From a virus, in IMG/VR virus record IMGVR_UViG_3300034072_002207, positions 1-37,566 of that record: a stretch of DNA of 37,566 bases; one strand, given 5' to 3'. A program made the translations under genes and the position numbers. Below, piece by piece: positions 1-37,566 of this stretch. How positions within the stretch are numbered: position 1 is the first letter of the stretch; every line of letters starts with the position of its first letter. The notes beneath the pieces are model-generated. The model saw only the letters and a list, made by a program, of their open reading frames with translations. It searched no databases and was not told where the DNA came from.

Positions 1-1077
1 GTGGTACAGGCGGTAATGTCGTATCGCTTCAACATTGACCAGAATAAATTAACGGTAACTGGTGGAAACATGGAAATATACATCCATAATACCATTGATA
101 TCGTTGGTGATTTTACCAAAAGCATTTTGGTACCAAAGGAATTGATATTTAATTTGGTTAGGGACTTGGAAGATCCACTACTGGAATTTACTATTACGTC
201 TACAAGTCTTGATAAGATGGAGGTGCTTAAACTAACGTTGACAGCTCAGGATAAAAACTACAACATCCCTGTGGAAGCGGGTGAAGATTATCCTGGACTA
301 AACATCGACAACACCCTCGTTTTTGGAGTAAAATCTGCTGACGTGGTTAGAGGCATAGATAAAACTATATTCGCTTGTGCGGGAGAAGATGTTATTAGAA
401 AAGCCTTTTCATCGGTTTGCCTCACCCTTTCATCTGGCAAAGCATTATATGTTTCCTGCAACCTAAATGTACTTAGCGTACAACAAGTTGGTGCAACCGA
501 TGAATTGGAAAAGTGCGAACTGCTAATTCCAAAAAACACTGCCAACATTTTAAAAGATATGCCTGCTGATGAGGATATGGAAATATCCGTTGGAAAAAAT
601 GCTGTAAGTTTTAAACTTTATGACGGTCTAGAATTCGAATCCGTACTGCTTGATGATAAGTTTCCAGATTATAAGGCGATTACCCCAGCTAAGAACGACA
701 AGCACGTCGAGATCGATAGATTACAGCTCATTTCAGCAATAAAAAGAGTGCTGATATTCAGTAACGCTATAAGCAACAGTGTAGCAATGCGTTTTAGCCA
801 AGGAGCTGTAGAGGTATTGATCAACAATCCAGATAGCGGTAATGCCATTGAAAAATTGCCGGCAACATTCACCGGCAGTCCAATTACCGTTGGTTTTAAC
901 GGAAAGAATCTACTCACGGCGGTATCTAAAATTGATAGTGACGTTGTGTTTGGTGAATTCAGTGAACCGGACAGAGCTTTTATACTTCATGATGGTAGTA
1001 TGAATGCTGCGGACAAGGAAAACTACATGCTCGTAATGCCAGTGATTTTACATGACAAGTTAGCGCAGGTGTCGTAA
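1..1077 (+). CDS. dnaN: DNA polymerase III beta sliding clamp, 5' truncated by window edge
   Basis: This is a phage-borne beta clamp, the ring that tethers a replicative polymerase to DNA. The visible 358 residues match the family from late domain I onward: an early 'NKLTVTGGNMEIYI' strand, 'GEDYPGL' at the domain I/II junction, and a domain III with 'INNPDSGNAIE', 'VGFNGKNLL' and a C-terminal 'YMLVMPVIL'. Bacterial clamps have about 370 residues. The frame is open from base 1 and the usual N-terminal helix is missing, so roughly 20-25 residues probably lie to the left and the GTG at base 1 is not a convincing start. The next gene begins directly after the stop, as in an operon. No DNA polymerase is visible here, so the clamp presumably serves the host polymerase (inference). 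Confidence 0.88.
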   Translation: MVQAVMSYRFNIDQNKLTVTGGNMEIYIHNTIDIVGDFTKSILVPKELIFNLVRDLEDPLLEFTITSTSLDKMEVLKLTLTAQDKNYNIPVEAGEDYPGLNIDNTLVFGVKSADVVRGIDKTIFACAGEDVIRKAFSSVCLTLSSGKALYVSCNLNVLSVQQVGATDELEKCELLIPKNTANILKDMPADEDMEISVGKNAVSFKLYDGLEFESVLLDDKFPDYKAITPAKNDKHVEIDRLQLISAIKRVLIFSNAISNSVAMRFSQGAVEVLINNPDSGNAIEKLPATFTGSPITVGFNGKNLLTAVSKIDSDVVFGEFSEPDRAFILHDGSMNAADKENYMLVMPVILHDKLAQVS

Positions 1078-1635
1078 ATGGCAAGTGGTGTAAAAACAGT
1101 CTGGACGGATGAAATGGATAGTTTCCTAAAAGATAATTATACGGTAATGACCAACCGAAAATTGGCTGATGCACTTGGTCTGACATTAACGATAACTAAA
1201 ATGAGGTTATACCATTTGGGATTAAAACGCATGGAGATGGAATACTTCACCTCAGAGCAGTTAGAGTATTTGGTCAACAACTACCAGACCACCGGTAATG
1301 TTAGAATGGCAAATTATCTAAATGAACACCATCCTAAAAACAAACCCTGGACAGAAAACCACATCGTCAAAAAGCTAGGATATCTCGGACTAAAGCGAAC
1401 AAAGGCAGAGCAAGACAAGATAAACAGTTTTGAAAGCAGTCCAGGTGGATTAAGATATACCATAGATAAAAACTCAAGCTCTGTAAACCTGCATCCATCA
1501 TGGGTTGCCAACCAAATAGCCTGGAGAAACAAACCGATGCAAAAAGAGATACTTGCAAACCATCCAGAACTGGTAAAAGCCAAGAGACAACAAATATTGA
1601 TTAACAGACGAATTAAAGCATATGGCGCAAAATAA
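1078..1635 (+). CDS. Putative helix-turn-helix/Myb-like DNA-binding protein
   Basis: The 185-residue protein has two successive helical units that look like Myb/SANT or resolvase-type helix-turn-helix domains. The first is near residues 9-48 ('WTDEMDSFLKDNY...RKLADALG') and the second near 59-105 ('FTSEQLEYLVNNY...HIVKKLGYLGLKR'). The C-terminus is basic. This suggests DNA binding, perhaps in replication or transcription control of the early operon. It starts immediately after the dnaN stop and overlaps the next gene by 14 bases, so it is probably translationally coupled. The exact role is unknown. Confidence 0.75.
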   Translation: MASGVKTVWTDEMDSFLKDNYTVMTNRKLADALGLTLTITKMRLYHLGLKRMEMEYFTSEQLEYLVNNYQTTGNVRMANYLNEHHPKNKPWTENHIVKKLGYLGLKRTKAEQDKINSFESSPGGLRYTIDKNSSSVNLHPSWVANQIAWRNKPMQKEILANHPELVKAKRQQILINRRIKAYGAK

Positions 1636-1864
1636 ACTATCAGACCTAAATAATCACCTATTTGCACAATTGGAGCGATTAGGGGATGAAAACATTAAAG
1701 GCGAAGAAATGGACGCCGAGATAAAAAAAGCAAAGGCAATAAGCTCAATTTCAAGCCAGATTATCAAATCAGCCTCGATAACCTTACAGGCGGCTAAAAT
1801 GGTAAGTCAAGGCGATTTTACCGAAGATACCAGGACACAAGTGCAAAATAATTTATTAACGTAA
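1622..1864 (+). CDS. Small helical phage protein, unknown function
   Basis: An 80-residue, mostly helical, soluble protein with no recognised catalytic motif. Its alternating charged and hydrophobic pattern around residues 25-60 suggests a short coiled coil. It overlaps the preceding DNA-binding gene by 14 bases and lies 12 bases before the replication initiator, so it belongs to the replication operon. I can name no function; an accessory replication role is only a guess from position. Confidence 0.65.
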   Translation: MAQNKLSDLNNHLFAQLERLGDENIKGEEMDAEIKKAKAISSISSQIIKSASITLQAAKMVSQGDFTEDTRTQVQNNLLT

Positions 1865-1876
1865 CCACCAAACCAA

Positions 1877-2791
1877 ATGGCCAGACCTACCAAAAACAAC
1901 GCAGAGTACTTTAGCCATGATGCAGGTATGCGGAATGATCCTAAGATACGGGCTTTAAGGAAGCGATTTCCAGCGAGCTGCGGAGCTTGTGGATATAGCA
2001 TCTACAACATGCTTTTAGAAGTGCTTACGGATGCTGAATTTTTTACCATAGAAGTTGATGAAGTACAGTTGGAACTATTGGCCGGAGACTTCGATACCGA
2101 TGCCGAAATGTTGTCGAAAATCATCGACTTCTGTATTAAAATCAAGCTGTTTTCTCAAAAAAATACGACAATTAGTTCCTGTGGCTTAAACAAGCGTTTA
2201 CAGGGGGTTATCGACAAGAGAAACCGTTCAAAAGAGAAGTTTGAGAAACAGAAAAGCGAAAAATTAAATGTTTCTGTGGTAGAAACTACACAAAGTAAAG
2301 TAAAGTATAGTAAAGTAAAAGAAAGTAAAGATAATTATATTCATAATTATCCTACTACTACTGCTAACGCAGTTGTTGTTGACGTGGCTGCGGTTGAAGA
2401 TTTTTCAAAAAAAAATGAAACGGAAATTATCCAGGAAAACTTGCCGGTCGAGATTGAAAAAGAGACTGGTTTGCCGCCCGAATTTCCAGAAGAAGAATTT
2501 GCCGCCGCCTGGGACGGTCTACAGAGTTCCGGGGTGATGACGATGATCCGGATGCAGCACGAGAAGGATACTCCGACGCTGGAGAAATTTTTCCGAGTCT
2601 TTTACGAACAGAAGTTTTTCGGCAATGAAATGCGGCAATACAGGGACAAAACGCAATTCTACAAAAATTTTTACTACTGGATTCCCAAGTACAAACTCTC
2701 ACTAAAGCAAAACACACCAACAGATTTCAAAAATGGAAACAAGATCAAACCAGGCATTACCCATAGCCCAGCATACAGGACAAATTTCTAG
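1877..2791 (+). CDS. Replication initiator-like protein with DUF4373 (Lin1244/Lin1753-type) N-terminal domain
   Basis: The N-terminal ~115 residues ('YFSHDAGMRNDPKIRAL', 'GYSIYNMLLEVL', then 'KIKLFSQ') match the DUF4373/Lin1244-like domain of phage replication proteins. A low-complexity linker follows (about residues 125-200: SKVKYSKVKESK, then Asn/Thr/Val-rich), and after it a helical C-terminal domain of the kind that recruits helicase loaders. The next gene is a DnaC-like loader overlapping by 59 bases, as with lambda O/P or DnaD/DnaC pairs. The linker DNA carries iteron-like repeats and AT-rich sequence (separate entry). An A9 run near 2406-2415 could be slippage-prone. Initiator function is inferred from family and context. 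Confidence 0.75.
   Translation: MARPTKNNAEYFSHDAGMRNDPKIRALRKRFPASCGACGYSIYNMLLEVLTDAEFFTIEVDEVQLELLAGDFDTDAEMLSKIIDFCIKIKLFSQKNTTISSCGLNKRLQGVIDKRNRSKEKFEKQKSEKLNVSVVETTQSKVKYSKVKESKDNYIHNYPTTTANAVVVDVAAVEDFSKKNETEIIQENLPVEIEKETGLPPEFPEEEFAAAWDGLQSSGVMTMIRMQHEKDTPTLEKFFRVFYEQKFFGNEMRQYRDKTQFYKNFYYWIPKYKLSLKQNTPTDFKNGNKIKPGITHSPAYRTNF
2292..2350. other. Candidate phage replication origin (iterons plus AT-rich stretch) inside initiator gene
   Basis: Five AAAGTA hexamers lie within 2292-2327, three of them chained at 5-base steps. They are followed by two copies of the 8-base palindrome ATAATTAT (2331-2338 and 2343-2350). The stretch encodes the non-conserved linker of the initiator. In lambda the origin iterons and adjacent AT-rich DNA also sit inside the initiator gene O. 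The repeats are seen directly; the origin function is inferred. Alternatively they are simple low-complexity coding sequence (Ser-Lys-Val repeats). Confidence 0.4.
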
Positions 2792-3596
2792 CGTAAAGGC
2801 AGACTACAGCCACATACAGCTGACCGATGAAGAGATTGCTGCGGCAATACATGCAGCAAAAGCGAAAAAGGATGCCGAGCTTCGAATGGAGCAGTACAAG
2901 CGGAGGCTTTTTGAAAAACCTGTTTACCAACAGCTGACATACGACGAACTGGATGCCATGGTACGGGAAAAGTACAGCATTGTGGATGTTTCCGATGCCG
3001 ATTTCGCAACTAGGTCACTTGAGTTCAGAAAAAACGGAATCACGCCATTTATCCTGGACGACAACAACCGTACAATCTACGAGCAGTTGTGCCAATATTT
3101 CACCAATGACGAGGCTTTCGAACTATCGGGAGAGTACAAGCTCAGCAAGGGCATTTTGTTGCGTGGTCCGATCGGTTGCGGGAAGACAAGCCTTATGCAG
3201 ATGTTCAAGGTAAATTCATTTCGTCCGTTTGAGGTGTTTTCCTGCCGTGTGATTGCAGATAACTACTCAAAGAATGGTCCTGATGCACTCTATCATTTTT
3301 CGAGCTTACAGGCCGCCTATTCGCATCAGAACTTTGGACATAAGGAAATCGGGATATGCTACGACGATCTTGGTACGGAAAGCAGCAAAAAGAACTTCGG
3401 CAACGAGGTGAACGTAATGCAGGATATCCTGTACAAGCTCTACGACCAGAAGAACTTCGGATTCTTCCATTGCACTACGAATTTAGGTTCGGACAATATC
3501 GAGGAAATCTACGGTGATAGGGTGATATCCAGGATCTACGAGATGTACAATGTGATTTCCTATCCATCAACGGCCAAGGATTGGAGAAAGAGGTAA
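2733..3596 (+). CDS. DnaC-like AAA+ helicase loader
   Basis: A 287-residue ATPase that should load the replicative DnaB-type helicase at the phage origin. Walker A is GPIGCGKT at residues 145-152 and Walker B is IGICYDDLG around 206-214. 'FFHCTTNLG' fits a sensor I strand and 'DRVISRIYEM' the arginine-finger/sensor region. The helical N-terminus (about residues 25-100) would bind helicase. The start overlaps the initiator gene by 59 bases in another frame. A later start is possible, but the N-terminal helices look genuine. The stop TAA overlaps the ATG of the next small ORF. Confidence 0.85.
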   Translation: METRSNQALPIAQHTGQISSVKADYSHIQLTDEEIAAAIHAAKAKKDAELRMEQYKRRLFEKPVYQQLTYDELDAMVREKYSIVDVSDADFATRSLEFRKNGITPFILDDNNRTIYEQLCQYFTNDEAFELSGEYKLSKGILLRGPIGCGKTSLMQMFKVNSFRPFEVFSCRVIADNYSKNGPDALYHFSSLQAAYSHQNFGHKEIGICYDDLGTESSKKNFGNEVNVMQDILYKLYDQKNFGFFHCTTNLGSDNIEEIYGDRVISRIYEMYNVISYPSTAKDWRKR

Positions 3597-3685
3597 TGGA
3601 AGCAAAAATAAACATTATAACCCTGATAATATTCATTGCTGCACTATCAGCTAGGGATTATTGGTTAAGGAGAAAAAGAAATTAA
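3596..3685 (+). CDS. Tiny single-span membrane peptide (29 aa)
   Basis: A short ORF starts on the TAATG overlap with the helicase-loader stop. It encodes 29 residues with one hydrophobic segment (about residues 5-19, INIITLIIFIAALSA) followed by a basic tail ending RRKRN. The positive-inside pattern predicts N-out/C-in insertion. Stop-start coupling and a clean hydrophobic/basic layout favour a real gene, but its size leaves room for chance. Function unknown. Confidence 0.45.
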   Translation: MEAKINIITLIIFIAALSARDYWLRRKRN

Positions 3686-3701
3686 AACCAAAATAAAAAT
3701 C

Positions 3702-4247
3702 ATGAAAGAACAATTGGGTCACCTGATGGTGGATATCGAAACATTGGGAACAAAGAGCAATTCTGTAATTTGTTCAATGGCAGCTGTAAACTTCTCGCTG
3801 GAAACCGGAGAAGTAGGCAGAACATTCTATAGGACTATTGATATCCAATCTTGTTTGGATTTGAATTTAAAAATAGATGGCAGCACGCTGAAATGGTGGC
3901 TAACGCAAAATACTATTGCAATATGTGATCTTTTGGAAAACAACATTGAGTTACCTGTTGCTTTAGAGAACTTTTGGAGCTGGTTCAAAAATAATCGCTT
4001 AGATGGCGTAAAAGTTTGGGGAAATGGTTCCAGGTTTGACCTTGGTCTGCTCGGCGATGCTCATGTCGCTTGCGGAATGGTACTGCCATGGAAACATAGC
4101 GATGAAAGAGATGTTCGAACATTAGTAAGCCTTCGCCCAAAAATTAAAGAATCAATGCATTTTGACGGTGTAAAGCATAATCCTTTGGATGATTGCTTAC
4201 ATCAAATTAAATACTGTTGTGCAACATATAGCGATTTAAAAATCTAA
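3702..4247 (+). CDS. 3'-5' exonuclease, DEDDh/RNase H-like fold (Rv2179c-like/DnaQ superfamily)
   Basis: The 181-residue protein has the exonuclease signature: D11-I-E13 in 'MVDIETLG', a third acid D113 in 'VWGNGSRFDLGLL', and H159 with D163/D164 in 'KHNPLDDCLHQ'. This is the DEDDh set for two-metal 3'-5' exonuclease activity. The 'GNGSxFD' box resembles the Rv2179c-like (PF16473) group common in phages. It may process DNA or RNA ends during replication; the substrate is unknown. An A-rich leader (3686-3701) precedes the ATG, typical of Bacteroidota translation starts. Confidence 0.82.
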   Translation: MKEQLGHLMVDIETLGTKSNSVICSMAAVNFSLETGEVGRTFYRTIDIQSCLDLNLKIDGSTLKWWLTQNTIAICDLLENNIELPVALENFWSWFKNNRLDGVKVWGNGSRFDLGLLGDAHVACGMVLPWKHSDERDVRTLVSLRPKIKESMHFDGVKHNPLDDCLHQIKYCCATYSDLKI

Positions 4248-4257
4248 ATAAAAACAA

Positions 4258-4563
4258 ATGAACTCAATAATTAAAAGCGGTATCGTGAAAGCAAGAAAAA
4301 GCTATACCACAGACGGTGAATCTTATTTTGATTTTGCCTACAACCATAAGACAAAAGAATATGACTTAGAGGAATTTAAGTCTATTGGCATGTCGGAAGA
4401 AGAAATCCAAATAGTCCTGGATGCGAAAGCTAAAAACTGGACAATCGATAAAGGTGAGATGTACTACTCCCAAATAGGAAGGTTTGAGGGAAATATCTAC
4501 CATTTTCAGGCAATTAAAGCAATTCACGACATCTGCGTGAAGTACGACTTATACGAGGAATAA
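4258..4563 (+). CDS. Hypothetical early phage protein
   Basis: A 101-residue soluble acidic protein with no recognised domain. It is rich in Tyr, Lys and Glu, and the C-terminal half ('IGRFEGNIYHFQAIKAIHDICVKYDLYEE') looks helical. An A-rich leader precedes the ATG. It is 10 bases after the exonuclease stop and 4 bases before the next ORF, so cotranscription is likely. Function not recognised. Confidence 0.65.
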   Translation: MNSIIKSGIVKARKSYTTDGESYFDFAYNHKTKEYDLEEFKSIGMSEEEIQIVLDAKAKNWTIDKGEMYYSQIGRFEGNIYHFQAIKAIHDICVKYDLYEE

Positions 4564-4567
4564 CCAC

Positions 4568-4894
4568 ATGAAAGAACATTTAAATAAAAACGTGCTTGTA
4601 ACTACCTCTACTTGGTTCATAGCACCTGACGGTAAGGAGTATAGAGCGGTGTATGGTGAGCTTAAAGCTATACATGAAGCTGGTAGTACATTGGGTTTTA
4701 TACCAAATCGTTCACACGCAAATTGGTTTATTGAGATAGGTAATATGATCATCATGGGATGTCAGGTAATGTATTTTATCCAAACAGATCACTGTAGTTT
4801 CGACAAAGCAAAACATTGGACAACGGATAATAATGGAAAAATAATTGAACAACCAGCGCCATGTAAAATCTATAACGCAAATGAAGAAAGCTGA
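4568..4894 (+). CDS. Hypothetical early phage protein
   Basis: A 108-residue protein with an antiparallel-beta-like N-terminal half ('VLVTTSTWFIAPDGKEYRAVYGELKAI') and several Trp/Cys/His residues. No domain recognised. It overlaps the following HNH gene by 14 bases, which suggests coupling. The mixed alpha/beta look and conserved-style 'TWFIAPDGKEYRAVYG' phrase suggest a real phage orphan, but no function can be assigned. Confidence 0.65.
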   Translation: MKEHLNKNVLVTTSTWFIAPDGKEYRAVYGELKAIHEAGSTLGFIPNRSHANWFIEIGNMIIMGCQVMYFIQTDHCSFDKAKHWTTDNNGKIIEQPAPCKIYNANEES

Positions 4895-5237
4895 TAGACA
4901 AAAGGTATTCGATAAATACGGCGGTCGCTGTGCTTATTGTGGCTGTGAACTCACAAAAGGTTGGCACGTTGATCATTTCAAGCCAATAGTAAGAGATTGG
5001 ATCAAAGGTGGCTGCGATCGACCAGAAAACAAATGCGAAACCAATTACATGCCGTCCTGCGCCAGCTGCAACATTATGAAAAGCAGCGAAACGTTAGAAG
5101 CATTCAGAAACAAGATTGCAGCATTTGTTAATTCGCTAAACCAATACCATACCCAATATAAGTTCGCCAAGCGATACAAATTAGTAACCGAGACAAATAT
5201 CCCTGTGGTATTCTATTTTGAAACACTAAATCATTAA
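4881..5237 (+). CDS. HNH endonuclease
   Basis: A 118-residue nuclease of the His-Me (HNH) superfamily. It shows a CxxC knuckle at C17/C20 ('RCAYCG'), the catalytic pair D31-H32 in 'WHVDHFKPI', and a second zinc pair C60/C63 followed by N64 ('PSCASCN'). The frame is open further upstream to 4845, but the ATG at 4881 gives 'MKKADRQKVFDKYGG', the usual beginning of this family, so it is preferred. It may nick DNA in replication or recombination, or be a free-standing homing-type nuclease. Confidence 0.85.
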   Translation: MKKADRQKVFDKYGGRCAYCGCELTKGWHVDHFKPIVRDWIKGGCDRPENKCETNYMPSCASCNIMKSSETLEAFRNKIAAFVNSLNQYHTQYKFAKRYKLVTETNIPVVFYFETLNH

Positions 5238-5240
5238 AGC

Positions 5241-5756
5241 ATGACAAAAGAAGAAAGAATAATAGCTGCTGAGGCGGCTAAAGAAAAAAGCCTAACTCAT
5301 TTCATGGATGAAGTAGCATTAATTGAGATTAGGGCGGTTTCTCCAAATTATAATTGGACTGATTGGGCAGACTGGCATAGGTATCTATATCCTTCAACTG
5401 CTCAATCATTTAAAGCTTTTAGAGAAGCAGCTGAAAGATATGCTAAACACAGGGTAGAACTTGCTATTATCGAGGTAAAAGGCGCAGAAGCCGAAGCGGA
5501 GAGTAAGTGGGTTAGTGTACAGGATAGATTGCCTGAGTTATCATTTAACAATAAACAAGCAAGTAGTGATGTATTAGTTTATATACCTTCTAAGGAAAGA
5601 TTACCGAGTAACGTTTCTATTGGTGGATTAATTCAAGTGGCTTATTATACTAAAGATGGTTGGCACTATGAGTATGGTGAAATTATGCTAGAATCAGATA
5701 TTAAAAATTTAACACATTGGCAACCTCTACCACAACCACCCCTTAACCAACAATAA
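5241..5756 (+). CDS. DUF551-domain phage protein
   Basis: The C-terminal half carries the DUF551 pattern: 'KWVSVQDRLPE' (about residues 89-99), 'SDVLVYIP', an internal 'VAYYTKDGWHY', and the ending 'LTHWQPLPQPP'. The N-terminal ~85 residues are helical and Trp-rich ('NWTDWADWHRY') and do not look like the usual DUF551 leader, so the protein may be a two-part fusion. DUF551 proteins are frequent in phage early operons and have no agreed function. Starts 3 bases after the HNH stop. Confidence 0.72.
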   Translation: MTKEERIIAAEAAKEKSLTHFMDEVALIEIRAVSPNYNWTDWADWHRYLYPSTAQSFKAFREAAERYAKHRVELAIIEVKGAEAEAESKWVSVQDRLPELSFNNKQASSDVLVYIPSKERLPSNVSIGGLIQVAYYTKDGWHYEYGEIMLESDIKNLTHWQPLPQPPLNQQ

Positions 5757-5779
5757 CGATAATTTAATAATTGAATAAG

Positions 5780-5944
5780 ATGTATAGAGTTATAAAACAA
5801 CAAGGAAAATTCTATGCTATAGAAATAGATAGCATAGAACAAGATCTAGAAAATATATAAATAGCTATTAATTCATGCGAACCTATAATTTTAGTTAATG
5901 ATTTATCTGATTTAGAGACAATTGGTATTTATGAAGAAATATAA
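5780..5944 (+). pseudogene. Small ORF interrupted by an in-frame TAA
   Basis: ATG at 5780 opens 26 codons ending at TAA 5858-5860. The same frame then stays open for another 27 codons with ordinary protein-like composition (IAINSCEPIILVNDLSDLE...) and ends in a second TAA at 5942-5944. The two halves read as one coherent 54-residue protein if the internal TAA were a sense codon. One substitution (for example CAA or AAA to TAA) would explain it. Readthrough or two separate peptides are alternatives. Confidence 0.45.
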
Positions 5945-6001
5945 GTAATCAACTAACCGCCCTATCTATGGCATAAAAAACAACAACTTAAAATTGAGAT
6001 T

Positions 6002-6346
6002 ATGGCAAAAGAATACATACTATGCGCAAGCATACATTTCGATGATGGAAAAGAGCATGCACATCAGCCTAAAAACATTAAAACTGGTTTTGTAGTGTGC
6101 GGACGTAGACACCACAACTGTTATACATCTTTGCAATCTATAGGGAAATCATTAGGGTATGATGATACTTTAATCGTTAAGAAAGGATTGGTTTTAGAAA
6201 GCAGAGAGGGGCAAGGTTTTATTACTAACCTAGATAGGCACGTAGACCGTAAAGAAGCTTATTTTATTGCAAAGGAAGCAGGACAATTGCTTCATAATAT
6301 GCACGACCAATCAAATCCATCTTTAATAAGTGAAGATTTATATTAA
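6002..6346 (+). CDS. Hypothetical phage protein with VCGRRHHNCY motif
   Basis: A 114-residue protein. Its N-terminal part ('EYILCASIHFDDGKEHAHQPKNIKTGFVVCGRRHHNCY') is rich in Cys and His and resembles a recurring phage family of unknown function ('VCGRRHxxCY'). The Cys/His pairs could bind a metal. It follows the interrupted ORF after a 57-base AT-rich gap. The C-terminal part 'DRKEAYFIAKEAGQLLHN' is helical. No enzymatic assignment. Confidence 0.68.
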   Translation: MAKEYILCASIHFDDGKEHAHQPKNIKTGFVVCGRRHHNCYTSLQSIGKSLGYDDTLIVKKGLVLESREGQGFITNLDRHVDRKEAYFIAKEAGQLLHNMHDQSNPSLISEDLY

Positions 6347-6375
6347 CCAACCCCATACACCAAATTAAGATAGAT

Positions 6376-6777
6376 ATGGAAAATACGTTAGAAAACAAAG
6401 CGAAGTTCTTTGCGCTTTACTACGGCCAAAAAGTTCTTTGTATAAGAAAGAATGAAAGCCCTGTTTTATATGTAGGTTTTGACGATTTGCAAAATAATAA
6501 AGTTCGTGAAGATGATTACCTAGAACTAGCCCCACTTAGCCAAATAACGGATGAAGATGCTATTGAAGTTTGTAGAATTTTGAAGCCAAACGAAGATTAC
6601 CACCATGATGCCAAAATGGGCAAGTATTTAATAAGAAGCTTAGATAATATGCTTCATAATTTTTCAAGGTATTTGAAATTAATAAACTTCCTACGCTCAA
6701 AAGGCTACTACATCGGTGACGGAACAGAAGTTTTTTTTGGCTGGGCTAAATTAAAGGAGGCAACAAATGAACATTAA
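6376..6777 (+). CDS. Hypothetical phage protein
   Basis: A 133-residue protein of a type I recognise from other phage early regions but cannot name. It has 'KFFALYYGQKVL' near the start, 'YLELAPLSQITDEDAIEV' in the middle, and 'LINFLRSKGYYIGDG' with a C-terminal Trp-containing 'GWAKLKEA'. It may be a small adaptor or anti-host protein. The stop overlaps the next gene's start by 11 bases, indicating an operon. Confidence 0.68.
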   Translation: MENTLENKAKFFALYYGQKVLCIRKNESPVLYVGFDDLQNNKVREDDYLELAPLSQITDEDAIEVCRILKPNEDYHHDAKMGKYLIRSLDNMLHNFSRYLKLINFLRSKGYYIGDGTEVFFGWAKLKEATNEH

Positions 6778-7063
6778 ACAACACACGCTACAAACTGGAG
6801 AAAGGTTATTGCTAGTGCCGGTGCCTATTAATAGTTATGACCATTATATTCATAGGAAAAACTTATTGTTTGACTTAAAAGAATATCCAAATTGCGGCAT
6901 AATTAGGAATATACCCAAAGGCAACTGGCAGCTAATCGGAATATCTGACGAGATAACCGAGGAACAGGCTGTTAAACTCGGATTTACATCGATAGAAAGC
7001 TTCCACTCAGTTTTACAGTCGCTTGGATGTGAAGGTAGATATGCGGTTCTGCTGGAGCATTAA
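6767..7063 (+). CDS. Hypothetical phage protein
   Basis: A 98-residue protein starting inside the end of the preceding gene (11-base overlap, with an AAAGGAGG-like sequence about 6 bases upstream of the ATG, one of the few good Shine-Dalgarno sites in the window). The middle has 'GNWQLIGISDEITEEQAVKLGF', similar in style to the 'SQITDEDAIEV' phrase of the upstream neighbour, so the two may be distantly related. No known domain. It is the last + gene before the opposed gene at 7082. Confidence 0.65.
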   Translation: MNIKQHTLQTGERLLLVPVPINSYDHYIHRKNLLFDLKEYPNCGIIRNIPKGNWQLIGISDEITEEQAVKLGFTSIESFHSVLQSLGCEGRYAVLLEH

Positions 7064-7081
7064 ACAAACATACGATCAAGA

Positions 7082-7354
7082 TCAATATGAAAGCAGTTTA
7101 TAAGTCATTATAAGTTGGTCTTTATTCATGTCTGTTGAAAAATCCGAAATAGCTACAGTCTCACTAAAGTCTTTTTCACCTAATCCATCAATATTATATT
7201 TCCAGTGGCAAACAATCACAATAGCACCACCTTCATCTCTTTTTTCTTCGCAATAGAATTTGGACTTTAAAGGTGTTTCGTATTCCTCAATTGTTTTTTT
7301 AACGAAGTCAATCAAATGTGCTGTATCAGCGTCGACTAATAATGTATATGGCAT
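7082..7354 (-). CDS. Hypothetical protein, the only minus-strand gene of the early region
   Basis: A 90-residue acidic protein read opposite to all neighbours ('MPYTLLVDADTAHLIDFVKKTIEEYETPL...'). Composition is normal, and no + strand ORF fills 7064-7377, which supports a real gene. The pattern suggests an alpha/beta fold with several acidic residues. It shares a 23-base divergent gap with the + gene at 7378, so it must have its own promoter, possibly within or beyond that gene's start. Function unknown; an independently expressed (lysogenic or regulatory) role is speculation. Confidence 0.6.
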   Translation of the reverse strand: MPYTLLVDADTAHLIDFVKKTIEEYETPLKSKFYCEEKRDEGGAIVIVCHWKYNIDGLGEKDFSETVAISDFSTDMNKDQLIMTYKLLSY

Positions 7355-7377
7355 ATCTAATTTTAAAATATAAAACT

Positions 7378-7587
7378 ATGAAATTTCTCACCCAAAAAGA
7401 AAAAAGCTTAATCGCCCTTATTAGCCGTGACAGTTCACTGTCCGAAGCAGAAAGGCAGATCCGTTGCGAAGCAATAAAAAACAACGCAAGGCTGCGGTCA
7501 GATGGCTTTAGAAAAAGCGTCAAGATAGCGCTTCACGCCATAGCATCGCACCGTAACGCTAAAATAGCTTCAAATTACATCAAATGA
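7378..7587 (+). CDS. Small basic helical protein, unknown function
   Basis: A 69-residue basic protein ('MKFLTQKEKSLIALISRDSSL...'). The open frame extends to 7318, but that extension overlaps the divergent gene at 7082-7354 and the ATG at 7378 is the plausible start. It is helical, with an Arg/Lys-rich centre, and could bind nucleic acid. The stop overlaps the following HNH-type gene by 4 bases (ATGA), indicating coupling to that nuclease. Confidence 0.6.
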   Translation: MKFLTQKEKSLIALISRDSSLSEAERQIRCEAIKNNARLRSDGFRKSVKIALHAIASHRNAKIASNYIK

Positions 7588-8105
7588 GCATAAAGCCAAA
7601 ACAAGGCCTCTGTATAGATTGCTGCGATAATGTCAAGAAATACATTACTGCTGGGAGGTGTGTACAAGGCCCTCATTTCCATTATAAGAAGCACAGGCAG
7701 GCTTTATACGCTGAACGTGCAAAGAATAAAAAAAAGCGCCAAACGCTGCGGACAGTCGCTGAAAGCGGTATAACTTTGGGACAATGGTTCAATAACCAAA
7801 TATCAATGATGCCAACAGAATGTGAGAACTGCGGTGCATATCTCAACCCTTATGCTCCATGGTCTGCACGTGCCTATATTGCACATATAGTACCAAAGAG
7901 ACACATAGAGAGTGTTGTGGTCCATCCGTTGAACAGATTGTTTCTTTGTATAGACTGCCACACCAACTACGATAATTGGCTGAACAAGGATATCATGCAG
8001 ATGAACTGCTGGCCTATAGCGGTATCCCGTTTTAATAAGTTTAAGCAACTTATTACAGATGATGAGTACAAACATTTACGAGAGTGTTTCAAGGCGTTGA
8101 TATAA
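7584..8105 (+). CDS. Zinc-binding HNH-like nuclease, terminase-adjacent
   Basis: The 173-residue protein has an HNH-type core: a CxxC pair at C80/C83 ('CENCG'), 'AHIVPK' with H101, 'HPLNRLFLC' with H114 and N117, and 'CIDCH' (C122, C125, H126). The N-terminus holds further Cys residues (C10, C13, C14, C26), perhaps a second zinc site. The 'HIVPK...HPxN..LC..CH' arrangement is typical of phage HNH proteins. It is the last gene before the noncoding region and terminase genes; HNH proteins beside terminase can assist cos cleavage in some phages, so a packaging role is possible (inference). Confidence 0.78.
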   Translation: MSIKPKQGLCIDCCDNVKKYITAGRCVQGPHFHYKKHRQALYAERAKNKKKRQTLRTVAESGITLGQWFNNQISMMPTECENCGAYLNPYAPWSARAYIAHIVPKRHIESVVVHPLNRLFLCIDCHTNYDNWLNKDIMQMNCWPIAVSRFNKFKQLITDDEYKHLRECFKALI

Positions 8106-8430
8106 CTTATATTTCGTTTAATAAAATAATAGAAACAATAGTCAATTGACTGGTTGAGCAATTGCTTAAATCATACAAAATAGTGCGTTTGCTGCTTGTG
8201 TGAGCGTCTTTTTATTAAAAAGGTACTGTGACAGTTCTAAAATTATCCTGCAATACGTTGCGCACCCCGCCGTTTAAGCAGTTAGATAATTTTTAAAATC
8301 TGTTATACGATTTGTTATATAACAAAATTTGATTGTTATAAAAATTAGATATATATTGCGTTTCTACTTATTTCAAGGCTGTTTTTGATAAAAATTTCAG
8401 CGATATAACAAGCTTAAACAAAAATATAAC
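8106..8430. other. Noncoding palindrome-rich region before terminase; candidate cos site/late control region
   Basis: These 325 bases hold no credible gene. They contain two neighbouring palindromes with CAATTG cores whose centres are 16 bases apart (AGTCAATTGACT at 8140-8151, AGCAATTGCT at 8157-8166), an AT hairpin (8208-8222), a GC-rich island in AT-rich flanks (8256-8272, containing GCGCACCCCGCCG), and five TTGTTATA-like boxes (8301-8432). In lambda, cos lies just upstream of the small terminase gene, with a GC-rich cut site (cosN) followed by repeated small-subunit binding sites (cosB). The layout here fits that plan, but function is inferred. Confidence 0.4.
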
Positions 8431-8432
8431 AT
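8301..8432. repeat. Cluster of TTGTTATA/TATAACAA boxes including a 16-bp perfect palindrome
   Basis: TTTGTTATATAACAAA at 8311-8326 is a perfect 16-bp palindrome. Further half-sites of the same motif lie at 8301-8307 (TGTTATA), 8333-8340 (TTGTTATA), 8404-8411 (TATAACAA) and 8425-8432 (TATAACAT, reaching into the start codon of terS). Repeated half-sites of both orientations are the hallmark of protein-binding arrays. Candidate ligands are the small terminase HTH protein encoded next door or a phage regulator controlling the late operon. Confidence 0.5.
8328..8359 (+). promoter_or_regulatory. Candidate Bacteroidota-type promoter for the packaging/late operon
   Basis: TTTG at 8328-8331 is followed after 20 bases by TATATTGC (8352-8359). 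This approximates the Bacteroidota sigma-A pattern TTTG-N19..21-TAnnTTTG. The -7 box is imperfect. It overlaps the TTGTTATA box cluster, which would allow repression or activation of the downstream terminase genes. Weak evidence, based on pattern only. Confidence 0.3.
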
Positions 8433-9123
8433 GGCTATCGTGTCTCGTAAGGAGTTTGCTGAGATGTGCGGTGATGACGTTAAACAGCTTAACGTTTACA
8501 TTGCACGTAAAAAGGTAATGCTACATACCGACGGGAAAAATATTGACACTGAAGATGTGATAAACCTGCTTTTTAAGAAACAAAGGCAGGAACATAATAA
8601 AGCTAAAAAATCTGAAATTGAATTAGTAAAGCACGTAACAAAAAATCCACGATCAAATATTGATGAAGAAAAGTCTGATGATATCGATGCTGCCATCATT
8701 AAAGAAGTTTTCAAAGACGTGGGTGAAAATAGTTCTGCAGGTGGTATGCAGGCTTTACTTTTAAAAAAACTTAGAGGTGATGCCGAATATGCAACAGTAA
8801 GGGCTGAGAAAGAGAAAATGCTTTTAGCTAAAACTGCTGGCGAGCTGTTGCCAATACATTTAGCGTTAGATGCTCATAAGATATATATGAGAAGTATTGT
8901 AACATCTTTTGAAACAGCCATTGAAAATATTGCAAATAAGTTTTGCCACATAATGGCTAATGGCGATATGGAAATGTACACCCAAATCGTTGAAGCAAGC
9001 AGAATTGAACTACACCGGTGCGTTCAGGATGCTGGTGGTGAAACAAATAGAGATATCGAAAATTTGATAAAAGAGTTTACAACCATAAGAAGGAAAGCAG
9101 AAAACGTTACAGAAAATGAGTAG
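8431..9123 (+). CDS. Terminase small subunit (Nu1-like)
   Basis: A 230-residue DNA-recognition subunit of the packaging motor. The N-terminal ~55 residues ('VSRKEFAEMCG...IDTEDVINLLF') look like the winged-helix DNA-binding domain of lambda Nu1-type terminases. Then comes a charged linker with 'EEKSDDIDAAI', and a helical C-terminus (about residues 105-225) for oligomerisation and large-subunit binding. It overlaps the GpA-type large subunit gene by 8 bases and follows the palindrome-rich noncoding region that may be its target. Assigned mostly by position and the N-terminal helix-turn-helix look. Confidence 0.7.
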   Translation: MAIVSRKEFAEMCGDDVKQLNVYIARKKVMLHTDGKNIDTEDVINLLFKKQRQEHNKAKKSEIELVKHVTKNPRSNIDEEKSDDIDAAIIKEVFKDVGENSSAGGMQALLLKKLRGDAEYATVRAEKEKMLLAKTAGELLPIHLALDAHKIYMRSIVTSFETAIENIANKFCHIMANGDMEMYTQIVEASRIELHRCVQDAGGETNRDIENLIKEFTTIRRKAENVTENE

Positions 9124-11188
9124 TATACTTGATGATCAATTCATAATAGATGAGTGGCTGCTTGCGTATCAGTCGGCGAATGAGGATATTTTTAACTTTA
9201 AAATAGTTAAGCCTCAAGTAGTAGAATGGGTTGAAAAAAATCTTTATCTACCCAAAACGAGTAGTCAGTATTCAGGTCCTTTCAGCTATAACATGACGCC
9301 ATACTGGAAAGAACCGATATCTTATTTGCATTCCAGTAGTCCAGTTAGAACAGTTTCTATCATGAAGTGCGTACAAGGTGGCGCTACTGAGGGTGTAATA
9401 ATACCAGGGATTGCCTATACAATTTCAGAAGATCCATGCCCGGTACTTTTAACGGCAGGTGATCAGACGTTGGCAAAGGATACCGTCGAAAAAAGAATTG
9501 ATCCGGTACTACAAGAAAGTAATTTAACCCATCTGCTTAGACCACATGTTGTAAAGAAAACTAACAATAAAAGTGGCGACACTAGTGCGAGTAAAGAATT
9601 TTTTGGAGGCTCTTTGTACGCAAGGGGAACACAAAGCGCAACTCCGTTTAGACAATTTCCAGCTAAAAAAGTATTTGCAGATGATTACGATGCAGCCCCC
9701 AGAGAGCTGGGTAACGAGGGTTCTGTTAAAGGTTTGATTGAAGGTAGGCAAAACAGTTTTGGAGAAAAAGCTAAAAGCTATTATATTAGTACTCCAACCG
9801 TTACAGGCTCTAGCAATATTTATGATCAGTTTCTTTTAGGCACACAAAAAGCATGGAATTGGCCATGTCCTCATTGCGGAAAATATGTTAAAATTGAGTT
9901 TAAAATAGAAAAAGAAGATGGTAGTATTGCCGGTATAGTGTGGTTGTTAGATGGTAAAGGTAGGCTCAACGTGAAGTCGGTAGGTTTTATGTGTCCAAAT
10001 TGCGCAAATATTATTACCGAAAATAAAAAATATGAACTCAATTTAAACGGTATTTGGGTTCCTGGAACAAGCGAACCTATAGAACGTCACCATGAAAGCT
10101 TTCATTTCAATGGTTTGTGTTTGCCAGCCGGATTTACAGGATGGGTTAAAATAGTAGAAGAATTTATTTTAGCTAACCCACCTGGACAGCCAGCAGATGT
10201 AAAAGCTTTGAGAACTTGGCATAATTTGAGAATGGGCCTACCATTTGCCGAAGTAGGGGAATCTCCACGAGTGAATGAGCTGATGGAAAATACCCGTGAA
10301 TATTTGCCAGGTATTGTGCCTGATGCCACTTGTGCTAAAGATGGTAACGGAAGTATTATTATGCTGACACTGGCGTGCGACATTAATGGTATTATGGAAA
10401 AGGATAACGAAGATGTACGTATCGATTGGGAAATTTTAGCACATTCAAGCAATGGGCCTACCTACTCGGTAGATCACGGATCGATAGGTACGTTTAAACG
10501 TTTACGTGATAAATCAAAAGCAGAGCGAGAAAACGATATAGACAGGGATAAATACACGCTTAATCCGGGGATGAAATTTTCCGTATGGCCATTACTTGAG
10601 GAAATTATCAAAAGAGAATATCACGTTGAAAGCAATAGCACAGAGACCAGAAGCATAGATATATCGTGTATTGATACTGGATTTGGTGAAAAGTTGGCTA
10701 TGCAGTTTGTTAAAAACCTTCGTGAAGAAGATATCTTGATTTTTGGTGTTAAAGGTAGGAAAGAAGAAACTTACAGGAAATTGAGTACAGATAAGCCTGC
10801 GATATCAAGAAGCAAGGAGCAGCCTAAATTTTTATACAATGTAGAAGTTAACCAAATTAAAGATGATCTCGCTCAAAACATGAAATTGCGAATGGGCGAT
10901 GACGGTTCTCAGCCTTCTGGGTTTATGAATTACCCACAACCAACAGATGGAAAGTACAATATGAAAAATTACTTTTCACATTATGAAGGCGAACGTAAAA
11001 ATGAAGTTGTGAAAAATGGTGAAGTTGTAGGGTATGTTTGGGAGAAAAAGAATAATCAAAGCCAAAATCACTTTTGGGATGTGCGTGTTTATAATCTGGC
11101 TGCTCCAATGATTTACTTAGATATTGTTAAGCAGGATTCGAGGTACAAAAATTTAACTTGGGAAGATTTTATCATGCTAGTAACTTAA
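9116..11188 (+). CDS. Terminase large subunit, GpA (lambda) family
   Basis: A 690-residue packaging ATPase/nuclease. The N-terminal half has the lambda GpA-type ATP loop 'KCVQGGATEG' (84-93, in place of a classic GxxxxGKT) and a Walker B region 'VFADDYDAAP' (186-195). A zinc knuckle follows (C251-P-H-C254 and C293-P-N-C296), as in this family. The C-terminal nuclease has acidic candidates D422 ('LACDINGI') and D520 ('SCIDTGFGE'). Length is near lambda GpA (641). It drives DNA into the prohead and cuts at cos in lambda relatives. Followed by a repeat element and a hairpin before the next gene. Confidence 0.92.
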   Translation: MSSILDDQFIIDEWLLAYQSANEDIFNFKIVKPQVVEWVEKNLYLPKTSSQYSGPFSYNMTPYWKEPISYLHSSSPVRTVSIMKCVQGGATEGVIIPGIAYTISEDPCPVLLTAGDQTLAKDTVEKRIDPVLQESNLTHLLRPHVVKKTNNKSGDTSASKEFFGGSLYARGTQSATPFRQFPAKKVFADDYDAAPRELGNEGSVKGLIEGRQNSFGEKAKSYYISTPTVTGSSNIYDQFLLGTQKAWNWPCPHCGKYVKIEFKIEKEDGSIAGIVWLLDGKGRLNVKSVGFMCPNCANIITENKKYELNLNGIWVPGTSEPIERHHESFHFNGLCLPAGFTGWVKIVEEFILANPPGQPADVKALRTWHNLRMGLPFAEVGESPRVNELMENTREYLPGIVPDATCAKDGNGSIIMLTLACDINGIMEKDNEDVRIDWEILAHSSNGPTYSVDHGSIGTFKRLRDKSKAERENDIDRDKYTLNPGMKFSVWPLLEEIIKREYHVESNSTETRSIDISCIDTGFGEKLAMQFVKNLREEDILIFGVKGRKEETYRKLSTDKPAISRSKEQPKFLYNVEVNQIKDDLAQNMKLRMGDDGSQPSGFMNYPQPTDGKYNMKNYFSHYEGERKNEVVKNGEVVGYVWEKKNNQSQNHFWDVRVYNLAAPMIYLDIVKQDSRYKNLTWEDFIMLVT

Positions 11189-11193
11189 TTTTA

Positions 11194-11232
11194 ATTTCAT
11201 TTTGTGAAATAAAAGAAATAAAATTATATATT
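11194..11232 (+). repeat. Four-copy intergenic element, copy A (hairpin plus AAAGAAATAAAA box)
   Basis: Inverted repeat ATTTCA (11194-11199), loop TTTTG, TGAAAT (11205-11210), then AAAAGAAATAAAATTATATA. It lies 6 bases after the terL stop. TTG at 11202-11204 and an AT box at 11225-11232 give promoter-like spacing of 20. It is identical over about 30 bases to copy D at 27025, while copies B (13647) and C (22296) are diverged. Probably a phage-specific promoter or processing/binding site. Confidence 0.7.
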
Positions 11233-11247
11233 AGCATCCGATAGGTT

Positions 11248-11294
11248 TATATTTGGTTACTCGGTGCGTGCTGTAAGTACGTGCCGGGTTTTTT
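11248..11294 (+). promoter_or_regulatory. TAnnTTTG box followed by hairpin and T-run before gpW-like gene
   Basis: TATATTTG at 11248-11255 matches the Bacteroidota -7 box exactly, though no good TTG is seen at -33. It is followed by a stem pairing CTCGGTGCGT (11260-11269) with ACGTGCCGGG (11279-11288; three G-T pairs), then six T residues (11289-11294), 11 bases before the ATG at 11306. This resembles a rho-independent terminator or attenuator separating terminase from head genes. Confidence 0.4.
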
Positions 11295-11305
11295 CCCTAC
11301 TACCG

Positions 11306-11611
11306 ATGTCAGTTACCGAATGCACAATTACAGAATACTTAACTAGCAAGCAAACGCTAGCTGAACGAATAAGGGCTATTGAAGCGCTTATCGACACTGC
11401 CTTGTTATCTATGGCTGATTCCGTAAATGGAGCTGGCTTCAATATCAGTACTTATGAACTTGACGATGGTCAGGTTAAAATCAAAACTGGTTACAGGAGC
11501 ATAGATGACGTGTCACGTGGTATCGCAGCGCTCGAAACCATGAAAGTGAGATATGAAAATAGGTTGTACGGCCGTAGTGTAGTACTTAGAGATGTAAATT
11601 CATTTAGGTAA
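11306..11611 (+). CDS. gpW-like head-tail joining protein
   Basis: A 101-residue helical protein between large terminase and portal, exactly where lambda gpW sits. The C-terminal region with 'VKIKTGYRSIDDVSRGIAALETMKVRYENRLYG' follows the gpW plan of a short beta hairpin and then a helix. The N-terminal ~30 residues add an extra helix, making it longer than gpW (68). The frame extends upstream to 11264 across the hairpin, but the ATG at 11306 is preferred. It would bind the portal after packaging and prepare tail attachment. The stop overlaps the portal ATG by one base. Confidence 0.65.
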   Translation: MSVTECTITEYLTSKQTLAERIRAIEALIDTALLSMADSVNGAGFNISTYELDDGQVKIKTGYRSIDDVSRGIAALETMKVRYENRLYGRSVVLRDVNSFR

Positions 11612-13254
11612 TGGCGTTTTGGGATAGATTTTTTGGTAAACCTAACCTTGAACTGGACCATAGCAATGGTCCAGGTGTTCCAGTTGTTGAGGTTGAACAG
11701 CCTACGCATGATACGAAATCATTAGTTGCGGGTGGTGAATACGCTACAAGCGCTATATCTGTAACAAGCTACGTGTTCAATGGCGAAAAATCAGCTGGAG
11801 AATTGGGTAATCCAATTGACCTGCTTCCCGACTATCAATCATTACGGCTTCGTGCTTACGAATTTGATCTGACCGCTGATGTGGTTAAGATCATTACCGG
11901 TAAATTTATAGAGTGGGTTGTGGCCACTGGATTGAAAATGAGATCTGAGCCAAACGAGGATGTGTTAAACTTCGAAGGTATAAGAGAAAACCTAAAGGAT
12001 TTCAAAAATAATGTAGAAAGTTACTTTGCACTATGGGCTAGTGATAAATTGTCAGATTATTCGGGGATGATTGACTTTCACGACCATGCAAAAGATGCTT
12101 TCAAAACCTCTTTTCTAGGTGGTGACTGTTTGGTGGTTTTACGGGTTGACGACAATTATAACCTTCGTGTGCAGGTGATCGATGGTCAGCATGTTTGTAC
12201 ACCATTATTGAGCAGTGATTTTATCTTAGAAGCGGAAGCGAGAGGTAATAAAATAAAGCATGGTATCGAGATCAATAAAAAGCGGGAGCATGTCGCTTAT
12301 TACGTGGTTACTGATGGAAACGATCCTTTTAATTCTCATGAAAGGATCGAGGCTAAAAGCAAGGCTACTGGCTTAACGATGGCTTGGATGGTTTATGGAA
12401 CTAAGCACCGTATTGATCATTTAAGGGGAGTATCTCAATTAACAGCTATACTTGAAAAAGTCAAAAAGATTGATCGTTATACCGAGGCATCTGTGTCAGC
12501 TGCTGAGGAACGAGCAAAAATACCATATACCATTGAACACAGCAGGTTCAGTGATGGTGAAAACCCCTTATTGAGCAGAACAAAAGTCCATACAGGCGCA
12601 GAAACAGCGGAAAGCAGTTATGCAAAAGGGGAAGCCTTAGCCGGAAACGTAGCCAAGACCACGGGTAAGACTGTCTGGAATATGCCAATTGATAGCAAAA
12701 TGAAGCCATTGGAAAGTAATTCAGAGATGAACTACGAACCATTTTTTAAAGCTGTTTTTGTTCAATTGTGTGCCAGTGTAAATTTACCTCCAGAAGTTGC
12801 TTTGCAGCAGTATAACTCAAACTACTCGGCATCAAGGGCGGCAACCAACGGATTTGCCTTTATTTTAGATATTAAAAGAAACGAATTAGCAAAATCATTC
12901 TATCATCCTATATACAAAGTTTGGCTTCACCTCCACATTCTAAAAAACAAAGTTTCAGCGGCCGGATACTTACCAGCTTTCCTGAATAAGAATAAGTACA
13001 TCACGTCAAGTTATGCAGTTGCCAAATTTGTTGGTAAACGTATACCGCACATAGATCCTAAAAAAGAGGCTGATGCGCTACGTAAAATGATAGGTGATCC
13101 AACTAAAGGTGAACTACCACTGATTACGCACGAAGATGCCACCGAACAGTTAGGAAACGGAGACTACTACGAGAACGTTAAGAAATTTAACCAGGAACTG
13201 GAAGAAACACCTCAATCAATAAAAGATGCAAGCAATTCCCAAAATAAAAAATAA
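11611..13254 (+). CDS. Portal protein, lambda GpB family
   Basis: A 547-residue protein forming the dodecameric ring through which DNA passes. Family traits: 'LRLRAYEFDLTADVVKIITGKFIEWVVATGLKMRSEP' early, 'DFHDHAKDAFKTSFLGGDCLVVLRVD', 'GVSQLTAILEKVKKIDRYTEASVSAAEERAKIPYTI', and 'LPPEVALQQYNSNYSASRAA', a hallmark of lambda-type portals. Length is close to GpB (533). It begins one base inside the gpW-like stop and overlaps the next gene by 29 bases. Confidence 0.93.
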   Translation: MAFWDRFFGKPNLELDHSNGPGVPVVEVEQPTHDTKSLVAGGEYATSAISVTSYVFNGEKSAGELGNPIDLLPDYQSLRLRAYEFDLTADVVKIITGKFIEWVVATGLKMRSEPNEDVLNFEGIRENLKDFKNNVESYFALWASDKLSDYSGMIDFHDHAKDAFKTSFLGGDCLVVLRVDDNYNLRVQVIDGQHVCTPLLSSDFILEAEARGNKIKHGIEINKKREHVAYYVVTDGNDPFNSHERIEAKSKATGLTMAWMVYGTKHRIDHLRGVSQLTAILEKVKKIDRYTEASVSAAEERAKIPYTIEHSRFSDGENPLLSRTKVHTGAETAESSYAKGEALAGNVAKTTGKTVWNMPIDSKMKPLESNSEMNYEPFFKAVFVQLCASVNLPPEVALQQYNSNYSASRAATNGFAFILDIKRNELAKSFYHPIYKVWLHLHILKNKVSAAGYLPAFLNKNKYITSSYAVAKFVGKRIPHIDPKKEADALRKMIGDPTKGELPLITHEDATEQLGNGDYYENVKKFNQELEETPQSIKDASNSQNKK

Positions 13255-13645
13255 AAACCTGCTTCATTCCCTGTTGCTTAAGGTTAGGGTTGGCACGGTG
13301 GTAAATGCTGGTGGTAATTATTATTATAATACTTCAGGTATAAATTCGGCTGTTACGGATGCCAATAACTGGTTTAAAATTTTTGGAGCAACATCTGGAG
13401 CCATAACACCTGTAGATAAAGTCGCCGGAGATATCACCGGTACAGATCCTGACTTTAGTATAGACCTGTCTTCTACGGCGGTGCCAGATTTCCCGGTAAT
13501 CTTTAAGGTTTACGTAGATATCAATGGTGACGATAATTATTTGCCTGTTGAACCGGTGGTTTATAATCCAGTTAGCAAGTTGTTGTCTGGTCTGAGTAGT
13601 CCAGTGGATTTTCCTGATCAGAAAATAAAAATATTTTTTCAATAA
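13226..13645 (+). CDS. Hypothetical virion-region protein, beta-rich
   Basis: A 139-residue protein between portal and head protease. After a basic N-terminus ('MQAIPKIKNKNLLHSLLLKV'), the rest is Gly/Asp/Asn/Thr-rich with beta-type alternation ('GDITGTDPDFSIDLSST', 'IFKVYVDINGDDNYLPVEPVVY'), like a small structural or decoration-type domain. It overlaps the portal gene by 29 bases in another frame, suggesting coupling. No known family recognised. It is the last gene before repeat copy B. Confidence 0.6.
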   Translation: MQAIPKIKNKNLLHSLLLKVRVGTVVNAGGNYYYNTSGINSAVTDANNWFKIFGATSGAITPVDKVAGDITGTDPDFSIDLSSTAVPDFPVIFKVYVDINGDDNYLPVEPVVYNPVSKLLSGLSSPVDFPDQKIKIFFQ

Positions 13646-13646
13646 T

Positions 13647-13691
13647 TTTTATTTCTAATTATGAAATAAAAGAAATAAAAATATATATTTG
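13647..13691 (+). repeat. Four-copy intergenic element, copy B, with a perfect TATATTTG box
   Basis: A 9-bp inverted repeat TTTTATTTC (13647-13655)/GAAATAAAA (13663-13671) with a 7-base loop is followed by GAAATAAAAATATATATTTG. The TATATTTG at 13684-13691 matches the Bacteroidota -7 box exactly. A -33 TTG is absent (TTA instead). It lies just after the stop at 13645 and 52 bases before the protease gene, so it may drive the capsid gene block. Confidence 0.65.
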
Positions 13692-13742
13692 TTTTAACGC
13701 TTAAAATCAAAGCCAAACACTATCTTATTTAACTGTAAATAA

Positions 13743-14999
13743 ATGAATTATTCTTTAGCAAGAGAGATTTATGGCAGAGAGCCGTGGGCTGTTGATGCAT
13801 CTACTTTCAGTGCGTTACGCTCTATGCTTAACGACATTAGGAGTGGTGTTCGCTTCCAAGCTAAAGATGATCGAAACAATGCGATTGCTTTAGTTAATGT
13901 TACTAATGCAACCAAGATTATCAATCGCACTTGGCAGTTAAGCGAAGATTATCAAGGTGACGACTTGGTTTATGTGATTAATCTAAACGGTGTGATCACA
14001 AAAGATGGTGGTGAAAGTACTTATGGCATGACATACTTGGCGGCTCAGATGCAAAATTTTGACTCTGATAGCCGTGTAAAAGGTGGTATAATTGTCGTTG
14101 ATAGTGGTGGCGGTTCAACTTCTGGTATGGAAGTTATGACACACGCAATAAGCACACTAAAAAAACCTTTGGTTACGCTAATTGAACGTGGTGGTATGGC
14201 AGCATCTGCCGCTTATGGTATTAGCGCAGCTACAAACTTCATTATTGCTGAAAGCGAACAATCGGTTGTCGGCAGTATCGGTACTATGGTATCATTTGCT
14301 GGAATTCCTAACGGGGAAAGAGATGGTGATAATGCCAAGAATTTTGCCGTTTATGCCACCAAGAGTACGCAAAAGAATAAAATGTGGGAAGAAGCAATCA
14401 ACAACAATAATGTTGAGTTGATAGTAAAAGAGCTTCTTGATCCAGTAAATGAGAAATTTCTATCAGATGTAAAATCTAGACGTCCGCAAGTGATAGAGTC
14501 GCAGTTGGATGGTTCTGTATATAATGCAGGGAAAGTGGTAGGAACGTTGGTGGATCAAATAGGAACATTTGAAGATGCGGTAAATAAGGTGATGGAGTTA
14601 TCAAAAACAAAACCATCCCCATCAAACAAGCAAAAATTAAAAACAAATAATACAGCTATGACAGCACAAGAGTTAAAATCACAGCATCCAGACGTTTATA
14701 ACGAAATCTTAGGTGCTGGCGTACAGCAAGGTATTGCGGCAGAGAAGGATCGTGTGGGTACCTGGATGGTCCACGCAAAAACTGATCTGGAAGCGGTGCA
14801 AAAAGGTATTGAAGGTGGGGGTAAAATTACTGCTACTGCTAGGGAAAATTTCTTAGCTAAACAAGCTTCTTTGCAACAATTAGAGCTTTTGAATAAAGAG
14901 AGCGCTAAAGATATCGATAGCCCTGAAGCTACTGGTAAAAAAGTTGAACTTAGTGAGGCAGATGCCTTCTATAAAGAAGTTTTGGAGGGAATTGACTAA
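13743..14999 (+). CDS. S49 family (SppA-like) prohead protease with C-terminal scaffold region, lambda C-like
   Basis: A 418-residue serine protease for capsid maturation. The ClpP/crotonase-type core spans about residues 70-290: 'VDSGGGSTSG' (120-128), the likely nucleophile S155 in 'GGMAASAAYG', and 'VVGSIGTM' (175-182). A Ser-Lys dyad is usual in S49; K207 or K211 is the likely lysine. After residue 300 the sequence becomes helical and Gln/Glu/Lys-rich, like the scaffold part of lambda C/Nu3. It is first in the block after repeat copy B and overlaps the decoration gene by one base. Confidence 0.88.
   Translation: MNYSLAREIYGREPWAVDASTFSALRSMLNDIRSGVRFQAKDDRNNAIALVNVTNATKIINRTWQLSEDYQGDDLVYVINLNGVITKDGGESTYGMTYLAAQMQNFDSDSRVKGGIIVVDSGGGSTSGMEVMTHAISTLKKPLVTLIERGGMAASAAYGISAATNFIIAESEQSVVGSIGTMVSFAGIPNGERDGDNAKNFAVYATKSTQKNKMWEEAINNNNVELIVKELLDPVNEKFLSDVKSRRPQVIESQLDGSVYNAGKVVGTLVDQIGTFEDAVNKVMELSKTKPSPSNKQKLKTNNTAMTAQELKSQHPDVYNEILGAGVQQGIAAEKDRVGTWMVHAKTDLEAVQKGIEGGGKITATARENFLAKQASLQQLELLNKESAKDIDSPEATGKKVELSEADAFYKEVLEGID
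14658..14999 (+). CDS. Possible nested in-frame scaffold protein (Nu3-like) inside the protease gene
   Basis: In frame with the S49 gene, the ATG at 14658 (residue 306, 'MTAQELKSQHPDVYNE') follows a Lys/Ser/Asn-rich linker and an A-rich stretch typical of Bacteroidota start sites. It would give a 113-residue helical, charged protein. In lambda, scaffold Nu3 is made from an internal start in gene C with the same layout. The start is a proposal; the fused copy within the protease certainly exists if the long ORF is expressed. Confidence 0.4.
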   Translation: MTAQELKSQHPDVYNEILGAGVQQGIAAEKDRVGTWMVHAKTDLEAVQKGIEGGGKITATARENFLAKQASLQQLELLNKESAKDIDSPEATGKKVELSEADAFYKEVLEGID

Positions 15000-15439
15000 T
15001 GGATATTACTCAAAGAAATACAACCCGTAACCAGTCTACTGCTGATTACGAGGTTAAAAAAATCTTCATTTTCGATAACAGGTTTACCGAAGGTGTATAT
15101 AAAAACAACTCAGGATCATCACTTACCTTGAAGCCTGGTATGTTAGCTGTTAGGGACACTGCAGTTGCGGGTGGTTTGCTTCCGGCGACAGCTGATAATT
15201 TAGAGGCTGTAATTGGTGTGGTTTCTGTTGATGGCGACTTGGTGTTGGCTAACAATGCTACCGCAAATATTAACATTTGCACTAAAGGTACTGTTGATGG
15301 AAATCGTTTGGTTTTACCTGCATCTGTAACACTTAATACCGTTCCTACAGATGCTGCCAAAACCTTGAGAGATATTTTAGAGGGCATCGGTTTGCATATC
15401 GATACTTCTGCAGTTGAAATGACAAAATTCGATAATTAA
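14999..15439 (+). CDS. Head decoration protein, lambda gpD-like
   Basis: A 146-residue beta-rich protein between protease and capsid genes, the place of lambda gpD. The pattern 'LTLKPGMLAVRDT', 'LEAVIGVVSVDGDLVLANNATANINICTKGTVDGNRLVLP' matches the small decoration fold: a beta-rich body with values given as 'initial content/baseline plus property'. It would trimerise on the expanded capsid and stabilise it. ATG overlaps the protease stop by one base. The assignment rests mainly on position and pattern. Confidence 0.72.
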   Translation: MDITQRNTTRNQSTADYEVKKIFIFDNRFTEGVYKNNSGSSLTLKPGMLAVRDTAVAGGLLPATADNLEAVIGVVSVDGDLVLANNATANINICTKGTVDGNRLVLPASVTLNTVPTDAAKTLRDILEGIGLHIDTSAVEMTKFDN

Positions 15440-15442
15440 AAG

Positions 15443-16510
15443 ATGGCAATTTCATTAACCCAACACAGAGCTGGTATCACCCAAACGGCAATTGCCAAGT
15501 TCTCTGACAGAAGCAAGCCAAAATCAGGATTGCTTTCTTTCTTCAAAAGTACGACTACGACTGCAAAGCAGGTGTCTATTGAAGTTCGTCGTAATGGCCG
15601 TAAAATATCGGTCGATGTGCAACGTTGTACGGATCCAGTACGTAATATCTTTTCTAAATCTAGTGAAAAGATTTTCGTACCACCATTCCATAGCGAAAGT
15701 TTTGACTTCACCGCTTGTGAGGCCTACAATCGTACATTTGGTTCCGGTAACACACCAAGCAAGTATGATGCTACTAGCATGGTATCAGATGCCGCTGAAA
15801 ACCTGATGGCTATCGAAGATAAGATCACACGTGCTAAAATCAAGCAGGTTGCTGATGTGTTGCAAACCGGTATTGTTACCATTAAAAATGGCGACAGCAT
15901 CGACTTCAAACGTAAAGCAGCGTCAATGAAAGTACTATCTGGTGGCGCCAAGTGGGATGCTACTTCAACCGCTGATCCTTTACAGGATTATTATGATGGT
16001 GCTGAATTTTTGAGAACTCAAGGCTTATCTTCGGGAACGGCAATCAACGCTATCCATGGAACAGCGGCAATGTCCAACTTGTTGGCAAACCCTAAAGTTC
16101 AGGCTTTACTTGATTTAAGAAACATCAAGCGTGGCGACATTGGAATGCCTCAATTTGATGGTGTTACAGGATTGGTTTTTCATGGCCAAATCGCCGCAAA
16201 AGATTATGTAATCAATCTTTGGACATTTGTTGATAGCTACGAAGATGCTTCAGGCAATGACGTGAAATACATTGCAACAAACAATGTAATCATGTTACCT
16301 GATGATTTCGAAGGTCAATTGGTACACGCTGGAGTACCTGCAGTGGTTAAAGATAGCGAAGGCAATGCTTTAATCGTTCCAAAAGCTGGAGAAATTGTGG
16401 TTCATGATGTTGTCGATCAGGTGAAACGAACTTGGGAGTTGCTTGCTGAAAGCGCACCATTGGCTATTCCAGTTTCAATTGATAGAATTTACACTATTCA
16501 AACTGCATAA
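15443..16510 (+). CDS. Major capsid protein, lambda gpE family
   Basis: The 355-residue shell protein, similar in length to lambda gpE (341). Family-like features include the N-terminal 'FFKSTTTTAKQVSIEVRRNGRKI' and 'DVQRCTDPVRNIFSKSSEKIFVPP', 'AENLMAIEDKITRAKIKQVADVLQTG' in the spine, 'DYYDGAEFLRTQG' and a C-terminal 'LWTFVDSYEDASGNDVKYIATNNVIMLP'. It likely assembles with the upstream decoration protein. It starts 3 bases after that gene. Expected to be among the most abundant products. Confidence 0.92.
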   Translation: MAISLTQHRAGITQTAIAKFSDRSKPKSGLLSFFKSTTTTAKQVSIEVRRNGRKISVDVQRCTDPVRNIFSKSSEKIFVPPFHSESFDFTACEAYNRTFGSGNTPSKYDATSMVSDAAENLMAIEDKITRAKIKQVADVLQTGIVTIKNGDSIDFKRKAASMKVLSGGAKWDATSTADPLQDYYDGAEFLRTQGLSSGTAINAIHGTAAMSNLLANPKVQALLDLRNIKRGDIGMPQFDGVTGLVFHGQIAAKDYVINLWTFVDSYEDASGNDVKYIATNNVIMLPDDFEGQLVHAGVPAVVKDSEGNALIVPKAGEIVVHDVVDQVKRTWELLAESAPLAIPVSIDRIYTIQTA

Positions 16511-16512
16511 TC

Positions 16513-16779
16513 ATGGCAAAAAAATATATGGTTGTACCTATTGCGCTGTTAGGAGCTAACGGCGCAATCCTAAACCACGGTGCAGTGGTTACCAAAGAAG
16601 AGTTAACTGGTTCTGTTGAAACTCTGTTGGAAGAAGGTTTCATTGTTGAACATAAAGAAAGTAAAGCGGACAAAGATGCTGCTGAAGCTAAAGCCAAGGA
16701 GGAAGCTGACAAAGCTGCTTCGGAAAACAAAGATGTTAAAGGTCCTTTAGATAAACTAAAAGACAATAACAAAAAATAG
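16513..16779 (+). CDS. Small head-region protein with Lys/Ala/Glu-rich tail
   Basis: An 88-residue protein directly after the capsid gene. Residues 1-45 form a short beta-type domain ('YMVVPIALLGANGAILNHGAVVTKEEL'), and the remainder is a highly charged helix (KADKDAAEAKAKEEADKAA). The position matches lambda FI (packaging/head accessory) or the small proteins that follow capsid genes in many phages. The sequence alone does not settle which. The stop overlaps the next gene's GTG by one base. Confidence 0.6.
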   Translation: MAKKYMVVPIALLGANGAILNHGAVVTKEELTGSVETLLEEGFIVEHKESKADKDAAEAKAKEEADKAASENKDVKGPLDKLKDNNKK

Positions 16780-17156
16780 TGATAGGGAAACTTTTACAGC
16801 AAGCTAGAATAGATGCTCGGAAGATGGCAACCGCTGGCGGTTTTGAAGATGATATCATTTTAAAAACCAAGGATGGAAGCATCGAGCTTGCTGTAAAAGG
16901 ACTTACCACTTCTCACACCCAACAATACGACACAGAAGGTAATCCGGTTAACTCGAAGAGTGAACATATTACGGTTTCTGAACTTGATTTGATTGAGGGC
17001 GAATTTCCCTACAAAAGTACTAAGGGAAGTCCAAATTTAAACGGTTGCAAGGTTGTCAAAAAAGATAATACTGGTGAAACAAAAAACCATGTAATCAAAG
17101 AAACCATGCCAAATAAAACCACAGGATTAATTGTCTGCATTTTAGGAGATGCTTAA
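16779..17156 (+). CDS. Head completion/head-tail connector candidate
   Basis: A 125-residue protein starting at GTG that overlaps the previous stop (TAGTG). The fold looks beta-rich: 'DDIILKTKDGSIELAVKGLTTSHTQQYDTEGNPV', 'EHITVSELDLIEGEFPYKSTKG'. Located between the capsid-associated genes and the tail completion gene, it is in the position of lambda FII or another connector. No conserved motif confirms that. The alternative is a tail-attachment protein of unknown type. Confidence 0.6.
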   Translation: MIGKLLQQARIDARKMATAGGFEDDIILKTKDGSIELAVKGLTTSHTQQYDTEGNPVNSKSEHITVSELDLIEGEFPYKSTKGSPNLNGCKVVKKDNTGETKNHVIKETMPNKTTGLIVCILGDA

Positions 17157-17765
17157 ATGTCGCTTACCGCATTAATACATACGGCAATAGGCCAGCAAGG
17201 ATTTGAAAAGGTAAAAGATCGCATCGCCGAAATTTTATTAGTTGAGTTGACTAATCAAAAACAACTCCAAGAATTTGAAGAAGATATAGAGGTGTTCAAC
17301 GAGCGAATTGCGCCGATGGATGAAGCGGAAACCCTCTATTTTAACATACTACTGGATAGCGGAAGCTACAGCAACAAAAACCAGTTAGACCAGGAAGGCA
17401 ACACGATTTACTTTATTGATGTATACACCAGTGGTAAAGCTGGGGAGCAGGTAGGAACATCAGATAGCACGCAACGTAGGGATAAATTTTTAGGTATGGT
17501 GCGATATATTCTGAGTGATACCCGTTACAACATGCTCGGATTCGATTATGGGTTGATAGCAGGTAGCCAGGTGGAACGATTTTCTACCCTAGATCCTTCA
17601 CATAAAGAAGATAGTTCCTACACCAATTTTGGACGGCTTCAGTTTTCCGTAAGAATAGTGGAAAATCAAACCTTGTGGGACGGTGTGGAAGTGGTAGGTA
17701 ACAACACAAATGTAAAGCTTGACCTCACCGACAAGGGTTTTAAATACATATTTCAAAAAGATTAA
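17157..17765 (+). CDS. Tail completion/terminator-like protein
   Basis: A 202-residue protein directly upstream of the sheath. It contains 'NERIAPMDEAETLYFNILLDSGSYSNKNQLDQEGNTIYFIDVYTSG', 'RRDKFLGMVRYILSDTRYNMLGF' and 'LQFSVRIVENQTLWDGVEV', an alpha/beta layout typical of small tail-terminator (gpU/gp37-like) proteins that cap the tube and connect it to the head. Assigned by position and general fold. It ends 12 bases before the sheath start. Confidence 0.6.
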   Translation: MSLTALIHTAIGQQGFEKVKDRIAEILLVELTNQKQLQEFEEDIEVFNERIAPMDEAETLYFNILLDSGSYSNKNQLDQEGNTIYFIDVYTSGKAGEQVGTSDSTQRRDKFLGMVRYILSDTRYNMLGFDYGLIAGSQVERFSTLDPSHKEDSSYTNFGRLQFSVRIVENQTLWDGVEVVGNNTNVKLDLTDKGFKYIFQKD

Positions 17766-17777
17766 TTTTTATAAAAT

Positions 17778-19295
17778 ATGAGCATTTCAACGGCCATAGG
17801 CACCGAAAGACGAAGCAGGGTTTCGGGTTACAAAATTAAAAAGGGCAATTTCGATAACGAAACGCCAAACCTGCCACAACAGGTGGTGATATTGGCCGAA
17901 GCTAACAGTGCTAACCAATCGGCAATTACCACTGAAAAGAGAGAGGTTACCTCTGCTGATGAGGCTGGCCGCATTTATGGCTATGGTTCTCCAATCCACC
18001 AGATCATGCGTATTTTACGCCCACAGTCCGGAGATGGTATCGGTGGTATTCCCACCATCGTAATGCCACAACTTGAAGATGAGGATGCTACAGCCACTGA
18101 GATCGAATGGACTATTACGGGGACTGCAACCAAAAGCGTAACCCACAATTTGGTAATTGCTGGTCGTGGCTCGTTAGATTTTAAATCTTATGCTTTTAAT
18201 GTTGTTGTTGGTGATACGCCTACAATTATTGCAGGCAAAATTAAAGATACCATCAATGCGGTTTTAGGTTGTCCATTTACAGCAGCAAATACTGCAGGTG
18301 TTTTGACCGCTACTTCAAAATGGAAAAGTGCAACAGCTGCCGATCTGACTTTGCAGATACAAAATAATGGTGACGCCGGAGGTGTAACATACGCTTTGAC
18401 TGAAACTACCGCTGGAACTGGCGTTGCTGATATTGCAGATGCGCTGGCTCAGTTTGAAAATCCATGGTATACTACGGTGATCAATAGCTATGGAGTAGCA
18501 AAATTAGCAGATTTGGAAGCTTTTAATGGCTTTCCTGATGATGAAACGCCAACTGGGCGTTATGAAGGTCGGGTGTTCAAGCCTTTTATGGCCTTCTTTG
18601 GCAGTACACTGTCGTCAAAAGATGCGCTAATTGCTATTACCAATAACGCTGCAAGGGTAAATCAATGTACCAACGTGCTTTGTCCCGCTCCTGATAGTGC
18701 CGGTATGCCATACGAAGCTGCTTCTAACGTGGTGCGTTTGTTCTGCCGTGTGATGCAAGATTCGCCTGAACTTGATGTGAACGGAAAATCATATCCTGAT
18801 ATGCCAGTTCCCGCTAATGGTGTTATTGGCGATATGGCAGATTACAATAATCGTGACCTATTGTTAAAAAATGGTTGTTCTACGGTTATTTTGGCACAAG
18901 GCGCTTACCAAATCCAAGATCTTGTTACAACTTATCACCCAGAAGGAGAAGATCCGTTGCAGTACAGCTACTGCCGAAACCTCAACTTAGACTGGAATGT
19001 GAAGGATGGTTACAGTATTTTGGAAAATTTGAACGTAAAAGACCATGTGTTGGTTCGTGACAATCAGACAACCAATGTGCCAAAAGCGATCAAGCCTAAA
19101 GAATGGAAAGGATTGTTGTTCCAATACTTTGATGATCTGGCAGCTAAAGCGTTGATCAACGATGCTGATTTCAGTAAGGCTTCATTAAACGTACAGATTT
19201 CAACGGTAAATCCTAACCGCTTTGAAACGTTCTTCCGCTACCGTAGAACAGGCATTGCCCGTATCGAAAGTACTGATGTGGAGGCTGGATTTTAA
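17778..19295 (+). CDS. Contractile tail sheath protein
   Basis: A 505-residue sheath protein, which makes this phage a myovirus. The N-terminal domain handles assembly ('SRVSGYKIKKGNFDNETPNLPQQVVILAEAN'). The middle inserts a beta domain of about residues 100-225 ('TKSVTHNLVIAGRGSLDFKSYAFNVVVG'), and the C-terminal half carries the conserved sheath core, with 'WYTTVINSYG', 'DALIAITNNAARVNQCTNVLCPAP', 'NNRDLLLKNGCSTVILAQG' and the ending 'RYRRTGIARIESTDVEAGF'. Mu gpL is of similar size (495). Confidence 0.9.
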   Translation: MSISTAIGTERRSRVSGYKIKKGNFDNETPNLPQQVVILAEANSANQSAITTEKREVTSADEAGRIYGYGSPIHQIMRILRPQSGDGIGGIPTIVMPQLEDEDATATEIEWTITGTATKSVTHNLVIAGRGSLDFKSYAFNVVVGDTPTIIAGKIKDTINAVLGCPFTAANTAGVLTATSKWKSATAADLTLQIQNNGDAGGVTYALTETTAGTGVADIADALAQFENPWYTTVINSYGVAKLADLEAFNGFPDDETPTGRYEGRVFKPFMAFFGSTLSSKDALIAITNNAARVNQCTNVLCPAPDSAGMPYEAASNVVRLFCRVMQDSPELDVNGKSYPDMPVPANGVIGDMADYNNRDLLLKNGCSTVILAQGAYQIQDLVTTYHPEGEDPLQYSYCRNLNLDWNVKDGYSILENLNVKDHVLVRDNQTTNVPKAIKPKEWKGLLFQYFDDLAAKALINDADFSKASLNVQISTVNPNRFETFFRYRRTGIARIESTDVEAGF

Positions 19296-19329
19296 TTAAC
19301 TGATTTAAGAATTTTAATATAATAAGAAA

Positions 19330-19737
19330 ATGGGTTTTATAGGTGGTGACGTAATTGAGGTAGTTTGCAAGCATCCCGAGCTTGGCGACTTCAGATTTTT
19401 CCCAAAAGCTAACGAAGCATTTACGCTTGATCCTGGAGGCTTCAGATCTAACGATGATGCAAGCGCCATTACCGGCAGCGGTGAAATGATTGACCAAATT
19501 AACCGTGTGCGCTGGAGCTTGGAAGGGCCAATCGCAGTTGATTTGGTAGGCACCAACGAAATGGAGGGTTTGCCAGCACTGGCAGCTCATCCGCTACCTG
19601 GCGTTTGGACAATGACACATATCAGCGGCCGTATTTCCAAAGGTACAGGTAAGCCGGTAGGGGATTTGCAACAAGACACCAATGCTGCAACCATGACACT
19701 AAAAGTTAGCGGTGGCGGTAAACTAGAGAAAATTTAA
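19330..19737 (+). CDS. Tail tube protein
   Basis: A 135-residue protein immediately after the sheath, the canonical tube position in Mu-like tails (gpM, 118). Beta-type pattern: 'GGDVIEVVCKHPELGDFRFFPKANEAFTLDPGGFRSNDD', 'GEMIDQINRVRWSLEGPIAVDLVG', 'KPVGDLQQDTNAATMTLKVSGGGKLEKI'. It would stack as hexameric rings inside the sheath. It is followed by a strong terminator, consistent with a highly expressed capsid-sheath-tube block that ends here. Confidence 0.82.
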   Translation: MGFIGGDVIEVVCKHPELGDFRFFPKANEAFTLDPGGFRSNDDASAITGSGEMIDQINRVRWSLEGPIAVDLVGTNEMEGLPALAAHPLPGVWTMTHISGRISKGTGKPVGDLQQDTNAATMTLKVSGGGKLEKI

Positions 19738-19750
19738 TTATTCAAACTTA

Positions 19751-19774
19751 AGAGCCACTTCGGTGGCTTTTTTT
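19751..19774 (+). terminator. Rho-independent terminator between tube and tail chaperone
   Basis: Stem AGCCAC (19753-19758), UUCG tetraloop, GTGGCT (19763-19768), then a T-run to 19774. It is the only GC-rich hairpin with a T-run inside the tail region and lies 13 bases after the tube stop. Partial termination would reduce transcription of the chaperone and tape measure relative to sheath and tube. Confidence 0.85.
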
Positions 19775-19786
19775 AACTAACAAAAA

Positions 19787-20203
19787 ATGGACAAGTATAA
19801 AGTATCAGAAGATGTAGCAGTACAGGAAGTACTCGAATTTGTAAGCAAGTTTAACCGAAAAGTTAAGGACACCGATAAGGTGTTGGATCTCTATCCAGAC
19901 GTTGTTGAAGCCGTTAGACTTGGTAATTTTGATTTGACTTCTAGAGAACAACCTCAGCTAAAATTGATTGATCCCATAAAAAACACAGATGGTGATGTTG
20001 TGCTAGAAACGGTTAGTTTTAGAACTAGAATGAAACCAAGCGATCACAGAAGAGTTTCCAAAGGGATTGATGTTGCTAAGGAACAATTGGTATTTGGTCA
20101 TAGATGCGTAGCGTTTGTTATAGATCAGGAAGTTGCAATGTTAGATAAATTTAGCAAGGACGACTACAGTGTAATAGATCAATTCTCTTCGCTTTTTATC
20201 TAG
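19787..20203 (+). CDS. Tail assembly chaperone (short, G-like form)
   Basis: A 138-residue protein between tube and tape measure, the standard position of the tail chaperone that coats the tape measure during tail building. The sequence is helical and acidic/basic mixed ('DVAVQEVLEFVSKFNRKVKDTDKVLDLYPDVVEAVRLGNFDLTSREQPQLKLI', ending 'DEFSSLFI'-like 'DQFSSLFI'). Its last codons contain a T5 run (CTTTTTATC at 20192-20200) just before TAG. A second ORF in the -1 frame continues from there (next entry), as expected of a chaperone pair made by frameshifting. Confidence 0.8.
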   Translation: MDKYKVSEDVAVQEVLEFVSKFNRKVKDTDKVLDLYPDVVEAVRLGNFDLTSREQPQLKLIDPIKNTDGDVVLETVSFRTRMKPSDHRRVSKGIDVAKEQLVFGHRCVAFVIDQEVAMLDKFSKDDYSVIDQFSSLFI

Positions 20204-20382
20204 GCTGGTGTAGTACCATTGACAATGTTCTGGTAACACTGTCAAGAAACTTTGATTGGGCCAGCCCACAAGTCTTAGAAGATTTATTTATTGATGATCT
20301 CGATAACTTTGGTCTGCTATACTGGTATGAAGATGTCAGCCAGCAGCATAAGGAAATGGAGGCAAAATACGGAAAGAAATAA
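20197..20382 (+). CDS. Tail chaperone -1 frameshift extension (GT-like)
   Basis: In the -1 frame relative to the chaperone, the reading frame is open from 20155 to the TAA at 20380-20382. It has no ATG, GTG or TTG before 20356, so it cannot easily be started alone. A slip at the T5 run (about 20193-20197) would join 137 residues of the chaperone to 61 residues that include 'NFDWASPQVLEDL' and 'WYEDVSQQHKEMEAKYGKK', giving a 198-residue fusion. Phages including Mu and lambda make such G/GT pairs by programmed frameshift. The tape-measure ATG overlaps its stop by one base. Confidence 0.72.
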   Translation, partial: YLGWCSTIDNVLVTLSRNFDWASPQVLEDLFIDDLDNFGLLYWYEDVSQQHKEMEAKYGKK

Positions 20383-22295
20383 TGCCAGCATCAGCAGCTA
20401 TGAGTGTAGCCACAAAATTTACCGCTATTGATAGGGTAAGTGATATTGTTAAACGAATGACACGTAACGTGCGTTCGTTTGGTAGTGCTACAAGTTCCAT
20501 AATCTCAAGAAGCAATAAATGGTTTAACAAGCTTACCCCATCTATCAGCGAAGCCGGAAGGCAAATGCTTGATTATGCGAAGTCTGCTGCGGTTGCCGGT
20601 GGAATTATTGCCGGGATTTCGTTTTCCGCAAAAGCGGTTGTAGATTACGAAAAGGCAACAGCATCCTTTCGAACGATTGTATCGGACCTTACTAATAAAG
20701 ATTTTGCTAAATACAAGGCGGAGGTAGGCAATATTGCTAAGGCTACCGGTGCAAGCAGTATCGAGGTTGTGCAATCCTTTGAAAAAATTGCAGGATTAAA
20801 TGCAAAATTTGCTGAAACGGCCTCTGGTATTGGCGCTGTCTCTAAGGCTGCAGTTATATTGTCAAGAGCTAGTGGTGATGAGCTTGGAACAAGCGCTGAA
20901 AATCTGGTAGGCATCATGAACCAATTCAGTTTGGGTGCTGATCAAGCAAATAGAACAATAAATGTATTGGCTGCTGGTCAAGCTGTAGGTGCCGCATCTA
21001 TATCTCAAACATCTGAGGCTTTTAAAAACTTTGGTTCTGTAGCCAGTAGCGCAAATATGACTATGGAGCAATCTGTTGGTTTGATTCAAACGGTTGCAAA
21101 ATTTTCAATATTTGGAGCAGAAGCAGGTACTAAACTTAGGGGTGTTACACTTAAACTTCAAGAAGCACAAGCTGGTTATGGAAGTGGACAATTCAAAATA
21201 AGTGATGCACTAGCAGATGTCAATAGAAAATTAAAGACTTTAACGTCGGCAAAAGCTAAAGATGCTTTGATGAGTAAGGTGTTTGGTGCTGAAAATGTTT
21301 CGGTTGGAAGAATACTTTTAAGCAATGTACCTTTGTTTGAGTCATTCACGAAAGGTGTTACAGGTACTAGTGAAGCAGCTAAGGCCGCTGGTATTAACAA
21401 TGAAACATTATCGCAAAAACTATCTGATTTACAAAGTAAGTGGGTGACTTTGGTAACAACATCTGATCAAGCCGGTTCAAGCTTAACTGGCGCAAAAAAC
21501 GCCATTGGGTTTTTAATAGACAATATGGAGCGGATAATAGATGTTGGTAGTAAGGTGCTATTGTTTTTTGGTGTTTGGAAAGGTTTGATTTGGGCTAACA
21601 CGATGTTAACTTGGGGATACAATGTTGCAATCGGAGTAATGGGGGCGCTTTCCAAAACAGCTTCAGTTGGTATAGGGCAAAGCAATATTGCTTTAAAGGC
21701 CTACCAGGTGACTAGTAAGTTAGCTGCTGGAGCTCAGTGGCTATGGAACGCCGCTATGAACGCTAATCCAATAGGCCTAATTATTACAGGTGTTGCGTTA
21801 TTGATAGGATTAATAGTTGTAGTGGTAAAGAAATGGGATGAGTGGGGCGCAGCTTTGTCAATATTCATGGGGCCGTTAGGTTTTGTAATCAGCTTGATTC
21901 AATCATTTAGGCGAAACTGGGATATGATTACCAAGGCATTTAAAGAAGGTGGTGTACTGGCTGGGCTGAAAGCAATAGGCAAAACTATTTTGGATGCGGT
22001 GTTGCAGCCGTTCCAACAACTGTTGTCAATAATTGCAAAAGTTACAGGTTTTAAATGGGCTGAAAATGCAGCTGCTGGATTGAATAAGTTTAGGGCTGAA
22101 ATGGGCGTGAATATGGAAGCTAAACCTGCACTTGGTACCCCACAGCAGAAAGCTGAGGAATTGAAGTCACAAAATCCACAAACGAATACCTTGAATGTGA
22201 ATTTCAATGATCCGAATAAACGTGTTAAATCTACCGAAATGAAAGGTCCGTTACCTATTCCTGTTAAGGTTTCAAATACTTGGAACGGTAGGTAA
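20382..22295 (+). CDS. Tail tape measure protein
   Basis: A 637-residue, mostly helical protein setting tail length. It shows the N-terminal amphipathic region ('VSDIVKRMTRNVRSFGSATSSIISRSNKWFN'), the conserved tape-measure core ('DYEKATASFRTIVSDLTN', 'ATGASSIEVVQSFEKIAGLNA', 'ALADVNRKLKTL'), and three hydrophobic clusters (about residues 70-90, 385-425 and 460-510) that may insert in membranes during DNA ejection. At 0.15 nm per helical residue the tail should be near 95 nm. Starts on a one-base overlap with the chaperone extension. Repeat copy C begins one base after its stop. Confidence 0.9.
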   Translation: MPASAAMSVATKFTAIDRVSDIVKRMTRNVRSFGSATSSIISRSNKWFNKLTPSISEAGRQMLDYAKSAAVAGGIIAGISFSAKAVVDYEKATASFRTIVSDLTNKDFAKYKAEVGNIAKATGASSIEVVQSFEKIAGLNAKFAETASGIGAVSKAAVILSRASGDELGTSAENLVGIMNQFSLGADQANRTINVLAAGQAVGAASISQTSEAFKNFGSVASSANMTMEQSVGLIQTVAKFSIFGAEAGTKLRGVTLKLQEAQAGYGSGQFKISDALADVNRKLKTLTSAKAKDALMSKVFGAENVSVGRILLSNVPLFESFTKGVTGTSEAAKAAGINNETLSQKLSDLQSKWVTLVTTSDQAGSSLTGAKNAIGFLIDNMERIIDVGSKVLLFFGVWKGLIWANTMLTWGYNVAIGVMGALSKTASVGIGQSNIALKAYQVTSKLAAGAQWLWNAAMNANPIGLIITGVALLIGLIVVVVKKWDEWGAALSIFMGPLGFVISLIQSFRRNWDMITKAFKEGGVLAGLKAIGKTILDAVLQPFQQLLSIIAKVTGFKWAENAAAGLNKFRAEMGVNMEAKPALGTPQQKAEELKSQNPQTNTLNVNFNDPNKRVKSTEMKGPLPIPVKVSNTWNGR

Positions 22296-22330
22296 ATTTC
22301 ACTAAATGAAATTAAAGAAATAAAAAATTT
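22296..22330 (+). repeat. Four-copy intergenic element, copy C
   Basis: ATTTCA (22296-22301), loop CTAAA, TGAAAT (22307-22312), then TAAAGAAATAAAAAATTT. It lies directly after the tape measure stop and ends about 6 bases before the next ATG (22337). Its AT box is too close to the ATG for a normal promoter, so for this copy an RNA-level or protein-binding role is more likely, or transcripts begin leaderless. Confidence 0.6.
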
Positions 22331-22336
22331 AATCGT

Positions 22337-22816
22337 ATGTTTGATACCAAGGATGTTCTGATTTATGAAAGTGGTAACGGGGGAGATATCTCTATAAGCG
22401 GAAATGATATCGCACTAACAGAACAGCTGTTTCAGCAAATTTATTTGAGGCTTTTTGGCGGCAATGTTGAAGCAGTAACCAAAGGTAATGAACCAGCTGG
22501 AGAAGTAAGAAATGATTGGTGGGGAAACTCGCTTTTCTTTTCCCAGGATCAAGGTAAACAGTTTAATTCCGTTACAGAAAAAACACTGAACGAAACAGCC
22601 TTGAACAGTGCCGGAAGGTTGAAGATTTTAACCGCTGTTGAACGTGACCTTTCAGGGATGGAGCAGTGGGCAAGTACGACGGTTGACGTGTTGATTGCTA
22701 GCGCTAACAAGGTTGTGATTGTAGTGCAACTTAGTCAGCCAAACCAAACTACCAGTACACTAAACATTATTTGGGATAGCCTTAAAAAGCAAGTGGTATT
22801 AGAATACAATATTTAG
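22337..22816 (+). CDS. Baseplate protein, Mu gp46-like
   Basis: A 159-residue protein. Its 'GEVRNDWWGNSLFF' and following 'TALNSAGRLKILTAVERDLSGMEQWA' fit the gp46-type baseplate family ('WWGD' box with a GpW/gp25-like alpha-beta core). It would sit at the sheath-proximal end of the baseplate and help start sheath assembly. Adjacent to the baseplate J-like gene with no gap, as in Mu (46-47). Confidence 0.72.
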   Translation: MFDTKDVLIYESGNGGDISISGNDIALTEQLFQQIYLRLFGGNVEAVTKGNEPAGEVRNDWWGNSLFFSQDQGKQFNSVTEKTLNETALNSAGRLKILTAVERDLSGMEQWASTTVDVLIASANKVVIVVQLSQPNQTTSTLNIIWDSLKKQVVLEYNI

Positions 22817-23992
22817 ATGAAACCCATACCTTCTTTAGTTGAGCTGCAAAACAGATTGAGCGCTGATATCCAGGCAAAGCTGGGTATTGTTGACGTTGGT
22901 ATGAAGCAGGTGATTGACGCCATGTCGGCCACATTGGCTGGCGAACTCAAGTTGGCCTATCTTTATTTGCAGGATATCCAAAACAACACCTTTCCGGATA
23001 CCGCTGATCTATCTGTGGATGGCGGCGAACTTAACCGTATCGGACAGATCCAACTTAACAGGCAACCTAGACCGGCAACAAGTGGCATTTACTTGGTTTC
23101 GGTAAATGGCGTAGCTGGCAGTGTGCTTAGTGCCGGCTTGACATTCAAAAGCAATAGCGATAGTAAAAGCCCTGGCAATTTATACATTCTGGAGCAAGAT
23201 TATATTTTAACGGGTACAGACGATGAGATTACCTTGCGGAGTTTGGAAGCTGGCCCATCGTATGCCTTAGAAGCAACTAATACTTTCACTGCTACCGAGC
23301 CGCTTATTGGTGTTGATCAGATTGCAACGATTGTGAGTGTAACAACCGCACCAACTGCTGCAGAAAGCACCGAACTTTACCGAAAAAACATTATTGATGC
23401 TATACAGTTAGAGCCTCAAGGTGGAAGCCGTACAGACTACCGGTTGTGGGCAGCTGATGCCCAGGGGGTTGAAAGGGTTTTTCCGTATGTGAAGGTTGGT
23501 GAAGCAGGTACGATGCAGATATTTGTCGAAGCTACTGTTAGCGATAGTATCGACAGTAATGGTACGCCTAGCAATGCCATCATTGATGCTGTGGAGGATG
23601 TAATTTTATTTGATCCGGACATTACGCTTCAAACAAATCAGCGTGGTCGCTTACCAGCAACCGTTGTACTTGAAGTTTTGCCAGTTGTCACGAGGCCAGT
23701 TGATGTACAGATCATCGGATTGCAGACGGACACTGCTGCTGTAAGAGCGGCAATTAGGACTAATTTAATTGACTTTCTATTTAACGTACGGCCATACATT
23801 GCGGGGGCTGACTTGCCACGTGACAAGAATGATATTTTAACTGCCGTGAAAGCGCAAGCCGTGGTAAGTGATACCGTTGGTAACGCCAACACTTTTACAG
23901 ATTTTAAAATATTTGTAGACGGTGTTGAAGTAAATCTATACACCTTCTCTTTTGGCAATATCCCTTACCTACGTAATGTAACTTATAGCTAA
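22817..23992 (+). CDS. Baseplate J-like protein (Mu gp47)
   Basis: A 391-residue baseplate wedge protein. Family signs: 'LVELQNRLSADIQAKL' at the N-terminus, 'DLSVDGGELNRIGQIQLNRQPRPATSGIYLVSVNG', then 'AESTELYRKNIIDAIQLEPQGGSRTDYRLWAADAQGVERVFPY' and the C-terminal 'FRIFVDGVEVN'-type strand. These are characteristic of baseplate J proteins. Forms the wedges around the hub. It overlaps the next gene by one base. Confidence 0.88.
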   Translation: MKPIPSLVELQNRLSADIQAKLGIVDVGMKQVIDAMSATLAGELKLAYLYLQDIQNNTFPDTADLSVDGGELNRIGQIQLNRQPRPATSGIYLVSVNGVAGSVLSAGLTFKSNSDSKSPGNLYILEQDYILTGTDDEITLRSLEAGPSYALEATNTFTATEPLIGVDQIATIVSVTTAPTAAESTELYRKNIIDAIQLEPQGGSRTDYRLWAADAQGVERVFPYVKVGEAGTMQIFVEATVSDSIDSNGTPSNAIIDAVEDVILFDPDITLQTNQRGRLPATVVLEVLPVVTRPVDVQIIGLQTDTAAVRAAIRTNLIDFLFNVRPYIAGADLPRDKNDILTAVKAQAVVSDTVGNANTFTDFKIFVDGVEVNLYTFSFGNIPYLRNVTYS

Positions 23993-24780
23993 TGTATCAG
24001 GTAAGTAATAATAGCACCCAGCATGGACTGAAAACCCCTCACGGTTTTAGAACACCTCACCGTTTTCCTGTAAAGTCTGGAACGAAGGAAGAGCTGATGG
24101 CCTTAGCCAACCAGTTGTACCCTACGGGTAGGGTTTGGAACTTATCGGAGCAAAGCAAGTTTAATGCATTACATGCGGCAATCAATCTTAGTATTCTGCG
24201 GTTGACTGCTGACGCTTATTCGTTGATTGATGGATCCTTTCCGGATAACAATAATTTTACTGTTGACGATGCTACATTATGGGAATATAGGTTAGGACTT
24301 TTGGCAGGTACTTTGACTTTGGAGCAAAGAAAAGCCAATATCTTAAGAAAGATGGCTTTCCCGCAGAATGTCAAAGCTAGGCAAAGCGTGCCGTACATTG
24401 AAAGCCAGTTGCAGCAATCTGGGTTTAACGTTAGGCTGTACGAAAACATATTCTACGATGTTGACGGTAACCTGTACCGCAAAGAGCCTGCTGATATTTT
24501 AAGCTTGCAAACGGGTACGGTGCAGCATGGTGGTTCAACTCAACATGGAGCAGGTGCGCAACATGGCGGTGGAAACACTGAGGTCGTAGCAAATGAGGCA
24601 TTTGAAGAAAACTACAATATTGGAGGTGCTGATAATTTATATGCAACCTTTTTTATCGCCGGCAATCAGCTCAGCGAAATAGCAACGGTAGAAAAGAGCC
24701 GTGAAAGAGAGTTTAGGGAATTGATTTTGAAACTGAAACCTGCGCATACTGTAGCGTTTCTTTTTGTTAACTACATATAG
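23992..24780 (+). CDS. Mu gp48-like (DUF2313-type) baseplate/tail protein with His-Gly repeats
   Basis: A 262-residue protein following baseplate J as in Mu (gp48). The family core is 'LMALANQLYPTGRVWN', 'FNALHAAINLSILRLTADAYSLIDGSFPD' and 'EYRLGLLAG...QRKANILRKMAFPQNVKARQSVPYIESQLQQSGF'. Odd extras are two His-rich tracts: TQHGLKTPHGFRTPHRFP near residues 9-26, and VQHGGSTQHGAGAQHGGG near 178-195. These could bind metal or be a trimer/fibre contact. It is followed by two fibre-like genes. Confidence 0.78.
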   Translation: MYQVSNNSTQHGLKTPHGFRTPHRFPVKSGTKEELMALANQLYPTGRVWNLSEQSKFNALHAAINLSILRLTADAYSLIDGSFPDNNNFTVDDATLWEYRLGLLAGTLTLEQRKANILRKMAFPQNVKARQSVPYIESQLQQSGFNVRLYENIFYDVDGNLYRKEPADILSLQTGTVQHGGSTQHGAGAQHGGGNTEVVANEAFEENYNIGGADNLYATFFIAGNQLSEIATVEKSREREFRELILKLKPAHTVAFLFVNYI

Positions 24781-24782
24781 CT

Positions 24783-25844
24783 ATGGCTACTAATAAGAAA
24801 TTTGCCACAAATATTGATCTTGCTGATCCTACAAACTATCCGGACGGCAGGATCAAGGATAATACAGGTGTTGGTGACGGCACACCCGTTAATAGACTTC
24901 TTTATTCTGATCTGCACGAATATTTTGCCAAGCTAATGCGACTGGCAAATATTGCCTATAACGGGTTGCCAGATAATGAGGCAAACGGTTATCAATTGGT
25001 GGCAGCGGCAATTGCCTTGGCTGGTAAGAATGATTTTCTCTATAACTTAAACAATGTTTCTGGAGTAGTAACTATCGATACCGATTTGTCTATCGTCAAA
25101 TCGGGGGAAATATTGACGGCTAAAGCAGCATTCAATTTTTCGGCACAAACACTGATCAAAGGAACGGCAGCAACCACCTATGGGATAACTGTGACAAGCG
25201 ATTTCAAATCTGATGATTACGTAATGATCATCAAATCAGGTTTAAATTTTACCTTAGTACGCTTGGCAGATGGAAATAATGTAGATGCCCTGGTAGCTGA
25301 ATACAATTATTTAAAGGCCGCAACTACGGCTGAGGAATTCGCTGGAACTAGCACAACAAAAGCTACCACACCGTATAGTAATCAATTGGCATTTGCCCGA
25401 AGGGTGATTGGGCTAGATAGCGGATTGTTTTTGGCAACGACATTGCGTAATGGGTTACTGTCAAAAGAGGATAAGGCAATTATTGACAGCTTTGTCGATC
25501 CGGTTAAAAACAGGGGCTGGTTCAGTAGTGTTTCTCCAGGTACCGGAAGTGTTGGTACTACACTTCCATCTAGCGGAGATGTAGTTAGTGCGGTGATTGA
25601 CCAGGTGCAATATTCGCCAAACAACTCTTCTGTAACTATCCTGGTAACTATGGAGAATGCCATGGCAAATCTCAATTATTTTGTCCGTGCATCTGTGCAG
25701 TCTGAAGGTACGATGGAGGTGGACAATGATATCGCCGGAAATGTTTTTAAGCCTGTTAGCACAACTCAGTTCAGGTGGTCAATCACAGATAAATTAGATG
25801 GAGCGAAAAGTTTAAAAATACATTTTGAGGCAGTGCAAATATGA
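24783..25844 (+). CDS. Tail fibre-like structural protein 1
   Basis: A 353-residue protein with a conserved N-terminal head (about residues 18-80: 'PDGRIKDNTGVGDGTPVNRLLYSDLHEYFAKLMRLANIAYNG', 'DNEANGYQLV') shared with the next protein. A beta-rich shaft follows, and a segment 'ATTAEEFAGTSTTKATTPYSNQLAFARRV' like the repeat found in many phage fibres. Likely attaches to the baseplate by the shared head domain. It overlaps the next gene by 4 bases (ATGA). Confidence 0.72.
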   Translation: MATNKKFATNIDLADPTNYPDGRIKDNTGVGDGTPVNRLLYSDLHEYFAKLMRLANIAYNGLPDNEANGYQLVAAAIALAGKNDFLYNLNNVSGVVTIDTDLSIVKSGEILTAKAAFNFSAQTLIKGTAATTYGITVTSDFKSDDYVMIIKSGLNFTLVRLADGNNVDALVAEYNYLKAATTAEEFAGTSTTKATTPYSNQLAFARRVIGLDSGLFLATTLRNGLLSKEDKAIIDSFVDPVKNRGWFSSVSPGTGSVGTTLPSSGDVVSAVIDQVQYSPNNSSVTILVTMENAMANLNYFVRASVQSEGTMEVDNDIAGNVFKPVSTTQFRWSITDKLDGAKSLKIHFEAVQI

Positions 25845-27019
25845 GGACCGTAAAAAATTTGCCAAATGGCATCCCAAAAAATACAGATTTAAGCAAATTT
25901 CCGGATAGCGGAATTATCAATGAAACAGAGGTAAGCGAAGGTACTCCCGTGGTAGAAGAAATATATGGGGATGTACTTTCCAATCTGTACAAGATTTTGC
26001 GCCTAACAAAGGTTGCTGCAAATGGCAACCAAGACAATGAGGTTAACGGGTATCAGCTTGTTGAAGCTTTAAGGAAATTTACCAATGACTTAAATGATTC
26101 CGAAAAGCAATTGAGCTTAACCGGCACCCAATTCTCCGTAAATGTTGACCTCAGCATTGTGCCCAACAAATACTTCTGCTTTGCAAGGGCGGTAGAAGAT
26201 TATGTGGGAACGACTACCTATACTTTTTTGGGAGCAAATGGTGATGCGTTGCCATTTTCAGCACCATTAGCATTTAAAAGCGGCGATTTGGTGCTACTTA
26301 TTATAGATACTGCGGGTGTAAGGGCATACGGTTTAGTTCCTGCCGCAACAAATAATGTTGTAAGCGAAGTTTATGCCCCGTTAGGATTGCCACTGGCATT
26401 TAATAACAGCAACAAACTTTGGTATCAGGAAGAGGGGATAATCATGAGTGATTCCCCAGAGGTTTACGACCTGCAGTCGGCGATACGTTTGGCTGCTGCA
26501 GATGGTACTTTGTTGGTGTATGAAATGATTTTGGTAGATGGATTTGTTTATTGTCTTGTTTATGTACCTGGTCCTCAAACTTACCGTATCTATCGTTTTG
26601 CCATAACAAACCTTGCTGCGCCTTCATTGGTTTCGATGTCCGGTGCAAGTTTTCCGACAGGGGTTGACAATAGGCCCAACATGTATAGCGACGGGACACT
26701 GCTCTATTTGAGCCATCAAACAGGAAACAGTGCAAATGCGTACAGCATAAGTAAATTTACTTTTAACCACACCACTGGGACACTCATATCAGCTGGTACC
26801 ATAACCCTGGATAATCAATTTGCCAATAGTACAAATTGCGTAGTTAAAAACGACAATTTGTTTGAATTTATTAATGGTCAACTTTACAGATATAACCTTA
26901 CTACGGGTGCAAGAACTAGCCTTGGTAATTATCCAGGAAACATCGGGCTGTTGTTTAACTATTTGGACAACATCTACTACTTGAGTGGTGAAGTTGCCAA
27001 AATCTGGAATCTACCCTGA
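25841..27019 (+). CDS. Tail fibre-like structural protein 2, propeller-like C-terminus
   Basis: A 392-residue protein whose first ~80 residues are a diverged copy of the previous protein's head ('FPDSGIINETEVSEGTPVVEEIYGDVLSNLYKILRLTKVAANGNQDNEVNGYQLVEAL'). The C-terminal half shows repeated Tyr/Gly-rich strands ('YEMILVDGFVYCLVYVPG', 'YSDGTLLYLSHQTG', 'VVKNDNLFEFINGQLYRYN', 'LDNIYYLSGEVAKIW') suggestive of a beta-propeller. It could be a receptor-binding fibre. Duplication with domain swapping is a typical host-range route (inference). Repeat copy D follows the stop. Confidence 0.68.
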   Translation: MRTVKNLPNGIPKNTDLSKFPDSGIINETEVSEGTPVVEEIYGDVLSNLYKILRLTKVAANGNQDNEVNGYQLVEALRKFTNDLNDSEKQLSLTGTQFSVNVDLSIVPNKYFCFARAVEDYVGTTTYTFLGANGDALPFSAPLAFKSGDLVLLIIDTAGVRAYGLVPAATNNVVSEVYAPLGLPLAFNNSNKLWYQEEGIIMSDSPEVYDLQSAIRLAAADGTLLVYEMILVDGFVYCLVYVPGPQTYRIYRFAITNLAAPSLVSMSGASFPTGVDNRPNMYSDGTLLYLSHQTGNSANAYSISKFTFNHTTGTLISAGTITLDNQFANSTNCVVKNDNLFEFINGQLYRYNLTTGARTSLGNYPGNIGLLFNYLDNIYYLSGEVAKIWNLP

Positions 27020-27024
27020 TTATT

Positions 27025-27063
27025 ATTTCATTTTGTGAAATAAAAGAAATAAAAGTATATTTA
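27025..27063 (+). repeat. Four-copy intergenic element, copy D, best promoter-like match
   Basis: ATTTCA (27025-27030), loop TTTTG (27031-27035), TGAAAT (27036-27041), then AAAAGAAATAAAAG and TATATTTA (27056-27063). TTG at 27033-27035, spacer of 20, and TATATTTA differ from the Bacteroidota consensus TTTG-N20-TAnnTTTG only at the last base. It lies 5 bases after the fibre-gene stop and 16 bases before ATG 27080. Near-identical to copy A. Confidence 0.7.
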
Positions 27064-27079
27064 TGCCAACGCATTGAGA

Positions 27080-27811
27080 ATGGCATCTATAAATGTAAAT
27101 ACCAGCGAATTAATAAGGTATACCGATAGGCTTAACCGCCTTCACAGGTCTGCTTTTCCACTTGCGGTTCGCCAAACATTGAACGATGCCGCTTTTGACG
27201 TGAAAAACAGAACGCTGCTAAGATCGGCAGATAAGAATTTTACAAATAGATCGCCTAATTTTTTTAAGCGTTTTAGCAAGGTAGAAAAAGCGCAGGGGTT
27301 CAGTATCGATAGGATGTCAGCTGTAGTTGGGATGCACCATAATGGGGTTAACAGCGCCAAAACAGCTATTGAAAACATGGAAACGCAGGAGAGTGGGGGT
27401 ACGATTAAAAAAGGTGCTGCTTACTTGAAAGATGCCCGTGGCGGGAACAATAGAAGGGCTGTTGCCAAACGAAACTATTTTAGAAGCGGTAAAATGTTGA
27501 CCGGTGCAAGTAGACGAAGAAGTGCAAAAAGCCAATTTATTGCAAACGCCTTTGCGAGTAAAAAATATGGCGCCAAGTTTTCTATAAAAACAAATAGTGG
27601 CAGATATTTGATACAGGTTACCAGCATTAGGCGAACAAAAAATGGCGACATTAAGATCAAATCCAGAAATCTGATGAAGGATAGGTCAATGAAACCTGTA
27701 AATATTAAGGCTACACATTTTGCCAGTGAGGCCGCAAGAAGTACCATTACAAAAATGGAGAGCTTTTACGTACGTAACGCACAAAAACAGATAGCAAGAG
27801 TATTGCGATGA
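27080..27811 (+). CDS. Basic tail morphogenesis protein (gpZ/HK97 gp10-like candidate)
   Basis: A 243-residue very basic protein: 'LIRYTDRLNRLHRSAFPLAVRQTLNDAAFDVKNRTLL...FKRFSKVEKAQGF'. The helical N-terminus with a conserved 'QTLNDAAFxVK' resembles minor tail proteins of the lambda Z/HK97 gp10 type, but the C-terminal part is unassigned. The ATG at 27080 is chosen over a TTG at 27074. It overlaps the next gene (DNA circularisation-like) by 4 bases. The role in tail completion is an inference from position and style. Confidence 0.55.
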   Translation: MASINVNTSELIRYTDRLNRLHRSAFPLAVRQTLNDAAFDVKNRTLLRSADKNFTNRSPNFFKRFSKVEKAQGFSIDRMSAVVGMHHNGVNSAKTAIENMETQESGGTIKKGAAYLKDARGGNNRRAVAKRNYFRSGKMLTGASRRRSAKSQFIANAFASKKYGAKFSIKTNSGRYLIQVTSIRRTKNGDIKIKSRNLMKDRSMKPVNIKATHFASEAARSTITKMESFYVRNAQKQIARVLR

Positions 27812-29031
27812 GCTGGATAGATCAGATTGAAAATAGGGCTTTTAGTATAACCACCGGAGATGGAAGGGTGTATACGCCATTGTTACGTGTAAGCGAAACA
27901 AATAAGGAGTTTAATACTTCTGTTTTCGATTTTATCAATAAGGAAGGTTCTTTGATAGATAGAAAAAAGGTAAAAGCAAGGAAATTTCCGTTGACCTTTT
28001 ATTTTCAGGGAGCTGACAACATTAAAATGGCAGATGAATTTGACCATTCTGCCAACGACCCTAGAGCCTGGAACGTTGTCCACCCATTTTATGGTAGTAT
28101 AGTAGGTCAACCTCTGAGCCTTTCTCGTAATGATAGCTCATTTAACGTCACAGAAATAAACGTTGATTTTTGGGAAACCATTACCGATGTGCTGCCCAAA
28201 CAAGGTGTAAGCATCCCAGATATTATCTCCGCAAAGCAGATCGATTTTAAGGTGATAGCACCAGTTGATTATGCGAACAAGGTTGATCTCAAACCGGCAG
28301 ATGTTACAAGGGTAAAAACCATTTCAGAGCAGTTGACGGGTACAATATCTTCTGCCCTTGATGCTGCAAGCTATAATGATTTTCAGCAATTGAAAAACGA
28401 AATGGCAACGAAGGTTGATAACCTGATCACCTCTCCGGTAGCAGCAATCCAGAGCATAATGGATGTTATTGAAATGCCGGGAAAGCTAAACACTTCCACT
28501 TTGCTGAGGATTGAACTTGCGCAGGCTGTATATGCTAATGTAAAAGCTATTTTAGCCAAGTTTAATTCCAACAACAAGGCATATTTTGAGGTAAATGGTG
28601 GCGCAGCAATTATATCAATGGCCAATATCGTTATCCGTCCGGATATTGGTGACTTTGTAACACGTAGTGAACTTCAATTGATTGCCGATTCGTTGATTAA
28701 TTTATACACGGATTATCGCACTACAGTAGATAATAGCTACGTGAAAGACGTTGACGTTACAAACAGGTTTTCAGCCAGCGCACAAATACAGAACCTAGTG
28801 CGTGATACTGTAGTTTCTACTGTTAACGGTCTTATTGGCCAGGCGCTAAACGCCAAACAGGAACGTGTAGTACTTCTGGAAAAGGATAGCAACCTGATTT
28901 TATTAACCCATAAGTATATGGGATTGGATACTTCTGACGAAAATTTAACACGATTTAGAAAGATCAACAACATTAAAAACAAAAAGCTTTTTTCCATCAA
29001 AAAAGGCACGCCAATTAGATATTACGTATGA
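27808..29031 (+). CDS. Mu gp43 (N)-like, DNA circularisation/baseplate hub protein
   Basis: A 407-residue protein with the DNA_circ_N-type N-terminus: 'SWIDQIENRAFSITTGDGRVYTPLLRVSETNKEFNTSVFDFINKEGSLIDRKK', then 'KFPLTFYFQGADNIKMADEFDHSANDPRAWNVVHPFYGSIVGQPLSLSRND'. These phrases are typical of the Mu gp43/N family, which is now mostly seen as a baseplate hub component despite the name. It overlaps both neighbours by 4 bases. Confidence 0.82.
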   Translation: MSWIDQIENRAFSITTGDGRVYTPLLRVSETNKEFNTSVFDFINKEGSLIDRKKVKARKFPLTFYFQGADNIKMADEFDHSANDPRAWNVVHPFYGSIVGQPLSLSRNDSSFNVTEINVDFWETITDVLPKQGVSIPDIISAKQIDFKVIAPVDYANKVDLKPADVTRVKTISEQLTGTISSALDAASYNDFQQLKNEMATKVDNLITSPVAAIQSIMDVIEMPGKLNTSTLLRIELAQAVYANVKAILAKFNSNNKAYFEVNGGAAIISMANIVIRPDIGDFVTRSELQLIADSLINLYTDYRTTVDNSYVKDVDVTNRFSASAQIQNLVRDTVVSTVNGLIGQALNAKQERVVLLEKDSNLILLTHKYMGLDTSDENLTRFRKINNIKNKKLFSIKKGTPIRYYV

Positions 29032-30134
29032 AAATTAAGATAGCTGGCAAATATTTCGAACACTACAACGATGTGAGCGTAGACACGTCATTGGATGCTG
29101 TTGCCAGTACTTTTTCATTTACAGCGAAATACGATCATAAAAATGCTTTTCACAGAGAGGTGTTTAGGCCATTGAGCTATCACCGTATCGAGTTTTTACA
29201 TGACAATGGCCGTCCTATCTCAACAGGTACAATTACAACCTCGGCATTTAACAGTAAAGCAGCTCCTGAACTGGTACAGGTATCAGGTTATAGCCTTGGC
29301 GGTGTTTTGGAAGATTGCAATATTCCATACGAACTTTATCCGTTGGAAAGTAACAACAGGTCGCTGAAAGAAATTGCCGAAAGGCTTTTAAAATATTTTG
29401 GTATTCCGCTGGTGGTTTATCAGGAGGTGGCAAAAGACTGCAATCAGATCATCCCAAAAACAGTTGCCGAGCCACAGGATACGATAAAGGATTACCTATC
29501 GAAGATTGCAGCGCAGAAAAAAGTGCTTTTAAGCCATGATGTCTACGGTAATGTCATCATGTTCAGACCAAAGGTAAATTCCGCTTCTAAAGGTTTGTAC
29601 ACCAAAGAAAATGCGGAAGAAATGTCATTGAGTATCGATGGCCAGGCGATGCACAGCTCCATTACGACGTTAAGGCAGCCATCGAAACCTAAAAAGGGCA
29701 GCAAAGATATTCTCTCTGATGATTATGATCCTTTGGAAGGCTCAGATGATGATGTTTTGGGAAGTGGGACAAAAGCAAAGAAGAAGATATTATTACCTGT
29801 TGATACCGTATACAATCCAATCATCAAGGTAAAAAGGCCAAAGGTGGATAAATTGTCATCAGGGGATGTTACGGATACGTTGAAAGGTGCGGAAAATACG
29901 ATTGCAAATGAGCTGAAGGCGATATCCGTTAGTTTCTCCATCTCAAGGTGGGACCCTATAAGTATAGGGGATATCATTGAGGTGCAGAATGACGAAATCT
30001 ATTTGGAAAAACCGCTTAGGATGATGGTGTACAATACGGTTATCAACGAGAGCAGTGAAGTAAAAAACAGTACGATAACCTGTGTGTTGCCGGGGACATT
30101 TACCGGTGAAATGCCTAAGACAATTTTTACATGA
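29028..30134 (+). CDS. Baseplate hub protein, Mu gp44 (P)-like
   Basis: A 368-residue protein of the Mu P/T4 gp27-like hub type. It starts 'MKIKIAGKYFEHYNDVSVDTSLDAVASTFSFTAKYD', with 'PELVQVSGYSLGGVLEDCNIPYELYPLESNNRSLKEIAERLLKYFGI' and 'KDYLSKIAAQKKVLLSHDVYGNVIMFRPK', which are typical. A Ser/Asp/Lys-rich, low-complexity loop (about residues 215-265) is odd for the family. It overlaps the next gene by 4 bases. Confidence 0.85.
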   Translation: MKIKIAGKYFEHYNDVSVDTSLDAVASTFSFTAKYDHKNAFHREVFRPLSYHRIEFLHDNGRPISTGTITTSAFNSKAAPELVQVSGYSLGGVLEDCNIPYELYPLESNNRSLKEIAERLLKYFGIPLVVYQEVAKDCNQIIPKTVAEPQDTIKDYLSKIAAQKKVLLSHDVYGNVIMFRPKVNSASKGLYTKENAEEMSLSIDGQAMHSSITTLRQPSKPKKGSKDILSDDYDPLEGSDDDVLGSGTKAKKKILLPVDTVYNPIIKVKRPKVDKLSSGDVTDTLKGAENTIANELKAISVSFSISRWDPISIGDIIEVQNDEIYLEKPLRMMVYNTVINESSEVKNSTITCVLPGTFTGEMPKTIFT

Positions 30135-30619
30135 TTACGCTAAGTACCATTTCCGGCGCTTTCGTAAAGGCGGGATCTAGAATATTGAAAGTATTTCAGT
30201 ACGGAATCAAAACTGCGGATGAATGTTCGCCATTTGGTGATGACAGTTCACCACTTGAAGGAATGACCGCAATATATGCCGAGACTGGAGAAATTGGGGA
30301 GCCTGTAATTATCGGGTATATGAACGAAAGACAATTGGCGGCCCCAGGTGAGAAGCGGATTTATAGCTTGAAGGATAACGGCGATATTTCGTTTTATGCT
30401 TGGCTGAAGAATGACGGAACAATGCAGCTCGGTGGTACAGCTGATAACCTGGTAAGATATGCGCCGCTTAACGCTGGTCTTTCCTCGCACAACAGTCAGG
30501 TGGTTGCGGAACTTAACAAGATTGCTGTGGCTATAAGTTCGTTAGGAGGTACGTACGTACCTGGATTAGTCGGTATGGATGTTAGCGGTAGCAAAATAGT
30601 AGAAATTAAAACATTATAA
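30131..30619 (+). CDS. Baseplate spike protein, Mu gp45-like
   Basis: A 162-residue protein downstream of the hub. The N-terminal part is a small beta domain ('GAFVKAGSRILKVFQYGIKTADECSPFG...MTAIYAETGEIGEPVIIGYMNERQLAAPGEKRIYSLKDNGDI'), with a beta-helix-like 'FYAWLKNDGTMQLGGTADNLVRYAPLN' that fits the central spike family. It should form the membrane-piercing tip. The order hub-spike matches Mu 44-45. Confidence 0.78.
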   Translation: MITLSTISGAFVKAGSRILKVFQYGIKTADECSPFGDDSSPLEGMTAIYAETGEIGEPVIIGYMNERQLAAPGEKRIYSLKDNGDISFYAWLKNDGTMQLGGTADNLVRYAPLNAGLSSHNSQVVAELNKIAVAISSLGGTYVPGLVGMDVSGSKIVEIKTL

Positions 30620-30620
30620 G

Positions 30621-30938
30621 ATGGCTTGGAAATCGATAGCTGGGACTATACAAAAAGATACGAGTACTGGTAGGCTCCGAATTATAGTAGAAGGAGATGT
30701 AACTGAAGTAGGCGGTGGTAGTTTCGGAGACCTGACAGGAAGTCCGAGAGATAACGAGGCTCTCGATGAAGAGTTTACCAATATTTACTCAAAGGTGGGT
30801 GATTTGGATGAACTGAACACATCTAATAAATCAAACATCGTTGCAGCTATTAATGAGATCGAAACAGACTTGGCAAATATAGCTCAGGATCAAACAACAC
30901 TTAGAATTTTTAAAGTAAGTAATTACGGGACATTATAA
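30621..30938 (+). CDS. Small virion-region protein, possibly fibre/trimer-like
   Basis: A 105-residue protein following the spike gene by one base. It has a Gly-rich centre ('GDVTEVGGGSFGDLTGSPRDNEALDEEFTNIYSKV') and a helical stretch 'LDELNTSNKSNIVAAINEIETDLANIAQDQTTL' of the coiled-coil kind used in phage fibre trimers. No family assigned. Probably a tail-associated protein. Confidence 0.6.
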   Translation: MAWKSIAGTIQKDTSTGRLRIIVEGDVTEVGGGSFGDLTGSPRDNEALDEEFTNIYSKVGDLDELNTSNKSNIVAAINEIETDLANIAQDQTTLRIFKVSNYGTL

Positions 30939-30949
30939 TAACTAAAATC

Positions 30950-31375
30950 ATGGCAAAAAACACAGAAGTATTCTTTACCAAGGATATAAGATTTAAACCT
31001 ACAGTTTTTGCATTGGCTGATGGAACAAATGCAAAACAAATTTTTGATCCAAGCGCCGAGGGAAGTCGAATTGACGGCATCGCAATCAGTTCTACTAGTG
31101 TGTCGCAAAAAACTTTGCTTTTGCAGATCAACAATGGGACTACAATATCGAAGCTTGGACACATAACGGTTCCTGCTGGTGCAGGTACTAATGGTAGTGT
31201 AGCCGTTGTTAGTGGAATGAACCGTGGTAATCTGCCATGGCTTAAAATTGATAGTAATGGTAATCCCTATATCAATTTAAACTATGGAATGAATATCGAG
31301 GTTAAGTTGCTAAGTGCCTTAACAGGTTCTGAAACCATCGATATTACTGTTTTCGGTGCCAATTATGATGCATAG
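30950..31375 (+). CDS. Small beta-rich virion-region protein
   Basis: A 141-residue beta-type protein: 'VFFTKDIRFKPTVFALADGTNAKQIFDPSAEGSRIDGIAISSTSV', 'TTISKLGHITVPAGAGTNGSVAVVSGM', 'INLNYGMNIEVKLLSALTGSETIDITVFGANYDA'. Resembles jelly-roll-type accessory proteins near tail tips or fibres. It could bind host polysaccharide or decorate the tail. Function is a guess. Confidence 0.58.
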   Translation: MAKNTEVFFTKDIRFKPTVFALADGTNAKQIFDPSAEGSRIDGIAISSTSVSQKTLLLQINNGTTISKLGHITVPAGAGTNGSVAVVSGMNRGNLPWLKIDSNGNPYINLNYGMNIEVKLLSALTGSETIDITVFGANYDA

Positions 31376-31377
31376 TT

Positions 31378-32160
31378 ATGACAAATAATAGTGATGGGTT
31401 AACACCAACATTACGTCCTCAACTTGGTGTTGGATGGAATAGGGCTTTGCCGGCTGCCTTTGGATTTGGGAACTGTTGGACACCTGACGGTGTCAACGAT
31501 TACTTCACAGTCCCACGACTATTGACCACATCGGTACCGAACGAATGGTCATTTGAGTTTTGGTTCAAACTTAACACGATTACGGCCAACCAAAAGGGGC
31601 ATATAAACATTGTGTTTGTCAATGGGCAGTATCTTCGCATACATTACGAGGCGATGCTGAATCTGTACGTTTCCGTTGGGGCCACTGCATATCTGATAAA
31701 CACTCCGATGGTAACTGGTTCTGTTGGCGATAGAGTATTTATATCCGTTGCCCTGAAAAGCGGTATCCTTAACGTCTACTGCAATGGACTATTAAAGTCT
31801 TCCATATCGATGCCTACAACTCTTACATCCACCATTTCTACATTTGAAATTGGCAGGTTGTTCAACGGTTCTCCTGCTTTCCATTCAGTGGATGAGTTCA
31901 GGTACTATCATAGGGAAGTTACGTTCGAGGATCATTTTGTATCATATAATTCAGGTATCGGCAACAATCCAGCAAGAACAGAGGGCTTAAGATGCTGGCT
32001 CACTTTCGAAAATTTTGAAAGTTTGGATTTTTCACAGGTGCAGGATGGAAGCGATATGGGAATAGGGATCATGGATGTCAGCGGAATGAGCAATCACGCC
32101 AAGCCATTCAACATGGACACCAACCCGGCAAGCCCAACGTACGTACTTAAACCATTTTAG
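31378..32160 (+). CDS. LamG/concanavalin-like jelly-roll protein, candidate receptor-binding adhesin
   Basis: A 260-residue protein with a LamG-type sandwich around residues 35-190: 'DGVNDYFTVPRLL', 'NEWSFEFWFKLNTI', 'GDRVFISVALKSGILNVYCNGLLKSS', 'FEIGRLFNGSPAFHSVDEFRYYHREVTFEDH'. This pattern is found in carbohydrate-binding domains of phage tails. It comes after the tail-tip genes and before lysis. Likely contacts cell-surface glycans (inference). Confidence 0.75.
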   Translation: MTNNSDGLTPTLRPQLGVGWNRALPAAFGFGNCWTPDGVNDYFTVPRLLTTSVPNEWSFEFWFKLNTITANQKGHINIVFVNGQYLRIHYEAMLNLYVSVGATAYLINTPMVTGSVGDRVFISVALKSGILNVYCNGLLKSSISMPTTLTSTISTFEIGRLFNGSPAFHSVDEFRYYHREVTFEDHFVSYNSGIGNNPARTEGLRCWLTFENFESLDFSQVQDGSDMGIGIMDVSGMSNHAKPFNMDTNPASPTYVLKPF

Positions 32161-32162
32161 AT

Positions 32163-32396
32163 ATGAGCTACTACGGAGCAATACCATTTCAGAAAGCAGA
32201 TGAACTCGTGGAGAATTATTGTATTGCAAATCCATCAACTTGGAATTTTGAAAGGCAGTCGGCTCAATATGCTGGTGTAGAGGATTACGAGTTTTCAGAG
32301 AACCAGAAAAACGAGATAGAAAACTTAGGGGGGGTATGGTTTTCTAATGCAGCAGAATTTTTGCGGTGGCTTAATGAATATTTTTTAACTATATAA
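32163..32396 (+). CDS. Hypothetical small protein beside the adhesin
   Basis: A 77-residue acidic protein with no recognised domain ('MSYYGAIPFQKADELVENYCIAN...FLRWLNEYFLTI'). It follows the adhesin after 2 bases and precedes the lysis genes. Trp/Tyr/Phe content is high. Could be a fibre chaperone by position, as chaperones often follow adhesin genes, but the sequence does not show it. Confidence 0.55.
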   Translation: MSYYGAIPFQKADELVENYCIANPSTWNFERQSAQYAGVEDYEFSENQKNEIENLGGVWFSNAAEFLRWLNEYFLTI

Positions 32397-32402
32397 CTAT
32401 AA

Positions 32403-32837
32403 ATGATGGAAACGCTCTTAGCAATATTGAGTACGGCAAGTGTGACTGCCTTGGTTACATGGGCATCAACAAAAGGGAAAACAAAGGCTGAAACGGCTAA
32501 AATTGTCGCTGAAACATACGGTAAAATTGTCGATGATCTCAGAAGCCAGATGAAGTTTCAGGGTGAACAACTCAACCAGCAGACGATACAGATCACGAAG
32601 ATGCAAGAGCGGGAGCTAGAGCATATGAAGATGATCAATCGTCATGACAAGGAGAAGAAGGAGCTGATCGCTAAGCACCATAAGGAGATTACTGAACTGA
32701 ACGATAAGCACCATAAGGAAAAAACCAAGCTTATTACTGCCCATCAAATTGCTGAGACTGAACTTAAGGCCGAAATACAGAAGTTAAAAAATGACTTGGG
32801 CAGTCGAATGGACGAAATTGAGAATAAATTACAATAA
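32403..32837 (+). CDS. Membrane-anchored coiled-coil protein of the lysis cassette
   Basis: A 144-residue protein with one N-terminal transmembrane segment (about residues 3-21, 'ETLLAILSTASVTALVTWAS') and a long charged coiled coil (about 45-144), including repeated HHKE phrases. The layout resembles lambda Rz-type i-spanins and also anchored phage proteins of unknown role. Either ATG (32403 or 32406) may be used. It opens the lysis operon before the holin. Since a single-gene spanin occurs downstream, this protein may serve a different, perhaps antiholin-like, role. Confidence 0.6.
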   Translation: MMETLLAILSTASVTALVTWASTKGKTKAETAKIVAETYGKIVDDLRSQMKFQGEQLNQQTIQITKMQERELEHMKMINRHDKEKKELIAKHHKEITELNDKHHKEKTKLITAHQIAETELKAEIQKLKNDLGSRMDEIENKLQ

Positions 32838-32839
32838 AT

Positions 32840-33187
32840 ATGAAAGCAAGAACAGTAACATTTTTAAAAGAACATTTTGCAATACTTTTTGCATTGATTT
32901 CCTTCTTTGTCTACCCATACGTAATTAGGTGGTTCGATCCTACGGCGGCGACATATGATGCTGGCGTTTTACAGATCATCGTGATCACAATCATTATGTT
33001 CACTATATTTCAGTGGGCAGTATGGCGAGTTATAAATGCGTTATGGCCCGTACTGGCTGAATTTGCGAAGAAATTATTTAACGAATATTTTAAAGAACTA
33101 ACTCCATGGCAACAAATAAAAACCTTCTTGTCGGTGTACTTTGGCTTATTTGCAGCATTAGTAGCGCTCAGCAGAGTTATCAGTTAA
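32840..33187 (+). CDS. Holin-like membrane protein
   Basis: A 115-residue protein with three hydrophobic segments (about residues 12-29, 42-65 and 94-112), 'FAILFALISFFVYPYVI', 'VLQIIVITIIMFTIFQWAVW' and 'TFLSVYFGLFAALVALSRVI'. Size, topology and position just before an exported CHAP hydrolase fit a three-span holin. The end overlaps the hydrolase gene by 82 bases in another frame. No named holin family recognised; the call rests on context. Confidence 0.65.
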   Translation: MKARTVTFLKEHFAILFALISFFVYPYVIRWFDPTAATYDAGVLQIIVITIIMFTIFQWAVWRVINALWPVLAEFAKKLFNEYFKELTPWQQIKTFLSVYFGLFAALVALSRVIS

Positions 33188-33645
33188 GGGATAACATCCA
33201 AAAGACGTACAATTCTCAAATCGGAGTTCGCGAACTTACCGGTAAGAATGATGGTCCTCAGGTTGAAAAATACCTTTCATACGTTTGGCTAAAAAAAGGT
33301 CAGCCGTGGTGCGCTGCATTCGTATCATGGACATTCTATCAAAACGGGGTAAAAAAGGCACGTTCCGGTGGATGTGTCGGACTTATGGAGCAGGGAATAG
33401 TAATTTACAAGGGTGCCAAAGTTTTGCCAAATAAGGCACCACCTTTACATGGTGATGTTTTCTTTATTTGGTACGCTAATAAGAACCGTGTTGCCCACAC
33501 TGGTTTCATCGACGAATGGGGCGATGATATAGTGACTACTGTTGAGGGGAATACCAATTCAGCTGGTAGTAGGGAAGGGGATGGAGTTTATAGAAAGAAA
33601 CGATTAAAAAGACAGGTTTATGCGGTCGCTACTTATATTAATTAG
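33106..33645 (+). CDS. Exported CHAP-family endolysin
   Basis: A 179-residue peptidoglycan hydrolase. It starts with a signal-like segment ('MATNKNLLVGVLWLICSISSA', likely cut before QQ). The catalytic set is C69 in 'QPWCAAFVSW', H131 in 'RVAHTGFI' and E147/N149 in 'VEGNTN', i.e. the Cys-His-polar triad of CHAP/NlpC amidases. The frame is open early, so the ATG at 33106 was kept because it yields the signal peptide. It overlaps the holin gene by 82 bases and the next gene by 26. A secreted endolysin would need less help from the holin. Confidence 0.85.
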   Translation: MATNKNLLVGVLWLICSISSAQQSYQLRDNIQKTYNSQIGVRELTGKNDGPQVEKYLSYVWLKKGQPWCAAFVSWTFYQNGVKKARSGGCVGLMEQGIVIYKGAKVLPNKAPPLHGDVFFIWYANKNRVAHTGFIDEWGDDIVTTVEGNTNSAGSREGDGVYRKKRLKRQVYAVATYIN

Positions 33646-34168
33646 CTTAGTATTTTTGTTCTCATGCGGAACAAGGAAAAGCAATCTGGAAGTTTCAAAG
33701 TCATCTGTTGGACTTGAAAAATCTTCGTTTGAGGAAAGTAAGATCAGGAAAAATGTTACCACTCAGTCAACTTTATCAAACTTCAATTTGTCCTGGGACA
33801 ACGAGACCCTAAAAAACAGCAATGCTGAAATTGATATAGAGGAAACTTTTGACAAGGATGGTAAATTGACTGGAAGGAGAACGAAGGCCAAATTCAACAG
33901 TTCTGAGCATAAGACTGAAAAGAGCAGTTCTTCCAAAACAGATAGCTCGGGCATAAGTGTCGATCGGTCAAAAGTTGAAAATAGGTCTGGGAACAAATCA
34001 AAGGAGACGGAAAATAACTCCGCTAAGAAGAAAGCGGTAGATGCTGATAAAACGGTCGCTGCCAATACTGGAGGTGCCAGTTGGTTGTATTTTGTGGTGA
34101 TTAGTATTGTAGTTATTTTACTTATTTTTTTGTGGTTACGGAAACCCGTAAAAAAGAACCAAAAGTAG
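33620..34168 (+). CDS. Unimolecular spanin candidate (lipoprotein with C-terminal membrane anchor)
   Basis: A 182-residue protein with an N-terminal lipoprotein signal ('MRSLLILISLVFLFSC', acylated C16 in the lipobox LFSC) and one C-terminal transmembrane segment (about residues 154-173), followed by a short basic tail. Between them lies a hydrophilic Ser/Lys/Asp/Asn-rich linker of ~135 residues. This is the design of one-gene spanins such as T1 gp11, which tie outer and inner membranes and fuse them in the last step of lysis. Position after the endolysin supports this. Confidence 0.78.
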   Translation: MRSLLILISLVFLFSCGTRKSNLEVSKSSVGLEKSSFEESKIRKNVTTQSTLSNFNLSWDNETLKNSNAEIDIEETFDKDGKLTGRRTKAKFNSSEHKTEKSSSSKTDSSGISVDRSKVENRSGNKSKETENNSAKKKAVDADKTVAANTGGASWLYFVVISIVVILLIFLWLRKPVKKNQK

Positions 34169-34184
34169 TGTTTATGTTTGCTTC

Positions 34185-34385
34185 ATGAGAATTAACGAAT
34201 CAGAATGGACCAGGATCCTGACAGATGGCAGTAATCTACCAGCTGAAGATGATTGGTTGCCTTATGATAGTTACAATGAAGAATATGACTTTGTATTTCC
34301 GACCTATAAATCTGGCTGGTTCATAAGGCTGATGTGGTTATACGGAGAGGCAACTCATTTTCGTTCTCATTTACGCAGACCATAA
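34185..34385 (+). CDS. Hypothetical small protein at end of late operon
   Basis: A 66-residue acidic, aromatic-rich protein ('MRINESEWTRILTDGSNLPAEDDWLPYDSYNEEYDF...'). It ends 31 bases before the bidirectional terminator, so it is the last gene of the late operon. Could be a small late or moron protein. No domain recognised. Confidence 0.55.
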   Translation: MRINESEWTRILTDGSNLPAEDDWLPYDSYNEEYDFVFPTYKSGWFIRLMWLYGEATHFRSHLRRP

Positions 34386-34415
34386 TTGGTATACATATAT
34401 TTTTAAGTTGCAAAA

Positions 34416-34441
34416 AAAAGCCCCTCAATTGAGGGGCTTTT
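34416..34441. terminator. Bidirectional rho-independent terminator between late operon and hicA
   Basis: A perfect 26-bp palindrome centred at 34428/34429: AAAAGCCCCTCA and its complement. It has an A-run on the left and a T-run on the right, so it terminates on both strands. It abuts the stop codon of the minus-strand hicA-like gene (34442-34444) and separates the converging late and hicBA transcripts. Confidence 0.9.
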
Positions 34442-34693
34442 CTATTGTTTTCTGCCATGTTGCTTATGGGCCTTTTCAATAATATCTATGGCTGCATGCG
34501 CACATTCTGGTGGCTCGATACCAAGGGTTTTACAAATACGGCACATCGTCGCTGGATAGCAAGGATCTGTCGCAGGAACACCTGACATCATTCCTGTTAG
34601 TACATTCCGATAAATGGAATAACCCCTGTTATCCACTCTGACCAAAACACATCCGTTTTGCTCTAGATATTGTTGAAAATCTTCCTTTTTCAT
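34442..34693 (-). CDS. hicA: HicA-like toxin, degenerate at the catalytic position
   Basis: An 83-residue protein that looks like HicA: 'EDFQQYLEQNGCVLVRVDNRGYSIYRN', then 'GVPATDPCYPATMCRICKTLGI', i.e. the short dsRBD-like fold with the final 'LGI' box. In HicA the catalytic His lies in a GS(N/H)H turn; here the turn reads D-N-R-G-Y25-S, so the His is not visible, and activity is doubtful. It overlaps the hicB-like gene by 4 bases. The gene order (B before A) is reversed from most loci. Function assigned by resemblance and pairing. Confidence 0.6.
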   Translation of the reverse strand: MKKEDFQQYLEQNGCVLVRVDNRGYSIYRNVLTGMMSGVPATDPCYPATMCRICKTLGIEPPECAHAAIDIIEKAHKQHGRKQ

Positions 34694-34941
34694 GCGAAGC
34701 TAAGCGGATAAGTTTGTGTAATAATTGTCTCATCATCTTCATAATCTTCTTTAGCTTCAGAAGATTTGAATTCGATCATAGATTGAAAAGCTGAAAACAA
34801 GTTTTCTTTTGCTGTTTCAATGTTTTCTCCCTGTGCGATTACTTCAGGGAATTCTGCGAAGTAAGCCGTGTATCCTTTTGTTTCAGGATCCTGGATCATC
34901 ACTCCGGTAATCTCTAAAATTGGATTTTGCTTGTTGCTCAT
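34690..34941 (-). CDS. hicB: HicB-family antitoxin
   Basis: An 83-residue protein with the HicB N-terminal pattern 'GYTAYFAEFPEVIAQGENIETAKENLFSAFQSMIEF'. The C-terminal part is short and acidic ('EDYEDDETIITQT') and lacks an obvious ribbon-helix-helix or helix-turn-helix DNA-binding domain, so autoregulation may be different from classic HicB. Upstream of the HicA-like gene in a 2-gene operon and divergent from the gene at 35156. Could maintain the prophage or act against other phages (inference). Confidence 0.75.
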   Translation of the reverse strand: MSNKQNPILEITGVMIQDPETKGYTAYFAEFPEVIAQGENIETAKENLFSAFQSMIEFKSSEAKEDYEDDETIITQTYPLSFA

Positions 34942-35155
34942 TTTTCTTTGTTCTTAAGTGATTTGGTATTTTAGTTTTTATTTGCAACGCTCCTAGTTTA
35001 TAGGATTTTGGACAAATTATCAAATATTTAGTTAAATAACAAAATTTTATATATAAAGTTTATAATAGGCAGTAACATATGTTTTCAGAGATGTAATTAT
35101 AAAATAGTGTTTTTGCTAAAATTATTAGTAATATTACGCTTTTGATTTTTTTTAA
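34942..35155. promoter_or_regulatory. AT-rich divergent promoter region between hicBA and the accessory cassette
   Basis: No gene is visible in these 214 bases. It is the start side for genes on both strands, so it should hold promoters for hicB (leftward) and the cassette (rightward). Near the right end are TTTTG (35111-35115), a 10-bp palindrome GTAATATTAC (35128-35137) and TACGCTTTTG (35135-35144), a loose match to the Bacteroidota promoter with the palindrome as a possible operator. Confidence 0.4.
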
Positions 35156-35581
35156 ATGGAAAGTATATTGTTTTTAACTTCAAAGGGAGTTGTGGAATTG
35201 TGGCGAAATAATAGCTTAAGCACGTTTAATGTATATCTAGAAAGACGATATATAGGATTGATAACAAACAATGAGTTACGTCAACACAATGAAGAAAATC
35301 CAGTGTTTAACGAAAAGGAAAAACAATTATTGGTTAATATTTCTTTAAAGAAAGTAGTGCCGGCTTCCCTGATACGTCCAATTCATTTGATAGTAAATGG
35401 AGGGAATTGGATAGCCGAGCGCTACACGTTAAAAACATATCGGGTAAAATGTTCCATGCTCGTAGATAGGGGTTTTATTTGGCAAGAGGTAGTTGATGGG
35501 CGATTAATGTGGATTTCGGATAGAATTACAACCGAAATACTGATGCAGATAGCCCCGCAAATGTTAACTTTACGGAAATAA
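35156..35581 (+). CDS. Orphan accessory protein 1
   Basis: A 141-residue protein without a recognised domain. The N-terminal part 'ELWRNNSLSTFNVYLERRYIGLITNN' shares a short F-x-[VIL]-[YF]-x(4-6)-[IL]-G-x-[IF] phrase with the proteins at 35690 and 35908, suggesting related small beta domains. The C-terminal half ('YTLKTYRVKCSMLVDRGFIWQEVVDGRLMWISDR') looks beta-rich. First gene of the cassette between hicBA and integrase. Could be a lysogenic conversion or defence factor (speculation). Confidence 0.6.
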   Translation: MESILFLTSKGVVELWRNNSLSTFNVYLERRYIGLITNNELRQHNEENPVFNEKEKQLLVNISLKKVVPASLIRPIHLIVNGGNWIAERYTLKTYRVKCSMLVDRGFIWQEVVDGRLMWISDRITTEILMQIAPQMLTLRK

Positions 35582-35598
35582 GTATCTGCAACAGATAC
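35582..35598. repeat. Perfect small hairpin after orphan gene 1
   Basis: GTATCTG (35582-35588), loop CAA, CAGATAC (35592-35598): a perfect 7-bp stem directly behind the TAA of the gene at 35156-35581. No T-run follows, so it is not a standard terminator. It could be an operator, an mRNA-stabilising hairpin or part of a recombination site near the integrase end. Confidence 0.5.
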
Positions 35599-35619
35599 AC
35601 GATCAAGTAATCCCAAGTG

Positions 35620-35703
35620 ATGAGCTGGCGGGTTAGCAAAAATGTCAGCGGTTTAGAAGCCGATATAGAAGATTTAAAAAAGCTGTATAATGGAACCAAT
35701 TGA
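35620..35703 (+). CDS. Tiny ORF between orphan genes (27 aa)
   Basis: A 27-residue ORF (MSWRVSKNVSGLEADIEDLK, then KLYNGTN) overlapping the next gene's start by 14 bases. The sequence is a single amphipathic helix (heptad-like) without low complexity. It would fill the gap between 35581 and 35690 and may be translationally coupled to the next gene. Its size makes it uncertain. Confidence 0.4.
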   Translation: MSWRVSKNVSGLEADIEDLKKLYNGTN

Positions 35704-35902
35704 GTTAAATGTTGGTGGAAAATTCTACACGGCAATGCCTATGCCAGATGGAAGTTTTGAAATTTTCGACGATAAAGGTCGACTTGGCACGATTACTCCT
35801 GTGGTAGAAGAACCTATGTTTGTAAAGTGGGTAACGGCTGATTTGATGAGTACAGAACTAGCTCAAAAAATTGGTGAAGCAATTGAAAATATGGAGATGT
35901 AA
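35690..35902 (+). CDS. Orphan accessory protein 2
   Basis: A 70-residue acidic protein: 'MEPIELNVGGKFYTAMPMPDGSFEIFDDKGRLGTITPVVEEPMF...'. The phrase 'MPDGSFEIFDDKGRLGTI' resembles 'MPHVDFQLFYGNTLIGTF' in the next protein, and both end in a short helix with '[KD]IGEx[IL]', so the two appear to be paralogues. Unknown function; part of the small-gene cassette. Confidence 0.58.
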   Translation: MEPIELNVGGKFYTAMPMPDGSFEIFDDKGRLGTITPVVEEPMFVKWVTADLMSTELAQKIGEAIENMEM

Positions 35903-35907
35903 TTATA

Positions 35908-36114
35908 GTGAAGATAATTGAATACAGATGCACAAGATTTAATCCACCAGTCGTTTACCAGCTGGTGCAGTTAATGCCACACGTAGACTTCCAACTATTT
36001 TATGGAAATACACTTATTGGCACCTTTGCTATTAAAAATGGAGCTTGCGAACAAACTGGCGGCAGAGAGGTGACTGATGAAATGGTGGAAGATATTGGTG
36101 AATTGATCAAGTGA
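35908..36114 (+). CDS. Orphan accessory protein 3, paralogue of orphan 2
   Basis: A 68-residue protein from a GTG start, 5 bases after the previous stop: 'MKIIEYRCTRFNPPVVYQLVQLMPHVDFQLFYGNTLIGTFAIKNG', then a helix ending 'DEMVEDIGELIK'. It shares the small beta-domain phrase and the C-terminal helix with the preceding gene, implying tandem duplication. It converges with the DUF6965-like gene (2-base gap), with no terminator visible. Confidence 0.55.
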   Translation: MKIIEYRCTRFNPPVVYQLVQLMPHVDFQLFYGNTLIGTFAIKNGACEQTGGREVTDEMVEDIGELIK

Positions 36115-36115
36115 T

Positions 36116-36325
36116 TTATTGGTTAGCCTCGATCAGAATCTTCATCTTTAATAGCCTATCCAGTAATGGCGCCTTAGTGAAATCTGTTGGAGCTGCCTTT
36201 ATCCCCTCAAAGTGAGAATCTACGAATAATTTGTAATCATTGACTTTTGTTGCTTCGTTCAAATAAACTGGCATTTGAGGTGCCGATGCGTTTTTAAACC
36301 ATTCTTCTAGTTTATTAATATCCAT
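36116..36325 (-). CDS. DUF6965-like small protein
   Basis: A 69-residue protein ('MDINKLEEWFKNASAPQMPVYLNEATKVNDYKLFVDSHFEGIKAAPT...PLLDRLLKMK'). It matches the pattern of a small helical family I recall from Bacteroidota phages and mobile elements (DUF6965: 'LxxWL...LPxxVxLxxxxxIxDxxxFVxSHL...'). It starts 2 bases after the integrase stop on the same strand, so it is probably made with the integrase. Function not known; an excisionase-like or control role is possible but unproven. Confidence 0.6.
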   Translation of the reverse strand: MDINKLEEWFKNASAPQMPVYLNEATKVNDYKLFVDSHFEGIKAAPTDFTKAPLLDRLLKMKILIEANQ

Positions 36326-36327
36326 CG

Positions 36328-37566
36328 TTATATTGTTAAGTCATCGGTGTTATACAAATTACGTAGTTTTATGTCAAAACCACGCATGTAGGTTAATGTT
36401 TCTTCTAGTGATGAGTGTCTACATAGATATTGTATCTCGTAAGCATCAGTACCCTTCATCATCTCATGGACAACTCTTGTGTGCTTGAAAGAATATATTG
36501 TATACTCCATAGCTAGAGTGAACTTATCCTTTATAGGTCTATAAAAGTTGGCAAAAGTGTTTTTGCCGGCTGGCCTTGTTCCCGGCTTACCACCGCTACC
36601 GAAAATATAAAAGTCAGCAGGGTATTGTTGAAGTTGCATTTGAGAAAGGATATAATCAAACCGATCAGACCATTCCCTATACTCTTCTCGTCCATTTTTT
36701 GACACTTCTTTTCGGAAACGGATCCGTTTAAGCGAAAAATCAATATCCGCAATCTTTAATTTTATAAGCTCTTGCTGGCTTCGAACCGCTAAATGATAAG
36801 TAAATTGTATAACGTAATAAAGCTCTGGTTGGACATTTTTTATATATGGTATAAGGTCGTGAAGTATTTCCCTCCGATACCATTCGTTTTTTCCTGAAGT
36901 CGTTTTAAGCTTGTCTATTTTTCCCCTGAACGGGTTTACTGAAATCATTTCCTCTTTGACAAACCAGTTAAATATTGAACTGATATTAGATAGGTTATTA
37001 TTATAAGTCCTGTTTGACCAAAGGTTGTTCCCTTTTTTATCTTTCTTGTTTTTATTGTCTGCAAGAGCTTCTGCAACATGTTTCCTGGTTATTTGTGAGA
37101 CGGTCAAATGTGCCAATCCTTTTTCCATAAGCCATTCGCTAAACCACTTCTTCACGCCCAACCATGTTGATATTGTATTGACGTTTTTGCTCCTAAACCT
37201 TCTGCTTTCTATGAAGGCATCCAATGCGTTTAATATGTTTGTCTCATTTTTAAGGCTTTCTTCCGTTTCTAAGATCTCATCTGCCACTTTGCCCGCCTTC
37301 TCGGTAATAAGGTGTAGGTCGGCCAGTTCTTCCTCAAATGGATTGTACCCGTTCTTGGTTACGTTATACTGCCACAATTTAAGTCTCAGTTCGGCATATT
37401 CTTCACGTTCAGCGCCAGAGTATCTGTTTATCTGATCATAAATTTTGATACGGATCCGCTTTCTGGGATATTTGTCCCACAACTGATGCGGTACATCGTG
37501 GTTCCATGATATGAACCATTTGTCGGGATTGGTTCTATCAAGCTTTGGTATAGATGGCGGTCTCAT
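36328..37566 (-). CDS. Tyrosine-family phage integrase
   Basis: A 412-residue site-specific recombinase, with the start codon on the last three bases of the window. The N-terminal ~110 residues are an arm-type domain. The core-binding SAM-like domain (about 110-210) is followed by the catalytic domain: R262 ('HLAVRSQQEL'), K290 ('EVSKNGRE'), box II 'YSFKHTR' (Y358, K361, H362), H384 ('CRHSS') and nucleophile Y393 ('TYMRG'). Box II has Y-x-x-K in place of the classic H-x-x-R, as in many Bacteroidota integrases. It integrates the phage at an att site that is probably just outside the window. Confidence 0.88.
   Translation of the reverse strand: MRPPSIPKLDRTNPDKWFISWNHDVPHQLWDKYPRKRIRIKIYDQINRYSGAEREEYAELRLKLWQYNVTKNGYNPFEEELADLHLITEKAGKVADEILETEESLKNETNILNALDAFIESRRFRSKNVNTISTWLGVKKWFSEWLMEKGLAHLTVSQITRKHVAEALADNKNKKDKKGNNLWSNRTYNNNLSNISSIFNWFVKEEMISVNPFRGKIDKLKTTSGKNEWYRREILHDLIPYIKNVQPELYYVIQFTYHLAVRSQQELIKLKIADIDFSLKRIRFRKEVSKNGREEYREWSDRFDYILSQMQLQQYPADFYIFGSGGKPGTRPAGKNTFANFYRPIKDKFTLAMEYTIYSFKHTRVVHEMMKGTDAYEIQYLCRHSSLEETLTYMRGFDIKLRNLYNTDDLTI

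Follow-up and report, generated by a model that had tools for sequence, protein, structure and literature searches.

A conserved triad of half-sites at the late-region gene borders of a putative Bacteroidota myovirus, probably forming phage-activated late promoters

Bacteroidota phages are abundant, and in the literature that we searched for their late promoters or late-gene switching we found no description. How such a phage might turn on its structural genes is a question raised by virus record IMGVR_UViG_3300034072_002207, the 37.6-kb stretch of DNA analysed here (hereafter the window), in which a first-pass annotation had noted an intergenic element dividing the late region into blocks and had proposed late promoters, activator sites or RNA processing as its role. 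The first part of the window carries genes for a sliding-clamp-like protein, RepO, a DnaC-like loader, an exonuclease, an HNH protein, terS and terL; these are followed by genes for a joiner-like protein, portal, protease, decoration, capsid, sheath, tape measure and baseplate wedges, and the end is made up of minor tail, hubs, endolysin, an Rz-like spanin and an integrase. The phage is probably a temperate Bacteroidota myovirus, and its nearest cultured relatives are Flavobacterium phage FCV-1 (Ficleduovirus) and Cellulophaga phage phiSM, with structural proteins that are mostly 30–64% identical to those of the window.

To define the element, we used the pattern ATTTC-N6-TGAAAT-N-AAAGAAATAAAA, which matched without mismatch at the first base of each of four copies, named A to D (Table 1), and nowhere else in the window; in 100 dinucleotide shuffles it gave 0 matches even with three mismatches permitted, and the number expected by chance was 0. 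Over 30 nt copy A is identical to copy D, as had been claimed, and the dyad of each copy begins 0–5 nt past the preceding stop codon (terL ends at 11188, the ORF starting at 13226 at 13645, the tape measure gene at 22295 and the ORF starting at 25841 at 27019). Behind each copy a new functional block does begin, namely joiner-like protein and portal (likely joiner start, ATG at 11306); protease, decoration, capsid and sheath; baseplate wedges; and minor tail and hub. The original description of four copies of a hairpin with an A-rich tail needed amendment, however: the dyad stands, but a fifth, degenerate copy brings the count to five, and the repeat is a triad, in which the inverted pair is joined by a third, direct half-site. 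The anatomy can be written rc(h)-N7-h-N4-h, where h is GAAAT in the window; with the dyad's first base numbered 0, the three 5-bp half-sites occupy positions 0–4 (inverted), 12–16 and 21–25, that is, one inverted and two direct, 9 bp apart. No Rfam family matched anywhere in the window.

Table 1. Positions in the window of the triads, their -7 boxes and neighbouring features.
Feature	Position	Strand	Remarks
p69, 69-aa basic helical protein	7378..7587	+	overlaps HNH start; candidate activator (putative function)
HNH protein gene	7584..8105	+	packaging-type neighbour of terS/terL; start overlaps p69 end
Fifth, degenerate copy, ATTTC-N7-AAAAT-N4-GAAAC	8111..8136	+	just past HNH gene, 5' of terS; without -7 box
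Copy A triad, ATTTC-N7-GAAAT-N4-GAAAT	11194..11219	+	5 nt past terL stop; G001 ortholog 18531
Copy A -7 box region, TATATATTAG	11225..11234	+	offset 31/33; conserved in G001 as TATATTTC
Intrinsic terminator	11259..11294	+	between copy A and joiner gene, 40 nt past copy A
Copy B triad	13651..13676	+	before protease/capsid block; G001 ortholog 20987
Copy B -7 box, TATATTTG	13684..13691	+	offset 33
Copy C triad	22296..22321	+	directly past tape-measure stop; G001 ortholog 29748
Copy C -7 box, TATGTTTG	22336..22343	+	offset 40; spans wedge1 start codon; identical in G001
Copy D triad	27025..27050	+	before minor tail/hub block; G001 ortholog 34469
Copy D -7 box, TATATTTA	27056..27063	+	offset 31; identical in G001

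Conservation at the same gene borders in related phages, the absence of which was part of what the first-pass annotation would have taken as refutation, was found in IMGVR_UViG_2899651099_000001 (G001, 47 kb), whose structural proteins are mostly 60–89% identical to those of the window. Here the element is present at 5/5 orthologous borders, and the ortholog of the fifth copy, at 15439, is better preserved than the window copy itself. With a position weight matrix (PWM) built from the four window copies, the best five matches in G001 were exactly the five orthologous borders (25.8–32.4 bits), while the next match reached 18.7 bits and the best among 60 Markov-shuffled genomes 21.4 bits; outside the late-region borders, the PWM scan found no comparable element in either the window or G001. 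Between the two phages, all 60 half-site positions of copies A to D are identical (15 per copy), compared with 28/44 spacer positions and 34/104 positions in the stretch 44–69 nt downstream, a difference that marks a footprint of selection on the half-sites.

Inspection of orthologous junctions in more distant phages revealed that the half-site sequence changes and the spacing does not. In L007 the register is kept with h = GAAAC, as read directly from the junctions (GTTTA..GAAAC..GAAAC at the terL border and GTTTC..GAAGC..GAAAC at the terS border). In L031, a distant phage also listed as G401 and with a terL only 24% identical, the exact triad TATTC-N7-GAATA-N4-GAATA stands directly past the HNH gene and a copy with one mismatch directly past terL; the strand bearing the former has no other exact triad in 43.6 kb, against 0.05 expected (P about 2e-4 for one 80-nt stretch). 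L131 carries TTTTC-N7-GAAAA-N4-GCAAA past its HNH gene, and L115 has a derivative retaining two of the three half-sites, GAAAC-N4-TATAC, three times, with two copies at the terL/joiner border and one at the protease border. Thus h differs between the window (GAAAT), L007 (GAAAC) and L031 (GAATA) in both dyad arms and in the third repeat, with fixed spacing. It was by eye, where a copy was expected, that the triads of L031 and L131 were first spotted; the cases with GAATA and GAAAC came from inspecting orthologous junctions, and a mechanical scan for repeated triads across all loci yielded no new convincing family beyond GAAAT. No comparable triad was present directly past the HNH gene of L032, a phage with HNH and without p69 (a small gene discussed below), and FCV-1 and phiSM have neither a copy of the element nor p69. 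Pattern matches in the bacterial genomes L005 and L006 were dismissed as chance, the one in L005 lying inside a metal-ATPase gene and neither genome having a repeat family, and among 395 Bacteroidota genomes screened there were no real relatives of the sheath or HNH protein. In L140, tandem palindromes (TGTTAC-N-GTAACA-N-TATCA, positions 5864–5942) stand just 5' of an HNH-like gene and share the N7/N4 geometry with one mismatch; no p69 was seen in this phage, and these may be unrelated operators.

Downstream of the triads of copies A to D lie boxes resembling TAnnTTTG, the flavobacterial sigma-A -7 consensus (PMC9723704). The fit is exact at B and C and near at A (TATATTAG) and D. On the triad numbering given above, the boxes of G001 are offset by 33 (A and B), 31 (D) and 41 nt (C), that of L007 by 30, those of L115 by 33, 34 and 40, and those of L031 and L131 by 41; across six phages, therefore, the box lies at 30–34 or at 40–41 nt, the longer offset occurring at copy C and in L115, L031 and L131. 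The two distances, about 32 or 41 nt from the start of the site, are roughly one helical turn apart. No -7 box was found at the fifth copy of the window, G001 and L007 or at the post-terL copy of L031, all of which have the half-sites. The upstream half of a Bacteroidota promoter fared differently: copies A and D of the window do show the TTG-N20 spacing previously pointed out, but it is conserved neither in G001 as a whole nor at copies B and C; this -33 fit looks coincidental. A -33 TTTG at N18–21 is present at window A and D and at G001 D, and absent at window B and C and at G001 A–C. The post-HNH copies of L031 and L131, for their part, have the full consensus promoter TTTG-N19-TATA[C/T]TTAG.

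Copy C had been regarded as puzzling because it leaves almost no room for a leader. This is partly answered by a perfect -7 box that, in the window and in G001 alike, spans the start codon: the box contains the ATG, and the 12-mer TCGTATGTTTGA at this start codon is identical in the two phages. Of the homologous wedge genes that lack the element, about 40 have their start one codon downstream or otherwise placed, and the box is missing from them. In flavobacteria the sigma-A box occupies -12 to -5, and leaderless transcripts make up only 5.5% of mRNAs (PMC9723704); transcription from copy C would accordingly start inside wedge1 and serve the genes behind it, and wedge1 itself would be translated from read-through mRNA.

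Of the roles proposed at first, that of phage-specific late promoters or activator sites is best supported, by the conserved borders, the -7 box and the absence of the element elsewhere in both genomes. We consider it probable that the copies are late promoters for host sigma-A polymerase, switched by a phage-encoded activator. Host RNA polymerase carrying its primary sigma factor would read the TAnnTTTG-type -7 box, at either of two distances from the triad; the triad, replacing the non-conserved -33 box, would be bound by a DNA-binding protein of the phage, which would switch on the blocks of structural genes once the middle phase is over. Against this model, transcription from promoter C would begin within the gene that it precedes, and promoter A would be followed by a terminator before its first gene; nor do this terminator, the fifth copy of the window, G001 and L007 and the post-terL copy of L031, which have no -7 box, fit a plain promoter model. 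The reduction to two half-sites in L115 and the discovery by eye of the L031 and L131 triads weigh on the same side.

The same evidence bears on other readings of the element. If it acted in late mRNA as a processing or stability hairpin, its dyad could pair in RNA and its place directly past stop codons would be apt, yet the predicted folds of eight copies are weak, with MFE values between -3.2 and -8.5 kcal/mol and z between -0.1 and -2.7, and a stable RNA hairpin was rejected. Moreover, in L007 and L031 the third half-site, which would be unpaired in such a hairpin, has changed together with both arms of the dyad, which favours DNA recognition; a DNA-binding protein site would account for this better than an RNA hairpin, and we regard the RNA reading, one of those put forward initially, as very improbable. 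The terminator past copy A could instead indicate loading sites for a Q-like antiterminator, which would board polymerase at the promoter and pass terminators. A similar hairpin with a T-run is found at the terL/joiner junction of G001, L007, L115 and L120; no terminator-like site was found within the intergenic stretch downstream of window copies B, C and D, however, and this role seems highly unlikely.

That the triads are operators through which a phage repressor controls late promoters, for lysogeny or timing, has more to recommend it: they overlap the -33/spacer region, the full consensus promoters past the HNH genes of L031 and L131 would need no activator, and those copies that have no -7 box could serve as operators alone. 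On the other side, the five sites lacking TTTG at -33 in the window and G001 would be weak promoters unless helped, and the copies are confined to late-region borders in both phages, so that we judge repression unlikely. The triad might also be the unusual -35 element of a phage-encoded alternative sigma factor, as the upstream element varies between lineages and the AT-rich downstream box stays. But the -7 box remains of the host sigma-A type, a dyad plus direct repeat suits a multimeric DNA-binding protein, and no sigma-like gene was found among the scanned window ORFs (the left end being missing from the window), making this quite unlikely. One LuxR/sigma-region-4-like gene is present in G001 (809–1405) and one in G401, related, among the phages tested, only to each other; a regulatory role of the G001 gene at the element is neither excluded nor supported. 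It belongs to about 7.5 kb that G001 has in addition at the left end, beyond the part matching window positions 1–1077, where the window seems to lack the end of the prophage; this extension also includes a CI-like regulator.

Turning back to a phage-encoded activator, to which the change of half-site sequence between phages itself points, the activating protein could be p69, whose gene directly precedes the HNH gene and, with it, the first copy. In an IMG/VR search, relatives of p69 were found only in G001, L131, L031 and L115, all of which have the element or its derivative. The non-structural genes common to these four phages and the window are RepO, p69 and HNH, with integrase in four of the five; since RepO, integrase and HNH are likewise present in most of these phages, p69 is not distinguished by co-occurrence alone. 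Position and co-occurrence together make p69 the lead, with a chance that we put somewhat short of even. Its predicted model has three helices at medium confidence (pLDDT 76), and structure searches returned no significant match to any known fold and no recognised DNA-binding fold. The HNH protein was dropped as a candidate regulator, being a nuclease-type protein whose gene adjoins terS.

Phage Mu has four late promoters (Plys, PI, PP and Pmom) served by one C protein, which binds upstream of -35 (PMC4461284). As in Mu, several scattered late promoters would here share one dyad-type site, presumably for an activator, whose candidate gene directly precedes the first of the late blocks; unlike in Mu, the triad includes a third half-site and overlaps the -33/spacer region of a promoter of Bacteroidota type. 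The scanned ORFs of the window (without the prophage left end) and those selected from G001 yielded no Mor/C homologue, and given also the different site position we do not claim membership in the Mu C family. Compared with Bacteroidota sigma-A (sigma-ABfr) promoters, TTTG-N-TAnnTTTG, the -7 box is shared (exact at B and C, deviating at A and D), but half-sites stand where the -33 TTTG is not conserved. In phages lambda and 21, the Q binding element lies at the late promoter; the element resembles it in that a phage factor would bind within a late promoter and, at copy A, in the terminator that follows, the scattered promoters and the lack of a terminator after B–D being unlike the Q systems. 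The late regions of FCV-1 and phiSM have the same structural gene order, without the element or p69. The fullest version of our proposal, an undescribed form of late control in Bacteroidota phages in which p69, with its unrecognised fold, binds an asymmetric triad whose half-sites are re-specified between lineages at fixed geometry, with two -7 distances and one promoter whose -7 box contains a start codon, is a tentative and rather doubtful one. A conserved, re-specified triad and a short candidate activator lend themselves to a direct test with one small protein, a 26-bp site and the half-sites of three lineages, and the element could supply inducible promoters and mark late operons in uncultured phages.

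Several further observations concern the same phages. phiSM (L009) has a repeated promoter-like element of its own, TTATTGARATAATTTRCTATATTTG, which flanks the terL terminator on both sides (3588–3612 and 3697–3721), and the L115 motif likewise stands on both sides of its terL terminator. Between HNH and terS of the window, a non-coding block at 8220–8282 (AAGGTACTGTG...TGCAATACGTTGCGCACCCC) is strongly conserved in the window, G001, L007 and L115, and its position and inverted repeat mark it as a good candidate cos packaging site. Just 5' of terS, at 8300–8430, several GTTATA/TATAACA repeats surround a promoter-like TATATATTG; they also occur in G001 and partly in L115, and look like operators of another regulator. 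Finally, beside the integrase, two small overlapping ORFs on the minus strand (34442–34941), one of them HicB-like (phrog_497), possibly form a toxin-antitoxin pair.
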